The notes beneath the pieces are model-generated. The model made no database searches, had not been told where the DNA came from, and saw nothing but the letters and a program-made list of their open reading frames with translations. Below are positions 1-64,000 of a DNA stretch of 64,000 nucleotides, in pieces. Source of the DNA: Burkholderiales bacterium (GTDB taxonomy: Bacteria > Pseudomonadota > Gammaproteobacteria > Burkholderiales > Usitatibacteraceae). Made by a program: the position numbers and the translations under genes. The DNA lies in assembly GCA_025359985.1 (NCBI GenBank), contig JANYDB010000064.1, forward strand, positions 1 through 64,000, given 5' to 3'. The stretch's first letter is position 1. Each line of letters opens with the position of its first letter.

Positions 1-161
1 ACATGGTCGTCAATCAAGCGTAGCGCTTCCGGGCCGTTGGCAGCAAGCGCGACAACGTTAAGCTCAGGCCAAAGTGCGGCAAGGCGATCTTTCAGAAAGT
101 TGGAGAGGTGGTGTTCATCATCAGCGATGATCGCGGTAACAATACTGGCAGCAGTGGTCAT
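1..161 (-). CDS. Response regulator receiver domain, partial (LytTR/AlgR type likely)
   Basis: The reverse strand from 161 reads as the start of a receiver domain: a short N-terminus, beta-strand residues ending IADDEHH with the paired acidic residues of a phosphoacceptor pocket, then helix 1 and a second strand. The gene runs off the left edge, so the phosphorylated Asp and the output domain are not visible. It lies downstream of, and on the same strand as, the LytS/AlgZ-type histidine kinase at 327-1499, which strongly suggests a cognate pair. LytTR DNA-binding output is the usual partner of this kinase class but is inferred here. A 165-bp gap holding a dispersed repeat separates the two genes. 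Confidence 0.8.
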   Translation of the reverse strand, partial: MTTAASIVTAIIADDEHHLSNFLKDRLAALWPELNVVALAANGPEALRLIDDH

Positions 162-269
162 AGGTGTGGAATCAGGTCTGAAATAAATGGCGGTTGACGA
201 ATTAGGGGCGGGATGAATGGGATGGTGAGCAAAATAATTAAATGCTGAAAAACAATTTAACTATTTTGC

Positions 270-335
270 AAACCCCTTTATTGGCGGGCGTTTTCAGTCA
301 TTTTTACTCCAAGCACCCCGCCAATGCTAGTGTTT
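270..335. repeat. Dispersed palindromic intergenic repeat, copy R1
   Basis: The stretch contains TTGGCGGG near 281 and CCCGCCAATGCTAGTGTTT at its right end, giving an imperfect hairpin with a loop region rich in T. It aligns without gaps over 65 positions with the copy at 46899-46963, at about two thirds identity, and in reverse orientation with the copy at 35964-36029. The right end overlaps the last codons and stop of the histidine kinase gene (the TAG stop lies inside the conserved AAACACTAG of the repeat). It may act as a REP-like element or transcript-end hairpin. Confidence 0.65.
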
Positions 336-1499
336 CTTATCCGGAATTGAAATGGTGATCCGGGTTCCACAAGGCATATTGTCTTCAATGACGAGCGAAC
401 CTGCACCGCCATAAAGTTGCTGCACACGTTCACGAACATTCATGAGACCAATCCCGTTTGAGGTGGAATCTTGAAAGCCGAGCCCGGTGTCCGCAATGGT
501 AATAGCAATTTTCTCACCGCTGCGTTTAACCGAAAGCGCTACCTCGCCCCCTTCAATTTTAGGCTCCAGCCCATGTTTGATGGCGTTCTCCACCAAGGGC
601 TGCATCAGCATTGGCGGCACCGGCACGTCCGCTAGGTCACACGGCAAATCAAAACGCACCTGCAGCCGATCACCCATCCGGATCTGCAGAATTGCCAGAA
701 AATTTTTCATCATCTCAAACTCACTGCCGAGCGTGCTGTGTTCTTCTCGTGTGGCCGATAACGTCGCACGCAGGTACACAATAAATTGCTCAAGCATCCG
801 CTTGGCAATATCGGGCTGCGGATGAATCAGACCCACTACATTTGCGAGCGTGTTGAATAAAAAGTGCGGCTCAATCTGTGCTTGTAAAGCGCGTAGGTTG
901 GCTTGCACGGCTTGGCGCTCCACTACCTGCAATCGTTCACTTTCCCGCGCCAGCGCGGCATCACGTTCGAGGGCAGCAAAGCGCGACTTGTACGCCACGC
1001 CCAGAATGAGTGCAATAAAAAATGACAGCGCCAGCGTTGAAATATAGAACTCGGATTTCAGGTACCAATTAGTAATGCCTTCAAAGCCGGGAATATAAGA
1101 AACCCCGAAAAAAGCGACCAGCGTCACCATAAATCCCATCGCGGTGTAGCTGGCAATCAGCGCCGGGAACGGCAGCTTGTTCATGCGTCTAAACAACGGC
1201 CCGAATGACAGCGTCACTAGCGCCCAGGTAAAACCGACGGTGTTGGAGATAATCATGGCCTCGACCAGCCCGTTACCCAGCGCCTTCCATGATGGGATAC
1301 GGCCCATGATAAGGCCCATGAGTATAAAAAAAGCCGCGATCAATGCATTAAAAATCAGCGTTAAAACGACAATCCGTACCGCGTAATTGTCGGTTTTGGG
1401 CCAGCGACGAAAGAAGGCAATCAGCTCAAGCGGATGGCCATTTCTATCATCTTCTTTTTCCCAATCCGAATTTTCTGTTTTGACCACGGTGTTGTCCAC
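327..1499 (-). CDS. LytS/AlgZ-family sensor histidine kinase
   Basis: The 390-residue protein has about four hydrophobic membrane segments between residues 40 and 170, a short coiled segment (about 172-205), and a His_kinase (PF06580-type) domain with the phosphoacceptor His in QIEPHFLFNTLAN (His212). An ATPase N-box follows (PLVENAIKHGLEP, about 305) and a G-box (GLGFQ, GIGLMNVRERV). This class autophosphorylates on the His and passes the phosphate to LytTR-type regulators. The partial receiver gene at 1-161 is the likely partner. The signal sensed is unknown and no periplasmic sensor domain of any size is visible. The stop codon lies inside a dispersed repeat. Confidence 0.93.
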   Translation of the reverse strand: MDNTVVKTENSDWEKEDDRNGHPLELIAFFRRWPKTDNYAVRIVVLTLIFNALIAAFFILMGLIMGRIPSWKALGNGLVEAMIISNTVGFTWALVTLSFGPLFRRMNKLPFPALIASYTAMGFMVTLVAFFGVSYIPGFEGITNWYLKSEFYISTLALSFFIALILGVAYKSRFAALERDAALARESERLQVVERQAVQANLRALQAQIEPHFLFNTLANVVGLIHPQPDIAKRMLEQFIVYLRATLSATREEHSTLGSEFEMMKNFLAILQIRMGDRLQVRFDLPCDLADVPVPPMLMQPLVENAIKHGLEPKIEGGEVALSVKRSGEKIAITIADTGLGFQDSTSNGIGLMNVRERVQQLYGGAGSLVIEDNMPCGTRITISIPDKKH

Positions 1500-1632
1500 T
1501 GTATTGATGGTTTTGTTCGCTTTAGCGATAACGTAATTTACTTTATTTAATCCAAGAAAACGATAGCAGGAGTGCTCATCAACAGGATCAATCTCGTCGG
1601 CTCATTGACGCAGATACTGATCAACTGGATAT

Positions 1633-1938
1633 TCAAGCATTGACCGATGGCGCTGACGATTTGTTTGCCTTATTTTCCTTATCTGCTTTACGGTGCTGAA
1701 ACCAGCAATACGCTGCATAGCCCACTGCCGCCGAGATAGCCGCCACGCTGACCGCACGAATCGCCCGCGCCCAAACGACCAGCAGACCGATGCCCATGCC
1801 GAAAGCGACCCATTGAAACCACCAGTGCCCTGGGCTGGTAAAAAAATTAATGAATGCGCATAGCCCCACTACAAACAACATGCGAAATGGATAGGTGATG
1901 GCTTTGGTGATGTCGTTAACGGCGGTCAGTGGATTCAT
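1633..1938 (-). CDS. Small hypothetical membrane protein
   Basis: The 101-residue protein carries two or three hydrophobic stretches (about 17-33, 41-58 and 63-79) and a charged, lysine-rich tail, so it is probably an inner-membrane protein. I do not recognise a family. It stands alone between the histidine kinase and the carotenoid-oxygenase gene, on the same strand as both. The upstream sequence has a GGGAAAAAATC stretch before the ATG that could serve as a ribosome-binding site. Coding potential is supported by the coherent alternation of hydrophobic helices and polar linkers. Confidence 0.6.
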   Translation of the reverse strand: MNPLTAVNDITKAITYPFRMLFVVGLCAFINFFTSPGHWWFQWVAFGMGIGLLVVWARAIRAVSVAAISAAVGYAAYCWFQHRKADKENKANKSSAPSVNA

Positions 1939-2148
1939 GATTTTTTCCCTTGTGAATAGTGAATTTTATTGTTTAGTGATGGCGTTTTACGTAGATGATT
2001 TAAAAACCAAACCCAGTTTAGGATTGATCCGGCCAGCATTAATATGGAAAGCGACAAAGCGGTATAAAAATGCGGTGAATGGTTCAGATATAGCGTGAGT
2101 GGTGGGCGTGTGCATATTCGACATGCCGAAGCTCAGTGTTTGCGCTGC

Positions 2149-3669
2149 TCATACTGCATGAAAATTTCCGTGAAAACATAGCGGCACCCAGTAAGGTAAG
2201 TGCGCTAATGCAATCGGCCCTGCCTGCAGATTCATGGCATCAAATACCGTGGCAAAACTCTGCTGGCGCGCTACATCGAAACCGACACCAACTAACCAGC
2301 CCTCACCTTCCCGGCTCGATCCAGGCTTGGCTACCAATACATGCTCTTCCAAACGAAAATCCTCGCCAAATGAATAAGTGTCGGTCTTGCCGGAATCTTT
2401 ATCGAGCCGCATCATGCTATTAAAACCCCAATTTTTTTCTGCCGCACCGACATAGGTGGGATAAAAAACCTGGCGGTTACGAACGGCAACAAAGCGCGGA
2501 TCAATCCGTGGAAACTCTACCTGTTCTTTGCGCGATTCCATCGTCAGCCGTCCAGTATTGAGATCAATTTTTAAAAACGCAGCATGGGAATCGACGCTCC
2601 TCGCCAGCTCGCCACGCATGATTTTCGGCATGTAATCACTCACGGTGTCGAGGTTGTCACTTTTTACAAAATCGACGCGAATGACATTGTTTTCTTCCCA
2701 GGCATTACCAAAATGAAACACCATAAAAGAAGGTAACTCAAGCAGGCGCTGCTTGGTGAAATCAGCTTTATCAATGATCAGCACTTTCACACTGTCGTTC
2801 GCGTTCCAGCGCATCGCCTCACCAAATCCGCCGCCTGCCTTCAGCAAAGCCTGATCCAGAGCGATCGGTGCCAGCAGAAAAATAATATGCTTTTGCGAAA
2901 CCGCAAAGTCATGCACCATCGCGCTCGGTGGCGCATCCACCAATTGATAGCGCAACAAATCACCTTTAGCGGACAAATGGTAAAGAATGATTTTCCCCAT
3001 CATGACGGTTCCAAAATTCCAGAAGGTGCCATCCGCCTCGACTTTTGGGTGTGCCGAAAAAGGCATCGCTTTCAACTCAGGCTTCCAAGCAACCGGGCCA
3101 CGTGTTTCCAAGGTGTTGGGGTCAAGCTCGTAAGCCGAGCCACCTTCCCACATGGCGAGCAATTTATCGCCAAGCAGTACCACATTGGTATTGGCCGTAT
3201 TTACGGAATCACTGTTTTTGATTTGCCGCTTTGCTTTGATTCGCGAGCCAAATACGGGCAACAAAAATTCACTGGCTGCCGATTCCGCCATAAATTTTTC
3301 GGTGCGCACAAAGCGTGTCTGATGCGCAACACCTTTATCGGTAAAACGCCACGCATTCACCAACCCGTCACCATCAAACCAGTGCTGGTAACGCTGCCCG
3401 CCACGCTCAAATAGGCCTGGCCCGTTGCGATAGAACACGCCGCGCAATTCTGCAGGAATTTTGCCTTCGATCAGCGCGTTATCGCAGCCAATATCCTGAC
3501 CGCCAAAACCGCGCATCTGGGTAAGTTGCGGCGTGTTTTTAAAAAGCTTGGATGTGTCTGCTGACCGGATCGCTGCGTCAGCGCTAAATGCGTTCAAACT
3601 TAATGGCAAAGTTGCACTCGCAGCCAAGGCGCCAGCACCAGCAGATTTAAGAAATGAACGACGGTCCAT
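2149..3669 (-). CDS. Tat-exported carotenoid-cleavage-oxygenase (RPE65) family protein
   Basis: The 506-residue protein begins with a twin-arginine signal (MDRRSFLKSAGAGALAAS). It contains the hallmarks of carotenoid cleavage dioxygenases: the N-terminal blade motif GVFYRNGPG with HWFDGDG (about 78-102) and four candidate Fe(II)-binding histidines, His207 (SAHPK), His253 (VHDF), His319 (FHFGNAW) and His500 (FHGNF). Members cleave double bonds of carotenoids, apocarotenoids, stilbenes or lignin-derived compounds using non-haem iron and O2. Periplasmic export through Tat suggests iron is inserted before export. The next gene downstream encodes a DUF2141 protein in the opposite order of reading (same strand, upstream). 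Its substrate cannot be told from sequence. Confidence 0.88.
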   Translation of the reverse strand: MDRRSFLKSAGAGALAASATLPLSLNAFSADAAIRSADTSKLFKNTPQLTQMRGFGGQDIGCDNALIEGKIPAELRGVFYRNGPGLFERGGQRYQHWFDGDGLVNAWRFTDKGVAHQTRFVRTEKFMAESAASEFLLPVFGSRIKAKRQIKNSDSVNTANTNVVLLGDKLLAMWEGGSAYELDPNTLETRGPVAWKPELKAMPFSAHPKVEADGTFWNFGTVMMGKIILYHLSAKGDLLRYQLVDAPPSAMVHDFAVSQKHIIFLLAPIALDQALLKAGGGFGEAMRWNANDSVKVLIIDKADFTKQRLLELPSFMVFHFGNAWEENNVIRVDFVKSDNLDTVSDYMPKIMRGELARSVDSHAAFLKIDLNTGRLTMESRKEQVEFPRIDPRFVAVRNRQVFYPTYVGAAEKNWGFNSMMRLDKDSGKTDTYSFGEDFRLEEHVLVAKPGSSREGEGWLVGVGFDVARQQSFATVFDAMNLQAGPIALAHLPYWVPLCFHGNFHAV

Positions 3670-3735
3670 GATAATTCCTTTGCGTTAATTCATAGCGGAA
3701 CAGCAAGGCGGCGAGGTGTTGGGATAGCGGTAACG

Positions 3736-4185
3736 CTATTTGATATTGATTACGATCGATTTTTTGTCTGCATCAACTTTAAATTTGGCCTGCTCAAATG
3801 AGGCGGGACCAAATTGTCCTGCTGCGTCATTGGAAAATGCATAAGGCTCGATCGGCATGCCAACGATGTTCGTATCCATCTTGCCGTTGTCGTTTTCATC
3901 GTGATAAAGCGAAATGGCGTATTCGCCTACGGCCACGTCTTTTAAGGAAATTGCTACCCCGGCAACGTTGGCAGCAGCGCTTGCTGAATAGACTGGCTTT
4001 TTCATCCAACCCTCGGCTTTGTCATAAACGGCAATATAAATCTTGCCCATATTATTGTTAATGCCTTTAACTTCAACCGTCAGTTCAGCGGATGAGGCTG
4101 AAGTCGAGGACAGCAGAGCGGCAGTCAGCGTAATGATCGTCATGGTCGTCATGGCGGCGGGGGCGAATGGCTTAAACATTTTCAT
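3736..4185 (-). CDS. Exported DUF2141-family protein
   Basis: I place the start at the ATG at 4185, which follows GGAGATACTC; a longer reading frame to 4353 lacks a good ribosome-binding site and would bury the signal peptide. The 149-residue product has a signal peptide (hydrophobic TIITLTAALLSS, cleavage near SASSAE) and a beta-rich domain with VEVKGINNNMGKIYIAVYD and a calcium-like DENDNGKMD segment, typical of DUF2141 proteins. The function of the family is unknown. It lies 66 bp upstream of the carotenoid-oxygenase-like gene on the same strand, so the two may be cotranscribed and act together in the periplasm; this is inference. Confidence 0.8.
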   Translation of the reverse strand: MKMFKPFAPAAMTTMTIITLTAALLSSTSASSAELTVEVKGINNNMGKIYIAVYDKAEGWMKKPVYSASAAANVAGVAISLKDVAVGEYAISLYHDENDNGKMDTNIVGMPIEPYAFSNDAAGQFGPASFEQAKFKVDADKKSIVINIK

Positions 4186-4453
4186 GAGTATCTCCGGGAG
4201 GGGTGGCGGTACAGGAGATTCAATCATGCCTACCCTGCCACTGCGCCGGGCAAGACTTGCGACGAACTGGAGAAAAACGTCGCGAATGGCAGTTGCACGG
4301 AGCCAACGGTGGGGGCAACTGCGACGCCTACTACTTTGATGTTTTGACAACACATGACATGCCTACGACTGAAAGCTAATTGCCGATTAACCTGCTAGCG
4401 AACCGTGTCCTGGCGTATTATCTGAAACGAGTTCAATCCATGAAAGTTATTCA

Positions 4454-4627
4454 ATGACAATTTGCCCCGTTGCGATTGCTGTAGGTTGTGCCAAATGCCC
4501 GATTTTTAAGGTTTGTCCTGTCAAAAGCGTGATCGGCGATTATGTTCCACCGGCCGAAAAAGCAGCTGGTAACACTGCTGCTGGCAAAAAAAGCAAGTCC
4601 GCCAGCAGCAAACCCAAAAGGAAATAA
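4454..4627 (+). CDS. Small four-cysteine protein, 57 residues
   Basis: A 57-codon frame begins with MTICPVAIAVGCAKCPIF and has cysteines at residues 4, 12, 15 and 21 (C-x7-C-x2-C-x5-C), followed by a conserved-looking VIGDY and a lysine/serine/alanine-rich basic tail. Cys spacing of this kind suggests binding of a metal or an iron-sulphur cluster, or a disulphide-linked small protein. I have the impression that similar short proteins exist in other betaproteobacteria, but I cannot verify it. The frame is too short for a 60-codon cut-off. A frame on the opposite strand (4451-4642) covers the same DNA and looks like its shadow. Ribosome-binding site is weak. Confidence 0.6.
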   Translation: MTICPVAIAVGCAKCPIFKVCPVKSVIGDYVPPAEKAAGNTAAGKKSKSASSKPKRK

Positions 4628-4663
4628 AAAAACCCACTGCACATTTCTGCGTAGTGAGCTATT

Positions 4664-4690
4664 GCCGGGCCAGTGTTAAATGAACCCGGC
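4664..4690. other. Inverted repeat GCCGGG...CCCGGC
   Basis: A perfect 6-bp GC stem (4664-4669 with 4685-4690) with a 15-base loop lies just after the small cysteine protein gene and before the end of the convergent truncated haemoglobin gene. It could act as a weak terminator, but no clear run of T follows on either side. Confidence 0.3.
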
Positions 4691-4792
4691 TCCTTAGAAA
4701 TTGTTATTACATTGCATGCCTATTCGTCACAGGCTATTTGTTATAGGCTATTGATAAAAATTTATTCAAATGAATTAGCCCACCGCGAAATA

Positions 4793-5272
4793 TTATTTCG
4801 TGATGATTACCCGATGCATGGGCGCCAAGACGGCCAATAATTTATTTTGTGTGGCGAATGGCACACTGTTTTTATCCATCGCAAATTGCAGTTGCTCCAC
4901 CAGTGCATTGAAGGCTTCCCGATTCACGCCCATCTCTTTGTGAATGGCGCCCATTTGTGCACCTTTATAAACACAGGGGCCCTGCAGCGCTTCACAAAAT
5001 TGATCCACCAGCATTTCTTTGACGTGCTTTTGATCAACGCCTTCAAAATATGATTTGGTGCGTGCATCTTTCAGCAGACCCAACATGAAATCATCCATTA
5101 TTTTAATCAGCCCGGCTTTCTCACCGAACTCTTTAAATGCAGATGCATCTGATACTTTTGCACCTTCCTGCGCTGCCACCTGCGTTGCTATTGCACCCGA
5201 TAAGATGATGCCCGCCGCCGTAAAGACAAAAACCGGGACAAAAATCAGGTCGAAACCAAGTTTGCGTAACAT
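4793..5272 (-). CDS. Exported/membrane-anchored group 1 truncated haemoglobin
   Basis: The 159-residue protein has an N-terminal hydrophobic segment (residues 8-33, ending near AAQEGA) that is a signal peptide or anchor, then a 2-on-2 globin domain (about 44-157). Landmarks are MDDFMLGLLKD (helix B), YFEGVDQKHVKEMLVDQFCEALQGPCVYKG, the likely proximal haem ligand His111 (GAIHKEMGV), and LLAVLAPM at the end. Truncated haemoglobins bind O2 or NO. The B10 position that is Tyr in NO-detoxifying relatives is Met here. The gene follows the DUF3034 gene by 31 bp on the same strand, an arrangement I associate with methylotroph and other betaproteobacterial genomes. Confidence 0.85.
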   Translation of the reverse strand: MLRKLGFDLIFVPVFVFTAAGIILSGAIATQVAAQEGAKVSDASAFKEFGEKAGLIKIMDDFMLGLLKDARTKSYFEGVDQKHVKEMLVDQFCEALQGPCVYKGAQMGAIHKEMGVNREAFNALVEQLQFAMDKNSVPFATQNKLLAVLAPMHRVIITK

Positions 5273-5303
5273 GTTGAATGCTCCCCTATGAGTTCATTGT
5301 TTA

Positions 5304-6209
5304 TTAAAATCCGACCTGTAGAGAAAGGTAAGTTGCACGCTGCTTATCTTTGATCACGATATTGCCCAGGTTGGCATAAGCAAGCGTCACTGACACATTT
5401 TTGGTTGGCGCGTAAGCAACGAAAAGGTCGTACCAGTTATCTTCTTTGAACCCTAAGTTGTCCGGCTTCTGACGAAATTCAGCGCCGAAGGCTAAATCTT
5501 TGCGGGCTAAGTACGCGATTGAACCTTCAAACATGGCTTCATATTTGTCTTTGGCATTGGTACCAAAACCCAGGATGCCGGTTTGATTTGCTTTAGTCAT
5601 ACGCACCGTGCCATTAACGAGAATGCTCGTGCTCAAAAATAATTTGGTCGCAGCCACATAGTAATCAGTGCCCTGGTTGCGCTTGATACCCAAGGCACGC
5701 AACAAATCGCCGCGATCATTCTCTTTATGCTGAAATCCGACCGAAATTTGCGGCAGCCACGAATCCTGTTCCAGGACGGCATCGCCCACCAGTCTTAGTT
5801 TTGCGCCATAAATCTTTTGTGTAAACTTATATCCATTACCCAAGCCCAGCAAGCCACCCACCGCGCGCGTATCAAATTTTTGCTGTGCGAATGAAAGCTC
5901 GACACGGTCATAAATGCCCAGCAGCACACCACCGGTATTGAGGGTGTAATCGTTAGCGCGAACATTCGTGTAAAAAGCGCTGGCACCCACTTGTTCTTTA
6001 GTGCCATTGCCGCCGATGACGGCCCAGGGCGTTAGACCGCCGCCGGCAGATCCCTCGATATTAGTGACGCCGCCGGTAAGCAGTAGCTTGCTTGAAAAGG
6101 TGATGTCGCCTTCTCCCGCCCAGGCCAGGCCAGATACCAGGCTAATGCCGACCAGGCTGGCGGCTGCACCCGTTTTTATGGCTTCGAATGCGCTATGCGG
6201 TGATTTCAT
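5304..6209 (-). CDS. DUF3034-family outer-membrane beta-barrel protein
   Basis: The start at 6209 is preceded by TTGGGAAAAAC; an upstream in-frame start ten codons earlier is less likely. The 301-residue product has a signal peptide ending LVSGLAWAGEG, then alternating amphipathic strands rich in aromatic residues and a terminal strand ATYLSLQVGF ending in Phe, as expected for an outer-membrane barrel assembled by Bam. The segment SSKLLLTGGVTNIEGSAGGG is characteristic of DUF3034. Function is unknown. The truncated haemoglobin gene follows directly, suggesting that the two are expressed together. Confidence 0.82.
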   Translation of the reverse strand: MKSPHSAFEAIKTGAAASLVGISLVSGLAWAGEGDITFSSKLLLTGGVTNIEGSAGGGLTPWAVIGGNGTKEQVGASAFYTNVRANDYTLNTGGVLLGIYDRVELSFAQQKFDTRAVGGLLGLGNGYKFTQKIYGAKLRLVGDAVLEQDSWLPQISVGFQHKENDRGDLLRALGIKRNQGTDYYVAATKLFLSTSILVNGTVRMTKANQTGILGFGTNAKDKYEAMFEGSIAYLARKDLAFGAEFRQKPDNLGFKEDNWYDLFVAYAPTKNVSVTLAYANLGNIVIKDKQRATYLSLQVGF

Positions 6210-6476
6210 GTTTTTCCCAATGAATTTATAGATCGGCAAACGCCTGTTTTGAAATTGCCCATTTATTACGCTATCTAGCCAAAACTGGATTCAACATTAC
6301 AAAATTTATGGTCAACGTCAGGCAATTTGTGCTTGTGGTCACGTCCATCTATACGGAAGCAATTCATGAATGTTTAGATTAAACACAACCCAAGGCCGGA
6401 ATGAAACTCGGTCCGCATGGTTAGCTATGGTTAAGCTTATCGCATATTTTTTTATCTGCGGGCGCGGACCGATCAT

Positions 6477-6683
6477 GGCGGATAACTATCATTTCCAGAT
6501 TGAGGCCAGGGTCGATATCGCGATCTATCCGGCGAACTCGATAAACCCAGCGCGCTGGTACAAATGGCCAACAAAGCCCTGTATGAAGTCAGGGAATTCG
6601 GACGCAATACCTACCGTTGTGATGCGCACCACTCAGGCCCAGAAAAACCAGTTTATGGGCATACCCTGGCAATTCAGATCTGA
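6477..6683 (+). pseudogene. Decayed C-terminal fragment of a GGDEF (diguanylate cyclase) gene
   Basis: One frame reads YHFQIEARVDIAIYPANS up to about 6540, then a shift of one base continues as KPSALVQMANKALYEVREFGRNTY until a TGA at 6681-6683. Together these match the end of a GGDEF domain, where SIGIALYP is followed by ADKALYxAKxxGRN. No GGDEF active-site loop or start region is recognisable upstream, so this is a frameshifted relic rather than a working gene. The open frame that runs through 6370-6711 without a stop crosses the break and is not a real protein. Confidence 0.7.
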
Positions 6684-6772
6684 CAATATTGTCAGGTCTG
6701 CCTTAAGATAGTTCAGTCCACCGTTCTTGTTTCAGCTTGAGCTATACATGCATCAATACATGCATCAACCTT

Positions 6773-7294
6773 TTAAAGTGCCAATGCTTCACCGGCAAAA
6801 GATTCACCTGTAATCTGCTGCCAATTATGGGAAGCGCGCTCCTCATCAATGAGCGTTCGCGACACAATTCGCCCGGCGCGATACCAGTGCCACACTCGAT
6901 GGCGATAGTTGCCGCAATCAGACAGCTGGATCATTTCATACAAATATAAATCATCATCGCCCTTACGCTTCCAGTACAACATGACGCTGCGCTGAAACTC
7001 GTCAAGCTTAACTTCAGCGGCCCAGCCACTAATAAGCTCGTTATCAAACCACATGCGATTATCACGATAGGCGGCAGGAAAATCACGGACTTCTTTTTTG
7101 CCGTCGGCCCAGCTGTAAAAATTGGTTTGGTGATAGGGGTGTGCACCACCATCCGGAAAACGGCAAACCAGTCTGGAACGGTGTTCATCGATCTTGTCAC
7201 CATTCGGATCATAGTGTCGATACCAGCCATCCCACACACCCTCATGCTTCGATAACAGCGGCAAGCCGCGTTTTATTTCACTTAGTTCAGCCAT
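6773..7294 (-). CDS. DUF3598-like / lipocalin-like hypothetical protein
   Basis: The 173-residue protein has the feel of a small beta-barrel binding protein: KHEGVWDGWYRHYDPNGDKIDEH near the N-terminus, then SRLVCRFPD and a string of Trp/Tyr-rich strands (NFYSWADGK, MLYWKRKGDDDLYLYEM, HRVWHWYRAGRI). The opening is typical of DUF3598 / lipocalin-like families with unknown ligands. It is the last gene of a three-gene set with the 131-residue protein and the methyltransferase; its ATG is one base after the stop of the preceding gene, so translation is probably coupled. Confidence 0.65.
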   Translation of the reverse strand: MAELSEIKRGLPLLSKHEGVWDGWYRHYDPNGDKIDEHRSRLVCRFPDGGAHPYHQTNFYSWADGKKEVRDFPAAYRDNRMWFDNELISGWAAEVKLDEFQRSVMLYWKRKGDDDLYLYEMIQLSDCGNYRHRVWHWYRAGRIVSRTLIDEERASHNWQQITGESFAGEALAL

Positions 7295-7295
7295 T

Positions 7296-7691
7296 TCATT
7301 GTCTCCTTAGTTCATCTGCTTTATCCGCAAGATCGTATTCGTGATCCGGTTTATCCAGCGCTTCCATTTCCTGTTGAACGATGCGCAGCACCCGCGCAAT
7401 GTACGCGCGCGACCATTCGGCACGCTCAGTGGCCGCAGTCGGGTCAGGCGCATAGGCGTCAAGTTCAGCGCGGCTTAGGGCATTATTTTTTTCCAACAAA
7501 CGCTCAATCGTGTCGAGCCGCTCACGGGTAACGGCGAGTTCCTGTGTGAGCGCCATGACAATGGCCAGCACACGTTCGACTGCAGGGTCATCAAAAAAAT
7601 AGGGTCGCTTGCCTTTGGGCTTGGCGCCCGCGAGGCCGATCCAGTCAATGGGCACATCCATGGGCGCATCAATCGGCAAATCAGCACTCAT
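7296..7691 (-). CDS. Hypothetical protein, 131 residues
   Basis: I choose the start at 7691, where ATGA overlaps the stop of the methyltransferase gene; a start eight codons upstream is possible. The protein opens with acidic/proline-rich repeats (PIDAPMDVPIDWIG), followed by KGKRPYFFDDPAVERVLAIVMALTQELAVTRERLDTIERLL, a long amphipathic helix likely to form a coiled coil. I do not recognise the family. Tight packing between the methyltransferase and the DUF3598-like gene implies a joint operon and perhaps a shared complex. Confidence 0.7.
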   Translation of the reverse strand: MSADLPIDAPMDVPIDWIGLAGAKPKGKRPYFFDDPAVERVLAIVMALTQELAVTRERLDTIERLLEKNNALSRAELDAYAPDPTAATERAEWSRAYIARVLRIVQQEMEALDKPDHEYDLADKADELRRQ

Positions 7692-8884
7692 TTGATCACG
7701 CCGAACAAATGCCAACTCGCTTTACGGCCATAGTCTTCCACCTGTGCTTTTGGCTTGCCAAAAATTTCTTCGTCAACCACCGCATCAGCTTTGTCGATGA
7801 AGATTTTTTGTCGGTCAAATCCGGCCTCTTCGAGCAGCGCGTCCATGTCCATATCATGCATGCCGGTCCAGAACGGTTCGTTGTTATATAGCGCATCCCA
7901 ATCACGCATGAACTGCTCGTATGGCGACAGTCCCGCAAACTGCGGTTGCTCCAGATGAATGATCAAACTACCGGTCTTGCTGAGCCGATGGGTTTCGGCC
8001 AATACGCGACGAATCGCCTTGTTCGAAGTCTCGTGTAAAAACATGGTGGTGAAAATGAGATCAAAACTGGCGTCTGCTTCCGGCACGTTTTCCGCATTGG
8101 CTTCAACAAAAGTAATATTGTGCACACCCATTGATTTGGCGCGCGCATGGGCAAATCGCAACAACGGTGCGGCCGCATCCAGGGCGACAAACTCGGCCTC
8201 GGGATAAGCCTGCGCAACCGGTAACAAACTGTGACCCAGCCCGCAACCCAGATCGAGCACACGCTTCGGTTTGAAATTGGGATAGTGCGCTTTAAGCCAG
8301 CCACTAACGGCATGACCGGCACCATCATTGTAGCGACCTAACCCCCCTGCAGTCGTCGCAAAAATACCCACATCATAATTAGCGGCAGCGCTAACATCAT
8401 CCGCGGCCAGTTCGGTGAAATAGCCGCCCGGCATGCAGTGGTGATCCACTTTGGTGAGATATGTCGGCGCTTCAAAGTTTGGATCAAGCTTCAAGCGCGG
8501 TGAATCCGCATTAAGCGCGGCGGCGTTACGGTTAATCTGGCCTAGCTGGCGTAATACCAGTTCACGGCCTGCCTGCTGCCGCAGTTCCATGGATGATCTG
8601 CGCAAAGCGCTCCACATCTGAAAATGAGGATCCTTCAACATCGCGCGCCGCACCTCATGGCGATCCTGTGGTGCACGCTGATGTTCGCGTTCAAAAATCG
8701 GCTTCGCACGCGTTTCATAAGCACGAGCGTTTCCCGGCAGGATATTGGCGGCCAGATGAGCGTTTAGCTGTGCGAGAAAATTAAACCGGGCACGTTCATC
8801 ATGACGCGTTTCGGGCGAGACGCCGTGTTTGCCCACAAGCGAGTATGGCGGCGGGGAAGGCCAAACAGAGGCATTAGAAAGCAT
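7688..8884 (-). CDS. Class I SAM-dependent methyltransferase
   Basis: The 398-residue protein has an unassigned helical N-terminal part (1-180) and a Rossmann methyltransferase domain: motif I VLDLGCGLGHSL (209-220), the acidic loop after strand 2 (FVALDAA), NAENVPEADASFDLIFTTMFLHE for motifs II-III. Such enzymes move a methyl group from S-adenosylmethionine to small molecules or other acceptors; the acceptor is unknown. The long N-terminal extension is unusual for the Methyltransf_11/25 group. It heads a three-gene operon (7688, 7296, 6773) and is separated by 78 bp from the end of the GntR gene, which is on the same strand. Confidence 0.85.
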   Translation of the reverse strand: MLSNASVWPSPPPYSLVGKHGVSPETRHDERARFNFLAQLNAHLAANILPGNARAYETRAKPIFEREHQRAPQDRHEVRRAMLKDPHFQMWSALRRSSMELRQQAGRELVLRQLGQINRNAAALNADSPRLKLDPNFEAPTYLTKVDHHCMPGGYFTELAADDVSAAANYDVGIFATTAGGLGRYNDGAGHAVSGWLKAHYPNFKPKRVLDLGCGLGHSLLPVAQAYPEAEFVALDAAAPLLRFAHARAKSMGVHNITFVEANAENVPEADASFDLIFTTMFLHETSNKAIRRVLAETHRLSKTGSLIIHLEQPQFAGLSPYEQFMRDWDALYNNEPFWTGMHDMDMDALLEEAGFDRQKIFIDKADAVVDEEIFGKPKAQVEDYGRKASWHLFGVIK

Positions 8885-8962
8885 GACAACACCTGCGAAA
8901 AAAATTATGAGGCAGAAAAACTTGATTTAATTTAATTTCATTTACTGCGTTTTTTGTGCGAT

Positions 8963-9691
8963 TCATTTGCTGCGTTTAAGATCCATTGCATATACAAAAT
9001 CGACTGCGCGGTGCTGGTTAACAGCGGCCATGATCAGTGCGCCGCGATAGTCGAAATGTCGGCGCACAATCAATAAACACGCATCACTGGTTTGCGCGCT
9101 CAGCTCCTTGGCATTGTCGACGTTCAAACGGTCGGCACTGATGCGTTGCTCTACCCGGCTGATATGCTTAATGGCCAACGTGTCGACGATTGCAAACACC
9201 GCTTCTTTGATGCTGGATAGTCGTTTGGTAAGCGTATCAGCGGTGGCGACGCGATAAACATCGGTTACACAAAAAGGTATTTTGGCGTGTCGCTCGCTCC
9301 GTATGCAATGCACATGAATGCAGCGCGTGCCCACTTCACACTGCAATAATTCAGCAATTTCTGCGTCAGCTTTAATTTTTGTCGTGCTGATAGCGGTGAG
9401 GTGCGTATCTGCGCCGTATTGCAACAGATCGCCGATGGAGCTGATACTGCGTTGAAACGCATGTGGCTCAGTGGCTACAACGCGGGTACCGTGTCCTTGA
9501 CGACGCTCGACCATGCCGTCTTCGGTGAGGATCCGCAAGGCTTCCCGTGCGGTATGACGTGATACCCCATATTTGGCACAAATTTCAATTTCAGTCGGCA
9601 GTAAGGTACCGATCGCATAATTTCCGCGCGAAATATTGTTGCGAAGTTCGTTGGCGATCTGGCGATAACGAGGATTGGCTGCGGAATTCAT
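8963..9691 (-). CDS. GntR-family regulator with UTRA domain (HutC type)
   Basis: The 242-residue protein has an N-terminal winged helix (about 7-72) with YGVSRHTAREALRILTEDGMVERRQGHGTRV, followed by a UTRA ligand-binding domain (about 90-235) with IHVHCIR, FCVTDVYR and a terminal FVYAMDL. HutC-type proteins usually repress catabolic genes and release DNA on binding a pathway intermediate. Its gene diverges from the first PrpD operon. The palindrome TGTCCGGACA lies between them at 9713-9722 and recurs at three other control regions of the island, so this protein is the best candidate for the regulator of the whole island and of itself. The effector is unknown. Confidence 0.9.
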   Translation of the reverse strand: MNSAANPRYRQIANELRNNISRGNYAIGTLLPTEIEICAKYGVSRHTAREALRILTEDGMVERRQGHGTRVVATEPHAFQRSISSIGDLLQYGADTHLTAISTTKIKADAEIAELLQCEVGTRCIHVHCIRSERHAKIPFCVTDVYRVATADTLTKRLSSIKEAVFAIVDTLAIKHISRVEQRISADRLNVDNAKELSAQTSDACLLIVRRHFDYRGALIMAAVNQHRAVDFVYAMDLKRSK

Positions 9692-9699
9692 TAATTTAG

Positions 9700-9705
9700 T
9701 ATACT
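9700..9705 (+). promoter_or_regulatory. Possible -10 element of the first island operon
   Basis: TATACT lies seven bases before the ATG at 9712, which would put the transcription start at or next to the start codon and make the message leaderless. The -35 match is poor (TTGGCT at about 9675). No convincing ribosome-binding site precedes the ATG, in line with this idea. Confidence 0.3.
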
Positions 9706-9711
9706 TCTGAA

Positions 9712-11070
9712 ATGTCCGGACAAGTTACCATTAACAGCACGGTGTTGCAATTGCTGGTTGAAAAGTTGGCGCGCCCCGTTGAGGACGCAGCCCGCCGTCG
9801 TGCTGTGTGTCATATTATTGATTGGCTAGGCTGTGCGGCGTTGGGTGCACAATCACCAGCAGCAGCCGGTTTTAGCCATATTACCGCGAAGGGCGCTTAC
9901 GGGCCATGTCGCGCCATGGGTATGGATGGGCGGGACTGGTGGTATGCGCTGCAATTCAATGCGGCCGTAGGCAATCTTATCGAGATGGACGATGTACACC
10001 GTGATTCAATTTTGCATCCTGGCCCAATCATAATTCCCGCAGCCATCGCAATGGCCGAAAAAATAGGCGCATCCCCGCAGCGTCTGTTAACCGCGATCGT
10101 GCGCGGTTATGAAGCAACCATCCGTATTGGTCGAGCCCTCGGTGCATCGCATTACGCCTATTTTCATAACACATCAACTGCCGGCACTTTCGGGGCGGCG
10201 GCGGCGGCGGCTAATTTATTAAATTTAAATGCGCAGCAAACTACTTGGGCGCTGGCAAACGCCGGCAGCCGCACGGGTGGCCTGTGGCAAATGCGTCATG
10301 AGTCCTGCGAAACCAAATCGTTGCATAACGCGCAAGCTGCGCAAACTGGTGTGCAGGCAGCTTTGCTGGCGGCAGAAGGAGTGCGCGGGCCAATGAGCTT
10401 GCTAGAGGGCAGGCAAGGCCTATTCGCGGCGATGGCACCAGGCGCTGACGCGTATCAGGTGGTGGCCGATATAGATGATGAATGGCTGATTCACCAAGTC
10501 AGCTTTAAGCCTTGGCCTGCTTGTCGCCACGCCCATGCCGCTATCGATGCCGCACTTGCTATTCGAAGTAAGCTGCTGGCAGACGCGATGATGGCCGATA
10601 TTGCGGGTGTTGAGGTATCCACTTATCAAAGCGCAATTGATTTCTGCGACCAGCCCGCGCCTGCCACTGAGCAGCAAGCCAAATTTAGTCTGCAACATTG
10701 TGTGGCAGTTGTACTCACTGAGGGGGCGCCGTGGCTTGCGCAATTTTATGTGGAAAATTTAGGCACCGCCGAGGTAGTTGCATTGCGTAATAAAATTACG
10801 GTGCGCTCAAGCGCTGAATTTACGGCACGGTTTCCATATCATTATGGAGCGCATCTGCGGGTCACGCTGGCAGATGGCCGGGTGATCGAGCATCAGCAGT
10901 TCGATGCGCTAGGCGACCCTGAGCTGCCACTTACGCCTGTGCAAATTGCGCACAAAGCCCGACTATTGTTGACGCAGGCACACACCGTCGATGTAAACGG
11001 GCTAATCATGGCAACACTTGCGTTAGCGGATGGCGGCTCAATCCAGGCATTCACGGCAAAATGGCCATGA
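9712..11070 (+). CDS. MmgE/PrpD family protein, first of two
   Basis: The 452-residue protein shows the MmgE/PrpD fold: an N-terminal helical domain with HIIDWLGCAALGA, the active-site loop EMDDVHRDSILHPGPIIIPA (His/Asp-rich), a Gly/Ala-rich FGAAAAAANLL stretch, and a C-terminal beta domain beginning SFKPWPACRHAHAAIDAAL. The family includes 2-methylcitrate dehydratase, cis-aconitate decarboxylase and iminodisuccinate epimerase, all acting on polycarboxylates. The second member follows immediately. They may form a heteromer or act on successive intermediates. The start codon lies within the predicted operator, and a GTG ten codons downstream is an alternative start. Confidence 0.88.
   Translation: MSGQVTINSTVLQLLVEKLARPVEDAARRRAVCHIIDWLGCAALGAQSPAAAGFSHITAKGAYGPCRAMGMDGRDWWYALQFNAAVGNLIEMDDVHRDSILHPGPIIIPAAIAMAEKIGASPQRLLTAIVRGYEATIRIGRALGASHYAYFHNTSTAGTFGAAAAAANLLNLNAQQTTWALANAGSRTGGLWQMRHESCETKSLHNAQAAQTGVQAALLAAEGVRGPMSLLEGRQGLFAAMAPGADAYQVVADIDDEWLIHQVSFKPWPACRHAHAAIDAALAIRSKLLADAMMADIAGVEVSTYQSAIDFCDQPAPATEQQAKFSLQHCVAVVLTEGAPWLAQFYVENLGTAEVVALRNKITVRSSAEFTARFPYHYGAHLRVTLADGRVIEHQQFDALGDPELPLTPVQIAHKARLLLTQAHTVDVNGLIMATLALADGGSIQAFTAKWP
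9713..9722. promoter_or_regulatory. Predicted GntR operator, site A (TGTCCGGACA)
   Basis: A perfect 10-bp palindrome overlaps the start codon of the first PrpD gene and lies 22 bp from the start of the divergent GntR gene. The same core occurs at 26501, 32306 and 45166. GT-N4-AC spacing is compatible with GntR-family binding. Repression here would block both the operon and, possibly, the regulator. Confidence 0.7.
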
Positions 11071-12524
11071 GTGATCGCATCAACCTGATCATTTCGCATT
11101 TAGTAAGCCATCGTGATCCGGCAAGCGTACCCGCAAGCGCTCATGCTGCCGCCCTCATGTGGATGCAAGACAGTATCGGCGTAGCCATAGCCGGGCGAGC
11201 TGTACCGCAATCGCAACAACTACTGGCGGCCGTACGCGGCTGGGGCAGCGCTAATAACAATCAAAATAACAACCCAAACGAACACATCAGCGGCAATGCG
11301 AATGGCGCGCGAATTTGGGGAAGCAACGAATACCTGCCCACACCAAACGCGGCCCTGCTCAACGCCTTTCACATTCACAATCAGGAATTCGACTGCGTAC
11401 ATGAGCGTGCGGTAGTGCACCCAATGGCCGTCATCTTAGCGGCGCTTCTTTCCTATGCTGATGTGCGCGCAAAAAAAAATCCGGTGAGCGGCATGCAGCT
11501 CACGGCGGCCCTCGCACTATCAGTTGATGTTGCTACCGTCATCGGCATGAGTGCGCGTCGCGCCATTCGTTTTTTTCGTCCAGCGCAATGCGGGTGTCTG
11601 GGCGCTACTGCAGGGCTGGCACTACTGGCTGGGCTGGATGAAGCCCACATGCGCGACGCATTCGGGCTAGCCTACAGCCAGCTTGCAGGCACGATGCAGG
11701 CGCATATTGAAGGCACCCCCGCGCTGGCATTGCAAGTCGGCTTTGCTGCGCGAGCGGCTGTATGCGCAGTGGATTTAGCTGCACAGGGCTTTCGCGGCCC
11801 TCACGATATTCTCGATGGCAAACATGGCTATTTCGCACTGTTCGAGCCTGACGCAATCACCGCCGATGCCGTGGATTCGCCGTTTGCTGAGCTGGGGAAA
11901 ATATGGCAAGTAGAACGCGTCTCACATAAGCCCTTTCCCACCGGACGGGCAGCTCAGGGCGGTATTGCGGGTTTGAAAACGCTGATGCAACAACACGCGT
12001 TCACGGCGGACGATATCGATGCAATTGTCGTTTTTGCACCGCCATTGGTGCGGCAATTGGTTGATCGGCCCGCCAGCGTCGGCATGACGGCAAATTACGC
12101 ACGTTTGTGCATGCCGTTTTTGCTGGCCACTACCTTAAAGCATGGCACTGTGGGTTTAGCCGCCTATGCTGCCGAAGCGCTTGCTGACGAGGCCATCGTC
12201 AGTATGGCTGCATGCGTTTCCATGGCCGCAGACGGTAATGATGATCCGAACGCATTGCGTCCGCAGCGCATTGAAGTCACGTTAAAAGATGGTCAGCATT
12301 TTGCGCTTGCTATGCCCTATGTTTATGGCGCACCTGAAGCCCCCATGCTGCCGACCGAGCAACTGGAAAAATTTATAGCCTGCTGCGCACATGCGCCTGA
12401 ACCGCTGCCTGCTGAGAGTGCAACAACGTTGTTTGCTGCCATCCAAAATTTACCCAACCTTCCTGATGTTTCGGCCATTGTTGCGTTAATGGTTTTTTCT
12501 ACTGCGACCTCCACCTCAAAATGA
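11067..12524 (+). CDS. MmgE/PrpD family protein, second of two
   Basis: The start at 11067 overlaps the upstream stop as ATGA, the junction style used throughout this island; an ATG two codons earlier is possible. The roughly 485-residue protein keeps the PrpD landmarks: HNQEFDCVHERAVVHPMAVILAALL, FRPAQCGCLGATAGLALLAG, SHKPFPTGRAAQGGI and a C-terminal KDGQHFALAMPYVYGAP. It differs from its neighbour in the active-site loop (EFDCVHERAVVHP in place of EMDDVHRDSILHP), suggesting different substrates or subunits. The CoA-ligase gene overlaps its end by four bases. Likely role: dehydration, hydration, isomerisation or decarboxylation of a di- or tricarboxylic intermediate. Confidence 0.86.
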   Translation: MSDRINLIISHLVSHRDPASVPASAHAAALMWMQDSIGVAIAGRAVPQSQQLLAAVRGWGSANNNQNNNPNEHISGNANGARIWGSNEYLPTPNAALLNAFHIHNQEFDCVHERAVVHPMAVILAALLSYADVRAKKNPVSGMQLTAALALSVDVATVIGMSARRAIRFFRPAQCGCLGATAGLALLAGLDEAHMRDAFGLAYSQLAGTMQAHIEGTPALALQVGFAARAAVCAVDLAAQGFRGPHDILDGKHGYFALFEPDAITADAVDSPFAELGKIWQVERVSHKPFPTGRAAQGGIAGLKTLMQQHAFTADDIDAIVVFAPPLVRQLVDRPASVGMTANYARLCMPFLLATTLKHGTVGLAAYAAEALADEAIVSMAACVSMAADGNDDPNALRPQRIEVTLKDGQHFALAMPYVYGAPEAPMLPTEQLEKFIACCAHAPEPLPAESATTLFAAIQNLPNLPDVSAIVALMVFSTATSTSK

Positions 12525-13921
12525 CCTCACCTTTATATTTCGATTGTTTCGACTGGAAGAATATTCAGCAGGAGTACCCGCTGGGCGACGCCTTCCTGGC
12601 CCGCTACACCCATATCAGCCGCGATGCCTTGTTCGCGATTCAGGATGCACGTTTCAGAAAATGCCTAGAGCGCGCCTGGAAAATTCCGTTTTATCAGCGG
12701 CTGTGGGGTGCGCAAGGCATTGAACCGGGCGACATTAATGGCCTGATTGACATCACCAAACTACCGACCTTTTCCAAAACCGAATTGATGGAAAGCGTGG
12801 AGCTGGCCCCACCGCTAGGCGACTATCATGGGCTCGATAGTTATCCGGCGTCATTACGGCCACCCATGGTGCTGCACACCACCAGTGGCACCACCGGTCG
12901 TCCACAACCGTTGCCGTTTGGCCCACGTGGGCGTGAAATTCAAAATTTATTGCTGGGCCGCGCCTACACCCTGCAAGGCATCGGTGAGAATGACCGCATC
13001 CATTCCGTCTATGGCCACGGACTAATTAACGGCGGACATTATGTGCGTGAATCCGTTTTGCATTTCACCAGAGCCGTTTTTTTATCTGCTGGTACCGGCG
13101 TCGAAACCCGCTCTGCGCAACAGGTTCAGGTGATGAAAGATTTTGGTGTGTCCGTCATCGTTGGCTTTGCGGACTACATCAAGAAACTGGCCGAAGTCGC
13201 AGCTGAAGCGGGGATCGTGCCCGGGCGCGATATTCCGGTGCGCATTATTTCCGGTCATCTTGGCCGCGAGTCCCGTGACGCTTTGGCGCAATCATGGGGC
13301 GGTTGTGAAGTATTCGACTGGTATGGCGTCGGCGACACGGGCTGTATTGCCGCTGAGGGGCCGGATCATGACGGGCTGTATGTGATGGAAGACGCCCAGT
13401 ACGTTGAAATCGGCGATGTTGACACCGGGCAGCCGCTAGCCGATGGCCAAAATGGCAATCTGATTGTCACCTGTATTTATAAAGATGATTTATATCCGGT
13501 GATTCGATTCGACACCAAGGATGTGTCCAGCATTAAAACCGGCACCTCATCGATCGGGCTGGGTTTCAAGCGTATCGAAGGTTTTCTGGGCCGCAGCGAT
13601 AACATGATCAAGCTGCGCGGCATTAATATTTATCCGCAAGGCCTGGCGCCGGTGCTCGAAGAGGAGGCCAGTTTTGGCCGGGAGTTCATTTGTATTGCCG
13701 AACGCGACGCGAAGGGCCGCGATGAATTGACGGTGCGTATAGAAGTTATCGCGGGCCAAGAAAACGACGCGGCATTGGCCGGGCGTTTCGCCGATTTGCT
13801 CAAGCGCCATTTTGGGGTGCAGATGCATGTAACACTGGAACGTCTCGGAAGCCTGGCGCCACTGACCGGCATTGAGTCACGCCAAAAACCCATTCGCCTA
13901 ATCGACAAACGACATGGCTGA
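12521..13921 (+). CDS. Phenylacetate-CoA ligase-like AMP-forming ligase
   Basis: The 466-residue protein is of the PaaK type: the adenylate-forming loop HTTSGTTGRPQPLPFG (about 120), DWYGVGDTGCIAAEG in the middle, RFDTKDVSSI, and GRSDNMIKLRGINIYPQGL introducing the mobile C-terminal domain. These enzymes activate aromatic or other carboxylic acids with ATP and CoA. Its gene overlaps the second PrpD gene (ATGA) and the amidase gene (8 bp), so the three are translated from one message. The carboxylate it activates is unknown; an aryl or branched acid released from the primary substrate is plausible. Confidence 0.88.
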   Translation: MTSPLYFDCFDWKNIQQEYPLGDAFLARYTHISRDALFAIQDARFRKCLERAWKIPFYQRLWGAQGIEPGDINGLIDITKLPTFSKTELMESVELAPPLGDYHGLDSYPASLRPPMVLHTTSGTTGRPQPLPFGPRGREIQNLLLGRAYTLQGIGENDRIHSVYGHGLINGGHYVRESVLHFTRAVFLSAGTGVETRSAQQVQVMKDFGVSVIVGFADYIKKLAEVAAEAGIVPGRDIPVRIISGHLGRESRDALAQSWGGCEVFDWYGVGDTGCIAAEGPDHDGLYVMEDAQYVEIGDVDTGQPLADGQNGNLIVTCIYKDDLYPVIRFDTKDVSSIKTGTSSIGLGFKRIEGFLGRSDNMIKLRGINIYPQGLAPVLEEEASFGREFICIAERDAKGRDELTVRIEVIAGQENDAALAGRFADLLKRHFGVQMHVTLERLGSLAPLTGIESRQKPIRLIDKRHG

Positions 13922-15323
13922 TATGGGTAATATGCCAAAATATCAATCTGCACTATCTCTAAAAGAAGCGCTCATCAATATCGCGCGCGATAATGATCGC
14001 TTGAATATTTTTATGGATATGGCTAGCGGGCTAAGCTCTGCTCACGGTTGTAGTGGTGATGGTAGTGATGGTGGTGATATTGATAATACCGGCGCTATTC
14101 ATAATGCGCTGGCTGGCTTTAGTGTTGCGATCAAAGCCAATATTGCGGTGCGTGGATTGCCTTTTACGGCCGGCATGGGTGCTTTTCGCAACCGCATTGC
14201 TGAGCAGGATGCGCCAGTGGTTACGCTGCTTCGCGAAGCCGGAGCGATTATTCTCGGCACCGTTAATATGGATGAAGCCGCGCTCGGTGCGGAGACGAAT
14301 AATCCGCATTTTGGTCGCACCGAAAATCCACGATGGCCCGGCTTTACAGCCGGTGGTTCCAGCGGCGGTAGTGCGGCTGCGGTGGCCGCCGGATTTGCCC
14401 GCGCGGCACTGGGCACCGACACGATGGGGTCATGCCGCATACCGGCTGCCTACTGTGGTGTGGTGGGGTATAAACCCAGCTATGGCCGCATCGGCATGAA
14501 TGGCATTGAGCCACTCTCTCGCAGACTGGATCATGTTGGGGTGTTGGCGGCGAATATGGCGGATATTGTGTTGGTCGCCGATGTTGTTTGCCAATTCGAC
14601 TCAAGCTGTATCTGGGCTATCGACTACGCGCCGCCTGCGGTATCCATGGCAACATCTGCCGCAACTGCGCATACCGCTGATGCTACCCACCGCACTCTTC
14701 CCAACCCTATAGTCGGGCTTGAACAGCATCGGTTCGCAGTGCTTGACGAGGCCTCTGTGCAACGCCTGCAGCCTGCCGTGGCCAAGGCTTATCAGCAGGC
14801 CGTGCGCACCTTGCGGGGGGCGGGTGCTATCACTATCGCTCGATCAGTTGACCCAACACTGCTTGCGGCAGTGCGTCGTGCCGGGCTCTTACTGTGTGAA
14901 GCAGAACTGGCCATTTCGCTGGCGGCGGAATATCAGCGTGACGATGCCGGCGTGTCGCAACATCTGCGCAGCATGATCGCTTTCGGCGCCCATAAGAGTG
15001 CGGTTGATCTGGTTCGTGCCGGCGCAAAAATGGACGCGGCTATTCTGATCGAACGGCAATTACTTCAGGGTGTTGACGCGTTACTGTGGCCAACGGCACC
15101 GCAAACGGCATTTGCCTTCGATCAACCCGTGCCACCCGATCAGGCTGATTTTACGTGTCTTGCCAATTTTACCGGTGCGGCTGCGTTGAGCCTGCCACTA
15201 CCCGTAGGCTCAGGCTCAATGCCGGTCGGGCTGCAGATCATGACGCGACGCGGCGCTGATGCAGAGTTACTCGCGATCGGATGGGCCATCGAAAAAATTT
15301 TTCAGCTTGCCCCACCTTCCTGA
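13914..15323 (+). CDS. Amidase-signature-family amidohydrolase
   Basis: The 469-residue protein carries the Lys-Ser-Ser triad: Lys74 (VAIKANIA), Ser149 in TAGGSSGGSAAAVAAG and nucleophile Ser173 in GTDTMGSCRIPA. Two features are odd: the usual GGS before the nucleophile is MGS, and an Asp/Gly-rich insert (residues 46-57, GCSGDGSDGGDI) precedes the first strand. Family members hydrolyse amides, carbamates and half-amides of dicarboxylic acids. In this island the enzyme could hydrolyse the half-amide produced by the cyclic amidohydrolase at 20172-21656; that is inference. Nearest annotation alternatives are glutamyl-tRNA amidotransferase A-like or AtzF-like amidase. Confidence 0.87.
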   Translation: MADMGNMPKYQSALSLKEALINIARDNDRLNIFMDMASGLSSAHGCSGDGSDGGDIDNTGAIHNALAGFSVAIKANIAVRGLPFTAGMGAFRNRIAEQDAPVVTLLREAGAIILGTVNMDEAALGAETNNPHFGRTENPRWPGFTAGGSSGGSAAAVAAGFARAALGTDTMGSCRIPAAYCGVVGYKPSYGRIGMNGIEPLSRRLDHVGVLAANMADIVLVADVVCQFDSSCIWAIDYAPPAVSMATSAATAHTADATHRTLPNPIVGLEQHRFAVLDEASVQRLQPAVAKAYQQAVRTLRGAGAITIARSVDPTLLAAVRRAGLLLCEAELAISLAAEYQRDDAGVSQHLRSMIAFGAHKSAVDLVRAGAKMDAAILIERQLLQGVDALLWPTAPQTAFAFDQPVPPDQADFTCLANFTGAAALSLPLPVGSGSMPVGLQIMTRRGADAELLAIGWAIEKIFQLAPPS

Positions 15324-15393
15324 ACCTCGCTGAACCATCCTGAATACCCCAGCCGCTCACCACACCCAACGCCGAAAACTAAAGGAAAATATC

Positions 15394-16647
15394 ATGGCCC
15401 CAGAGGCAAGTACATCGATCAGCAAACCGACTCGCATCTATCCGTGGTTGATGGCGCTACTGGCCATGTTCATGTTGATGGTCACCAACGGCTTCACCAC
15501 CACCAGCATTACCGGCTACGATGAGTCGTTGCTGAAGGAATTCGGCTGGACTCGTGGGGATTTAAAATTCCGCGATCTGATCACGCTGATGGTCGCAGGA
15601 TTATCGGCCCCATTTGCGGGCGCTCTGATCGACAAAGTGGGCGTGCGCAAACTGATGCTCATCGGCAGCTTGTTAATGGCTGCCGCCTATTTTTCTTACG
15701 GCCACATTACAAGCTTGACGCAGATGTATTTGATCCACGTGGTATTTGGTGTGGTGCTGGTTTGCGCTGGTTTAAATATTGCCGTGATCATGGTTTCGCA
15801 GTGGTTTGTAAAGCAGCGTGGCACGGCCATTGGCATTGCACTGGTGGGCAGCAGTTTGGGCGGGGTGGTGTTTACGCCGATGATTGTGGCGCTGGTAGGT
15901 AATCTCGGCTGGCGCGATACTTTTCAATGGATGTCACTATTCAATCTCGTTTTGTTCGCGGTTTGTTTTTGGCTGGCACGGCGACCCGACGAAATCGGCC
16001 AAAAACCATTGGGCTTTGGCGAAGTTTCGAATGGTCAATCGCAACCCGCATCGGTTAATGATGTGACCTATCCAGAGGCATTGCGCACGGTCAGTTTTTG
16101 GGCATTGGCAGTTGTGGCGATGACCACTTTTTACGCCCTGCTCGCCTTGGCCGGACATCTTTTTCTGCATTTGCGCGGCTTTGGCTGGACGCCACGGGCA
16201 GCGGGATTTGGCGTGAGCATTTTATTTACCATGGGTCTTACCAGCAAATTTCTATTCGGACTGCTGGTTGATTACTTCAATCTGCGTAAAGTTTTTTTCA
16301 TCAATATTTTGGTGATGCTCGCAGGATTGCTGTTGCTCGCCTCTCAAAAAGTAGAGCTGATCTGGCCCGCTATTATCGTCACCGGTTTCGGCTGGGGCGG
16401 GCTGTATACATTGCTGCAGCTGCAGGCCGTAAATAATTTTGGCTTGACCCATTCCGGAAAAATTCTCGGCACTATTACGCTCATGGACGCGATCGCGGGC
16501 GGCCTCGGAATATGGCTGACCGGCGTATTGTTTGATCGCTTCAAAAGCTACGAGATAGCGTTCTACATTATGGTGGGCCTGGTAATTCTGGCGCTCATTG
16601 CATCTACCCAAATCAAGCGTGAAATCAGGACGCGCCAGATTGCCTAG
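15394..16647 (+). CDS. Major facilitator superfamily transporter
   Basis: The 417-residue protein has about twelve membrane helices. It shows the MFS loop 2-3 pattern (FAGALIDKVGVRKLMLIG) and a related motif in the second half (LLVDYFNLRKVFF). The overall look (LMALLAMFMLMVTNGF at the start, KEFGWTRGDLKFRD) resembles oxalate/formate-type or monocarboxylate transporters. It probably imports the island's substrate or a carboxylate intermediate across the inner membrane, complementing the TonB-dependent receptor at 42685-45129. AAAGGAAAAT forms a ribosome-binding site ahead of the ATG. Confidence 0.88.
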   Translation: MAPEASTSISKPTRIYPWLMALLAMFMLMVTNGFTTTSITGYDESLLKEFGWTRGDLKFRDLITLMVAGLSAPFAGALIDKVGVRKLMLIGSLLMAAAYFSYGHITSLTQMYLIHVVFGVVLVCAGLNIAVIMVSQWFVKQRGTAIGIALVGSSLGGVVFTPMIVALVGNLGWRDTFQWMSLFNLVLFAVCFWLARRPDEIGQKPLGFGEVSNGQSQPASVNDVTYPEALRTVSFWALAVVAMTTFYALLALAGHLFLHLRGFGWTPRAAGFGVSILFTMGLTSKFLFGLLVDYFNLRKVFFINILVMLAGLLLLASQKVELIWPAIIVTGFGWGGLYTLLQLQAVNNFGLTHSGKILGTITLMDAIAGGLGIWLTGVLFDRFKSYEIAFYIMVGLVILALIASTQIKREIRTRQIA

Positions 16648-16689
16648 TTCAATTCTTAACTCGCCATCAATAATACGTTCCCTGTCTCG

Positions 16690-18120
16690 ATGATATTAAA
16701 ACCTCGAACGCTGATCGATAAATTGTGGGAAGCGCATTCAGTTGCGGATCTGGGTGACGGCGTGAGCCTCTTGCATATCGACCGGATATTTTTGCATGAG
16801 CGCTCGGGGGCGGTCGCGTTACGTTCGCTGAAAGCAGCCGGACGCACCGTCTGTCGTCCCGCACTCGCATTCGCCACGATTGATCACATCGTTGACACCG
16901 AAACGGGGCGCGGCGACCACACCAAATTTTCCGGCGGCTCCGAGTTTATCCGTGCCATGCGCAATGGAGCGGGTGATTTCGGTATCACATTTTTTGACAT
17001 CAACGATGCACGTCAAGGGATCACCCATGTTGTCGCGGCGGAACAGGGTATTGCGCTGCCAGGGGCTACGATGGTGTGTGGTGATTCGCATACCTGCACA
17101 CTGGGCGGATTAGGTGCATTGGCTTGGGGAGTGGGCTCAAGCGGCATCGAGCAGGCGCTGGCGACGCAAACGGTTGAGGAGCGCCGCCCGCAGTCCATGC
17201 GGATACGCTGCGATGGACGGCTCACCGCTGATGTCTTTGCAAAAGATTTAGTACTGTCGCTGATTGGTCAATTTGGGGCCTCCGGCGGGGCCGGATTCGC
17301 CATCGAATTTACCGGCAGCGCAGTCCGCGCCCTGCCCATCGAGGCGCGCATGACGTTGTGCAATATGGCGGTTGAATTCGCTGGCTTTACCGGCATCGTG
17401 GCACCGGACGATCAGACAATTCAATATGTGCAGGGGCGGCCCTATGCGCCGCAGGGTGCGCTTTGGGAACAAGCCATCAAGTACTGGCACGGGCTGGCCA
17501 GCGATGATGACGCATTATTTGATCGTGATCTTGTGGTCAATGTCAGCAGCCTCGCACCGCAAGTCACCTGGGGAACCAGTCCGCAACATGTGGTCAGCAC
17601 CGACGGCGCAGTCCCTGATCCGGGGGCAGCCGCCACTGGGCTGACTGATCCCGCGCAACGCCTAAGCATGGAGGCGGCGCTGCGCTACATGGACCTGACA
17701 CCCGGCACTCGGATGGGCTCGATCCCGATTGACGCCGCGTTCATCGGCTCCTGCACGAATGCGCGCCTGTCTGATCTGCGCGAAGCGGCTGCGGTGTTGC
17801 GCGGACGCAAGGTTGCCCCTGGGGTTACAGCGTTGTGTGTGCCCGGCTCGACCGAGGTTAAGCGAGCTGCCGAAAATGAAGGGCTGGATCGCGTATTTAA
17901 AGACGCTGGTTTTGAATGGCGTGAGTCGGGCTGTTCATTGTGTTTTTTTGTTGGCGGCGATAATTTTGGCGGCGCACGACGCGTGATATCAACCACCAAC
18001 CGCAATTTCGAAGGCCGACAGGGGCCCGGTGTGCGCAGCCATCTTGCGAGCCCGGCTACAGTGGCCGCTTCGGCCACGCTCGGCCGTATCGGCAGCGTAC
18101 GCGATTTGAACACACCATGA
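16690..18120 (+). CDS. LeuC-like aconitase-family hydro-lyase, large subunit
   Basis: The 476-residue protein resembles 3-isopropylmalate dehydratase large subunit: TLIDKLWEAH, the VCGDSHTCTLGGLGALAWGVGSS block, and the three 4Fe-4S cysteines Cys355 (IGSCTNARL), Cys415 and Cys418 (ESGCSLC), then TTNRNFEGRQGPG. In place of the usual CxAMN after the last cysteines it has CFFVGGDN, so the substrate pocket differs from leucine-biosynthetic LeuC. The small-subunit gene follows by 10 bp. Location in a catabolic island argues for a degradative hydratase, for example on a substituted maleate (as in the dimethylmaleate hydratase group), rather than leucine synthesis. That assignment is inference. Confidence 0.85.
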   Translation: MILKPRTLIDKLWEAHSVADLGDGVSLLHIDRIFLHERSGAVALRSLKAAGRTVCRPALAFATIDHIVDTETGRGDHTKFSGGSEFIRAMRNGAGDFGITFFDINDARQGITHVVAAEQGIALPGATMVCGDSHTCTLGGLGALAWGVGSSGIEQALATQTVEERRPQSMRIRCDGRLTADVFAKDLVLSLIGQFGASGGAGFAIEFTGSAVRALPIEARMTLCNMAVEFAGFTGIVAPDDQTIQYVQGRPYAPQGALWEQAIKYWHGLASDDDALFDRDLVVNVSSLAPQVTWGTSPQHVVSTDGAVPDPGAAATGLTDPAQRLSMEAALRYMDLTPGTRMGSIPIDAAFIGSCTNARLSDLREAAAVLRGRKVAPGVTALCVPGSTEVKRAAENEGLDRVFKDAGFEWRESGCSLCFFVGGDNFGGARRVISTTNRNFEGRQGPGVRSHLASPATVAASATLGRIGSVRDLNTP

Positions 18121-18130
18121 TAGCGCGCTG

Positions 18131-18769
18131 ATGCAACCCTTCACTATTTTGCGCGCGCCCGCCGCGCCACTCATGCGCTCTGATATCGATACCGATGCGA
18201 TCATCCCGTCACGTGAAATGACACAGGTCGGCAAAACCGGTTTAGGCTCACGTTTATTTGCCAATTGGCGCTACATCGATGTGCATCAAAAACGCGAAGA
18301 GCGTGCTGAATTTGTACTTAATCAGGCGCCCTATCGACACGCCCAGGTGTTGCTGGCGGGCGAAAATTTTGGCTGCGGCAGCTCGCGCGAAGGTGCGGTG
18401 TGGGCGCTGCATGATTTCGGCATTCGGTGCATCATCGCCCCCTCATTTGGCAGCATCTTTCGCGCTAATTGTCTGCGCAACGGACTGCTTCCAATCATTC
18501 TTGAGTCAACGACTGTTGAAAAAATAGCGCAGCAGATGGAAGTCAGCAATGGCAGCGCCAGCATTGTGATTGACCTTATTGCCTGCACCGTTACCGATGC
18601 TGACGGCACAAATTATCCTTTCAGTATTCCGCCGCAGCAACGCGAGATGCTGTTGCGGGGACTTGATTCAATCGGGCTCGCCATAAATCGGCTGCCCGAG
18701 ATAAATTTATTTCATGAAAATTTAAACAGGCAACAGCCGTGGTTATTCGCGGGCCATCTTAAAGATTGA
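18131..18769 (+). CDS. LeuD-like aconitase-family hydro-lyase, small subunit
   Basis: The 212-residue protein has the small-subunit signature of isopropylmalate dehydratase: DIDTDAIIPSREM at the N-terminus, LLAGENFGCGSSREGAVWAL, and IAPSFGSIFRANCLRNGLLPI. It forms the swivel domain that completes the active site of the neighbouring LeuC-like subunit. The first gene ends 10 bp upstream, and there is a 90-bp gap before the next gene. It is likely that the two proteins form a heterodimeric or heterotetrameric iron-sulphur hydratase of the island's pathway. Confidence 0.87.
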   Translation: MQPFTILRAPAAPLMRSDIDTDAIIPSREMTQVGKTGLGSRLFANWRYIDVHQKREERAEFVLNQAPYRHAQVLLAGENFGCGSSREGAVWALHDFGIRCIIAPSFGSIFRANCLRNGLLPIILESTTVEKIAQQMEVSNGSASIVIDLIACTVTDADGTNYPFSIPPQQREMLLRGLDSIGLAINRLPEINLFHENLNRQQPWLFAGHLKD

Positions 18770-18859
18770 CGTGCTCGTTCATCTTTAGCTTTATGTAAAT
18801 ATAGGTCGACTCAGGCCCAATGTATTGCTGATCATTTTATTCATCACTCAGGAGTCACC

Positions 18860-20104
18860 ATGTTTTTTTCGAAGCAACAAAATATTGTTATCTGGTTCGC
18901 GGTCATCTCCGCGTTCATCTTTACCGGTATGGTGACGGGGTCGGCGATCGGGCAGACTCTAGAGCCGGCTACATCTTTTAAGCCTTTAATTTCTTCAAAG
19001 CCTATCGCTTCAAAATCTAGCTCAACAAAACTGATCCCGGGTAAGGAACTAAAACTGGATCTGGACTTTGATCGCTTCATTTCATGGTTCGGCGGTGAGT
19101 GGAACAATAACGAGCAAGTCTGGCAACAAAAGGCAGACGCGGAAAAACTGCCGGGCGGCAAACCGGTCGAGCCCATTTTGCACACCCATCATATTTTTGC
19201 GCCCGTCTCTGCGCCTAAAATCGGTTCGCATGTTTTTTATGTGCAACAACATCTCGACGCGGATATGAGCAAAGCCTATCGTCAGCGCGTCTATCGTTTA
19301 AGCAAAGATGTGGCCGAGAATGCTGTGAAACTCGAAATTTTTACGCTGCCTGATGACAAAACTTTTTTTAACGCACACCTGCAACCCGCCCTGTTTACCA
19401 GCCTCGACACCAGCGCCCTCAAAGCGACTCCGGGGTGCGAAGTGTATTGGCGCTACGATGAAACAACGAGCGCTTTTACAGGCGTGCTAAAACCAAACGC
19501 ATGCAGCTATTTCTCGCAAAGAATGCAAAAGCGGATCGTGGTTTCGGACACCTTAAAGCTGACCCAGAGCGAAATCTGGATCAACGACCAGGCCCGCGAT
19601 GAGCAGGGAAATTACCTATTCGGCAGCAAAACCAATACGCCCGTCATGAATCGCAAAGTGCGTTATTACACCGGCTGGCTGCTGCTCAACCGTGCAGGCA
19701 AAGAAGCCAAAGAAACGGACAAGGAAATTATTTTTCGCAAAGACTTTGTGATTCACAACGAAGGGCAATACCTGCCCGTACTGTGGGATGACGGCACACC
19801 CAGCCCCTACATGCTTGAACTCGCGCAACTCACTTATCAAAACACCAAGAGCCCGATACTTAAATTGGCGCTGGTCGATAAAGACAGTAAAAAAAGCGTG
19901 ATGTACATCTGGGCCAATACCGAAGCGACGCGCCTTGGCATGAATTTAAAGTGGTTTCAGGTCGGGCTCACGCTCAAGGAAGACCGGGTTGCATACGGGT
20001 TCGGAGACCCGCCCAAATCAGCCGCCCCATCTACTGCCACCTCAGCCACAGCCCCAGGCACAGCCACCATACCCGCACCAGCCGATAAGCCCGCTAGCCG
20101 CTGA
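18860..20104 (+). CDS. Exported CpcT/CpeT-like (chromophore lyase family) protein
   Basis: The 414-residue protein starts with a signal peptide (FAVISAFIFTGMVTGSAIGQ, cleavage near there). The central domain begins LDFDRFISWFGGEWNNNEQV and continues with FYVQQHLDADMSKAYRQRVYRL, which matches the CpcT/CpeT family whose cyanobacterial members attach bilin chromophores to phycobiliproteins. The C-terminus is a low-complexity tail of Ala/Thr/Pro. AGGAG precedes the ATG. It is the last gene of the first operon and is convergent with the cyclic-amidohydrolase gene. In a non-photosynthetic context it more likely binds or processes a hydrophobic or bilin-like ligand in the periplasm; this is inference. 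Confidence 0.72.
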   Translation: MFFSKQQNIVIWFAVISAFIFTGMVTGSAIGQTLEPATSFKPLISSKPIASKSSSTKLIPGKELKLDLDFDRFISWFGGEWNNNEQVWQQKADAEKLPGGKPVEPILHTHHIFAPVSAPKIGSHVFYVQQHLDADMSKAYRQRVYRLSKDVAENAVKLEIFTLPDDKTFFNAHLQPALFTSLDTSALKATPGCEVYWRYDETTSAFTGVLKPNACSYFSQRMQKRIVVSDTLKLTQSEIWINDQARDEQGNYLFGSKTNTPVMNRKVRYYTGWLLLNRAGKEAKETDKEIIFRKDFVIHNEGQYLPVLWDDGTPSPYMLELAQLTYQNTKSPILKLALVDKDSKKSVMYIWANTEATRLGMNLKWFQVGLTLKEDRVAYGFGDPPKSAAPSTATSATAPGTATIPAPADKPASR

Positions 20105-20171
20105 TTCCGGGACGGCTATGCGGTACGCCGTCGTTAGCGTAAAGCGTGGCCGTTGTTCAACAGGGTCGTTT

Positions 20172-21656
20172 TCAATAAGGCCGTTTGAGATATTTCCCTT
20201 GCGGCGCGCCCACTACATTGCCATCTGCAAATACTGTTTTGCCACGCAACAGGGTACGCGTCACGCGCGCGGTCATTTCGATTCCTTCGAACGGGGTATA
20301 GCCTTGTTGCGACGGTGAATCCTCGGCATGAATGGTCCAGGTTGCATTCGGATCAACGAATGCAAAATCAGCATCGCAGCCGATCTCAATGCGGCCTTTA
20401 CTGGGAAGCCCGAACCGCTGCGCCGGATTGGTACTGGTGAGGGCAGCGATGCGGTTCATCGACAGCCCGCGCCGTCGCCCTTCTGTGATCATGGCGGGCA
20501 GCAGGTATTCGGTGCCGCCAAAGCCTGACTTAGCCAGGAAAATACTATGCCCCGCTTCGCCACAATGCAGCTTGTATTCGGTCTTGCAGCAGGCATGATC
20601 GGAAACCACCCAATCAATGGAGCCATCCAGTATCCGCTCCCAGAGATACTCGACATCCTCACGAGGGCGTATCGGCGGATTAACTTTGGCGAATGCGGCG
20701 GCTTTGCTGTCGACGTCCAGCATCAAATGCCCGACGGTGACCTCGCGGCCGAAGCGTATATGCGGGAAAACGGTTTGCATCTGCAGCGCTGCATCCACCG
20801 CTTTTCGCGAGGTGAGGTGCAATAGATTTATGTTGGGCAGCGCGGTCTCATTGGCCAGATAGGCTGCGATAAAAATTGCCAGCCCTTCGGAATGCGGTGG
20901 CCGTGCGGCGCTGTAGGCATGCAAGCCCTCAAGCTTGCCTTCTCGTTCGACAATGTTGGTGTAGGCTCGCATGATTTCTGCGGTTTCGCAGTGGAGACCC
21001 AGCGTGATCGAATCGGCGAGGTGCGGAAAACGTTCGCGCGCACGCTGGACGCCGCGCATGATGAATTCGAAATGCGCAATATCATAACGATCGCCCGCAG
21101 GCGTCATCAGAAATTTACTCTGATCGTTAGAGGCGCCATGCAGCCCATGGCCGCCATAGAACATGAAAATTTTGAAACTGGTCACACCGAGTATATCGGC
21201 GCAATAATCAATTTCATCAATATGCGAAGACATGATGGGAGCCAAATGATAGGCATAGTCAACATGAAAATTGCCCTCAGAGAGCTGCAATACCTCAGGG
21301 AAAAAATCGCGGTATGAACCACTCTTGTTGAGATAGTACTGACCCGTCCGCATATAGTTGAGACTGGTCGTCACGCCACCCATGGCCGCCGCTCGGCTTT
21401 CGGTAACGGCGTCCTCGTTAAGGATCGAGTAAATGCCGGTGTGCATGTGCGCGTCGACGACGCCGGGGAACAATAGCTGTCCTTTGGCATCCAGCATTTC
21501 CTGCGCGGATGATGCATCGATATGCGGTGCAATGGCGGCGATTTTGCCATCCTTGATACCGATGTCTCGCGGCTGCGGTTGGTCGTCTCCGGCATGACTG
21601 GTGGAGCCGACTATTTTGGCGTTGTGAATCACAAGATCAAACAAAACGGTATTCAT
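20172..21656 (-). CDS. Dihydropyrimidinase/hydantoinase-like cyclic amidohydrolase
   Basis: The 494-residue protein has all metal ligands of the dihydropyrimidinase/dihydroorotase branch of the amidohydrolase superfamily: His70 and His72 (VDAHMHTG), Lys162 for carbamylation (SFKIFMFYGG), His222 (LHCETAE), His280 (LLHLTSRK) and Asp353 (VVSDHACC). These binuclear enzymes open cyclic amides or imides such as dihydropyrimidines, hydantoins and cyclic imides. AAGGTG precedes the ATG. It is the last gene of a minus-strand operon headed by the DUF1838 gene, and a 141-bp gap separates it from the aldehyde dehydrogenase gene. With the amidase at 13914 it could form a cyclic-imide to half-amide to dicarboxylate route. 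Confidence 0.87.
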   Translation of the reverse strand: MNTVLFDLVIHNAKIVGSTSHAGDDQPQPRDIGIKDGKIAAIAPHIDASSAQEMLDAKGQLLFPGVVDAHMHTGIYSILNEDAVTESRAAAMGGVTTSLNYMRTGQYYLNKSGSYRDFFPEVLQLSEGNFHVDYAYHLAPIMSSHIDEIDYCADILGVTSFKIFMFYGGHGLHGASNDQSKFLMTPAGDRYDIAHFEFIMRGVQRARERFPHLADSITLGLHCETAEIMRAYTNIVEREGKLEGLHAYSAARPPHSEGLAIFIAAYLANETALPNINLLHLTSRKAVDAALQMQTVFPHIRFGREVTVGHLMLDVDSKAAAFAKVNPPIRPREDVEYLWERILDGSIDWVVSDHACCKTEYKLHCGEAGHSIFLAKSGFGGTEYLLPAMITEGRRRGLSMNRIAALTSTNPAQRFGLPSKGRIEIGCDADFAFVDPNATWTIHAEDSPSQQGYTPFEGIEMTARVTRTLLRGKTVFADGNVVGAPQGKYLKRPY

Positions 21657-21765
21657 ACGGGCACCTTACGAAATGAGGTTTACGGCAAAGCCATGTTAGC
21701 CTGGAAATTGTTGCCGATTATTTTTGCTACTTGATTTATTGAGCCGGTGTTTTAGGGGTTATGGG

Positions 21766-21786
21766 GCTAGCGTTTATTGCGCTAGC
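21766..21786. other. Stem-loop GCTAGCG / CGCTAGC
   Basis: A perfect 7-bp stem with a 7-base loop lies 11 bp beyond the end of the aldehyde dehydrogenase gene and before the amidohydrolase gene. No T-run follows, so it may be a processing or partial-termination hairpin rather than a full terminator. Confidence 0.35.
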
Positions 21787-21797
21787 GCGCACCCTGT

Positions 21798-23240
21798 TCA
21801 ACTTGGCGGGCGCGCAGGAAACCACCAGGGGTCATGGCTCAAAGCCGCATTTTCGATCAACACCCGGCGACGGCGGAACCGGGCGATAGATGAATCGCCC
21901 ATGCGCGAAGCGCCGAGTCCGGAATGTTTGAACGCCTGTTTCTCGCCGTCATGCACCATCGCCGTCAGCGCGGCATCGTTAATGCTGACCGCGCCGCATT
22001 CCATCCGCCGGGCGACCGCCAGTGCCTGCTCGCGCGGGCCGAATACCGCGCCTGATAAACCAAACTCGATTCCGTTGGCCAGCGCAATCGCATGATCAGC
22101 GTCGCGGCAGGACATGACGGGCAGCACCGGGCCAAAGGTTTCGTCGGTCATAATTTTCATGTCCGGCGTGACATCAATCAGCACCACGGGTTTGCACCAC
22201 AGCCCCCCGCCCAGAATCTCCACATTGCCGCCAGCGAGCGCTTTCGCACCCTGCGCATAGGCATCATCAAGCTGCGCGCGAATCGTGTCGGCCTGGCGCT
22301 CCGCGATCAACGGGCCAATCACGCCATCATCAAGCTGAGGGTAAGCAAGCTTCAAATTATTGCATTCATCAGCAAGTGCCTCGACAAATTCCGCATATAC
22401 CGGCGCTTCAACAAAAATACGTTCTACCGAGAGGCACGATTGCCCCGCATTAGCCAGACCACCCCATGCGATGGCGCGTGCGGCGCGAAGGATGTCCGCA
22501 TCCTTGAGCACCACCACCGCGTCTTTGCCACCCAGCTCAAGGAAACAGGTGATCAAGCGTTCGGCGCAGTGGCGCGCAATCATGCGGCCAGTGGCCACGC
22601 TGCCCGTAAAGCACACAGCATCAGCGGCGTTGATCATGGCGACTCCGGTATGCGGCCCGCCCTGCACGATCTGCAAAACCTGGGCGAGCGCCGGGATCGC
22701 AGCGACGGTGCGCTTCAGGGGCTCGACAAAACGTGGCGTTACTTCCGAAGGCTTCACCATCACCGCACAACCGGCGGCGAGTGCGGGTACGCAATCAATC
22801 AATGCCAACAGAAAGGGAAAATTCCATGGGCTGATAACGGCTACCAAACCCAGCGGGACGCTCGCGGCGGTGAGGGTCATCGGCTTCACCACGCTGTCGC
22901 GTGTGGCGGGCTCTTCGAGCAGCGCGGGTGCACGTTCAACCCAGCGCAATAAATTGGCTATCGCTGAATCAACCTCAAGCTCGGATTCGCGTCTGCGGCC
23001 CGTGTCCACGATAAGCGCGTCGATAATATTTTGTCGCTCCGCTTTAAGTGCGGCAGCCCACTGACCGAGAAGTAGGCAACGTGCGGCAATCGGCATATCG
23101 GCCCAAGCTCCGCTACTGGCGCGGAGTTTGGCTGCATCCGCATGGATGGATTCAGGTGTGGCTTCGGTGAATTCATAATCATATTGGCCGGTACGCGGAT
23201 TGCGCACGGAAAATATTTTGCTCATGGCTTTTTCGCTCAT
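21798..23240 (-). CDS. Aldehyde dehydrogenase family protein
   Basis: The 480-residue protein has the NAD(P)-dependent ALDH catalytic set: Asn140 (SPWNFPF), KPSE for cofactor binding, FTGSVATG, general base Glu235 (LELGGKD) and nucleophile Cys269 (NAGQSCLS). It resembles coniferyl-aldehyde or succinate-semialdehyde type enzymes in overall sequence, but the substrate cannot be fixed. Its ATG overlaps the nitrilase-like stop as ATGA, so the two are translationally coupled. It presumably oxidises an aldehyde intermediate of the island's pathway to an acid, perhaps one released by the amine oxidase at 45345. Confidence 0.9.
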   Translation of the reverse strand: MSEKAMSKIFSVRNPRTGQYDYEFTEATPESIHADAAKLRASSGAWADMPIAARCLLLGQWAAALKAERQNIIDALIVDTGRRRESELEVDSAIANLLRWVERAPALLEEPATRDSVVKPMTLTAASVPLGLVAVISPWNFPFLLALIDCVPALAAGCAVMVKPSEVTPRFVEPLKRTVAAIPALAQVLQIVQGGPHTGVAMINAADAVCFTGSVATGRMIARHCAERLITCFLELGGKDAVVVLKDADILRAARAIAWGGLANAGQSCLSVERIFVEAPVYAEFVEALADECNNLKLAYPQLDDGVIGPLIAERQADTIRAQLDDAYAQGAKALAGGNVEILGGGLWCKPVVLIDVTPDMKIMTDETFGPVLPVMSCRDADHAIALANGIEFGLSGAVFGPREQALAVARRMECGAVSINDAALTAMVHDGEKQAFKHSGLGASRMGDSSIARFRRRRVLIENAALSHDPWWFPARPPS

Positions 23241-24322
23241 AGCGTACTGGCTTTAACTTGTGCGCTGTCAGTTTTACTGGCAGCTTCATTGTCAGTTTCA
23301 TTCTGCTTGGTCAGCGCAAAAATACCGCGCTCAATCGCGGCGCGAAATCCAGCTCGTGACGGCTTTTCGTGAGCCCATACATTGGGCGGATATACGCTCA
23401 TCTGATAGGTGCTGGCAAACGGCTCAAGCCGCAATCGCGCCAAATAATTATCCATGCCGATGCGGCCCCGCGCGTGACGAATATGCGCCGGATCTATGGC
23501 TGTTGATGCCACCATGGATTCACCATAACCGGCCTCAGCCAAGACGCGTCCTTCATAATCGATCACCTGTGAGCCGCCGTCGGTTGAGCACATGGGAATA
23601 TCAATGCCGGCAATCCCGGCGCTATTGGCTGAGACCAAATAAGCCAGATTTTCGATCGCGCGGGCACGCTTGGCAATGCCTTTTTTGGTCGCGATGGGGC
23701 TACCGGTCTCGGAAGATGAATGCAGAAAAATTTCGGCTCCACGCAACGCCAACGCGCGCGCAACTTCCGGAAACAGAATTTCTTCGGAGGCAATACAGGC
23801 CAGCCGTCCCAGCGGCGTATCGACTACCGGAAACGCTGCTTCGACACCATAAGCTGCCACAAATTGGTCCCATACATCATGCGGCGTGGCGGTGTACATC
23901 GAGATTAAACGCCGATAACGCAGTATAAGTTTGCCCTGATCATCGAAAATAAAACTGATCTGGAATGAGAGTCCGGAAAAATCAGTATCGACCTCGTAGG
24001 CATTACCGGACAGATACACCCCGTTTTTTTTAGCGACCTCACCGAGTGCTGCGTATTCCGCGCAATCAGGCGCAAGGCAGGCGCGCGCAACCCATGTCGG
24101 TAAATCGGCCCCGTTAGGGAAGCTGGTTAGAAAATACTCCGGCAGCACCACCAGTTTTAAATCATCGCCGATAAACGCTTTGCTGCCCGCGATTTGGCGG
24201 TCAACGCGTTCAATCGTGCGCCGCATTTGCTGGCGACAGCCAGCAACGTCGCTGATACTGTTAATGGCATCGCAGCGGATTTGCAAGGCCAATGCACGAT
24301 AGGGGCCGATGAGCGCGGTCAT
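23237..24322 (-). CDS. Nitrilase-superfamily protein with altered triad
   Basis: The 361-residue protein has the carbon-nitrogen hydrolase fold: Glu62 (VVLPEYF), the FDDQGKLILRYRRL segment, ACIASEEILFPEVARALALRGAEIFL, and a C-terminal IDYEGRVLAEAG strand. By alignment to the usual ICxDxxFPE motif the catalytic Cys position is Ser179, and the catalytic Lys of YRK is Arg138. Cys176 is nearby but three residues too early. The protein is therefore either inactive as a classic thiol hydrolase or a variant with another mechanism. Its ATG overlaps the DUF1330 stop. C-terminal residues 335-361 are low-complexity. Confidence 0.82.
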   Translation of the reverse strand: MTALIGPYRALALQIRCDAINSISDVAGCRQQMRRTIERVDRQIAGSKAFIGDDLKLVVLPEYFLTSFPNGADLPTWVARACLAPDCAEYAALGEVAKKNGVYLSGNAYEVDTDFSGLSFQISFIFDDQGKLILRYRRLISMYTATPHDVWDQFVAAYGVEAAFPVVDTPLGRLACIASEEILFPEVARALALRGAEIFLHSSSETGSPIATKKGIAKRARAIENLAYLVSANSAGIAGIDIPMCSTDGGSQVIDYEGRVLAEAGYGESMVASTAIDPAHIRHARGRIGMDNYLARLRLEPFASTYQMSVYPPNVWAHEKPSRAGFRAAIERGIFALTKQNETDNEAASKTDSAQVKASTL

Positions 24323-24657
24323 GTTGATATTGATCCGGTTGAAGGTGGCGTTGGTGTTAGTGATGGCGGCGGAAAACCCTCCACCAGCACCACGCTGGCA
24401 TCGCTAATACCGGCGCGAAGTTTGCGCGCTTCCGCGTATTCAGGTGAGTTCCAGAAAGCCAGCGCAGCTTCTCGCGAGGGCCATTCCGAAATTACTGATT
24501 TGCCTTCAGGCCACTTGCCTTCAAGGGTTTCGCGAGCGCCCCCCAACACCAAATAACGCCCTCCGAAACGCTGCACCAATGCGGCGGTCGCTTTGCCGTA
24601 ATTTGCAAAGCGTTCGCGGTCATGAATAATCACGTTGACGATCAGATAGGCGGACAT
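24319..24657 (-). CDS. DUF1330 family protein
   Basis: The 112-residue protein has the DUF1330 ferredoxin-like (dimeric alpha+beta barrel) pattern: AYLIVNVIIHDRERFANYGKA, GGRYLVLGG, WPSREAALAFWNSPEYAEARKLR. The family has no settled function, but members often sit in catabolic operons and may be small binding or isomerase-like proteins. AAGG precedes the ATG and the gene lies 5 bp after the crotonase-like gene. The C-terminal proline/threonine tail overlaps the start of the nitrilase-like gene by four bases. Confidence 0.83.
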   Translation of the reverse strand: MSAYLIVNVIIHDRERFANYGKATAALVQRFGGRYLVLGGARETLEGKWPEGKSVISEWPSREAALAFWNSPEYAEARKLRAGISDASVVLVEGFPPPSLTPTPPSTGSIST

Positions 24658-24662
24658 ATCGA

Positions 24663-25448
24663 TTACCTTTTTTTGAAAGCATTAACGGCGCACCTGAAAT
24701 CATCGCCCTCGAAAGCGTGGCGAAAAATCTGCTGGGTTTCATCATCATCATGGGTGATGCCGTCACGAATCTTCAAAAGTATTGTTTTAATCCCGCGCTG
24801 ACTCGCCCCTGAAAGGGCAACGATGCTCTGAACGCAAGCATTGGCGCGGCTCTCCAGCTCATCAAGCTCGCAAATTTCATTCACCAGACCCCATATCAGC
24901 GCGGTACCTGCATCCACTTCGCGGCCTAACAGCAGCATTTCACGCGTCCGCGCCGGGCCAATGAGTTGGTGTATGCGCAAGGTGTCAGCCAGACGATAGG
25001 TCAGACCAAGCCTGGCGGGGGTGATCGCGATTTTGCTATCGATCGTCGCGATCCGGAAATCCGATGAAGCGGCCAGTGCCGCGCCGCCGCCAAAGCAGCT
25101 GCCGCGAACCAGGGCGAGAGTGGGCTGTGGCAGATTGGCGTAAGCATCGAGCGCTTGAGCAATCGTGGTCTGATTTTGCCGCATCCACGCGGCGTCATCC
25201 GTATGCGTTTGCAGCTCATGAATATCTGCGCCCGCACAAAAATGCGCACCCTCTCCTGTCAGTACCACCGCGCGTATATCCGCGCGTGCGCCAAGCTCGG
25301 TACATACCACGGCGAATGCGCTCCACGCCGCGTGGTGGAGCGCATTACGGCGCGCCGGGCGGGCCAGCGTGATGCGGGCCACCTCACCGCTAATGCTGAG
25401 TTGGATGCCGGGCGCGTCATTCATGGCAGCAGATGGAGCGGCAGACAT
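24663..25448 (-). CDS. Enoyl-CoA hydratase/isomerase (crotonase) family protein
   Basis: The 261-residue protein has the crotonase fold: ITLARPARRNALHHAAW, oxyanion-hole segments HFCAGADIHEL and GSCFGGGAALAASSDFRIA, and a C-terminal helical domain. The two glutamates that catalyse hydration in classic enoyl-CoA hydratases do not appear: the usual PExxLG is PARLG, and the second position (in YRLADTLRI) is not Glu. An isomerase, hydrolase or C-C bond lyase activity on an acyl-CoA is more likely than simple hydration. It lies between the DUF1838 and DUF1330 genes in one operon. Confidence 0.85.
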   Translation of the reverse strand: MSAAPSAAMNDAPGIQLSISGEVARITLARPARRNALHHAAWSAFAVVCTELGARADIRAVVLTGEGAHFCAGADIHELQTHTDDAAWMRQNQTTIAQALDAYANLPQPTLALVRGSCFGGGAALAASSDFRIATIDSKIAITPARLGLTYRLADTLRIHQLIGPARTREMLLLGREVDAGTALIWGLVNEICELDELESRANACVQSIVALSGASQRGIKTILLKIRDGITHDDDETQQIFRHAFEGDDFRCAVNAFKKR

Positions 25449-25468
25449 ATTCAGGATCGTGGCAAAAA

Positions 25469-26392
25469 CTATTTAGGCTTCTTTTTATCCATCATTTTTT
25501 TGAAATACGTCCAGGAGGTTTCGTTGGGCCGCGTGTCGTCGGTGGAGGGCGCGTGTTTATAGGCTGGATAGTTAAGCGCAATTTCTTTTTTAATACCTTC
25601 CGGCATAGCGTCAAAACCACCGACCAGCTTTTTCCCGGTGCCGGAAAAAATCATATAACCCTGCCGGTCGCCCATCTTCATCCACGGCAAGAATTTTGAT
25701 ATACGTGACCATGCAATGACCGGAAACGCCTTGTCTTTGGATGCATCCAGCAATTCATTTTTGTCGGCGATAAAGTTAAAAATTTCCATCGCATGATAAG
25801 TCCCGCCGACATAATCCTGATAATCGCCCGCCAGCGGATTTGAATAGAACAGCGGTATTTCAGAGGTGGTCAAAAATTTATCTTCCAGTTCCTGACCACG
25901 GAATTTTGCCGGCCCACGCTCACCGTTAGCCCAAGACACGGCCATGTTCACCGGATCGTTGGCAACATGAATGACTTCAACCTCTTCATTGCTCCAGGGA
26001 TTTTTCCATGTTCTCACCACCTCTTTAGTTTTGGGATCCAGGTAAAACAATAGTTCGCGCGAGACAAGTTTGAAGCCGTAGCCTTTCACGGGATCCTGAA
26101 AACCTTTGGAGGCACGTACATTCATCCCCCAATAGTGAAACAAATGACGATCTTTTTCACCCGCAATGCGAGTGTAGACATTGCCTTCCCAATAATAAAC
26201 ACACTCCTCGCCGTCCTTTAAACTGGAGGCAATTTTTCGATCCATTTTGATCACATCATCGGGATTATTCAGATCAAGCGTGACGCGCTCTGTGGGTGGG
26301 GCTGGTGGGGCTAATGCGCTTTGCTGAGCGGAGGCTATTGAGCCAAAACCGAATAAAGCAAAGCAAAGCGCCAGCGTTTTCTTCATCATCAT
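25469..26392 (-). CDS. Exported DUF1838 family protein
   Basis: The 307-residue protein begins with a clear signal peptide (MKKTLALCFALFGFGSIASA-QQ). The mature part opens with LNNPDDVIKMDRKIASSLKDGEE and contains HYWGMNVRASKGF and YHAMEIFNF segments that I associate with DUF1838. No enzymatic function is established for the family; it tends to occur near TonB receptors and catabolic genes. It heads a six-gene minus-strand operon (DUF1838, crotonase, DUF1330, nitrilase-like, aldehyde dehydrogenase, cyclic amidohydrolase). The predicted operator lies 108 bp upstream and three mutually exclusive hairpin arms lie in the likely leader. Confidence 0.75.
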   Translation of the reverse strand: MMMKKTLALCFALFGFGSIASAQQSALAPPAPPTERVTLDLNNPDDVIKMDRKIASSLKDGEECVYYWEGNVYTRIAGEKDRHLFHYWGMNVRASKGFQDPVKGYGFKLVSRELLFYLDPKTKEVVRTWKNPWSNEEVEVIHVANDPVNMAVSWANGERGPAKFRGQELEDKFLTTSEIPLFYSNPLAGDYQDYVGGTYHAMEIFNFIADKNELLDASKDKAFPVIAWSRISKFLPWMKMGDRQGYMIFSGTGKKLVGGFDAMPEGIKKEIALNYPAYKHAPSTDDTRPNETSWTYFKKMMDKKKPK

Positions 26393-26423
26393 TTTTTCAG
26401 TCCTGTAAAAATTGCAGGGTTGC

Positions 26424-26454
26424 GCTCAAGTAAAGCGATTGAGCAATGGCTCAA
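26424..26454 (-). promoter_or_regulatory. Three-arm alternative hairpin in DUF1838 leader
   Basis: GCTCAA (26424-26429), TTGAGC (26439-26444) and GCTCAA (26449-26454) form two alternative perfect 6-bp stems that share the central arm. The element lies about 32-62 bp upstream of the DUF1838 start and could form alternative RNA structures in its 5' leader. No known riboswitch is recognised. Confidence 0.3.
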
Positions 26455-26499
26455 GCCGTTATAAAACAGCGTGACAAGGTGATAAGTTGAATGTAATAT

Positions 26500-26511
26500 T
26501 TGTCCGGACAA
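26500..26511. promoter_or_regulatory. Predicted GntR operator, site B (TTGTCCGGACAA)
   Basis: A perfect 12-bp palindrome lies in the 364-bp divergent region between the DUF1838 and tandem-hydrolase operons. It is 108 bp from the first and 245 bp from the second start codon. Together with the following AGTTTTACTA it is nearly identical over about 20 bp to site C at 32305, so both sequence and flank are conserved. Confidence 0.75.
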
Positions 26512-26615
26512 GTTTTACTAATTTACGCAATCAAGCATTAAAACGCAAGTTTTACTCGGACAGTTTTATTCCCGCAGTTTTTATTGCCTGGTTTTTTTAT
26601 CGTTGGGTTTTATTA
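26511..26615. repeat. Degenerate AGTTTTAYT direct-repeat run after operator B
   Basis: AGTTTTACT occurs at 26511 and 26548, AGTTTTATT at 26562, and looser GTTTTTATT/GTTTTATT copies near 26577, 26590 and 26606. One copy is preceded by CGGACA, a half operator (26557-26562). The rest of the 364-bp divergent region holds AT-rich sequence with no further gene that I can see. Confidence 0.35.
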
Positions 26616-26756
26616 TCCGGGCTTTTTCATCTGAGTATCAGCACATCCGGCAAAAATTAACATTCATCCCGCCATAATAGCTTCCTAATTTTCACCCTCT
26701 GCATTTACCTAGTCCAGCGTGATTTTATTCACTGACCGAAACCGGAATCAACGCTT

Positions 26757-28487
26757 ATGAATGTGCGCAAACAATTTGTTGACATCGGTGATCGCCGGGT
26801 GATGATTCGCTATGCAGGGTGCGGACCGGCGCTAGTGCTGCTACACCAGTCACCGCAAAATTCGCGCGCGATGTTGCCCTGGATTCAACGATTGGCTGAA
26901 CACTATGCCGTGTTTGCGCCGGACACGCCCGGTTTTGGCGATTCCGACCCGCTACCTTTGGCTCAGCCTGAAGTGCCGGACTACGCGGCAGCGCTGTCGA
27001 AACTGCTCGACACGCTGGGCATTGAGCGAGCCCTGATTTACGGGGTGCACACGGGCGCGGTGACCGGCTTGCGGTTCGCACTCGATTTTCCTGAAAAAGT
27101 GGCGGCGCTGGTTTGCGATGGCTATGCGCGTTTTAACGCGCTCGAGCGGGAAGCCTTACTGGCCCATTATTTGCCTCCATTTGAGCCGCTATGGGATGGC
27201 TCTCATTTAACCTGGCTGTTCGCGCGCATGCGCGAGCAACATCTGTTTTTTCCATGGCATGACAGTACACAATCGGCCCGCCTGGCGTACCCCGCACCCA
27301 TGCCAGCACACCTGCATGGTGCGGTGCTGGATGTGCTTGAAGTGGGCGATGGCTACCGCGCCGGTTATCGCGCACCCTTTTTGTATGACGACATGACCGC
27401 TGCCGCCAGACTAGATGTACCCACGGCCATTTACTACCGCGCTGAGGACGTACTCGCGCCGCATCTTCAACGTTTACCGGGACGACCGGCACACGTAACT
27501 GCAGAGCTGATTGTGGGTGGCGCACCGGCCCTGATGGCACGCGCCGACAATATGTTCTCAGCACATGCGGCCAAGGCAAGCATCATTGATAGCGCAAAAT
27601 GTATCAACGCCGCTCGATCTGGTGCGCGCATGGTGATTGCCACTGATGAAGGCGAGCTGGGATTTCGCGTTGTTCGCGGACGCGGCAAAGGCATCGTCAT
27701 GCATCTTCACGATATCGGCTGCCCGCATCAAACGCCGGTCACAACCGATCTCGCTGGCTTCACATTACTGCCTGATTTACCGGGCCACGGTGCCAGCTGC
27801 GGCTGGTCGCATGAACGGTGTGCACCGGACGTCGTGGCGAAGGCGCTGCTGGCGATGGTCGACTGGTGGGGAAACTGGGGAGACAATATGCAAAACTATA
27901 AACCCAACACCGCGCAGCACCTTGAGCACATGAAACACATAACCATTGTGGCGGTTGGCGGCAGCAGCGTCATCGGGGCCGGGTTAGCCTTGCTGATGGG
28001 CGCGCGCTGCACACACCTGACATTACAAAATCCGTTGCCCCTCGACGCGGCAGAACGCACCCAATTCCTCACCCAGCTACCTGACCTGACACCGACATCG
28101 ACGGGCGCACAATTTATTGAAGCCTGGAATTTTGCACGCATGAAATATTTATTCTGGCCGTGGCTGAACAGTGTGGAAGTAAATGACCGCCACGCCGTAC
28201 GGCAGACGATCGCCCCCGCCCCACGTCGCGTGCATGCAGAGGTCGTGGAAATTCTAAAAGCCGATCAATGTTTCCACGCATTGTGGCGTGAGTCGCTCGC
28301 GGTGGATTTGGCTCAACAGCTTTTGCGATTGACCATACCCGTTGAATTACTCACTACGCTGGAAAATAATTCCATACCAATGGAACAGTTAGCGCAGCGT
28401 ATGGCCTCGGCGGCAGGTTTGAAGCCCATTGCCGTAGCAGGCGGCAATACCTGCAGTAACGCAGGCTGGAAATCATGGCGGAAATAA
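26757..28487 (+). CDS. Tandem alpha/beta-hydrolase fold protein
   Basis: The 576-residue protein contains two alpha/beta-hydrolase-like halves. The first (1-280) has LVLLHQSPQNSR, PDTPGFGDSD and a nucleophile elbow G-V-His98-T-G in place of GxSxG. The second (about 290-560) repeats the pattern in weaker form: GIVMHLHDIG, LLPDLPGHGAS and VGGSSVIGAG. Parallel segments such as ARMREQHLFFPW and ARMKYLFWPW, each followed by a His-containing helix, support an internal duplication. Usual length for one hydrolase is about 280-300 residues. Its function may be C-C or C-N bond hydrolysis, but both elbows are atypical. It heads a plus-strand operon downstream of operator B. Confidence 0.8.
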   Translation: MNVRKQFVDIGDRRVMIRYAGCGPALVLLHQSPQNSRAMLPWIQRLAEHYAVFAPDTPGFGDSDPLPLAQPEVPDYAAALSKLLDTLGIERALIYGVHTGAVTGLRFALDFPEKVAALVCDGYARFNALEREALLAHYLPPFEPLWDGSHLTWLFARMREQHLFFPWHDSTQSARLAYPAPMPAHLHGAVLDVLEVGDGYRAGYRAPFLYDDMTAAARLDVPTAIYYRAEDVLAPHLQRLPGRPAHVTAELIVGGAPALMARADNMFSAHAAKASIIDSAKCINAARSGARMVIATDEGELGFRVVRGRGKGIVMHLHDIGCPHQTPVTTDLAGFTLLPDLPGHGASCGWSHERCAPDVVAKALLAMVDWWGNWGDNMQNYKPNTAQHLEHMKHITIVAVGGSSVIGAGLALLMGARCTHLTLQNPLPLDAAERTQFLTQLPDLTPTSTGAQFIEAWNFARMKYLFWPWLNSVEVNDRHAVRQTIAPAPRRVHAEVVEILKADQCFHALWRESLAVDLAQQLLRLTIPVELLTTLENNSIPMEQLAQRMASAAGLKPIAVAGGNTCSNAGWKSWRK

Positions 28488-30073
28488 TAATCTCCTCAAT
28501 CCCAACACCAACAGCCATGCCAAGCCCAACACCTCAAGCAGACGTGCGCGCAGCGCTTGCGGCACAACTCGGCGCAGACCGTGTGATAACGGACGCTGAT
28601 GAATTACTTTTTTACAGCCAGGATGTTTATGGTGCCGGCGCAGTGCCTACGGCTTTGGTGCGTCCTTGTACGGTAGAAGACATCCAAGCCATCGTGCGCA
28701 TTGGCGCTGCAGCGGGTTATCCGCTGATAGCGCGCGGTGGTGGCTTAAGCTATACCGATGGCTATCTGGCTCGTCAGCCGTGCATCTTGCTGGATTTATC
28801 GGCGCTGAATCAAATTGTTGAAATTAATCGTGCAGACCGTTATGTGGTGCTGGAGGCTGGCGTTAATTGGGCTACGTTGGATGCGGCGCTGGCCCCGCTG
28901 GGGTTACGCACCCCTTACTGGGGGCCGCTCTCCGGGTTGTTCTCGACGGTCGGCGGCGCCCTTTCACAAGGCAGCGTATTTCTCGGCTCCGGCCTGCACG
29001 GCTCGGTGGGTGACTCGGTGCTGGGGATTGAGGTGGTTATTGCGAACGGGGACTTGCTGCGTACCGGCAGCGCCGCCGCAGGAAATACCCCTGCCTTCAT
29101 GCGCTATTTTGGTCCGGATCTCACGGGCCTGTTTATTGGTGATGCGGGCGCACTCGGGTTGAAAGTGCGTACCACCTTGCGTTTGATTCCACGCCCGCAG
29201 GCGCTGGGATTTCTGTCGTTCGAGTTTGCCGATAGCGCGCCGATGCTTGAGGCAATGGCAGAAATTTCCCGGCAGCATCTGGCCAGCGAGTGCTTTGCGT
29301 TTGACCCCTATCTGGCGGAAGTACGAATGAAGCGTGCAAGCCTGTTTGCCGATGCCAAAGTCCTGGCGAATGTGGTGAAACAATCCGGATTACTGGCTGG
29401 TGCCAAAATGGTCGTGGCCGGCCGCCGTTTTCTGCAGGCCAATTGTTATTCTGCACACGTGATTATCGAAGCCGATTGCGAGGCCGCACTCGCGCCGCGA
29501 ATGAAAAACGCACGCACTATATTGTCGATAGCCGGTACTGAAACAGATAATTCGATTCCAAAAGCGTTGCGCAGCACGCCTTTTACGGTGCCCAACAATA
29601 TGCTTGGGCCTGACGGCGAGCGCTGGGTACCGGTACATGGCATCGTGCCACATTCGAAGGCTGCCAGCGCTTTTAACGCCTGCCAAAACCTGTTCGTTGC
29701 GCATCATCAAAAGATGCAGGACCATGGCATTAAAACCGGTTTTTTATTGAGTACGATTTCCCAGCAGGCCACATTGATTGAGCCCGTGTTCTTCTGGCCC
29801 GATTCACATACCGCCTATCACAAACGCATGGTCGAGGCAGGCTATCTTGAGAAAATTGGCGAGCCTGCAGATAATCCGGGCGCGCGTGCGGTGGTGGATG
29901 AATTAAAACATGCAGTTGCCGATACGCTGCGAGCGCTGGGAGCAACGCATTTTCAACTAGGCAAATTTTATGCTTATCGCCAGGGACGCGACGCTGCCAG
30001 CCTGGCACTATTTGACGCCATTAAACACCATCTTGATCCCGACCATTTAATGAATCCAGGGGTATTAAAATGA
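28475..30073 (+). CDS. FAD-linked oxidase (VAO/PCMH-type flavoprotein)
   Basis: The 532-residue protein has an FAD_binding_4 domain: VRPCTVEDIQAIVRIGAAAGYPLIARGGGLSYTDGY near the N-terminus and the GGALSQGSVFLGSGLHGSVGDSVLGIEVV segment, with a C-terminal domain ending DHLMNPGVLK. The overall look is of 4-cresol dehydrogenase / vanillyl-alcohol oxidase or glycolate-oxidase-like flavoproteins. These oxidise phenolic alcohols, alkylphenols or 2-hydroxy acids. The gene overlaps the tandem hydrolase by 13 bp and the VOC gene by 4 bp. The first 24 residues are low-complexity (Ser/Thr/Pro), so a later start is possible. Confidence 0.86.
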   Translation: MAEIIISSIPTPTAMPSPTPQADVRAALAAQLGADRVITDADELLFYSQDVYGAGAVPTALVRPCTVEDIQAIVRIGAAAGYPLIARGGGLSYTDGYLARQPCILLDLSALNQIVEINRADRYVVLEAGVNWATLDAALAPLGLRTPYWGPLSGLFSTVGGALSQGSVFLGSGLHGSVGDSVLGIEVVIANGDLLRTGSAAAGNTPAFMRYFGPDLTGLFIGDAGALGLKVRTTLRLIPRPQALGFLSFEFADSAPMLEAMAEISRQHLASECFAFDPYLAEVRMKRASLFADAKVLANVVKQSGLLAGAKMVVAGRRFLQANCYSAHVIIEADCEAALAPRMKNARTILSIAGTETDNSIPKALRSTPFTVPNNMLGPDGERWVPVHGIVPHSKAASAFNACQNLFVAHHQKMQDHGIKTGFLLSTISQQATLIEPVFFWPDSHTAYHKRMVEAGYLEKIGEPADNPGARAVVDELKHAVADTLRALGATHFQLGKFYAYRQGRDAASLALFDAIKHHLDPDHLMNPGVLK

Positions 30074-30987
30074 TCATAAATACCAGCGGCCCCCGTCTTT
30101 TGCATGGCACAGTCTGTGTTCCTTCGCTCACCGTCGCTTCACGGCTGTATGTCGATTTGCTTGAACAAAATATAGTAGAACGCGGCCTTATCAGCGCTGA
30201 AGAAGCGCGCGCCTGGCAGGCACCGGCCACTGAGGGTGCTGCATTTATGGTGCTGCAACCCGCGAGCGGTGTACCGGTCTATTTGCGTTTGATTGAGCAG
30301 CCCGCGCCGTCGGCTTCGCTGGCTTCCTATGAGCCCGGCAAACATTACGGTTGGTCAGCACTGGAACTGACGGTTGAAAATGCCGATGCTGTACATGAAC
30401 GATTGGTAGAAGCCAATAAGCTCATCATCGCAGCGCCTATTATTGCAGCGCCCAAAAAACTGGCGTTCACGGACAATCTTTATCCCATGCAGGCACGTGG
30501 CCCCGGCGGCGAGGCACTGTATTTGAACGAGGTGCGTGGCAACTTGCCCAGCAGCGATCTGCCCATGGCACGGTGCTGGGTAGATCAATTATTCATCGCC
30601 GTGATGGGCTGTCGCAGCCGCGAAGCCACGCTCGATTTTTATAATGGTCTGCTCAACACCACCACCAGCGGTACCTGGGATATTGAGTACAGCGTGATCA
30701 ATCTCGCCTTCGGCCTGCCTGCCAGCACCACTCATATGCTGTCGACAGTAGCAGATGGCCGCACTGTTCTGTTTGAAATTGACCAGTACCCTGCCGCCGC
30801 GAGCGCCGCACCGCAGGCTGAAGATGCATTGACGCCGGGCATCTGCAGTATCGGCATTCGCGTGGCCGCGCCCCCGGCTGCGGCATGGCTAACGCCCCCT
30901 GCGGTGCGCACGAACGCGCCTTATTTCGGCGCGACGGTCGGCGTGGTGCGCGGCCCGGATGATGAATTGACCGAACTCATATGGTGA
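30070..30987 (+). CDS. VOC-superfamily (glyoxalase/dioxygenase-like) protein, two modules
   Basis: The 305-residue protein has two repeated vicinal-oxygen-chelate modules: the first starts LLHGTVCVPSLTVASRLYVDLLE and includes GWSALELTVENADAVHERL, and the second starts WVDQLFIAVMGCRSREATLDFYNGLL. Such proteins often bind a metal through His/Glu and serve as dioxygenases, isomerases or binding proteins; the ligands here are not obvious, so function remains open. Its ATGA start overlaps the FAD oxidase stop. A function next to the oxidase in ring opening or isomerisation of the island substrate is plausible but unproven. Confidence 0.7.
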   Translation: MIINTSGPRLLHGTVCVPSLTVASRLYVDLLEQNIVERGLISAEEARAWQAPATEGAAFMVLQPASGVPVYLRLIEQPAPSASLASYEPGKHYGWSALELTVENADAVHERLVEANKLIIAAPIIAAPKKLAFTDNLYPMQARGPGGEALYLNEVRGNLPSSDLPMARCWVDQLFIAVMGCRSREATLDFYNGLLNTTTSGTWDIEYSVINLAFGLPASTTHMLSTVADGRTVLFEIDQYPAAASAAPQAEDALTPGICSIGIRVAAPPAAAWLTPPAVRTNAPYFGATVGVVRGPDDELTELIW

Positions 30988-31024
30988 GGGTGAAAACTAG
31001 CGCTCATCGATTAAACATCGCCGC

Positions 31025-32086
31025 ATGCCTGAGCGTATGCTGCTTCAGATCGACATGAAAATAAACCAACGCATTCTGCTCGCGCGCACTCCGCAAGGCC
31101 TACCTCTGGTTGAAGATTTTTCGAGCGATGAAGTCGCCGTGGTGTCGCCTGCAGACGGCCAATTTTTGTCGCGCACGATATTCCTGTCGCTTGATCCGTA
31201 CTACCGCAACGTAATGAAAAACAGCCCTGTGTACCCCGAACGATTAGCGCCGGGTGACGTGATGATTGGCGAGACGGTAGCGGAGGTGATTGAATCTTGT
31301 CATGCCCAATATCAGGTGGGCGATTTCGTGTTGGTCAGAAACGGCTGGCAGCAGTACGCGTTGTCGGATGGCAGCGGAGTGCATAAACTTAACCCCATTG
31401 AGCTTGATTCCATTAATGCGCCGCTTTCCACCGCGTTAGGCGTACTCGGCATGCCGGGCTTAACCGGCTATGCCGGCACCCTGGCCCTCGCAGAGCCTGC
31501 GGTTGGCGAAACATTTGTGGTGTCGGCCGCCACCGGGCCGGTTGGCAGCACGGCAGGACAAGTTGCGCGCATGGCGGGCGCACGCGTTGTCGGCATAGCA
31601 GGCTCCGATGAAAAATGCGCTTATGCCGTGCGCGAGCTTAACTTTGCCGCGTGTATTAATTATAAAAATAACGACAAACCAGGTGAACTTGCCCGCGCCT
31701 TAAAGCGTGTCTGCCCCGATGGCATCAACGCGTACTTTGACAATGTAGGTGGCACCACGCTCACCGCCGTACTCGGCAACTTGGCGCTGCATGCGCGCAT
31801 TGTGCTGTGCGGCATGATCGAAGCCTACAGCATGGATACACCCCCTCCTGGCCCGTTTTTAGGGCCGCTTGTCGGTGCCCGCGCCACCATCAAAGGCCTG
31901 GTGGTGTACGACCATTCAGCACGCATGCCCGAAATGCGCCAGGTTATCGGCACCTGGATTCGTCACGGTCAATTTCACTATCGCGAAGATATTACCGACG
32001 GCCTGCTAGCCGCCCCCGCCGCATTTTGTCGCCTCATGCGCGGCGGGAATTTTGGCAAAGCGCTGGTGCGGGTTGCGGATGCTTGA
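31025..32086 (+). CDS. NADPH-dependent medium-chain oxidoreductase (zinc-free, CurA/PTGR type)
   Basis: The up to 353-residue protein fits the zinc-independent MDR group of curcumin/prostaglandin-type reductases: NQRILLARTPQGLPL at the start, FLSLDPYYRNVM, LGMPGLTGYAGTL, the cofactor motif SAATGPVGSTAGQVARMAGARVVGIAGSDEK and YFDNVGG. These enzymes reduce an activated C=C bond with NADPH. The start is uncertain; ATG at 31025, 31037 or 31055 are possible, and the last gives MKINQR, close to typical family N-termini. It lies 37 bp after the VOC gene and ends the operon before the intergenic repeat and operator C. Confidence 0.88.
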   Translation: MPERMLLQIDMKINQRILLARTPQGLPLVEDFSSDEVAVVSPADGQFLSRTIFLSLDPYYRNVMKNSPVYPERLAPGDVMIGETVAEVIESCHAQYQVGDFVLVRNGWQQYALSDGSGVHKLNPIELDSINAPLSTALGVLGMPGLTGYAGTLALAEPAVGETFVVSAATGPVGSTAGQVARMAGARVVGIAGSDEKCAYAVRELNFAACINYKNNDKPGELARALKRVCPDGINAYFDNVGGTTLTAVLGNLALHARIVLCGMIEAYSMDTPPPGPFLGPLVGARATIKGLVVYDHSARMPEMRQVIGTWIRHGQFHYREDITDGLLAAPAAFCRLMRGGNFGKALVRVADA

Positions 32087-32136
32087 TAGCTATGCGACTC
32101 ACGCCAATATGAATAAAAAAATGAAGCGCCCTCATC

Positions 32137-32196
32137 GCCTACCCAAGCGGACTTCAAGCCATTTTTGCCTCAAACACCCCGTCAATGCTGGAGTTT
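32137..32196. repeat. Dispersed palindromic intergenic repeat, copy R3 (degenerate)
   Basis: The segment GCCATTTTTGCC followed by ACACCCCGTCAATGCTGGAGTTT matches the right half of the dispersed repeat found at 270-335; the left half is more diverged (CCCAAGCGGACTTCAA). It lies in the 266-bp gap between the MDR gene and operator C, in the usual location after a gene end. Confidence 0.5.
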
Positions 32197-32304
32197 AAAT
32201 TTTATTGAATTTTTATTCCCGGCACAAAACATTAACGGAGACCGTGCAGGTCTTGCCGAAATCAGGCGATGATGATTGACCTCAGTGGGTAAGCAGGCTA
32301 AAAT

Positions 32305-32316
32305 TTGTCCGGACAA
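32305..32316. promoter_or_regulatory. Predicted GntR operator, site C (TTGTCCGGACAA)
   Basis: A perfect 12-bp palindrome lies 36 bp before the ATG of the HapK-like gene, the first of an eleven-gene operon. It is followed by ACTTTTACTATTT-like sequence almost identical to the flank of site B. The spacing to the start codon matches that at the TonB-receptor gene (35 bp), as expected for repression by promoter blocking. Confidence 0.75.
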
Positions 32317-32352
32317 CTTTTACTATTTGATACTTTTTGCAAAAGGCACGCT

Positions 32353-32661
32353 ATGGCAACCTTACTCGTGTTGTTCAATCTGAAAACTGGCGTTGATATG
32401 GCGGCCTATGAAACCTGGGCGCGCGAAAAAGATTTACCGACGGTACGCGGGCTCGGCTCGGTCGCGGGCTTTGAGGTGATGCGTGCGCAGGGGATGTTGG
32501 GCTCGGATGCGAAGCCGCCTTACCAATATGCTGAGATCATCGAGGTGCCGGACATGGATGCTTTCGGCAAGGATTTAGGCAGCGAAGTGGTGCAGGCGGG
32601 GGCGAAACAATTTCAGGCGTTTGCCGATAATCCGCTGTTCATTGCCTGCCAAAAGTTGTAA
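32353..32661 (+). CDS. HapK/RedY-like dimeric alpha-beta barrel protein
   Basis: The ATG at 32353 follows AAAAGG; a TTG-initiated frame from 32305 would translate the operator and is rejected. The 102-residue protein (MATLLVLFNLKTGVDMAAYETW..., GSVAGFEVMRAQGML, YAEIIEVPDMDAFGKDL) has the pattern of a small dimeric alpha+beta barrel and resembles the HapK/RedY proteins of prodigiosin-related loci, whose exact role is not settled. It opens the longest operon of the island, directly downstream of operator C. Family assignment is moderate; EthD/DUF1330-like barrel is the alternative. Confidence 0.65.
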   Translation: MATLLVLFNLKTGVDMAAYETWAREKDLPTVRGLGSVAGFEVMRAQGMLGSDAKPPYQYAEIIEVPDMDAFGKDLGSEVVQAGAKQFQAFADNPLFIACQKL

Positions 32662-32664
32662 GCC

Positions 32665-33525
32665 ATGGCGAATTATCCCGAGCTAAAAGGCAAGGTGGCG
32701 CTGGTCACGGGTGCGGGCCGTCGCCAAGGTTTGGGTGAAAGCATCGCGCGTCGTCTGGCCCATGAGGGTTGCACCGTGATCATCAGCGATATTGGCCATG
32801 CCAACGGTGCAGAAATGCCGACCCATGCAGTCGGCACACAATCTGAAATGGACGCGGTGGCGGCCGAGATTAATGCTGCGGCCATGAATCGTGGACAGGG
32901 CGGTGCGTGCCATGCGATGACACTGGATGTGCTCGAAGAAACTCAGGTCAAAGCGGTCATCGCCGCGATGGTGACGCGCCATGGCGGACTCGATATTCTG
33001 ATTAACAATGCAGGCGTCGGCTATTTAATGAAGCCCATCGCCGAGCTGTCAATGAGCGAATGGGATGCAGTACTCGGCGTCAATTTACGCGGTGCATTTA
33101 TGTGTACCAAATATGCAGCCGAGGCCATGGTGCAGCAGGGCCGCGGCGGGCGCATTGTCAATATCGCCAGTCAGGCCGCTAAATCCGGGTTTCCGTTTGC
33201 GGCGGCCTATTGTGCCTCCAAACACGGCCTGATCGGGCTCACGCGGGTGACCGCGATCGAATACGGCAAGCATCAGATTACGGCCAACGCAGTCTGCCCG
33301 AATCATGTAACGACCGGTCTTGGCGCCTGGCAAAACGAATATTTTTCCAATGCGCTGGGCATGAGCATGGATCAATATATGACTGCCATGAAAGGCCGTA
33401 TTCCGCTGGGCCGCGCTGGCGTGCCTGAAGATACCGCAGCGGCGTCGGCGTGGTTATGTTCGGACGACGCCAAATATGTAACCGGCGAGGCGATGAATGT
33501 CTCCGGCGGCGAGGAGGTTCACTGA
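32665..33525 (+). CDS. Short-chain dehydrogenase/reductase
   Basis: The 286-residue protein is a classical SDR: cofactor motif VALVTGAGRRQGLGESIA (TGxxxGxG), NNAG at about residue 113, and the Ser-Tyr-Lys set in NIASQAAKSG and AAYCASKHG. It ends with a GEAMNVSGGEEVH tail typical of the family. It oxidises or reduces an alcohol/ketone pair with NAD(P). The gene starts 3 bp after the HapK-like gene and its stop overlaps the deacetylase start (TGATG). Substrate is unknown; a beta-hydroxyacyl or cyclic ketone intermediate is plausible. Confidence 0.92.
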   Translation: MANYPELKGKVALVTGAGRRQGLGESIARRLAHEGCTVIISDIGHANGAEMPTHAVGTQSEMDAVAAEINAAAMNRGQGGACHAMTLDVLEETQVKAVIAAMVTRHGGLDILINNAGVGYLMKPIAELSMSEWDAVLGVNLRGAFMCTKYAAEAMVQQGRGGRIVNIASQAAKSGFPFAAAYCASKHGLIGLTRVTAIEYGKHQITANAVCPNHVTTGLGAWQNEYFSNALGMSMDQYMTAMKGRIPLGRAGVPEDTAAASAWLCSDDAKYVTGEAMNVSGGEEVH

Positions 33526-34481
33526 TGGCCACTTCCACGTCTACACCATATATCGGGAAAACGCCTGATCTTGCCGCGCCAGAAGTAGGGGCAGAAGTAA
33601 ACGCAAAAGCAGGGGAAGGGGCAGGCACGTGGAGATGGCCGAAGCAGGCCAGGCTCGCATTGTCGATTGTGGTCAATGTTGAGGAAGGCTCGGAATATAC
33701 GTTGGCCGATGGCGACAAGATTACCGAACCTGTTGATGAGTTGGGCGTGAGTCTGAAAAAGCCGCTACGCAACTATGGTAACGAATCCAATTATCAGTAC
33801 GGCATCAAGGAAGGACATGCGCGGATTGCGGCGCTGCTTGATCAGTATCAAGTGCATGCAACCTATACTGCCGCCGCACTTGCCCTGGAGCGTGCGCCAG
33901 CGATCGCGGCGTACATCAAGGCACGCGGTCACGAAACCTGTTGCCATGGCTATCGATGGATACATCAATTCGCGCTGGACGAAACCGAGGAGCGTGAATT
34001 CATTCGCAAAGGTCTCGACAGCATCGAAAAAACCACCGGCACGCGTCCAGTCGGCTGGCTGTCACGCTATTTGCATACGGCCCATACGCGCCGTTTATTG
34101 CAGGAGGCAGGCTGTGAATATCACATGGATGATTATTCTGCTGACGCGCCGTTCTGGGCTGCGGTGGAAGGCTCGCATAAACCGATGGTGATCGTGCCCT
34201 ATCAGCTCGATACCAATGACATGAAAATGTGGCTGGCACCGGGCTACTTGCCTGAGCATTGGCTGGACTACGCGGTGGCGACTCTGGATCAGCTTTATGC
34301 AGAAGGTGCCACGCAGCCACGGATGATGTCGCTGGGCTTGCATTTGCGTATTATTGGTCGCCCCGGACGCATTGGTGCGCTGGAAAAATTTCTGGAGCAT
34401 GCAAGCCAGAAACAGAGCGTGTGGTTTGCGCAACGCATCGAGATCGCACGCCATTTTGCCGCGAATGTGGCCGCCCCGTGA
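33525..34481 (+). CDS. Polysaccharide-deacetylase / PuuE-allantoinase-like hydrolase
   Basis: The start at 33525 overlaps the SDR stop and follows GAGGAGG; a longer frame from 33450 reads through the SDR gene. The 318-residue protein has a NodB-like fold: LSIVVNVEEGSEYTLADGD, a metal-site-like GHETCCHGYRWIHQF, RPVGWLSRYLHTAHTRRLLQEAG and DDYSADAPFW. These segments resemble PuuE-type allantoinases and other cytoplasmic deacetylase-fold amidohydrolases more than cell-wall deacetylases, and there is no signal peptide. It probably hydrolyses a C-N bond in an intermediate of the pathway, a further hint of an amide- or imide-containing substrate. Confidence 0.82.
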   Translation: MATSTSTPYIGKTPDLAAPEVGAEVNAKAGEGAGTWRWPKQARLALSIVVNVEEGSEYTLADGDKITEPVDELGVSLKKPLRNYGNESNYQYGIKEGHARIAALLDQYQVHATYTAAALALERAPAIAAYIKARGHETCCHGYRWIHQFALDETEEREFIRKGLDSIEKTTGTRPVGWLSRYLHTAHTRRLLQEAGCEYHMDDYSADAPFWAAVEGSHKPMVIVPYQLDTNDMKMWLAPGYLPEHWLDYAVATLDQLYAEGATQPRMMSLGLHLRIIGRPGRIGALEKFLEHASQKQSVWFAQRIEIARHFAANVAAP

Positions 34482-34486
34482 GCCTC

Positions 34487-35389
34487 ATGATCGCAACCGA
34501 TTCACCTCGTCGTTGCCTGCTGTTTGTTCCCGGCGCACGCCCCGAACGATTCGACAAAGCGGTGGCCTCAGGCGCTGACCAGGTTTGCATTGATTTGGAA
34601 GATGCGGTCGGGCGCGACGACAAAGTCACGGCACGTGAGGCAACGCTGCAGTTTATATTGGCAACGCAAAATAAATCCGCGCCGACAAGTCAGTCCGCTC
34701 AATCCAGACCGCCCGTGCAATTGGGCCTGCGTATTAACAGCATTAGCGGGCTTGATTACGGCAGCCGCGCATTAGGCTTGGCCGATTTACAGCGGATTGT
34801 TGAAACCGGCGCACGCCCCGCCTTCATCATGCTGCCGAAAATCGAAGACGCGGAAGATGTTTTGCGAGTAGAGAAAATATTGGCTCATACAGATATTCCG
34901 GTGATCCCCCAGCTTGAATCGCCGCACGCTATTTTTGAGGCGCGCGCGATTGCGGGCGCTTGCAAACGGGTGCAGGCGCTGATGTTCGGCGGCTATGATT
35001 ACGCCGTGGCGGCCCGGGTTAAACCCGGAGAACGAGGCTGGTTCTGGGCGCGCGCACAACTGGCGGCGGCGGCAGCGGAAGCAGAAATTGGCGCGCTTGA
35101 CGTGCCCAGTCTTGAGCTCAAAAATATGCACGAAGTCGCCGCCGAGACCGAGCAGGTGATCGCGCTCGGCTACACCGGCAAAGCCGCGATTCATCCGTCG
35201 CAGGTAGCGACGATTCAAAATATTTTTCTGCCCACCGCAGATGAACATCAGCGTGCGCTGCGCGTATTGGCGGCGGTTGCCAGCGCGACTTCTGCCGCCA
35301 TTCAGGTAGACGGCAAGCTGGTTGATCGCCCCATTGTGCTGGCGGCGCAGCGCGTGGCCGAACTCGCAAGGCTGGGGCTACGCGGTTAA
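34487..35389 (+). CDS. CitE/HpcH-like CoA-ester lyase
   Basis: The start is the ATG at 34487 (MIATDSPRRCLLFVPG); a GTG at 34478 overlaps the previous stop as GTGA and is also possible. The 300-residue product has CLLFVPGARPERFDKA, VCIDLEDAV with Mg-binding acids, LPKIEDAEDV and the QLESPHAI and LMFGGYDYAV segments of the malyl-CoA / citramalyl-CoA lyase family (HpcH/HpaI fold). Such lyases cleave malyl- or methylmalyl-type CoA esters to an oxo acid and acyl-CoA. With three CoA transferases nearby this fits cleavage of a substituted malyl-CoA. Confidence 0.88.
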   Translation: MIATDSPRRCLLFVPGARPERFDKAVASGADQVCIDLEDAVGRDDKVTAREATLQFILATQNKSAPTSQSAQSRPPVQLGLRINSISGLDYGSRALGLADLQRIVETGARPAFIMLPKIEDAEDVLRVEKILAHTDIPVIPQLESPHAIFEARAIAGACKRVQALMFGGYDYAVAARVKPGERGWFWARAQLAAAAAEAEIGALDVPSLELKNMHEVAAETEQVIALGYTGKAAIHPSQVATIQNIFLPTADEHQRALRVLAAVASATSAAIQVDGKLVDRPIVLAAQRVAELARLGLRG

Positions 35390-35428
35390 ATCAATTTAAA
35401 AAGACTGAAAAACATTAAAGGAAGCGTG

Positions 35429-35947
35429 ATGGTGCAAAACATTAAACAGGTCGGTGAAAATCGCTACCGTGAACATTTTGGCCGCTATTTTGAAGATTTT
35501 AAAGTGGGCGATATTTACGAACACCGCCCCGGTCGCATGATTACCGAGACCGATAATATCTGGTTCACGCTACTGACGATGAACACCCATCCAATGCATT
35601 TTGATCCGGAGTATGCCAAGGCCAGCGAGTTCGGCAAATGCATCATCTGCTCGCCGTTAACGGTTGCGCTGATGGTCGGCATGAGCGTGACCGATGTCAG
35701 CCAGAAAGCGATTGCGAATCTGGGCTGGACGGACATCAAAATGACCCATCCGCTGTTCGCTGGCGATACCCTTTACGCCGAATCAAAAGTGCTGGACAAG
35801 CGCGAATCGAAATCGCGACCCGGCGCCGGCATTGTCAGCGTCAGCACCGATGGTTACAACCAGGATAAAAAACTTGTCTGCTCTTTTAACCGCACTATGC
35901 TCATCGCCAAACGCGGTCACAGCGTGGAAGACAAGGTTAATTATTAA
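35429..35947 (+). CDS. MaoC-like acyl-CoA hydratase
   Basis: The ATG at 35429 follows AAAGGAA. The 172-residue protein is a hot-dog-fold MaoC protein: YFEDFKVGDIYEHRPGRMITETDNIWFTLLTMNTHPMHFD contains the hydratase-2-like N-D-x-N/H-x-x-H site (TMNTHPMHFD), and HPLFAGDTLYAESKVL follows. The sequence type resembles mesaconyl-CoA hydratase and related MaoC proteins. It lies just after the CitE-like lyase, and that order is typical of operons in which mesaconyl- or methylmalyl-type CoA esters are hydrated and cleaved. Confidence 0.86.
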   Translation: MVQNIKQVGENRYREHFGRYFEDFKVGDIYEHRPGRMITETDNIWFTLLTMNTHPMHFDPEYAKASEFGKCIICSPLTVALMVGMSVTDVSQKAIANLGWTDIKMTHPLFAGDTLYAESKVLDKRESKSRPGAGIVSVSTDGYNQDKKLVCSFNRTMLIAKRGHSVEDKVNY

Positions 35948-35963
35948 GCCAGATCATTTATCT

Positions 35964-36029
35964 AAACACTAGTATTGGCGGACTTTTTGAAGCAAAAATG
36001 CCCTGCATAAGCCGCCAATAATAGAGTTT
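35964..36029. repeat. Dispersed palindromic intergenic repeat, copy R2
   Basis: It starts AAACACTAGTATTGGCGG and ends GCCGCCAATAATAGAGTTT, so its arms TATTGGCGG and CCGCCAATA pair perfectly over 9 bp around a 31-base loop. It is the clearest copy of the family and has the reverse orientation of R1. It lies within an operon, between MaoC and acyl-CoA dehydrogenase genes. Confidence 0.7.
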
Positions 36030-36081
36030 GATTCACCAAAATTATACTGAAGCTGTAATGAAACACGATGAAGGAAACACC

Positions 36082-37254
36082 ATGAATTCGATGTCTGAAG
36101 CTGTTCATTTCACCCCCGACGATGAGCGCATGCTGCTCGACGCCATTGATAATTGGGTGGAGAAATCGGTGCGACCGATTGCGCGTGAATATGATCACGC
36201 CGATAAATATCCGGTCGAGCTAGTTGAAGAAATGAAGTCACTCGGATTGTTTGGCGCCACCATTTCGCCACATTACGGCGGCCTCGGCCTGCCGGCCAGC
36301 ACCTACGCCAAAATCGTGATCAAGGTGTCGTCGGTGTGGATGGCACCGACCGGTATTTTTAATTCGCATCTGATCATGGCGGTGGCGATTGAACGCTTCG
36401 GCACCGAGGCGCAAAAACAAAAATATTTGCCGCGGATGGCCACGGGCGAGTTGCGTGGCGGCATCGGTTTGACCGAGCCGGACTGCGGCACGGATTTGCA
36501 GGCGATTCGAACGGTTGCCAAAAAAGACGGTGATCACTATCTGATTAACGGCAACAAAATCTGGATCACCAATTCAGGTAACGGCGGCATGATTTTGCTG
36601 CTGGTCAAGACCGATCCGACCGCACAACCACGCCACAAAGGGATGAGTCTTTTCATCGCCGAGAAAGGCCCCGGCTTCATTGTTTCCAACAAAATGAAAA
36701 AGCTCGGCTACAAATCGATCGACAGTTGTGAGCTGGCTTTTCAGGACTATCGAGTGCATGAAGATTGTCTGCTGGGCGGCTTGGAGGGCAAAGGTTTTCA
36801 GCAGGTCGCCGGCGGCCTGGAGCTGGGGCGCATCAACGTCGCGGCACGTGGCGCCGGTATTGCAGAAGGCTCGTTAAAGCTCGCTTTGCGTTATGCGCAG
36901 GAGCGCAAAACCTTCGGCAAACCGATTTGCGAGCATCAGGCGATTCAACTTAAATTAGGCGAGATGGCATCACAGGTTGAAGCCTCAAAACTGCTGGTTG
37001 ATCACGCCGCACGGGCTTATGACCGGGGCGAGCGCTGTGATATGGAAGCTGGCATGGCGAAATATTTTGCTTCCGAGGCAGGCGTATTTTGTTCTCAGGA
37101 AGCAATGCGTATTTTCGGCGGCGCCAGCTATTCGGTTGAATATGAAATCGAACGCTTTTATCGCGACGCGATGCTGATGTGTATTGGTGAAGGCACTAAT
37201 GAAATGCAGCGCATTATCATTGCCAAACAACTCGTCGCTCGAAATCCCGCGTGA
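36082..37254 (+). CDS. Acyl-CoA dehydrogenase
   Basis: The start at 36082 follows AAGGAAACACC; an earlier in-frame start at 36028 overlaps the repeat. The 390-residue protein has the ACAD signatures: GGIGLTEPDCGTDLQ, NGNKIWITNSG, ERKTFGKPICEHQAIQ, and IFGGASYSVEYEIERFYRD with a catalytic Glu in IGEGTNEMQR. It oxidises an acyl-CoA to the enoyl-CoA using FAD and an electron-transfer flavoprotein. The following CoA-transferase gene overlaps its stop as GTGA. The acyl group is unknown; short branched or dicarboxylic acyl-CoA fits the gene context. Confidence 0.94.
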   Translation: MNSMSEAVHFTPDDERMLLDAIDNWVEKSVRPIAREYDHADKYPVELVEEMKSLGLFGATISPHYGGLGLPASTYAKIVIKVSSVWMAPTGIFNSHLIMAVAIERFGTEAQKQKYLPRMATGELRGGIGLTEPDCGTDLQAIRTVAKKDGDHYLINGNKIWITNSGNGGMILLLVKTDPTAQPRHKGMSLFIAEKGPGFIVSNKMKKLGYKSIDSCELAFQDYRVHEDCLLGGLEGKGFQQVAGGLELGRINVAARGAGIAEGSLKLALRYAQERKTFGKPICEHQAIQLKLGEMASQVEASKLLVDHAARAYDRGERCDMEAGMAKYFASEAGVFCSQEAMRIFGGASYSVEYEIERFYRDAMLMCIGEGTNEMQRIIIAKQLVARNPA

Positions 37255-38483
37255 TCATGACCCGCACGCCCCCGCCGGCAGTTTCTGCTGCTAACCTCCC
37301 CCTCGCCGGTATTCGTATCATCGCAGTTGAGCAATATGGCGCGGGCCCGTATGGCTCAAGCTATCTGGCTGATCTGGGCGCTGAAGTGATCAAGATCGAG
37401 AACCCGAACACCGGCGGCGATGTGTCGCGTGCCAACGGGCCGTTTTTTCTGGGCGAAGGTGATAGCGAATTTTTCCAGACTTTCAACGCCAACAAAAAAA
37501 GTTTTGCACTCGACCTGAAAGCGCCAGGCGGTCGCGCCGTGTTTGAAAAATTAGTCATCTCGGCCGACGCGGTACTCAACAATCTGCGTGGGGATCAGCC
37601 CGCCAAGCTAGGCATCGACTATCCAACACTGTCGAAATTAAAACCATCTATCGTCTGCGCCCATCTGTCTGCCTATGGACGCAACAATGATCGAACCGAC
37701 TGGCCGGGCTATGATTATCTGATGCAGGCCGAAGCCGGATTTTGCATGCTCACAGGTGAGCCGGATGGGCCCCCTGCGCGGTTTGGTTTATCCGTAGTAG
37801 ATTTTATGACCGGCATGACCATGTCGATTGCGCTGCTGTCTGGCGTCATCGGCGCGCTAAAAAGCGGGCGCGGACGTGATGTGGATGTCAGCTTGTTCGA
37901 TGTCGCACTGCATCAGCTTAGCTATCCGGCAACCTGGTATCTAAATAATCATTATGTGACTCAACGCATGCCTCGCGGGGCGCATCCGACCACGGTGCCA
38001 GCGCAAATGTATAACGCCAAAGGCGGGCATGTGTTTGTGTTGTGCATGATCGATAAATTCTGGCGCGCTTTATGTGTCGGGCTTCAGCGGCCTGAGCTGG
38101 CAGATGACCCGCGCTTTGATTCCATCCCGAACCGGCGTCTCAATCGCGATGCGTTAACCCCGATTCTGGATGCCGAGTTTGAAAAACATACGGCTGATGA
38201 ATGGATGCAAAAACTCGGTGGCGTGATTCCGATTGCGCCGGTTTACGATCTTGCCCGCAGTCTCGATAATCCCTATGTGGCGCAGGTTGGCATGATTCAA
38301 TCGCTTAATCACCCGGCCAATCCCAACCTGCGCCGTCTGGCGAATCCCATCAAGCTTGACGGCCAGCGCCTGCCCGTCGCACCCGCCAAAACGCTCGGTG
38401 CCGATACCGCAGCACTGCTCAATGAGTTAGGATTCGATGCTGCCGAAATCGATGCACTGCGGCAGTCGAAAGCCATTGTTTAA
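37251..38483 (+). CDS. CaiB/BaiF family (family III) CoA transferase, first of three
   Basis: The 410-residue protein shows family III hallmarks: GIRIIAVEQYGAGPYGSSYLADLGAEVIKIENP, NANKKSFALDLKAPGGRAVFEKL, AHLSAYGRNNDRTDWPGYDYLMQAEAGF, where the catalytic Asp is expected in the YDYLMQA region, and GLSVVDFMTGM. These enzymes move CoA between carboxylates via an Asp-anhydride mechanism. GTG at 37251 overlaps the previous stop; ATG at 37257 is the alternative start. Three paralogues in one operon suggest different acid/CoA pairs or hetero-oligomers. Confidence 0.9.
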   Translation: MIMTRTPPPAVSAANLPLAGIRIIAVEQYGAGPYGSSYLADLGAEVIKIENPNTGGDVSRANGPFFLGEGDSEFFQTFNANKKSFALDLKAPGGRAVFEKLVISADAVLNNLRGDQPAKLGIDYPTLSKLKPSIVCAHLSAYGRNNDRTDWPGYDYLMQAEAGFCMLTGEPDGPPARFGLSVVDFMTGMTMSIALLSGVIGALKSGRGRDVDVSLFDVALHQLSYPATWYLNNHYVTQRMPRGAHPTTVPAQMYNAKGGHVFVLCMIDKFWRALCVGLQRPELADDPRFDSIPNRRLNRDALTPILDAEFEKHTADEWMQKLGGVIPIAPVYDLARSLDNPYVAQVGMIQSLNHPANPNLRRLANPIKLDGQRLPVAPAKTLGADTAALLNELGFDAAEIDALRQSKAIV

Positions 38484-38504
38484 ATTATTTAAAGTGAGCC
38501 ACGG

Positions 38505-39662
38505 ATGAAGCTTGCCGGCGTTAAGGTCATCGACCTTTCACTGTTTTTACCGGGCCCGCATCTGACGATGCTGATGGCCGATCATGGTGCCGAGGTGATC
38601 AAACTTGAGCCCCCAGGCGAGGGGGAACCGGTGCGCCATATTGGCGCGATCCAAGCGGGCCATAGCGTGTGGTTTCGCAATACCCATCGCGGCAAAAAAA
38701 GTATTTGCCTGGACTTGAAAAATCCGGTTGAACTGGCGGCGCTGCTCGCCTTGATCGACACCGCCGATATCGTGGTGGAAGGTTTTCGTCCGGGTACGGC
38801 AGAGCGACTGGGCATCGACTATGACACCGTGGCAGCACGTAATCCGCGCATTATTTATTGCGCGATCTCAGCCTTCGGACAAACCGGGCCAAAACGCTTC
38901 AAACCCGCGCATGATCTGGCCATACAAGCCGATAGCGGCCTGATAAGCCTGAACCTGGGCGCTGATGGTAAACCGGCGATGCCTAATATGCCGGTAGCCG
39001 ATATGGCCGCATCGCTGATGGCGTTATCTGGTATTTTAATGGCGCTCTATCGCCGGGAAAAAACTGGCCAAGGCGATTACCTTGATATTTCGATGCAGGA
39101 TGCGTTGCTGTCGTGGACGCCTAATGTGATGGGGGTGCCATTTACACAAAACCGTGCGCCTGAGGTGAAACAACAACGCAGCTTTGGCGGGGGCAGTTTT
39201 TATAATCTTTATGAAACCGCGGATCACCGTTTTCTGGCGCTTGGGGGCAGTGAAGCCAAATTCGTTAAAAGCTTGTTGACGATGCTTGAGCGTGAAGATT
39301 TGATTGCAGCCGCCAGCACCGCACCCGGGCCTGAGCATGAGCCGGTTAAACAATTTTTAACCACTGCATTCGCCACCAAAACGCTTGCGCAATGGACCAC
39401 TCTGCTGGATGCCATCGATGTTTGCTGGGCACCGGTACGCGATTTGTATGAGGCAACCCAGGAGTTACATCTGGCTGCGCACGACACGATTCATCGAGAT
39501 GAATCAGGCGCGTTAAATTTGAATAACCCGATCCGCTTTCGCCACGAGGCGGGCGCGCCCGATTGGCGTTTGCCCGCAGTCGGTGAGCATAATGATGAGG
39601 TGCTGGGTGGTCTGAGCACCGCCAGCACAAATCATAAAATAGATAAAAATGAATTAGCATGA
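38505..39662 (+). CDS. CaiB/BaiF family (family III) CoA transferase, second of three
   Basis: The 385-residue protein has the same N-terminal Rossmann pattern (GVKVIDLSLFLPGPHLTMLMADHGAEVIKLEPP), HRGKKSICLDLKNP, and AISAFGQTGPKRFKPAHDLAIQADSGL with a conserved Asp in HDLAIQA for catalysis. FKPAHDLAIQ is close to formyl-CoA or alpha-methylacyl-CoA racemase members, so racemase activity on a 2-methylacyl-CoA is an alternative. It lies 21 bp after the first transferase and overlaps the HMG-CoA lyase gene by 4 bp. Confidence 0.9.
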   Translation: MKLAGVKVIDLSLFLPGPHLTMLMADHGAEVIKLEPPGEGEPVRHIGAIQAGHSVWFRNTHRGKKSICLDLKNPVELAALLALIDTADIVVEGFRPGTAERLGIDYDTVAARNPRIIYCAISAFGQTGPKRFKPAHDLAIQADSGLISLNLGADGKPAMPNMPVADMAASLMALSGILMALYRREKTGQGDYLDISMQDALLSWTPNVMGVPFTQNRAPEVKQQRSFGGGSFYNLYETADHRFLALGGSEAKFVKSLLTMLEREDLIAAASTAPGPEHEPVKQFLTTAFATKTLAQWTTLLDAIDVCWAPVRDLYEATQELHLAAHDTIHRDESGALNLNNPIRFRHEAGAPDWRLPAVGEHNDEVLGGLSTASTNHKIDKNELA

Positions 39663-40624
39663 TGACTAAAGTGCCCGTGACATTACCTGATGCGCTGCCC
39701 GTAGTTCTGATTAGCGAAGTCGGCCCGCGTGATGGCTTGCAAAGCATCAGCCGCATCATGACCACGGCTGATAAATGTCGCTGGTTGACGGCACTTTATC
39801 AAGCGGGGCTCCGCGAAATTGAGGTGGCCTCGTTTGTTCCCGCCGCGCTATTGCCGCAGATGGCGGATGCCGCTGCGGTGGTGGCACATGCGCTCACGCT
39901 GCCGGGGCTGACGGTGATGGCACTGGTGCCGAACCTGCGCGGCGCACAAGCCGCATTAGCCGCTGGCGTACATAAGCTCACTATTCCGGTATCGGCCAGC
40001 GCCGCACACTCACTGGCGAATGTGCGGAAATCGCGCGAGCAAATGGTCGAAGAGGTGCGGGCCATTGTGGCGTTGAAAAACGAGCTTGCGCCGCACGTAA
40101 AAATTGAAGCTGGTATTGCCACCGCGTTTGGCTGCACCCTGCAAGGCACGGTCGCCGAAGATGATGTCGTGCGGCTGGCGGCGAGCGTGATCGAGGCAGG
40201 CGCTAATGAATCGGGCCTCTCTGACACCACCGGCTATGCTAATCCGGCACAAGTACAACGCCTGTTTCGCCGCGTGCGTGCCGAAATTGGTGATAAAACC
40301 GGTGCGGCTCATATGCACAATACACGCGGCTTGGGACTGGCAAATTGCCTGGCCGCGTTTGAGGCTGAGGTGCGAACGTTTGACTCTTCACTAGGTGGAT
40401 TGGGCGGCTGCCCGTATGCACCCGGCGCCTCCGGCAATGTCGTGACCGAAGACCTGGTATTTATGTTTGAAGCGATGGGTGTGAACACCGGGGTTGATCT
40501 GGATGCCCTGATAGCTGCACGCGACGTGCTCAAAGCGGGCCTGCCTGATGAGCCACTTTACGGCATGACCCCTGAAGCTGGTTTGCCGAAAGGTTTTCAG
40601 CCGGCGCCCAGGGTCTCAAAATGA
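39659..40624 (+). CDS. Hydroxymethylglutaryl-CoA lyase family protein
   Basis: The 321-residue protein has the HMGL/DRE-TIM pattern: LISEVGPRDGLQSI at the start, IEVASFVP, TTGYANPAQVQRLF, HMHNTRGLGLAN and the catalytic loop DSSLGGLGGCPYAPGASGN with the conserved Cys. It cleaves 3-hydroxy-3-methylglutaryl-CoA or a related 3-hydroxy-3-alkyl dicarboxylyl-CoA into acetyl-CoA and an oxo acid. It overlaps the flanking CoA-transferase genes by 4 bp each. The paired transferases would supply its CoA-ester substrate. Confidence 0.93.
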   Translation: MMTKVPVTLPDALPVVLISEVGPRDGLQSISRIMTTADKCRWLTALYQAGLREIEVASFVPAALLPQMADAAAVVAHALTLPGLTVMALVPNLRGAQAALAAGVHKLTIPVSASAAHSLANVRKSREQMVEEVRAIVALKNELAPHVKIEAGIATAFGCTLQGTVAEDDVVRLAASVIEAGANESGLSDTTGYANPAQVQRLFRRVRAEIGDKTGAAHMHNTRGLGLANCLAAFEAEVRTFDSSLGGLGGCPYAPGASGNVVTEDLVFMFEAMGVNTGVDLDALIAARDVLKAGLPDEPLYGMTPEAGLPKGFQPAPRVSK

Positions 40625-41886
40625 ATGACCTCAATCTGAATAAGCCTATGTTGCCACCGCTCCCTGCTGCACCGTTAGCTACAATTACAGCCACACCTTC
40701 ACCACTACCGTTGGCCGGTATTCGCGTGATCGAATTTACCCACATGGTGATGGGACCGACCTGCGGCATGGTGCTGGCGGATTTGGGCGCAGAAGTCATC
40801 AAGGTTGAACCCATCGGCGGCGACAATACCCGCAAGCTGCTCGGCTCCGGTGCGGGATTTTTTGCGATGTTCAACCGCAATAAAAAAAGTATCGCCCTCG
40901 ATCTGCATCAACCTGAAGGCAAGGAAGCAGCGCTTAAGCTGATTGCGACGGCGGATGTAGTCAGCGAAAATTTCAAGCCCGACACTATGCGCAAACTCGG
41001 GCTCGATTACAGCTCGCTCAAAAAGCTGAATGAGCGGCTGATTTACGTGAGCCACAAAGGTTTTTTACCGGGCCCCTATGATCATCGTACCGCGCTGGAC
41101 GAGGTGGTGCAGATGATGGGCGGGCTCGCCTACATGACCGGGCGCCCGGGAGACCCACTGCGCGCAGGATCAAGTGTCAACGACATCATGGGCGGGATGT
41201 TTGGCGCAATCGGCGCGATGGCCGCATTGATGCAGCGTGCGCAAACCGGCAAAGGCCAGGAAGTACAGTCTGCGCTTTTCGAAAACAATGTCTTTTTGGT
41301 CGCTCAGCACATGATGCAGTTTGCGATCACCGGCAAAGCAGCGGCACCGATGCCTGCGCGGATTTCAGCGTGGGCGATTTATGATGTGTTCACGGTAAAA
41401 GATCATGAGCAAATATTTTTGGCCGTGGTCAGCGATACTCAGTGGGCAATTTTCTGTGATGCATTTGGCTATGGCGATTTAAAAACCGACCCGCGTTTGC
41501 AGTGCAACAACGCACGCGTTCAGGCGCGCGAATGGATGATGCCGGTGCTGCGAGCAAGGCTCGCTGAACATTCTGCCCATGCACTCAGCACCTTATTTGA
41601 AAAACATGGCTTACCGTTTGCCCCCATTACCCGCCCGCATGATTTGTTTGATGATCCGCATCTGCAGGCGACCGGTGGACTCGCTTCGATCAGATTGCCG
41701 GATGGCAATACCACCCGCACCCCGCTGCTGCCGTTAACCCTTGATGGTCAGCGGCCCGGCGTGCGCCTAAATCCACCACAGCTGGGCGAACACAACGAAG
41801 AAGTGCTGCGCGGACTCGGCTACGCGGATGAGCAAATCCGGCAGATGATAACCAACCGTATTATTTTTCAGGAGAAACCAGCATGA
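40621..41886 (+). CDS. CaiB/BaiF family (family III) CoA transferase, third of three
   Basis: The 421-residue protein has GIRVIEFTHMVMGPTCGMVLADLGAEVIKVEP, FNRNKKSIALDLHQPEGK and SVNDIMGGMFGAIGAMAAL of family III transferases. Its active-site segment is PYDHRTALDEVVQMMGGLAYMTG, different from the other two, which points to another substrate. An N-terminal proline/threonine-rich stretch of about 30 residues precedes the fold. Its ATGA start overlaps the HMG-CoA lyase gene, and the secreted VOC gene overlaps its end. Confidence 0.9.
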   Translation: MNDLNLNKPMLPPLPAAPLATITATPSPLPLAGIRVIEFTHMVMGPTCGMVLADLGAEVIKVEPIGGDNTRKLLGSGAGFFAMFNRNKKSIALDLHQPEGKEAALKLIATADVVSENFKPDTMRKLGLDYSSLKKLNERLIYVSHKGFLPGPYDHRTALDEVVQMMGGLAYMTGRPGDPLRAGSSVNDIMGGMFGAIGAMAALMQRAQTGKGQEVQSALFENNVFLVAQHMMQFAITGKAAAPMPARISAWAIYDVFTVKDHEQIFLAVVSDTQWAIFCDAFGYGDLKTDPRLQCNNARVQAREWMMPVLRARLAEHSAHALSTLFEKHGLPFAPITRPHDLFDDPHLQATGGLASIRLPDGNTTRTPLLPLTLDGQRPGVRLNPPQLGEHNEEVLRGLGYADEQIRQMITNRIIFQEKPA

Positions 41887-42515
41887 ACTTGATGAAACCT
41901 CGCGCGCTCGCCATGCCATTTGCGATGCCATCTGCTGCATCGCTTGCTTTATTGATCGCGTGCCTGTTTGCCGCAACCACCTCTCTGCCGACGATGGCAG
42001 AGCCCGTTGTTGACAGCGAACGCGTCGCTATTGATGTTCGACGCACCACGCTTATTGTGCGTGACATTGATAAATCGCTGCCACTGTACCGCGACGCACT
42101 TGGCCTGAAGGTGGTGTACGACCAAAAAATCGGCGGCGGCAAAGATAGCGAGGGCAAAGAAACCCCACCCACAGTGCGTTTAGTATTGCTGCGCGCCAAC
42201 GACACGTTTATTGGTGCGTTAGGTCTGATGCAGCGCCTAAATGATCTCAAGCCGACACCCGCAGAAAATAAAAAGCCGATGGCGGGCGCCATGATTGTGG
42301 TGATCAATGCAAAAGACCTTGAAGAACGATTCCCCAAAATAAGTAAAGTGCCCGGCGTAACCGTTGCCACTGCGCCTGAGCGCATCGAGTATCCCGCACC
42401 CGGTGGCGGTGTTATCCCGGTGCTGTTCAGCGCGATCTACGACCCGGATGGATTTTTTATCGAGATTAATAAAATTCTGGGAACGCCGGCTGGTACAGAG
42501 CCGGTCAAGAAATAA
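41883..42515 (+). CDS. Exported VOC-superfamily (glyoxalase-like) protein
   Basis: The 210-residue protein opens with a long signal peptide (ALLIACLFAATTSLPTMA-EP) and a glyoxalase-like domain: RRTTLIVRDIDKSLPLYRDALGLKVVYDQK, VRLVLLRANDTFIGALGLMQRL and SAIYDPDGFFIEINKIL. The terminal EIN...K strand carries the Glu commonly used for metal binding. Export is unusual for VOC proteins and points to a periplasmic role such as binding or opening the primary substrate. AGGAG precedes the ATG. It is the last gene before the bidirectional terminator. Confidence 0.82.
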   Translation: MNLMKPRALAMPFAMPSAASLALLIACLFAATTSLPTMAEPVVDSERVAIDVRRTTLIVRDIDKSLPLYRDALGLKVVYDQKIGGGKDSEGKETPPTVRLVLLRANDTFIGALGLMQRLNDLKPTPAENKKPMAGAMIVVINAKDLEERFPKISKVPGVTVATAPERIEYPAPGGGVIPVLFSAIYDPDGFFIEINKILGTPAGTEPVKK

Positions 42516-42547
42516 AAGCTCGATCGAACGTACATCGAGCACACCAT

Positions 42548-42584
42548 AAAAAAGCCGGGGGATTTTTAGTCCCCCGGCTTTTTT
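42548..42584. terminator. Bidirectional intrinsic terminator
   Basis: AAAAAAGCCGGGGGA pairs perfectly with TCCCCCGGCTTTTTT around TTTTTAG. It has poly-T on both strands and sits between the convergent VOC and TonB-receptor genes, so it should end both transcripts. Confidence 0.95.
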
Positions 42585-42643
42585 ATTGACAATAGATCAA
42601 CTACAGATAAACAAAAAATCCACGACTGTGCAAAATCTTAAAT

Positions 42644-42680
42644 ACCGGACACCGGATACCGTATCCGGCGTCTAGTGTTT
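42644..42680 (-). other. Palindrome CCGGATAC-GTATCCGG beside AAACACTAG
   Basis: GACACCGGATACCGTATCCGGCGTC is a near-perfect palindrome around one central base. It is followed on the plus strand by CTAGTGTTT, the same end sequence as in the dispersed repeats. It lies directly after the stop codon of the TonB-receptor gene (minus strand) and could stabilise its message end. Confidence 0.4.
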
Positions 42681-42684
42681 GAAT

Positions 42685-45129
42685 TTAGAACTCGTACGAC
42701 AGCGTCACACCGTACTGACGTAATCTCGGCAAGAAATCAACAGCCGTACGGCGAAATGTGGCCGGATCGAGGTAGCGGAATCCATTCAACGCGCTGTCGT
42801 CATCGGTTGCATTCTTGACAAAAGCAGTGATGCGCCAATCGTTGTTGCGCAGGCCAACGCTGGCATTGACATGGGTGAAGGGATCAGCCCAGATGAGATT
42901 TTGAATCTCTGCATAACGACGCGATTGATAGACCACATCAGCGCGTGCAAACATATACATACCGGCGGTACCTACCGGAAAATCAAGCGCTGCCGATGCG
43001 GCCGCTGAATGCTTCGGGCTGCGCGGCAAAGTAGCGCCTGCAACAGAGCGATTACCGCCGAAGACCGTGCCATTGGTGGTTTCAGTACCCTCAGTGGCTT
43101 TGGCATCGGTGTATGCATAATTGCCGCTGAGCGTGAGCCAGCGATTTGCCTTCATGATCACTTCAGATTCAAAACCGCGGGTACGCGCCTTGCCGACGTT
43201 GTTAACGATGGTCGTCGTCGTCACGGCACCGGTGAATGGATTTTGTACGGTTGAAATATTGGACAGTTGCAGGCCTGAAATATTATTTTGGTACAGCGCA
43301 AGATTCACCCGCACACGGCGCTCGGCAAATTCGCTTTTCACACCAACTTCTGCCGAGGTGATTTTTTCGCCTTCAAAAGCAAAGGTGCTGGCAGGCAATC
43401 CCGGGGTGGTGTTGAAGCCACCACTTTTTGAACCCTTAGCAGCTTGTGCATACAGCAAAATATCTTTTGATGGTTTGTAGTCAAGCGTGAAACGAGGCGC
43501 AAAGTCCTTGAATGTCCTATCACCATTTACGAAGCAGACTTGCCCCGCCGTGCAGGTGCCGACCGTGACACTAGCGGTACCCAGCGCAGTCCCGCCGACC
43601 TGTACCCGCTCACTGTTGTAGCGACCTTCAGCCGAAATTTTTAATTGCTCACTGATAGCATATTGAACGCGGCCAAATGGCGCGACATTATGAATGCTCG
43701 AATTTGATTTAGGCCGCAGCGGATCAGCGATGGTTTGCAATAACGCATTTTGCGCGATCACACCAGAAGATACGCCCTCGGTTTTTTCCTGATAATAGAA
43801 GCCACCGAATAACCAGGTGAAGGCCACATCCTGCGCTGACATCAAGCGCAATTCCTGGGAATAATATTGCAGCTTGTCACGGTCATAACTTAACCATGAA
43901 GATGCCGGGAACCCAAAGCCAGGAGCGAAGCGTGTACCGTTATACGATTGATCGGCACCGAGGTTCGATGATTGGCGTGTGTAGGCGCTTTGTGAAGTGA
44001 ACGTCTGGCCATTATCAAAACGGTAATTAAGCGTTACTGATCCACGCAAAACGCTGCGATCCAGGCCGGCGATGTTGCCATAATTGGTGCCCGTTTTGGG
44101 ATCAATATAGTTTTGGAAGTCAGCCTCGTTGCGCTTGACGATCGTGCCTGAAAATGTCGATGCACCACAAGGCCAGCCATTGTTACGCGTGGTGAGCGAA
44201 GCGGGGAAGGCCGGATCCGGAAAACCGGTTGCGGGATTATTGCCCACGATATTGATGGTGCGGCCGTTACACGTCGCACCATTAGCTACATTGGTTGAGC
44301 CGTTCTGGTTAATGACCACGCCGCCCGCCTGAATCGGCACGGTCCGCACGGTAGCACCAAATATTCCGTCACGATCAAGTGAGTAATCAACCGAGGTCAG
44401 CACATCGAGTTTTTTGGACGGTGTGAATAACAACTCAGCACCGCCTGAATCTGTGCGCTCATTGCCGATTTTATTGCCACTTAAGCTATTGGTGTACCGG
44501 CCACCATATTCATAATGTTTGGCGCGGATGCGCACTGACAGCACATCCGGCAGAATCGGCAGGGTGACCGCGCCAAACTGGGATTGCTCGCCTTGACCGG
44601 CGAAAGTGGTGGAGATGCGGCCGGTCAATTCATTATCCGGCTTCACCGTAACGTAGTTAATCGCGCCGGCGTAGGTAGATCGACCATAGAGCGCTGATTG
44701 GGGCCCCTTTATCACCTCAACACGCTGCGCGTCGTCGAGCAGCATGCTCAGCGCGGCATCGCGCACGAACACACCGTTGATAAACACTGATACGGGTTGC
44801 GGCGCTTCTGGCCTTAACGCAGATATACCGCGAATCACCGGCCGTTCGGCGGTGCGACCAAAATCGGCAGAATAAGTGAGCCCTGGCGTGTATTGCGACA
44901 GCTCGCTGATCGAGGTGACGCCGAGATCCTGGAGCGTTTTGCCGGTCAAGACCTGAATGGAAAGCGGCACGTCCTGAAGTCGTTCGCCCACTTTACGCGC
45001 CGTTACAACCACCTCAGCCAACGCTGCGCTTTCGTCGGTTTTAGCCGCTGGCGCGATCTGCGCTAGGACAGGGTAGGTCATGACAGCTACGGTTACCAGC
45101 AGCAGTCGCCTGGATAGAGACTTTTTCAT
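42685..45129 (-). CDS. TonB-dependent outer-membrane receptor
   Basis: The 814-residue protein has a signal peptide (cleavage about residue 24), a candidate TonB box (EVVVTARK, about 40), a plug domain with RPVIRGISALR and RVEVIKGPQSALYGRSTYAGAINYVT, and a beta-barrel ending YGVTLSYEF. Such receptors take up ligands too large for porins using TonB energy. AGGGAGC precedes the ATG. Operator D1 lies 35 bp upstream, and D2 another 21 bp beyond. It resembles receptors found with aromatic- or terpenoid-degradation loci rather than iron-siderophore receptors; no Cys or TBDT signalling domain is seen. Its ligand is probably the island substrate. Confidence 0.93.
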   Translation of the reverse strand: MKKSLSRRLLLVTVAVMTYPVLAQIAPAAKTDESAALAEVVVTARKVGERLQDVPLSIQVLTGKTLQDLGVTSISELSQYTPGLTYSADFGRTAERPVIRGISALRPEAPQPVSVFINGVFVRDAALSMLLDDAQRVEVIKGPQSALYGRSTYAGAINYVTVKPDNELTGRISTTFAGQGEQSQFGAVTLPILPDVLSVRIRAKHYEYGGRYTNSLSGNKIGNERTDSGGAELLFTPSKKLDVLTSVDYSLDRDGIFGATVRTVPIQAGGVVINQNGSTNVANGATCNGRTINIVGNNPATGFPDPAFPASLTTRNNGWPCGASTFSGTIVKRNEADFQNYIDPKTGTNYGNIAGLDRSVLRGSVTLNYRFDNGQTFTSQSAYTRQSSNLGADQSYNGTRFAPGFGFPASSWLSYDRDKLQYYSQELRLMSAQDVAFTWLFGGFYYQEKTEGVSSGVIAQNALLQTIADPLRPKSNSSIHNVAPFGRVQYAISEQLKISAEGRYNSERVQVGGTALGTASVTVGTCTAGQVCFVNGDRTFKDFAPRFTLDYKPSKDILLYAQAAKGSKSGGFNTTPGLPASTFAFEGEKITSAEVGVKSEFAERRVRVNLALYQNNISGLQLSNISTVQNPFTGAVTTTTIVNNVGKARTRGFESEVIMKANRWLTLSGNYAYTDAKATEGTETTNGTVFGGNRSVAGATLPRSPKHSAAASAALDFPVGTAGMYMFARADVVYQSRRYAEIQNLIWADPFTHVNASVGLRNNDWRITAFVKNATDDDSALNGFRYLDPATFRRTAVDFLPRLRQYGVTLSYEF

Positions 45130-45164
45130 TCTTTTGCTCCCTGAAAAAAACCTAAATTGACAAG

Positions 45165-45176
45165 TTGTCCGGACAT
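45165..45176. promoter_or_regulatory. Predicted GntR operator, site D1 (TTGTCCGGACAT)
   Basis: The perfect 10-bp core TGTCCGGACA lies at 45166-45175, 35 bp before the TonB-receptor start. A second near copy lies 32 bp away centre to centre. Confidence 0.75.
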
Positions 45177-45196
45177 ATTATATCACCCACTATTTA

Positions 45197-45208
45197 TTGT
45201 CCAGACAA
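45197..45208. promoter_or_regulatory. Predicted GntR operator, site D2 (TTGTCCAGACAA)
   Basis: It differs from the 12-bp consensus by one base. Its centre is 32 bp from that of D1, close to three helical turns, a spacing that would place two bound dimers on the same face of the DNA. Confidence 0.65.
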
Positions 45209-45321
45209 AAAGCGGGCCGATGCCAGGCTGGCAACTGATCGACTAAAACCCGCTGAAAAGGGGCTTTAGCGCCATAGCTAAAAAGTAGTATTCATCAACC
45301 TCTAATGATAGGATTTAGTAC

Positions 45322-45333
45322 TTGTTCGTACAA
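45322..45333. promoter_or_regulatory. Possible degenerate GntR operator, site D3 (TTGTTCGTACAA)
   Basis: Ten of twelve bases match TTGTCCGGACAA. It ends 11 bp before the ATG of the divergent amine oxidase gene, where a bound protein would block transcription or translation initiation. Confidence 0.4.
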
Positions 45334-45344
45334 ATTATTTAACC

Positions 45345-46835
45345 ATGAATATCAATCGACGACACTTTTTGGCGTTGCCTGGCGGGCTGTTCCTGGCGAA
45401 TACTCTGGGCTGTTCCAGCCTTATTACCGCGCAACCGCCAAAACGAATCATCGTGGCGGGTGCCGGTATAGCGGGGCTTTCAGTTGCGTGCGAACTATCA
45501 CGGCTGGGTTATGAGGTGGTCGTGATTGAGGGACGTGACCGCGTCGGCGGACGCATTTGCACCCTCAAGGAACCGTTTACCGATGACCAGTATGTAGAGC
45601 TGGGCGGCGAACTGATCGGCGATGGCTACAAACGGCTGCTAGGCTACGCCCATAAACTGAACGTGGGGTTTGAAGAAGTTCCCGCTGAAACTTTAACCGG
45701 CGGTAATCTTGCTGCGTCTCGCGAGGGTATCAACACTGCCGCCATTTTCAAACAAAAACTGTATCCCGTTAACTCAATCATGGCCCCTCATCCGTACCCG
45801 TTGACGGGCGATGAGGCGAAACTATTGCCGCCAGCCTTGCTGTCAAAATATTTACGGCAAATGCTGCAGGAGGTGACGGCCAATCCATCGCGCATGCGCG
45901 AACTGGACCCGCTTTCGCTGGCTGACGCACTGCGACAATTCGGCGTTTCAGAAACCGCCATCAGCCTGATGAATATCTCGCTCAATTACAATTCAATCGA
46001 AACCGTATCGGCGGTTTCACCCCTACTTGATGCGCAGCGCCGTGCTAGCGCAGGCACCAAGGTTTGCCGCATTACCGGTGGCAATACCGAACTGGTCACG
46101 GCAATGGCCAGACAGGCGGCGAAACAGGGCGTCAAATTTATTCTGCAGGCCAACATCCGCAAAATTTCATATACGTCGAATGCGGTAAAAATTTCTTTTC
46201 GCGACAACAGCGGCCGCATCAACGGCATCAACGCAATCGTCACCATTGAGGCCGCCAAATTAGTTTGCACTATTCCATTCTCGGTGCTGCGCGAGGTTGA
46301 GTTTTCGCCGCCGCTACCACCGGCCAAAATGAAAGCCGTCAATGAATTGGCGTACACCTCAATCACAAAAATATATTTTCAGGGCAGTCGTGTTGAGTGG
46401 GATCGACGCAATTTGGGCAGCAGCATCTGGACGGATACGCCGCTGGAAAGAATTTTTACAGCCGCTGGTAAGCGCGGTGATGCGCGGGGTATTTTTACCG
46501 CCTGGATGGATGGAGAGGGCTCCAATATCGCTGACAAAATGAGCGATGAAAAACGTCAGCGCTGGGCAAAAAATGAATTTGAAAAAGCCTTGCCATTCAT
46601 GCAGGGCGCGATTGTCTCGACCCACACTAAATCATGGGCGAATGATGAATTTGCATGTGGCGCCTATGCGCATTTTACGCGGGGCCAATTTACAACCTTG
46701 CAGCCGATGCTAAAAACCGTTGTAGGCCCGATTCATTTTGCAGGCGAACATACCGCCGAAAAATCTCCCGGCATGGAAGGCGCTCTAGAGTCTGCTGAAA
46801 GAGTGGTGGCAGAAGTGCTGACCGCATCACTTTAA
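45345..46835 (+). CDS. FAD-dependent amine oxidase, Tat signal with lipobox
   Basis: The 496-residue protein opens with MNINRRHFLALPGGLF and ANTLGC, that is, a twin-arginine signal followed by a lipobox, so it is probably exported folded and anchored as a lipoprotein. The flavin monoamine-oxidase domain follows: RIIVAGAGIAGLSVACELSRLGYEVVVIEGRDRVGGRI, and near the end FAGEHTAEKSPGMEGALESAERV. It would oxidise an amine to an aldehyde or ketone, or desaturate a ring, in the periplasm. No clear ribosome-binding site precedes the ATG. It is divergent from the TonB-receptor gene. Confidence 0.88.
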   Translation: MNINRRHFLALPGGLFLANTLGCSSLITAQPPKRIIVAGAGIAGLSVACELSRLGYEVVVIEGRDRVGGRICTLKEPFTDDQYVELGGELIGDGYKRLLGYAHKLNVGFEEVPAETLTGGNLAASREGINTAAIFKQKLYPVNSIMAPHPYPLTGDEAKLLPPALLSKYLRQMLQEVTANPSRMRELDPLSLADALRQFGVSETAISLMNISLNYNSIETVSAVSPLLDAQRRASAGTKVCRITGGNTELVTAMARQAAKQGVKFILQANIRKISYTSNAVKISFRDNSGRINGINAIVTIEAAKLVCTIPFSVLREVEFSPPLPPAKMKAVNELAYTSITKIYFQGSRVEWDRRNLGSSIWTDTPLERIFTAAGKRGDARGIFTAWMDGEGSNIADKMSDEKRQRWAKNEFEKALPFMQGAIVSTHTKSWANDEFACGAYAHFTRGQFTTLQPMLKTVVGPIHFAGEHTAEKSPGMEGALESAERVVAEVLTASL

Positions 46836-46898
46836 TTTTATTTTGATTGAAAACAGGCTGCTGTCGATAACCGTTTCAAAATGTCAGATTTAAAACAA

Positions 46899-46963
46899 AA
46901 CCCCAGCATTGGCAGGCCTCACAAAGTCTTTTTGCCCCGAACGCCCCACCAGCCCTAGTGTTT
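46899..46963. repeat. Dispersed palindromic intergenic repeat, copy R4
   Basis: It aligns ungapped over 65 bp with 271-335: AACCCC at the left, TTGGCAGG, TTTTT in the middle, and CTAGTGTTT at the right. It lies between the convergent amine oxidase and gltD genes and may form the end hairpin of both transcripts. Confidence 0.6.
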
Positions 46964-46974
46964 CATTTTCGTAT

Positions 46975-48462
46975 TTAGCGGGGCAGCTGCGAGGTGCCCA
47001 TTAAATACAAATCAACGGAACGCGCGCACTGGCGGCCTTCACGGATCGCCCATACCACCAGTGATTGGCCACGGCGCATATCGCCCGCCGCGAAAATTTT
47101 AGGGTTCGCCGTTTGGTATGCGGCAAAACCTTCTGCGCTTCCGTTAGCTTGATCTAAATAGGTTTCTTCGGTCCCCGCTTTAACATTTCCGCGCGCGTCT
47201 TTCTCAACGCCTAAGGCGGCAAATTGTTCGAGCAAGCCTTGCTGAATCGGTGCCATGAAACCCATCGCCAACAACACAAGGTTGGCCTTCATTTCAAATT
47301 CGGAGCCCGCCACTTCCTGCATTTTTCCGTCTTTCCATTCGACTTTAGCCGCGATGAGTTTTTCAACTTTGCCGTTGCTGCCCACAAACTTTTTAGTGGC
47401 AATCGACCAGTCACGTTCACAGCCTTCTTCATGCGAAGACGAGGTGCGTAATTTTACTGGCCAGTAGGGCCACACCAACGGCTTATTTTCCTGCGTCGGC
47501 GGCTGCGGCATCAATTCGAACTGGGTAATACTGGCCGCACCGTGTCGATTGGACGTGCCCACACAATCGCTGCCGGTGTCACCACCGCCGATGACGACAA
47601 CATGCTTGCCGGTCGCCATAATTTGATCCGTGACTTTGTCACCCGCTACCACTTTGTTTTGCGCAGGCAAAAAATCCATCGCGAAATGAATCCCCTCAAG
47701 CTCGCGACCTGGCACCGGCAAATCGCGCGGCCATTCAGCGCCGCCGGATAAAACCACCGCATCAAAATCAGCCATCAAGGCCGATGCCGGAATGCCATTT
47801 TCACCCACCGCACCAATATGCTGGCTAACGCGAAACTTAACACCCTCAGCTTCCATCTGCGCCACGCGCCGGTCAATATGGGTTTTTTCCAGCTTGAAGT
47901 CAGGAATGCCATAGCGGAGCAAGCCACCCACCCGATCACTTTTTTCAAACACCATCACATCGTGCCCGACGCGCGCAAGCTGCTGTGCCACGGCTAATCC
48001 GGCCGGACCAGAGCCCACCACCGCGACACGTTTTCCGGTCTTGTGTTTGGGCGGCTGCGGCGTAACCCAGCCCATCTCCCAACCCTTATCGATAATGGCG
48101 TGTTCAATAGACTTGATCCCAACCGCATCATTATTAATAGTAAGTGTGCAGGCCGCTTCGCATGGTGCAGGACAGACGCGGCCGGTGAACTCCGGAAAAT
48201 TATTGGTCGAGTGCAAAGTATCAAGCGCTTCGCGCCAATTTTGGCGAAACACCAGATCGTTAAAATCCGGAATAATATTATTCACCGGGCAGCCCGACTG
48301 ACAAAAAGGAATACCGCAATCCATGCAGCGCGCGCCCTGCACCTTCGCTTCATCATCGGTTAAATGCAGCAAAAATTCTTTAAAATTTTTGACCCGCTCG
48401 GCAGGCGGGATCGACGCTTCACTGAGGCGCTGGTATTCAATAAATCCGGTGGGTTTTCCCAT
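46975..48462 (-). CDS. gltD: Glutamate synthase (NADPH) small subunit
   Basis: The 495-residue protein carries the low-potential 4Fe-4S cysteine clusters [17 protein letters not shown] and [11 protein letters not shown], and two nucleotide-binding motifs ([31 protein letters not shown]). It supplies electrons from NADPH to the GltB subunit for converting glutamine and 2-oxoglutarate to two glutamates. The gene follows gltB by 39 bp on the same strand, the usual gltBD operon. It marks the return to core genome after the accessory island. Confidence 0.96.
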
Positions 48463-48501
48463 GTTGCCTGTACTCCCGCTGATAATTTTTAAGTGATGAA
48501 A

Positions 48502-51500
48502 TTATGCCGCGGCGCGCTTTGTCAAAACGGGCTGGGGCATAGCCAGCTGTAGCGCTGCGTTAGCTTTTTTCCGGTCGGCGATTTCGCTTAAGGCGCGCCG
48601 ATATTCGGTCGGCATGACCTTGATGAATTTTTTTGACCACATCGGCCAATTCGCCAGCACCGCCAGGGCACGCTCGCTGCCGGTTAATTTTGCATGATTT
48701 TCAACCAGCAACTTAATCAGCGCGACGTCAGATTGGCCCCGATGCGATGTATCGTCCACCACATCAGTAATACCAGCCAATGCCACCATCGCCAGATTGC
48801 AGCGTTTTTCGAATAATCCATCTTCATCCAGCACATACGCGACCCCGCCCGACATACCGGCGGCAAAATTACGGCCAGTTTGACCGAGCACGACTACCGT
48901 GCCGCCCGTCATATATTCACAGCCATGATCGCCGGTGCCTTCGACCACGGCTGAGGCCCCGGAATTGCGCACACAAAAGCGCTCCCCTGCCACACCACGG
49001 AAATAAGCTTCACCCGCAATCGCACCGTACATGACGGTGTTGCCGACAATAATATTGTCGAGCGGATTACCTTTAAAATCGGCATGCGGCTTGACGATAA
49101 TACGCCCGCCACTTAAACCTTTGCCCACGTAATCGTTGGCCTGACCGGTCAAATCAAGCGTGACACCGTGCGCCAAGAAAGCGCCGAAACTTTGGCCCGC
49201 CGTGCCGCGCAAATTAATATGGATCGTGCCGTCAGCCAAGCCCGCGTGACCATAGTGCTGTGCCACTGCGCCCGAGAGCATGGTGCCGACCGTGCGGTTA
49301 ACGTTACGAATGGTCTCTTCAATGATCACCGGCTTTTTATGTTCCAGCGCATCGATCGCGAGTGCAATCAACCGATTATCCAGCGCCGCATCCAGGCCGT
49401 GATCCTGCGATTCGCAATGGTGACGCGCGACTTCAACCGGCATTTTGGGTTGATGAAAAATCCGGGAAAAATCGAGCCCTTTGGCTTTCCAGTGTTCAAC
49501 CCCTTTCAGGGTATCAAGCAAATCAGCGCGGCCAATTAGCTCGTCGAATCTGCGGATACCCATATTGGCCATCAGCTCGCGCACTTCTTCTGCTACAAAG
49601 AAAAAATAATTAACCACATGCTCCGGCTGGCCAGTGAATTTTTTTCTCAATTCAACATCCTGCGTGGCCACCCCGACAGGACAGGTATTTAGGTGACATT
49701 TACGCATCATGATGCAGCCTTCCACCACCAGCGGAGCGGTGGCAAAGCCAAATTCATCCGCGCCTAATAGCGCACCAATCAACACATCACGGCCGGTTTT
49801 GATTTGACCATCAACTTGCACCGCGATCCGCCCGCGCAAGCGATTCAGCACCAGGGTTTGCTGGGTCTCGGCCAGCCCCAGCTCCCATGGCGTGCCGGTG
49901 TGTTTAACACTCGATACCGGTGAGGCGCCGGTGCCGCCATCATGGCCTGCAATGGTGACGTGATCGGCTTTAGCTTTCGCCACGCCGGCAGCAATCGTAC
50001 CCACGCCCGTTTCCGACACCAGCTTCACTGAAATTGAGGCGCGTGCATTACAGTTTTTTAAATCATGAATGAGCTGTGCCAAATCCTCAATTGAATAAAT
50101 ATCGTGATGCGGTGGCGGCGAAATCAATTCCACACCGGGTGTTGAAAACCGCAGCTTGCCGATATATTCCGACACCTTGCCGCCGGGTAATTGACCGCCT
50201 TCACCCGGCTTGGCACCCTGCGCCATCTTGATCTGAATTTGATCAGCCGAATTCAGATATTCTGCCGTCACCCCAAAGCGGGCAGAGGCAACTTGCTTGA
50301 TTTTCGAGCGCAGCGAATCGCCTGCCTGCAGCGGAAAATCAGCGCTAATATCACCACCTAATTTGCTCTTAAGTGACTCGCCGTCTTGCGCAATCGGAAT
50401 ATAGCGCTTGGGATCTTCGCCCCCCTCGCCGGTATTGGATTTGCCACCGATACGATTCATGGCGACCGCCAAAGTCGCATGCGCTTCGGTCGAAATCGAG
50501 CCCAGCGACATCGCTCCCGTGGCAAAGCGTTTGACAATTTCTTTCGCGGATTCAACCTCATCAAGAGGTACGGCAGCACCGACCGACTTCAACTCAAACA
50601 GGCCACGCAAGGTCATGTGTCGCCGCGTCTGGTCGTTGATGAGCTTGGCGTATTCTTTGTAGGTTGTGTATGAATTGGTTTTGGTGGAATGCTGCAATTT
50701 AGCAATCGCGTCCGGCGTCCACATATGCTCTTCGCCGCGCGTACGGTAAGCGTATTCGCCACCTGCATCCAACTGGGTGCGCAGAACCGGATCATCGCTG
50801 AACGCTTTGCGATGCGTGTCGATGGCCTCTTCGGCGATTTCAAAAATGCCAATGCCTTCAACGTTGGTCGAGGTACCGGTGAAATACTTGCTGACGAATG
50901 CGGTGGACAAGCCGATGGCTTCGAATAGCTGCGCACCGCAATAGCTTTGATAGGTTGAGACGCCCATCTTGGACATCACTTTTAGCAAGCCCTTTGAAAT
51001 GGCCTTGATATATTTTTTCTCCGCTTCGCGGGCTTCGTCTTTGGTCAAATAATCCTGCATATGATGCAAGGTTTGCAATGCCAAATAGGGATGCACTGCC
51101 GCCGCACCATAACCGCCCAGCAACGCAAAATGATGCACCTCACGTGCCGAGCCTGTTTCAACCACCAGGCCGGTGGAAGTGCGTAAACCTTCACGCACCA
51201 AATGCTGATGCACTGCACCCACTGCCAGCAACGCCGGTATGGCAACACGTTCCGCGCTAACTTTACGATCGGTGACAATCAATAAATTAATGCCATTACG
51301 AATCGCATCTTCAGCGTGGGCACACAGCGAGGCGACGGCCGCCTCAACACCTTCTGCAGCCCAGGCGGCCGGATAAGTAATATCCAACTCATGGCTTTTG
51401 AAATAGCCGCCCGTAAACATTTCGATATGGCGAACTTTTTCCATATCGTCCGAAGTTAAAACCGGCTGCGATACTTCAAGCCACATACCGGGATCGGTGT

Positions 51501-53208
51501 GATGAATGTCCAGCAAATTAGGCCGCGGCCCAATAGTAATTGCGGTGGACATCACCAGCTCTTCGCGGATCGGATCAATCGGCGGATTCGTGACTTGCGC
51601 AAACAATTGTTTGAAGTAATGATACAAATTGCGCGGCTTGTTCGACATGATGGCGAGAGGCGAATCATTGCCCATCGAGCCGGTCGCCTCGATACCGTTT
51701 TTCGCCATCGGAGCGAGAATAACTTTTAAATCTTCATGCGTATAACCGAACGCCTGCTGAAGATCGAGCAACGGCACTTTGGATTTTTCAGCGGGCGCTG
51801 ACTCCGGTAAATCATTCAGACGAATACGTGCACGCGCTACCCATTCACGATATGGCTTGGCGGTCGCGAGTTCGCGCTTTAATTCATCGTCATCAACAAT
51901 TTTGCCCTTTTCGATATCCACCAGAAACATTCTGCCGGGCTGCAAACGCCATTTTTTTATGATTTTTGATTCGGCAATATCGAGCACACCCGCTTCGGAG
52001 GCGAGCACCACCATGTCATCGTCAGTCAGCACATAGCGAGCCGGGCGCAGGCCGTTACGATCCAGCATGGCGCCGATCTGGCGGCCGTCAGTAAAGGCCA
52101 TCGCAGCCGGGCCATCCCAGGCTTCCATCAAGGTGGCATGGTATTCATAAAAAGCGCGCCGATCTTCGTCCATCAGCTTGTGTCCGCTCCACGCTTCCGG
52201 GATCATCATCATCATGGCGTGAGCAAGTGAATAACCGCCCATCACGAGCATTTCAAGGCAATTATCGAATGACGCAGAATCGGACTGGCCGTCATAGATT
52301 AGGGGCCATATTTTATCCAGATCCGCTTTTAAAATCGGCGAAGCAATGGCCTGCTGCCGCGCCCGAATCCAGTTCACGTTACCGCGCAATGTATTGATTT
52401 CGCCGTTGTGCGCAATCATGCGAAACGGATGCGATAAATCCCAGGTCGGAAAGGTATTGGTCGAGAACCGCTGATGCACCAACGCCAACGCGCTCGCCAT
52501 CGTCTGGTCTTGTAAATCGGTGTAGTACTTGCCTACCTGATCCGCCAGCAGCATACCTTTGTAGACGATGGTGCGGGTCGAAAACGACGGCACATAAAAC
52601 TCTTTGCCATGCCGTAGTTGCAGCGCTTGAATCGCGTGGCCGGAACTTTTGCGAATGATAAAAAGCTTGCGCTCCAAATCATCTTGGGTCATCTCTTTAC
52701 TGCCGCGCGCAACAAATATTTGGCGAATCAGCGGTTCAACCGCGATCGTCGCCGGGGAAAGCCCATGGTTATTAGTCGGCATATCGCGCCAGCCGAGCAA
52801 TATTTGACCTTCGGTGTGGATGGCGCGCTCAATCTCCTGCTCGCACGCCATGCGAGATGCGGGCTCGCGAGGTAAAAACACCATGCCAACGCCGTATTGT
52901 CCAATGGCGGGTAAAGTCAAGCCTTGCTGTCCGCAAACGCGGCGTAAATGTTGATCGGGAAGCTGAATCAGGATGCCCGCACCGTCACCCAATAGCGGGT
53001 CATAACCGGTGGCACCGCGGTGGCTTAAATTATCAAGAATCTTTAAGCCTTGCTCGATAATCCGATGCGATTTTTGGCCTTTGATGTGCGCTACAAAACC
53101 GACGCCGCAGGCATCATGCTCGTTTTGCGGATTGTAGAGTCCCTCAGCTGTCGGCGAGGCTGAAAGGACAGGACTCAATGGGGACGTGGCTGCAACATTT
53201 TTGGACAT
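48502..53208 (-). CDS. gltB: Glutamate synthase (NADPH) large subunit
   Basis: The start is placed at 53208, where GGAGAAATTGGC precedes ATG; an open frame upstream to 53454 lacks support. The 1568-residue product begins with a 33-residue propeptide and the nucleophile Cys34 in [11 protein letters not shown] of the class II glutaminase domain. The FMN-binding synthase barrel follows ([59 protein letters not shown]), the 3Fe-4S cysteines in [19 protein letters not shown], and the C-terminal beta-helix GXGXG domain. Length and order are normal for bacterial GltB. A GC-rich hairpin lies at 53325-53348 in the leader region. Confidence 0.96.
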
Positions 53209-53722
53209 GCCAATTTCTCCGAGAAACCAAGAAAGCCGAAAAACTAAAACAACATGAGGACAGAAATTTGAGCGCAACCATAGCCGACATTCCTGCACAA
53301 TTATAGGCGCGCCGCCATGCACGACGCACGGCGCGCTGTTGCCGTGCGTAAAAATGGGCAAGCGTTGTTTTGTGACCGGGGTCGTGACGATGGCAGGGGT
53401 TTTCCATCGCGCAGCTTTGGTGGGATGAGCGGCTCGATCAAGCGACTCATACACGGTTGCAAATAAACGACAAATACATTACAAATATTTAATCATAACG
53501 CCGGTATTGACGCGCTGCAACAAATTTATCCAGCGTGGCATGGTTTGACGCTTGCAATAAACCTTTTATCGTCTACCTGCGTTCAATCAGCGCTTGACCA
53601 ACACAAGACCAACTTGCAAATAAGGCATTGCAGTTTGATACACTATTAGGCAATGTCAGATTAGATAATTTAAAGTGCATCGCGAGATTGATGCCGCGCC
53701 GTTGGCGTTACAAGGGGAAAAC
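53209..53722. promoter_or_regulatory. Divergent intergenic region between gltB and lipoprotein gene
   Basis: The 514-bp gap holds no gene that I can support. On the gltB side there is a perfect 8-bp-stem hairpin (CGCACGGC 53325-53332 with GCCGTGCG 53341-53348, 8-base loop) about 120 nt upstream of the gltB start. On the other side, a TTGCAA at about 53616 and GATACACT at about 53638 could be a sigma70-like promoter for the lipoprotein gene, with a weak match. Confidence 0.4.
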
Positions 53723-54733
53723 ATGCAACACACCACCATGCGGTCAACAAGCCAATCAACACCCCCTTTAATGAACCGCCCTACTGTTTATGAAAAATGT
53801 TTGGGCATCGCGTGGGCGGGAGTCATTTTGTCAGCGCTGGCTAGTTGCGGTAGTGGAGCGGTCAGTAGCCCTCCTGATCCCATTACTGCCGTGCCACTTT
53901 CGGTATCGCCACCCACCGCAGATATTTTTCCTGGCGTACCCACTACATTCGTCATTAGCGGCGGCACCGCGGCTTACAGTGTTTTTTCAAGCAACGGCGA
54001 CACTCTTCCGGTCGTCACATCTGTAACCGGTAACAAGTTTACCGTCATGGCCAAAACAGTGACTTCTGATACGGCGATTGATATCACCGTACGAGATTCC
54101 GCGAATGCGATACCCGTTATTGTGAAAACAAAAATCAAGCCCACTATTTTTTCAGTGCTGCCCGGAAGCCCGATCACAATTGCAGGAGCAAGAGGCGTGT
54201 TGGTTGGGCAGGATGGCTCATGTCCAAGTACCACTTTGCCGATAAAGGTTGATTTTTATATTTTTGGTGGTAGCGCGCCTTATTCGGCTGTTTCGCCTCT
54301 CACGAAATTTGCACAAATTTCCCCTGTTAAAGATGGCAGCTTTACAGCGACAATTATGGATTGCGGCAAAGCCTCATTCATTGTGACAGACGCTACCGGA
54401 CGCTCTCTTGAAACGACTACCGTTGAAGGCGTCAAGGGAGCTCAAGGCAGCGCCATAACACCGGTGGCGTTTAGTGTAACGCCCAACATTGTTAGTATTG
54501 CTTGCGGTTCAGGTGCCAGCATCTTGTTGACGGGCAGTGGACAATTTATGGCCAACAGCATTGGCGGCAACTTTATCGTTACGCCTAATATCGGCCCCCT
54601 GCCGGCGAATGTGGCCGTAGGCATCCGCAGCGGCACGGTCAGCTCACCGGTTACGGTATTGTTTACAAATGAAGGCGTTACGCTTTCGGCTTTAGTCACG
54701 ATAACGGGATTGGTCGGGGGTGCGTGTCCTTAG
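53723..54733 (+). CDS. Hypothetical lipoprotein with bacterial Ig-like repeats, first of two paralogues
   Basis: The ATG at 53723 follows AAGGGGAAAAC. The 336-residue protein has an N-terminal signal with a lipobox (ALASCGSG), so it is probably a lipoprotein. The body consists of beta-rich repeats: SVSPPTADIFPGVPTTFVISGGTAAYSVFSS, then TAIDITVRDSANA, and FYIFGGSAPYSAVSP...FIVTDATGRS, each built as ISGGxxPYxxxSS with a D-x-x-x-x-T-I-TVxD end. The same unit occurs in the neighbouring 630-residue protein. Function is unknown; surface adhesion or matrix binding is possible from the repeat type. Confidence 0.7.
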   Translation: MQHTTMRSTSQSTPPLMNRPTVYEKCLGIAWAGVILSALASCGSGAVSSPPDPITAVPLSVSPPTADIFPGVPTTFVISGGTAAYSVFSSNGDTLPVVTSVTGNKFTVMAKTVTSDTAIDITVRDSANAIPVIVKTKIKPTIFSVLPGSPITIAGARGVLVGQDGSCPSTTLPIKVDFYIFGGSAPYSAVSPLTKFAQISPVKDGSFTATIMDCGKASFIVTDATGRSLETTTVEGVKGAQGSAITPVAFSVTPNIVSIACGSGASILLTGSGQFMANSIGGNFIVTPNIGPLPANVAVGIRSGTVSSPVTVLFTNEGVTLSALVTITGLVGGACP

Positions 54734-54740
54734 TGGACAC
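54724..54740 (+). terminator. Weak hairpin at end of lipoprotein gene
   Basis: GTGTCC and GGACAC pair around TTAGT at the stop codon, followed by T-rich sequence. It is a weak candidate terminator. Confidence 0.3.
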
Positions 54741-54856
54741 TGAATTTAAATTTATTTCGCTTGGAAATCATAAAGTTACCAAAATCTGGGTTTGTAAAGC
54801 AAGTGCGTGCGTATGAGTCGGCGAAATACGTGTCTTCAATTAAGGCCCATCAAAAA

Positions 54857-54878
54857 AACTTGCATCAAACTGCAAGTT
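54857..54878. other. Inverted repeat AACTTGCA / TGCAAGTT
   Basis: A perfect 8-bp inverted repeat with a 6-base spacer lies about 130 bp upstream of the second lipoprotein gene. It could be a dyad regulator site or a leader hairpin. The rest of the 271-bp gap (54734-55004) shows nothing else I can assign. Confidence 0.35.
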
Positions 54879-55004
54879 GCGCTTTAATAATGTGAGCTAA
54901 CTTCATAATTTTTAAGTAAACTAGCGTTCTGGAAATCTTCGTTATCCATTTTCAGCAGTTATTTCAATAGTCATTACTAAAGCCGAACACGAGAGGACAC
55001 CACC

Positions 55005-56897
55005 GTGACAATCACAACTTCCTTCAGCAACACGGGCAAATGGATCAAGCGCGGCTTGGCTATCATTCTCTTGGGCGGTATGACCGCGCTATTGGGCGCT
55101 TGCGGCGGTGGCGGCGCTTCGACAGCCGGTGTATCCGGCGGGCCAACAGTCGCGCCATTAACCGTCATTCCGACGATCGCTGATGCCTATGGCGATACCA
55201 AAATTACCTTCACCGTAAGTGGCGGCAAGCCGCCCTACAGCGCGGCGTCTAGCAATTCGTCATTGTTCCCTATCGCTGTACCAGTAACATCAGACGGGAA
55301 ATTAGTGGTCACGCCCCAAACCCCGGCTTTCGATACCGCGATCACCATCACATTTCGGGATTCTGCGACTGTCCCAACCAGCACGACAGCCACCGCGAAC
55401 CTGAAAGCTTCTACGCTTAGCAGCTCACTAACGATTACGCCGGCTACAGCGGGCGTACAGTGCACCGGTGTTTGTACCGGCAGCGACGGTGTCGCCAGTG
55501 TTCAAGCCATTATTGCTGGTGTACCGCAAGCGGGCAGAATCGTGCAGTTTGATGCTTTTCAGGGTGACTATAATTTTGTCACGCCAGGTACGAATGCTCT
55601 GGTTTCTACCATTCAGGTGACAACAGATAACCAAGGCTTCGCGCGAACTTTGATACGTGCCAAAATAAACGCAGCTGACCAAAGCGCCATCATTCAGGTA
55701 ACCGATGTTCCGTCTGGCGTGATTCGGCGTTTTGTATTTCCTATCTCACAAGTAACAACCTCAACCGCGATTACCATTACACCGGCTACGTTTGCATGGA
55801 GTTCCCCATTTAAAGATGCTTGCGTGATCGGCGGCGTAACGAATCATTATATTTCTGGTGGCGTTCCGCCCTACACCATCTCTGCCACTTCACCGGATTT
55901 TGGCACCTTCGCACCGTCTATCGTGACCACTAATGGCGGCGCGGTGCAGGTCATTACAAGTGGCAATGTCTGCTCTACAACCGGTGTTTCATTTGTAGTG
56001 CGTGACTCAACTGCACGTACGGCAACCTTTAGCATCAGCAATTCACTAGGCCCGCCAACGGGTCCCTCTATTAAATCAGTTTTCAGTGTTCCACCGCCCG
56101 CTGTGACTCCGACGACATTAGGGCCGGTGGCTTGTGGTTCATCAGCTTCCGCATTTGTTGATCAAAGTGCAGTAGCAGGTATTACCCTTACTTTAACAGC
56201 GACATCGCTCGAACCGAATAGGCTTTCAGCCCTGATTTCTAACGGCATTCTGACAGTTACTCGTGCTCCAAACGGTGTTGGTGGAGTCGCTACGGGTCTC
56301 GTTCGCGTCAGTAATTCAGTTACGTTTGTTGATGTTCCGGTCACCCTGTCCGGCGTTTCACCGTTTGGTTGCGGCACCAATGCTGGCGTAGGCACCATTA
56401 CAGTCGGTGGCGCTGCTAGTGTGTCCGTGGCTGCAGGAACGCAATTGCTGCAGGCCATTTCTGGCGGCGCGGCGCCTTACTCTGTGGTTAGCGCAAACTC
56501 CGCTATCGCGTCAGTGACAGCATCTGGCACAAGCACGTTTATTATCAGTGGCGTGGCGGCGGGAACAACCTTTGTGACTGTGACGGACTCCACGGGCGCT
56601 TCAACCATTGTGGTGGTGACGGTTACTACTGCAACTCCCATCAGCCTCGTTGCAGGTGGCACTGGAAGCGCATCCGTAACGGCAGGAACCAGCGCGAATA
56701 TCGGCATTACGGGCGGCGTTGCTCCCTACACCATATCGTCGCAATCATCAGTTACTCCGGGGCGTGTTAATGCGACGATCAACGGCAATGTGTTAACTGT
56801 ATCTGCTGCTGTTGGCCCTGCTCAGTCGCCTGCGGCAACGATTGTTATCACCGACTCGAACGGCACAACGCTCACCGTGACGATTACGATTCCATAA
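55005..56897 (+). CDS. Large Ig-like-repeat lipoprotein, second of two paralogues
   Basis: The GTG at 55005 follows GAGAGG. The 630-residue protein starts with an N-terminal helix and lipobox (LLGACGGGG). It then has many beta-sandwich-type units with the pattern SGGxxPYxxxSSN and ITFRDSA / VTDSTGA: VSGGKPPYSAASSNSS, SGGVPPYTISATSPD, SGGAAPYSVVSANSA, TGGVAPYTISSQSSV. The composition is Thr/Val/Ala/Gly rich. It resembles the 336-residue neighbour in the first unit and is likely derived from a shared ancestor. Expected at the cell surface or in the outer membrane; function unknown. A strong terminator follows. Confidence 0.72.
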   Translation: MTITTSFSNTGKWIKRGLAIILLGGMTALLGACGGGGASTAGVSGGPTVAPLTVIPTIADAYGDTKITFTVSGGKPPYSAASSNSSLFPIAVPVTSDGKLVVTPQTPAFDTAITITFRDSATVPTSTTATANLKASTLSSSLTITPATAGVQCTGVCTGSDGVASVQAIIAGVPQAGRIVQFDAFQGDYNFVTPGTNALVSTIQVTTDNQGFARTLIRAKINAADQSAIIQVTDVPSGVIRRFVFPISQVTTSTAITITPATFAWSSPFKDACVIGGVTNHYISGGVPPYTISATSPDFGTFAPSIVTTNGGAVQVITSGNVCSTTGVSFVVRDSTARTATFSISNSLGPPTGPSIKSVFSVPPPAVTPTTLGPVACGSSASAFVDQSAVAGITLTLTATSLEPNRLSALISNGILTVTRAPNGVGGVATGLVRVSNSVTFVDVPVTLSGVSPFGCGTNAGVGTITVGGAASVSVAAGTQLLQAISGGAAPYSVVSANSAIASVTASGTSTFIISGVAAGTTFVTVTDSTGASTIVVVTVTTATPISLVAGGTGSASVTAGTSANIGITGGVAPYTISSQSSVTPGRVNATINGNVLTVSAAVGPAQSPAATIVITDSNGTTLTVTITIP

Positions 56898-56916
56898 AAA
56901 CTCGGATCACAAAATC

Positions 56917-56947
56917 AAATGGGCATCTCAATTGAGATGCCCATTTT
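56917..56947 (+). terminator. Intrinsic terminator
   Basis: GGGCATCTCAATTGAGATGCCC is a perfect 22-bp palindrome flanked by AAAT and ATTTTTTC. It lies 20 bp after the Ig-repeat gene and reads as a strong Rho-independent terminator. Confidence 0.93.
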
Positions 56948-56994
56948 TTCTTGTAAATCGTGCAATACTGCGCTAACGTCAGCAACGAAAATTC

Positions 56995-58065
56995 ATGATT
57001 GATATTGCTAGCCCGTCTATCCATCCGCTGCTTGCGTTCGGGCTCGCATTGGGAATTTCTGCAGTAGGAATTTTTATACTTTTGCATCTGCCTAAAAAAC
57101 AATTGGTCTGGGATATACCCGACCGACCCAACGCGATGCACACGAGCCCCACGCCAGGTATGGGCGGCTTGATGATGACCGCCGCGGTAGCGTTGACGCT
57201 CCTGGTTTTCTCAAACGGAGGATTGCCCAAAGTACTAATAATGACCGCAGCGATATTAATGCTGGTATCGCTTTGTGATGATCGCTGGCAGCTTTCGCCT
57301 GGCTTGAGACTGGCGACGCATTTGGCGTCCGCAACATTGGTGACTTTATTTTGGGTTCGCAGCTTTGTTTTTTCGGCTCCTGCAGACAGCGTTTGGGTAT
57401 GGCTATCAAGCCCGCTCGGCATTGTGATCGGCATCCTCGCCATTACCTGGATGACCAATCTTTATAATTTTATGGACGGTGCCGATGGATTAGCGGGTGG
57501 CATGGCAGCGTTTGGATTTGGGAGCTATGCCTTGGTTGCATACAACATCCAAACTCAGGATGCGGCGGGCATGGCACTATTGTCAGCCGCACTCGCAGGC
57601 GCGTCGGTTGGCTTTCTGGTATTTAATTTTCCCGCCGCAAAAATATTTATGGGTGATGCCGGCTCTATCCCGTTGGGGTTTTTAGCTGCAGTGCTGGGTA
57701 TTCATGGCATCTTTATCGGCATTTGGCGCTGGTGGTTTCCCGTCATTGTGTTTTCGCCTTTTATCGTTGATGCCTCCATTACGCTTATAAAAAGAATAGG
57801 CGCACATAAAAAAATATGGCATGCACATCGCGAGCATTACTACCATCGCTTAATTTTAGGTGGCTGGAGTCATCGGCGTACAGCCGTGATTTATTACGTC
57901 ATCATGTTTAGTGCCTCATTGAGCGCCTTTATCGCGCAAACAAGCGCTCCTTTTAACTCTCAGGGGATCATAGACGGTGTCATATTGGGAACTTGGGTGG
58001 TAATATATGGACTGCTTGTACTCCTATTGGAGTGGCGCTTTACAAATAATAAAAATGAAAAGTAA
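56995..58065 (+). CDS. WecA/MraY-type undecaprenyl-phosphate glycosyl-1-phosphate transferase
   Basis: The 356-residue protein has about ten membrane helices and the family motifs: DRPNAMHTSPTPGMGG near the N-terminus, NLYNFMDGADGLAGG, KIFMGDAGSIPLGFLA, and the loop HREHYYHRL. It transfers a sugar phosphate from a UDP-sugar to undecaprenyl phosphate on the cytoplasmic face, the first step of O-antigen or other glycan assembly. The second gene of the pair, a CapD/WbpM-like dehydratase, is 18 bp downstream. The pairing resembles WbpL-WbpM. The exact sugar cannot be told; WbpL-like FucNAc/QuiNAc is the closest analogy. Confidence 0.9.
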   Translation: MIDIASPSIHPLLAFGLALGISAVGIFILLHLPKKQLVWDIPDRPNAMHTSPTPGMGGLMMTAAVALTLLVFSNGGLPKVLIMTAAILMLVSLCDDRWQLSPGLRLATHLASATLVTLFWVRSFVFSAPADSVWVWLSSPLGIVIGILAITWMTNLYNFMDGADGLAGGMAAFGFGSYALVAYNIQTQDAAGMALLSAALAGASVGFLVFNFPAAKIFMGDAGSIPLGFLAAVLGIHGIFIGIWRWWFPVIVFSPFIVDASITLIKRIGAHKKIWHAHREHYYHRLILGGWSHRRTAVIYYVIMFSASLSAFIAQTSAPFNSQGIIDGVILGTWVVIYGLLVLLLEWRFTNNKNEK

Positions 58066-58083
58066 AAAAACAGTAGAGGCATC

Positions 58084-59988
58084 ATGAAGAATTTTTCGAT
58101 CAATGAACGCGCTGTGTTGGCGTTTTTTCATGACGCGATAATGTTGGTGATTTCGTGGGCAATAGCCTTGTCGCTTTTTGCTGAAACCGCCGACATTTTC
58201 CAATCAAATGTGATGTTCGAGAGCCTTGCCGTGGTGCTGGCGGCGGCCATTCCAGTACAGGCAACGGTATCAATTGTTTTTGGCATGTACCAAGGATTGT
58301 GGCGCTATGCTAGCTTGCCTGACGTGCAGCGTATTGTCGCTAGCGCAAGCGCCGGTTCAGTCGCCGTTGCACTCACACTCTGGGCTGGCGGATGGTTAGG
58401 CGCTATAGGATTTCCGGCGTTTTTTGTACAAACACTTCTATTGATCGTACTCATGGCCGGCAGCCGTATCAGCTACCGGTCGTGGAAAGAGTGGCGACTT
58501 TATGGTCGCGCTGGCGAACAAGGTACGCCGGTGCTGATTTTAGGGGCAGGTGACGCAGCGGTCAGCCTTTTAAAAGAACTTTCACGTAGTGCAGAGTGGC
58601 GCGTAGTGGGTCTACTTGATGATGATCCCAACAAGCGCCATCGCTTACTACATGGCGTGCGCGTTTTGGGTTCAATCAATGAGTTACCGCGTGTTACCCG
58701 TACCATTAAGGTCAAGCACGCTATTATCGCCATGCCGTCTGTGCTTTACCCGGTTCGCCGCCACATTGTTGAGGTCTGTAACAAAGCGCGCGTGACTGTC
58801 TTGACCGTTCCCAAATTTAACGGCATCAGTATGTCTCCGACGATTCCGGGGAAAACTCAGCCGCCTAAAATTCGCCGCGTTGCGGTAGAAGATTTGATGA
58901 AACGTGAACCGATTATGCTGGACGATGCTGGTTTGCAAGATCTGCTTACCGCCAAGGTCGTCATGGTTACCGGTGCTGGAGGCTCAATTGGCTCAGAGCT
59001 TTGCCGACAGATTGCGACTTATCAGCCCTCACTCCTGGTGTTGTTTGAGCAAAGCGAATTCGCACTTTATAAAATTGAGCAAACTTTGCGCGACGAGTTT
59101 GAAAACCTCCCCATCGCCGGTGTCATTGGCGACATCAAGAATGCTCGTCGTGTTAATCAAACAATGCATCAGTACTCGCCTTCACTTGTCTTCCATGCGG
59201 CGGCGTACAAACATGTGCCGCTGATGGAAGAAACCAATGCATGGGAAGCCGTGCAAAACAATGTGCTGGGTACGCTGGTGATTGCGCGTGCCGCCATGGA
59301 ATATGGCGTCAAAAAATTTGTGCTCATCTCTACCGACAAAGCGGTGAATCCAACCAATGTGATGGGTGCATCCAAGCGCATGTCAGAAATGGTCTGCCAA
59401 GCTCTGCAGCAAACGGGAGAGACTCGTTTTGAAATGGTGCGCTTTGGCAATGTACTCGGCAGCGCGGGGAGTGTAATACAGCGCTTTCAAGATCAAATTG
59501 ATAAGGGTGGACCGGTTACCGTTACTCACCCGGATATGGTGCGCTATTTCATGTCGATCCCGGAGGCCGCACAACTTGTTCTGCAGGCCGGAACCATGGG
59601 GCTTGGCGGCGAAGTCTTTGTGTTGGATATGGGCGAGCCGATTAAAATCGTTGATCTCGCCCGAGATATGATTCGTCTTTCTGAGCCGACAGATGAAGAA
59701 GTTAAAATCACCTACACGGGCTTACGCCCCGGCGAGAAATTGTTTGAGGAATTACTCGCGGATGACGAGCACATGCGACCCACACCTCATCCTAAACTAC
59801 GCATTGCCAAGGCGCGAGTGGCAGAGCCCGGCTTTCTGGAAACCATTGCTCAATGGCTTCATCAAGATCGCATTCCTGAAGATTCGGAAGTACGCCGTGA
59901 CCTTAAACGCTGGGTGCCGGAATATGTTGCACAAGTGCGTCCACGACTTAAAGCGGTAGCAGGCACTGGCGAAAAAAAATCCGCTTAA
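58084..59988 (+). CDS. CapD/WbpM-like membrane nucleotide-sugar 4,6-dehydratase
   Basis: The 634-residue protein has four N-terminal membrane helices (about 8-125), a CoA-binding-like Rossmann domain (PVLILGAGDAAVSLLKEL), and the C-terminal SDR domain with VMVTGAGGSIGSELCRQI, HAAAYKHVPLMEE, LISTDKAVNPTNVMGASKR and GEPIKIVDLARDMIRLS. It resembles WbpM, PglF and CapD, which convert UDP-GlcNAc to a 4-keto-6-deoxy sugar for glycans. The catalytic Tyr of classic SDRs is replaced by Met in NVMGASK, as in this subfamily. GTAGAGG precedes the ATG. Confidence 0.94.
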   Translation: MKNFSINERAVLAFFHDAIMLVISWAIALSLFAETADIFQSNVMFESLAVVLAAAIPVQATVSIVFGMYQGLWRYASLPDVQRIVASASAGSVAVALTLWAGGWLGAIGFPAFFVQTLLLIVLMAGSRISYRSWKEWRLYGRAGEQGTPVLILGAGDAAVSLLKELSRSAEWRVVGLLDDDPNKRHRLLHGVRVLGSINELPRVTRTIKVKHAIIAMPSVLYPVRRHIVEVCNKARVTVLTVPKFNGISMSPTIPGKTQPPKIRRVAVEDLMKREPIMLDDAGLQDLLTAKVVMVTGAGGSIGSELCRQIATYQPSLLVLFEQSEFALYKIEQTLRDEFENLPIAGVIGDIKNARRVNQTMHQYSPSLVFHAAAYKHVPLMEETNAWEAVQNNVLGTLVIARAAMEYGVKKFVLISTDKAVNPTNVMGASKRMSEMVCQALQQTGETRFEMVRFGNVLGSAGSVIQRFQDQIDKGGPVTVTHPDMVRYFMSIPEAAQLVLQAGTMGLGGEVFVLDMGEPIKIVDLARDMIRLSEPTDEEVKITYTGLRPGEKLFEELLADDEHMRPTPHPKLRIAKARVAEPGFLETIAQWLHQDRIPEDSEVRRDLKRWVPEYVAQVRPRLKAVAGTGEKKSA

Positions 59989-60132
59989 GTTTATTATTTA
60001 TTTTTTGTGCGGCGTCCGTGGTGCCGGGATTGCCATTTGCAAGCCATCAACTACACCGAAAACAGGGCTGCACTTCGTGGCGCATTCGCTGCTAAAAGTG
60101 GCAATCTTTTTGGCTTACCAACTAAAATATGA

Positions 60133-60209
60133 TGGTGCGCTCGGCGGGAGTCGAACCCACTACCTTCGGCTTCGGAGGCCGACACTCTATCCAAATGAGC
60201 TACGAGCGC
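60133..60209 (-). tRNA. tRNA-Arg (anticodon CCG)
   Basis: The reverse strand folds into a full cloverleaf: acceptor stem GCGCTCG with CGAGCGC, discriminator A and genome-encoded CCA, D arm, anticodon loop CTCCGAA with anticodon CCG (reading CGG, Arg), and a T arm with GGTTCGACTCC. It is 77 nt with CCA. It lies between the dehydratase and cytochrome genes, on the opposite strand. The open frames crossing it on either strand are spurious. Confidence 0.97.
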
Positions 60210-60285
60210 ATAAATATTTGATCGCAAGTTTAACACTTGCCATGCCATCTGCACGATGCGGTCCTTGCTGCTGCACACCAATCAT

Positions 60286-60315
60286 TTGAGTCGGCCCGTG
60301 CTTCACCGGTATAAT
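60286..60315 (+). promoter_or_regulatory. Sigma70-type promoter of cytochrome c gene
   Basis: TTGAGT (60286-60291) and TATAAT (60310-60315) are separated by 18 bp and lie 33 bp ahead of the cytochrome start codon, giving a predicted start near 60322. Confidence 0.55.
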
Positions 60316-60347
60316 TCATTATCCTTTTTAACGCCACGAGACTTACC

Positions 60348-60956
60348 ATGTCCGATCACTCCTACAACCCTGCCGATAGCGCCAAATCTAACAACCCTCT
60401 AAAAGTCGCAATCGCGGTTGTTGTTGGGGTATTAGCATTGATCATCGGCATTATTTTACTCACTCGGTTCGCTGTTGGCACTCACGAAATGGGCACCAAC
60501 GTTGCTGCCGCGAATACACCTGAAGCTATCAACAAGCGGATTGCACCGGCCGCAGTGTTGTTGGTTGATACTTCAAAGGGAGCGGCAGCTGGTGCTTCTC
60601 CTGCCGTGATATCTGCGCCAGCAGCTAACAGCCCTGCCGTAATAGCAGCGCCCATCATGGCTATGGCTATTCCTGCAGCATTACCCGCAGGAAGCGCTGC
60701 ACCGGCTGGTGGCGAGGGTGTGTATAAGGGTGGTTGTGTTGCCTGCCATGGAGCCGGCATTGCCGGCGCTCCAAAAGTAGGCGACAAAACCGCCTGGGCA
60801 CCCCGTATTGCCCAAGGCAAGCCCGTGCTCTATGAGCACGCCATTAAAGGCTACCAGGGAAAAGCGGGCGTCATGCCGGCTAAAGGCGGCAATGTTTCGT
60901 TGGCGGATGCTGACATAAAAGCCGCAGTTGATTACATGGTTTCGCTCAACAAGTAA
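60348..60956 (+). CDS. Membrane-anchored c-type cytochrome (c5/c555-like)
   Basis: The 202-residue protein has one N-terminal membrane helix (about 18-38), a long Ala/Pro/Val-rich linker (50-120), and a monohaem domain with CVACH at 130-134 and a probable Met ligand in AGVMPAKGG (about 176). The C-terminal helix ADIKAAVDYMVSLNK is typical of the c5/CccA family. It is a periplasmic electron carrier, tethered to the membrane by its N-terminus, possibly feeding a terminal oxidase. A good sigma70-like promoter lies just upstream. Confidence 0.92.
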   Translation: MSDHSYNPADSAKSNNPLKVAIAVVVGVLALIIGIILLTRFAVGTHEMGTNVAAANTPEAINKRIAPAAVLLVDTSKGAAAGASPAVISAPAANSPAVIAAPIMAMAIPAALPAGSAAPAGGEGVYKGGCVACHGAGIAGAPKVGDKTAWAPRIAQGKPVLYEHAIKGYQGKAGVMPAKGGNVSLADADIKAAVDYMVSLNK

Positions 60957-61006
60957 CGCCCTATGCAAACTGACCGGGGCTGCTATCCGTTCTTTTGTTT
61001 TGCAAC

Positions 61007-61834
61007 ATGAGCACTTATGCTATTGGTGACTTGCAAGGTTGCTTTCTTAGTCTGCAAGCTCTACTCCACAAAATTCAATTCTCGCCCGCAAACGATAGGC
61101 TCTGGTTTGTCGGTGATGTGGTCAACCGTGGCCCGGGTTCATTGGAATGTCTGCGTTTTGTAAAACAACTCGGCAACGTAGCGACTATGGTTTTGGGCAA
61201 TCATGATTTGCATTTATTGAGTGTGGCCGAAGGGCTTCGCCCTTTAAATAAGAACGACACGCTAAAACCGATTTTGGACGCACCTGATTGCAAGGAGCTA
61301 TTAGCGTGGCTACGTCAGCAAAAATTACTGCATATTGAGGATCAATATGCGCTGGTTCATGCCGGGTTATTGCCGAACTGGGGCTGGCCCGAGGCACAAG
61401 CGCTGGCTCACGAAATTGAGTGCGCACTCAGAGGCCCTGGCTATCAGACTTTACTGCAAAATATGTATGGCAGCGAACCTGATTATTGGCAAGCTGACTG
61501 GCGCAATGCGGCGAGACAGCGGGTCATTATCAATGCCATGACCCGCATGCGTATCATCTCGGCTGATGGCCATATGCAGCTTAAATTCAAGGGGGAATTC
61601 AACCATATTCCTGATGGATGTGTACCCTGGTTTGAAGCAAAAACTTCGCGCTCGACAGAGCGCACCATTATTGCGGGTCACTGGTCAGCGTTGGGACTAC
61701 ACATTGTGCCGCATTTTGTAGGGCTTGATAGCGGTTGTGTGTGGGGGCGTGAATTAACGGCGATGCGTTTGGAAGATCGGGCGATTTTCCAAGTGCATTG
61801 TGCAGAGACAGAATTGTCGTCAGGCGTGGATTAG
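61007..61834 (+). CDS. apaH: Symmetrical bis(5'-nucleosyl)-tetraphosphatase
   Basis: The start is ATG at 61007 (MSTYAIGDLQGCF); a TTG four codons upstream is unlikely. The 275-residue protein has the calcineurin-like phosphoesterase metal-site motifs GDLQGC, GDVVNRGPGS and GNHDLH in order, and the HAGL segment later. ApaH hydrolyses Ap4A to two ADP. The order cytochrome c - apaH - plsC-like looks like a conserved block of core genes, with apaH 50 bp after the cytochrome stop. Confidence 0.93.
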   Translation: MSTYAIGDLQGCFLSLQALLHKIQFSPANDRLWFVGDVVNRGPGSLECLRFVKQLGNVATMVLGNHDLHLLSVAEGLRPLNKNDTLKPILDAPDCKELLAWLRQQKLLHIEDQYALVHAGLLPNWGWPEAQALAHEIECALRGPGYQTLLQNMYGSEPDYWQADWRNAARQRVIINAMTRMRIISADGHMQLKFKGEFNHIPDGCVPWFEAKTSRSTERTIIAGHWSALGLHIVPHFVGLDSGCVWGRELTAMRLEDRAIFQVHCAETELSSGVD

Positions 61835-61867
61835 CATGAAAAGCGTCAAAGTTTAAAGCCAGATCAT

Positions 61868-62731
61868 CTAGCGCGCTTGATCTGATGAAGTCGTTTCTAC
61901 CGTATTACCAAAACGCTGGTGAGCGTCCGGTATGGGTACATTTAAAATTGCTGCAATCGCAGCTTCAGCTCGCAACGCCAACTCTCGACGAGAAGCTGAT
62001 CCTGCCGGGATCGGGGGCGCAAAAGTGATTTCCGCAATCATCGACTTTTGGCTGACAATCAACTGCAGCGATTCCGCAAAACTCAGATCGTCAATGTAAG
62101 CAACCGCCACGCATCGGCCACCATCACTTTTATGGTAGCGCAAAGCGACGGGTGCTAAGGTGGCTTGGTTGACGACAGCAGGTTCAAATAAAGAAGAGTG
62201 AAACTTCAACAAGCGATCACCTGCTGTTGTAGTGCCTTCTGGAAAGAGTCCTATAGTGGCACCACTTCTCAGGACATCTTGTATCTCAGTATTGGTTCGT
62301 GCAGTATCGTGACGATGAGTGCGGCGAATAAAAATTGTACCGGCTTTTTCACATAACCAACCGATGATGGGCCAATCACGAATTTCCGCTTTCGCCACAA
62401 ATTGCGCGGGATGGGCAGCATTAATCACATAAATATCAAGCCACGAAATATGATTGGCCGCAATAATCATATCGCGCGCGCGCGTATCAGGGCGAACGCC
62501 ATGAATGGATAAAACAATATTAAGAATCCGCAGGGTTTTTAGCGACCACCATTGGGTTATTAACGCCCGTTTTGCGTTTTTAACCCGCGGGAAAATTACG
62601 CCTGCCACCAATAATCCGGCGGCAATATGTATACCCAACCTAGTCCAACGTATTGCGCGAATAAAACGATGCGTCTCAGAAACCACGTCGATACCGATCT
62701 TTTGCAGATGACTATGTTTTGTAGGTTGCAA
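61868..62731 (-). CDS. 1-acyl-sn-glycerol-3-phosphate acyltransferase (PlsC) family
   Basis: The 287-residue protein has one N-terminal membrane segment, the acyltransferase box NHISWLDIYVI (HX4D), IFIRRTHRHD, and GLFPEGTTT with the catalytic substrate site. It transfers an acyl group to lysophosphatidic acid or a related lipid at the inner membrane. It may equally be an ornithine-lipid (OlsA-like) acyltransferase. It converges with apaH by 33 bp and is upstream-flanked by the terminator of the glycine-zipper gene. Confidence 0.88.
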   Translation of the reverse strand: MQPTKHSHLQKIGIDVVSETHRFIRAIRWTRLGIHIAAGLLVAGVIFPRVKNAKRALITQWWSLKTLRILNIVLSIHGVRPDTRARDMIIAANHISWLDIYVINAAHPAQFVAKAEIRDWPIIGWLCEKAGTIFIRRTHRHDTARTNTEIQDVLRSGATIGLFPEGTTTAGDRLLKFHSSLFEPAVVNQATLAPVALRYHKSDGGRCVAVAYIDDLSFAESLQLIVSQKSMIAEITFAPPIPAGSASRRELALRAEAAIAAILNVPIPDAHQRFGNTVETTSSDQAR

Positions 62732-62805
62732 GTCTAACCTGTAACAAACACATCATAAATAAACCATAGTCTGGACATATCCCCAAATATTGACGGTGCC
62801 AACCT

Positions 62806-62835
62806 AAAAAAAGGCACCCTAAGACGCCTTTTTTT
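62806..62835 (-). terminator. Intrinsic terminator of glycine-zipper gene
   Basis: AAAAAAAGGC and GCCTTTTTTT pair around a 10-base loop, with poly-T in both directions. It lies 15 bp past the end of the glycine-zipper lipoprotein gene (minus strand). Confidence 0.85.
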
Positions 62836-62849
62836 GAGATCACAAATAG

Positions 62850-63317
62850 CTACAGCCTGGAGACTCGGGTCACGCCCTGCCCCGAGAGAATTCTAACGCG
62901 ATCACCGATTCGGAACTCCTCGTCTTTTTCCTGTGTGACGGCAATCAGTTTTCCACCCTCCAAGCGCACCGTTACCTCAACACCTTTGCGCTCGTTTTGT
63001 GATTTCTCGATTGCTTGCCCCGCAATGCCGCCCAATACCGCGCCCGCAATGGCACCTACTGCATTAGCTCTGCTGCCGCCACCAATAGTTGAGCCGCCGA
63101 TACCGCCCAACGCCGCACCAATCAATGTGCCACCTCCATCGCGTGGCGCGTCAATTTGCACATCGCGAACTGTCTCTATGATGCCAAGGCGTACAGATTG
63201 TTCACCACGTACCTGCGAACGGCTATAGTTGCTGCCACCCAAGCCGGGCTGTGCACAGCCTACCAACGCAGCACCTATGGCGATCGCGCTAATAATAAAA
63301 ATTTGTTTCGAGATCAT
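62850..63317 (-). CDS. Glycine-zipper lipoprotein (SlyB-like)
   Basis: The start at 63317 follows GGAGAATAGA; a GTG four codons earlier is less likely. The 155-residue protein has a lipoprotein signal (AALVGCAQP), then a glycine-zipper segment LIGAALGGIGGSTIGGG...AGAVLGGIAGQAIE that should form two packed membrane helices, and a C-terminal beta domain EVTVRLEGGKLIAVTQ. SlyB/Pcp-like proteins associate with LPS and OmpA in the outer membrane. It stands alone with a strong terminator. Confidence 0.9.
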   Translation of the reverse strand: MISKQIFIISAIAIGAALVGCAQPGLGGSNYSRSQVRGEQSVRLGIIETVRDVQIDAPRDGGGTLIGAALGGIGGSTIGGGSRANAVGAIAGAVLGGIAGQAIEKSQNERKGVEVTVRLEGGKLIAVTQEKDEEFRIGDRVRILSGQGVTRVSRL

Positions 63318-63353
63318 TCTATTCTCCACTTAATTAAGTCGGGGTCGTCAAGA

Positions 63354-64000
63354 TCACCAAAGTTGTTCATCAAAAGCCAGCTGATAACGTGAAGCAATAT
63401 CGTCGCGAGTCGGCTGATGGCCTTGCGGTCCTCGGTGTTCAATTTTTATGCTGCCAATTGTATTGGAGAGCCGTCCGATTTTCTGCCATGACCATCCACG
63501 CTCGATACCATAAAGCAAACCTGAACGATATGCGTCTCCGCATCCAGTAGGGTCTACGCGCCGATTTTCTTTAACGCTAGGAATAAAGATTTGTTGACCG
63601 TCTGCATAAATCACTGAACCTTCAGCTCCTTTTGTAACAAAAAAAGCCTTAACCCTATCTGTTAATTTGGAAATGGTGTCGCCAGTCCTCTCTTCCAAAA
63701 TGCGGGCTTCGTAATCATTGACTGCAACATAGTCCGCAAGTTCGATGAAATGTCGTAACTCATCTCCATTAAATACTGACATCTGCTGGCCAGGATCGAA
63801 AATGAAGGGAATACCTAAATCATGAAATTGTTCGGCATGTTGCAGCATGCCGTCACGGGAATCAGGCGCTAGAATGCCCAGCTTGATACCTTCGGCGTCA
63901 CCCACTTTATTCAAATATGAGGATGACATTGCGCCTGGATGAAAGGCAGTAATTTGGTTGGCATCCAAGTCGGTCATAATAAAAGCCTGCGGCACAAACG
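63354..64000 (-). CDS. PfkB-family carbohydrate/nucleoside kinase, partial
   Basis: The C-terminal part (at least 215 residues) of a ribokinase-fold protein is visible: FIFDPGQQM, DYVAVNDYEARILEERTGD, FVTKGAEGSVIYADG, and the catalytic VDPTGCGDAYRSGLLYGIERGW with its Asp base. The frame continues across the right edge (TTT GTG CCG upstream of the visible GTG), so the true start is outside. Its type (FIFDPGQQ, PTGCGDAYR) resembles adenosine-kinase-like members. It ends 36 bp upstream of the glycine-zipper start. Confidence 0.9.
   Translation of the reverse strand, partial: FVPQAFIMTDLDANQITAFHPGAMSSSYLNKVGDAEGIKLGILAPDSRDGMLQHAEQFHDLGIPFIFDPGQQMSVFNGDELRHFIELADYVAVNDYEARILEERTGDTISKLTDRVKAFFVTKGAEGSVIYADGQQIFIPSVKENRRVDPTGCGDAYRSGLLYGIERGWSWQKIGRLSNTIGSIKIEHRGPQGHQPTRDDIASRYQLAFDEQLW

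Follow-up and report, generated by a model that had tools for sequence, protein, structure and literature searches.

A 12-bp palindrome, TTGTCCGGACAA, is with high probability the operator of the proposed repressor encoded at 8963-9691, and comparison of related loci strongly favors its placing a single catabolic regulon under this protein. Within the window, by which we mean the whole 64,000-nucleotide (64-kb) stretch of DNA analysed, the exact 10-mer TGTCCGGACA occurs at 9713, 26501, 32306 and 45166, precisely where the first-pass annotation had located it. The two near copies it had listed are also present, with one mismatch at 45198 and with two mismatches relative to the 12-mer at 45323, but both are weaker sites than the exact copies. 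All six sites lie in control regions, as had been claimed; one of them (9713) overlaps a start codon and the other five fall between genes, although by our own gene calls only 4.6% of the 8963-46835 interval is non-coding. A further one-mismatch match at 16148, within an MFS gene (15394-16647), probably arose by chance. The sites and the genes that surround them are listed in Table 1.

Table 1. Candidate operators, promoter-like elements and genes of the region
Feature	Position	Strand	Basis or remark
Methyltransferase, small protein, DUF3598-like protein	6773..8884	-	
GntR/UTRA (HutC-subfamily) regulator, 242 aa, proposed repressor	8963..9691	-	Pfam, orthologs
AGTATACT, palindromic -10-like element	9698..9705		Sequence; 6 nt from ATG of both divergent genes
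Operator ATGTCCGGACAA	9712..9723		ATG within is start codon of first MmgE/PrpD gene
Putative operon 1: two MmgE/PrpD, PaaK-like ligase, amidase, MFS, LeuC/LeuD-like hydratase, CpeT-like calycin	9712..20104	+	
Putative operon 2, minus arm: DUF1838, enoyl-CoA hydratase, DUF1330, CN-hydrolase, aldehyde dehydrogenase, cyclic amidohydrolase (20172-21656)	20172..26392	-	
Promoter-like GTGACA-17-TAATAT	26471..26499	+	Consensus match only; ends one base before operator
Operator TTGTCCGGACAA	26500..26511		Scan; in divergent gap
Putative operon 2, plus arm: alpha/beta hydrolase, FAD oxidoreductase, two-domain VOC-fold protein (30070-30987), CurA-like reductase	26757..32086	+	
Promoter-like TTGACC-17-TAAAAT	32276..32304	+	Consensus match only; ends one base before operator
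Operator TTGTCCGGACAA	32305..32316		Scan; 48 nt before likely HapK-like start at 32353
Putative operon 3: HapK-like, SDR, PuuE-like protein (33450-34481), RipC-like lyase, RipB-like hydratase, acyl-CoA dehydrogenase, three CoA-transferases, HMG-CoA-lyase-like, glyoxalase	32353..42515	+	
Terminator-like hairpin, T-tailed on both strands	42557..42574		Between operon 3 and TonB gene
TonB-dependent receptor	42685..45129	-	
Operator TTGTCCGGACAT	45165..45176		Scan; between TonB receptor and amine oxidase genes
Promoter-like TGGACA-17-TAATAT, TonB receptor gene	45175..45203	-	Consensus match only
Second operator copy TTGTCCAGACAA	45197..45208		Over likely -35 of TonB gene
Weak operator copy TTGTTCGTACAA	45322..45333		Just before amine-oxidase start
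Flavin amine-oxidase family protein	45345..46835	+	RR-type N terminus

Four exact 10-mers were observed in 64 kb against 0.040 expected under a first-order Markov model, and every other palindromic 10-mer is seen there at most twice. Allowing up to one mismatch, window shuffles gave a mean of 1.63 matches and reached six in 1 of 100 shuffles. The 3.43-Mb assembly contains five exact copies of TGTCCGGACA, four in the window cluster and one on contig C1, all of them at control regions; the reversed pattern matched twice genome-wide and about one to two exact copies are expected per genome, so that the clustering and placement are remarkable rather than the total. The exact 12-mer TTGTCCGGACAA was found three times in the genome compared with an expectation of 0.1-0.2. 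A genome scan allowing two mismatches, which had been proposed as a check, was run and cannot discriminate, because it returned 108 motif matches versus 126 in the reversed control, i.e., no enrichment. Equal frequency of the motif in unrelated genes across the genome had been named as contradicting a regulon, and for the exact motif such equal frequency is not seen. Outside the window, five of the six one-mismatch 12-mers lie inside open frames of 229-810 aa, and the remaining one forms a pair with the exact copy on C1, in a 118-aa frame that we take as spurious; a second TonB-receptor gene probably starts ~150-170 bp downstream of this pair. The G+C content of the region is only mildly different from that of its flanks. 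Palindromes that arose by chance, or a repeat serving some other function, would be compatible with the expected one or two 10-mers per genome and with the background level of two-mismatch matches, but such an origin is extremely improbable in view of the clustering (P ~1e-7), the scarcity of the motif in same-genus genomes that lack the regulator and its recurrence in eight genomes, as described below.

Six genomes of the genus possess the GntR/UTRA gene (orthologs 53-55% identical) and contain 3-10 exact 12-mers each; the seven that lack the gene contain 0, 0, 1, 0, 0, 0 and 0, the lone copy sitting inside a 344-aa open frame. In 6/6 same-genus loci the operator adjoins the regulator gene, which bears out the autoregulation predicted from the window. 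The operator also stays with individual target genes after rearrangement. The DUF1838 ortholog of strain UKL13-2 (69%) lies at a distance of 300 kb, and its ATG is preceded at 15 nt by an exact operator; that of G009 is likewise distant with an operator. The unlinked ETF-QO gene has an exact operator at its 5' end in UKL13-2 and also in G009 (80% identical). Among distant genomes, G225 encodes a GntR protein 36% identical to that of the window and 40% to the G009 ortholog, together with core enzymes at 53-86%, and has four exact operator copies, three of them in the cluster; for G725 the corresponding identities are 32% and 37%, with two of three exact copies in the cluster. Some exact copies (G225 C8:161315 and G725 C32:233857) lie among genes without a pathway match. 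G225 was first picked via a pathway protein, and a regulator profile search retrieved it again. Regulator, genes and operator are found together in G225 and G725, and counting the six genomes of one genus the motif recurs in eight. TTGTCCGTACAA is retained immediately upstream of two regulator homologs with 30% identity. This comparison strongly favors the single regulon under the adjacent GntR/UTRA protein that the first-pass annotation had proposed; the extent of 35 kb given there is included but was too small, as the TonB receptor on C1 and unlinked genes in relatives have to be added.

The regulator combines an N-terminal GntR winged helix (PF00392, 77.7 bits, E-value 5.3e-22) with a C-terminal UTRA domain (PF07702, 53.3 bits, E-value 3.5e-14), both over cut-off. 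It scored below the equivalog cut-offs for HutC (TIGR02018, 103.3 bits versus 220) and PhnF (TIGR02325, 106.5 bits versus 156.8). Sites of the HutC subfamily are described as mostly GT-N4-AC, and the core consensus GTMTAKAC as the commonest form and no strict requirement, regulators with other sites being given in the same account (PMC4494728). The candidate site TTGT-CCGG-ACAA has its GT and AC 4 nt apart and thus follows the general rule; it does not match the core consensus, the central TA being CG in the window operator. HutC of Pseudomonas, the histidine utilisation repressor, is reported to bind TGTA-N2-TACA, with protected regions that overlap promoter elements (PMC12977541). The window system resembles it in having a UTRA regulator and a palindromic site in the same GT-N4-AC frame, but differs in the CCGG centre of the operator, in the equivalog score and in that no hut gene was recognised among the annotated genes.

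NagR (YvoA) and DasR belong to the same family as the window regulator (phmmer E-values 3e-11 and 5e-9). NagR is described as an effector-tuned repressor with solved DNA complexes, in which a pair of adjacent G is recognised by Arg38 and Arg48 (PMC4333415). We matched Ile35, Arg45 and His46 of the window regulator to NagR residues via the phmmer alignment. Arg45 is kept in the regulator alignment (11 rows) and the place of Arg38 is never Arg; unlike NagR with its adjacent G, the window site has T-G, and the retention of Arg45 alone would fit the reading of one G per half-site. A rule linking His46 to the CG centre fails, since G039 has Tyr with the same operator. The regulon could be real and yet have another main binder, either a GntR/UTRA paralog or an unrelated factor, with the 8963-9691 gene only a target. 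The G225 cluster contains two further UTRA homologs (27-29%), so another paralog could share sites there; G426 has a regulator homolog (37% to the window's, 43% to that of G009) next to an amidase and an ETF-QO gene, with no matching operator found, and the homologs of G013 (partial) and G038 and the second one of G039 showed no site in the loci read. Co-occurrence, moreover, cannot tell a regulator from a co-inherited target. Such an arrangement is nevertheless unlikely given the agreement of the motif class with HutC regulators, the residue-base agreement with NagR and the fact that the operator adjoins homologs of 30-40% identity in otherwise rearranged genomes. It is very likely, on these comparative grounds, that the operator is bound by the neighbouring GntR-type repressor.

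The position of the sites relative to promoter elements suggests how the protein may act. Of the 51 sites, 37 have a -10 hexamer (at least 4 bits) that directly adjoins the operator or shares 1-2 bases with it, making repression at the transcription start likely; any three neighbouring offsets tested between 16 and 42 bp give 0-5 sites. Elsewhere the offset profile is raised at 15 bp (9 sites) and at 6 bp (8 sites), the latter peak being the start-codon class. Totals of the consensus promoter scan were not above shuffles (17 vs 15.5 and 17 vs 15.4), and the single promoter calls in Table 1 therefore rest on their position beside the operator, not on the scan; AGTATACT may serve both directions. 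We propose that a dimer of the 8963-9691 protein reads two TTGT half-sites 4 bp apart. Most sites lie directly behind or just over the end of the -10 hexamer (at +1), or at the first codon, 6-7 nt behind the -10, so RNA polymerase should be blocked once the protein is bound. Release of the repressor would follow when an intermediate of the pathway binds the UTRA domain. We consider it quite improbable that the regulator is an activator, or a repressor at some promoters and an activator at others; some sites do fall inside promoter elements or ahead of them (45197; L050 5388; L055 2270), and for 12/51 neither the abutting nor the 6-7 nt positions hold a -10 hexamer, but the majority occupy the repression position. 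Under the repressor model, the predicted regulon comprises the regulator, the putative catabolic operons at the four window control regions (~35 genes) and the TonB receptor elsewhere.

The products of the controlled genes include proteins for TonB uptake, enzymes resembling imidases, amidases and hydratases, calycins that resemble bilin lyases, and a lower pathway of the itaconate/methylsuccinate type. The itaconate/methylsuccinate cluster described for Pseudomonas and Cupriavidus contains RipB, RipC, CoA-transferases, an acyl-CoA dehydrogenase, MmgE/PrpD and a glyoxalase (PMC12290011), and like it the window has RipB- and RipC-like enzymes along with the other four types; unlike it, these genes are embedded with imidase- and amidase-like proteins, TonB receptors and calycins. 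A simple itaconate or methylsuccinate cluster was rejected on account of the many extra genes and of the equivalog scores of the window proteins, which fall below the cut-offs for RipB (246.5 of 340) and RipC (177.8 of 375). A structure model of DUF1838 (pLDDT 78) gave its best Z of 8.3 to mixed beta-barrels and Z of 6.8-7.7 to calycins (DUF3598, nitrobindin, CpeS). The VOC protein reached a best E-value of only 0.31 against PDB sequences. CpeT was rejected as a constant part, being absent from all 12 other same-genus genomes; PF06206 (CpeT) occurs in 3/41 genomes, own included. In G399 a CpeT-like gene (24%) is again found near a VOC gene. The gene order behind the regulator (6773..8884) is kept in UKL13-2 and G006.

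As a hypothesis only, the pathway might degrade cyclic-imide or pyrrolic compounds, e.g., cyanobacterial bilins. The wider proposal, that the operator marks a dedicated and widespread proteobacterial pathway eating cyanobacterial or other tetrapyrrole breakdown products, is tentative and rather doubtful. In this scheme, bilins or fragments of them would be imported and retained by TonB receptors and calycins (CpeT, DUF3598), oxidative enzymes would yield alkyl-maleimides or -succinimides, and ring opening by PuuE-like imidases with half-amidases would give alkyl-maleates or -succinates. These would be cleaved to pyruvate and acyl-CoAs, e.g., glutaryl-CoA, by LeuCD/HacAB-like hydratases, MmgE/PrpD, CoA-transferases and RipB/RipC-like enzymes, with the repressor sensing one intermediate. 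Strain UKL13-2 has been reported to depend on the bloom-forming cyanobacterium Aphanizomenon (PMC5248499). A surface-level literature search found no bacterial gene set for the mineralisation of bilin or imide pigments.

A 12-bp site thus joins ~35 genes of mixed annotation, and unlinked genes, into one testable regulon. It would provide a parts list of an uncharacterised catabolic pathway common to distant Proteobacteria, including UKL13-2, and pathway genes still missing from it (DUF1838, ETF-QO, extra PuuE-like proteins) can be sought through operator matches. Ligand screening with the repressor could lead to the true substrate. The hosts are lake bacteria related to ones found with cyanobacteria, and if the substrate is a bilin or imide, the regulon would bear on how such pigments are mineralised.

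The operator is a real and rare motif. Exact copies of its core 10-mer, TGTCCGGACA, were confirmed at the four window positions listed by the first-pass annotation, and the entire assembly (3,431,187 bases, 129 contigs) contains five; the expected numbers for window and genome are 0.040 and 2.1 under a first-order Markov model, or 0.018 and 0.98 under a third-order model. Four copies in the window correspond to P ~1e-7, and no other palindromic 10-mer is present there more than twice. The genome scan with two mismatches that the annotation had proposed did not discriminate, giving 108 matches versus 126 for the reversed pattern, which is background, and therefore only exact and near-exact copies are informative. 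By our gene calls, 4.6% of 8963-46835 is non-coding; five of the six window sites lie between genes and one overlaps a start codon, in agreement with the earlier claim that all lie at control regions. Outside the window, five of six one-mismatch copies of the extended 12-mer fall within open frames of 229-810 aa. The remaining one pairs with the exact copy on contig C1 at a spacing of 16 bp, and the pair precedes a TonB-receptor gene by 150-170 bp. A pair of equal spacing also precedes a TonB receptor in UKL13-2 (where the longest open frame spans both sites) and in the compared genomes G009 and G007; the best matches of the C1 receptor among the compared regulon receptors are those of UKL13-2 and G009, at only 31% identity.

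Regulator and operator go together. The regulator was detected at E < 1e-79 in 6 of 61 genomes, own included, with orthologs 53-55% identical, and these six carry 3, 8, 5, 10, 8 and 10 exact 12-mers. The seven remaining same-genus genomes carry 0, 0, 1, 0, 0, 0 and 0, the lone copy (G004) sitting within a 344-aa open frame; as these seven are 80-99% complete, the regulator may be missed in some. Four of 48 family- or order-level genomes hold one exact 12-mer each, and the G039 copy stands ~110 bp in front of the regulator homolog (33% identical) encoded by that genome. Directly upstream of the G017 and G019 homologs (30% identity) is TTGTCCGTACAA, and three mycobacterial homologs (27-28%) have one WTGT-N4-ACAW site each per 20 kb, at most 265 bp upstream of the match. 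No operator site was found in the stretches read at the loci of G013 (partial gene), G038 and the second G039 homolog.

The operator also follows its genes after rearrangement. UKL13-2 (CP012157), reported to depend on Aphanizomenon (PMC5248499), has the same genes in two blocks (loci L048-L050) with operators before the corresponding operons. Its DUF1838 gene, 69% identical to that of the window, is ~300 kb distant, and 15 nt ahead of its ATG stands an exact operator; G009 shows the same arrangement. A further operator in UKL13-2 separates an operon (two more PuuE-like, isochorismatase-family and acyl-CoA dehydrogenase genes) from a divergent HacA/LeuC-like hydratase gene. In both UKL13-2 and G009 (80% identical), an exact operator stands at the 5' end of the open frame for ETF-QO, the expected partner of acyl-CoA dehydrogenases.

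Sequence comparison places the regulon beyond the genus. When 398 genomes of the phylum were searched with the regulator profile, four matched at E 1e-50: own genome, G225, G426 and G725. In G225, from another family of the class, the regulator (36% identical to the window's, 40% to the G009 ortholog) adjoins PrpD1-PrpD2-PaaK-amidase, with a one-end operator variant before PrpD1. An exact operator precedes its HapK-SDR-PuuE-RipC-RipB-acyl-CoA dehydrogenase-CoA-transferase genes (53-86% identity), and further exact copies lie between a TonB receptor and a hydrolase gene and close to the 5' end of a prolyl-oligopeptidase-like gene. The G225 cluster holds two additional UTRA genes, which points to duplicated regulators that may share the pathway. 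G725, at the phylum level (regulator 32% and 37% identical to the same two proteins), has three exact operators, two before the HapK operon and one on contig C32 with no pathway genes nearby, and a one-end variant before PrpD1. G426 is the exception: no matching operator was found, though regulator, amidase and ETF-QO adjoin each other.

The anatomy of the sites suggests repression. Among 51 non-redundant sites from the loci of six genomes (a three-mismatch site was dropped and L061 left out), 25 have a -10 hexamer (at least 4 bits) immediately next to the operator, and 37 have one that adjoins it or overlaps it by 1-2 bases. Any three adjacent offsets tested from 16 to 42 bp held 0-5 sites; taken singly, 6 bp held 8 and 15 bp held 9. 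In the class with a gap of 6 or 7, the first MmgE/PrpD gene takes its ATG from the initial three bases of the operator (ATGTCCGGACAA, Met-Ser-Gly-Gln), and the frame continues in seven of eight genomes examined, except G725, which suggests that this message is leaderless in the genus. In the window the regulator ATG is only 21 bp from that ATG, and AGTATACT is common to both genes, 6 nt from each; one palindromic -10 appears to serve regulator and first target, with no room for a leader. The protein-DNA contacts expected for this family agree with the assignment. HutC-subfamily sites are described as mostly GT-N4-AC (PMC4494728), and in NagR Arg38 and Arg48 are described as reading two adjacent G (PMC4333415). 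In our 11-row alignment, Arg45 is invariant and the Arg38 place holds Ile, Leu, Ala, Ser or Val, never Arg, which agrees with the single G of the TTGT half-site.

Coordinates of operators, genes and side observations (window unless a genome, contig or locus is named)
Position	Feature	Observation
9713, 26501, 32306, 45166	Exact operator	
C1:48722	Exact operator, own genome	Fifth copy
9691-9712	Candidate bidirectional leaderless promoter	Start codon and operator coincide
26471-26499, 32276-32304	Promoter-like	Last base immediately before operator
25469-26392	DUF1838 gene	
30070-30987	305-aa protein	No Pfam match
4793-6239	Bacterial-globin-like gene	Just outside regulon; adjoins DUF3034 gene
18860-20104; G000:C96:7568-8095 (L098)	CpeT/CpcT (phycobiliprotein-lyase-like) genes	Two in this non-cyanobacterial genome
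16690-18769	LeuCD-like hydratase	Only ~30% identical to the next pair
L048:8165-10328	HacAB/LeuCD-type replacement pair, UKL13-2 (also in G009)	Likewise behind operator
L053:2149-3891, L059:4181-6766	Predicted cyclophilin gene, UKL13-2 and G009	Exact operator upstream; UKL13-2 gene also encodes FG-GAP repeats
L062:3140-4531	Guanylate/adenylate-cyclase-domain gene, G009	Begins at TTGTCCGGACAT site; could be chance
L121:170-874, L112:11707-12411	Additional UTRA regulators, G225	27-29% identical
C8:161315	Fourth exact operator, G225	No pathway match within 5 kb
C18:146900, C1:963134	Operator variants, G225	

Annotations in putative operon 1 comprise two MmgE/PrpD, a PaaK-like ligase, an amidase, an MFS transporter, a LeuC/LeuD-like hydratase and a CpeT-like protein. 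Also predicted to be under operator control are a cyclic amidohydrolase, aldehyde dehydrogenase, CN-hydrolase, DUF1330, enoyl-CoA hydratase, DUF1838, alpha/beta hydrolase, FAD oxidoreductase, CurA-like reductase, HapK-like, SDR, PuuE-like (best solved relative, PuuE), RipC- and RipB-like enzymes, acyl-CoA dehydrogenase, three CoA-transferases, HMG-CoA-lyase-like protein, glyoxalase, TonB receptor and amine oxidase. The CpeT model has matches in 3 of 41 genomes, the window's own among them, and the only one of 14 control genomes to match is a cyanobacterium; CpeT is absent from same-genus relatives. The 305-aa protein is predicted to adopt a two-domain VOC fold (pLDDT 90; best Z 21.8, 241 aligned, rmsd 2.8), with homologs in 9 of 369 class genomes, own included. 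Nine of the 15 stretches around 15 homologs contain at least two further cluster matches (including HapK-like, DUF1838, DUF1330, cyclic amidohydrolase at 61-63%, LeuCD-like, DUF3598-like and regulator genes); L100, L101, L102, L108, L110 and L113 have one at most.

Taken by their annotations, the controlled genes look like one catabolic pathway. Its lower half is similar to the itaconate/methylsuccinate cluster, for which MmgE/PrpD, acyl-CoA dehydrogenase, CoA-transferase, hydratase, lyase and glyoxalase are described (PMC12290011). The upper half comprises imidase- and amidase-like proteins, hydratases, bilin-lyase-like families and TonB receptors. The literature searched held the operator string in an unrelated context only and, by title and abstract start, no bacterial gene set for bilin, imide or tetrapyrrole degradation; the regulator itself belongs to a known kind, and the pathway it marks appears undescribed there. 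The argument on the substrate leans on the chemistry of bilin-derived imides, and the upper-half gene set points to cyclic imides or pyrrolic pigments as possible inputs to the lower half.
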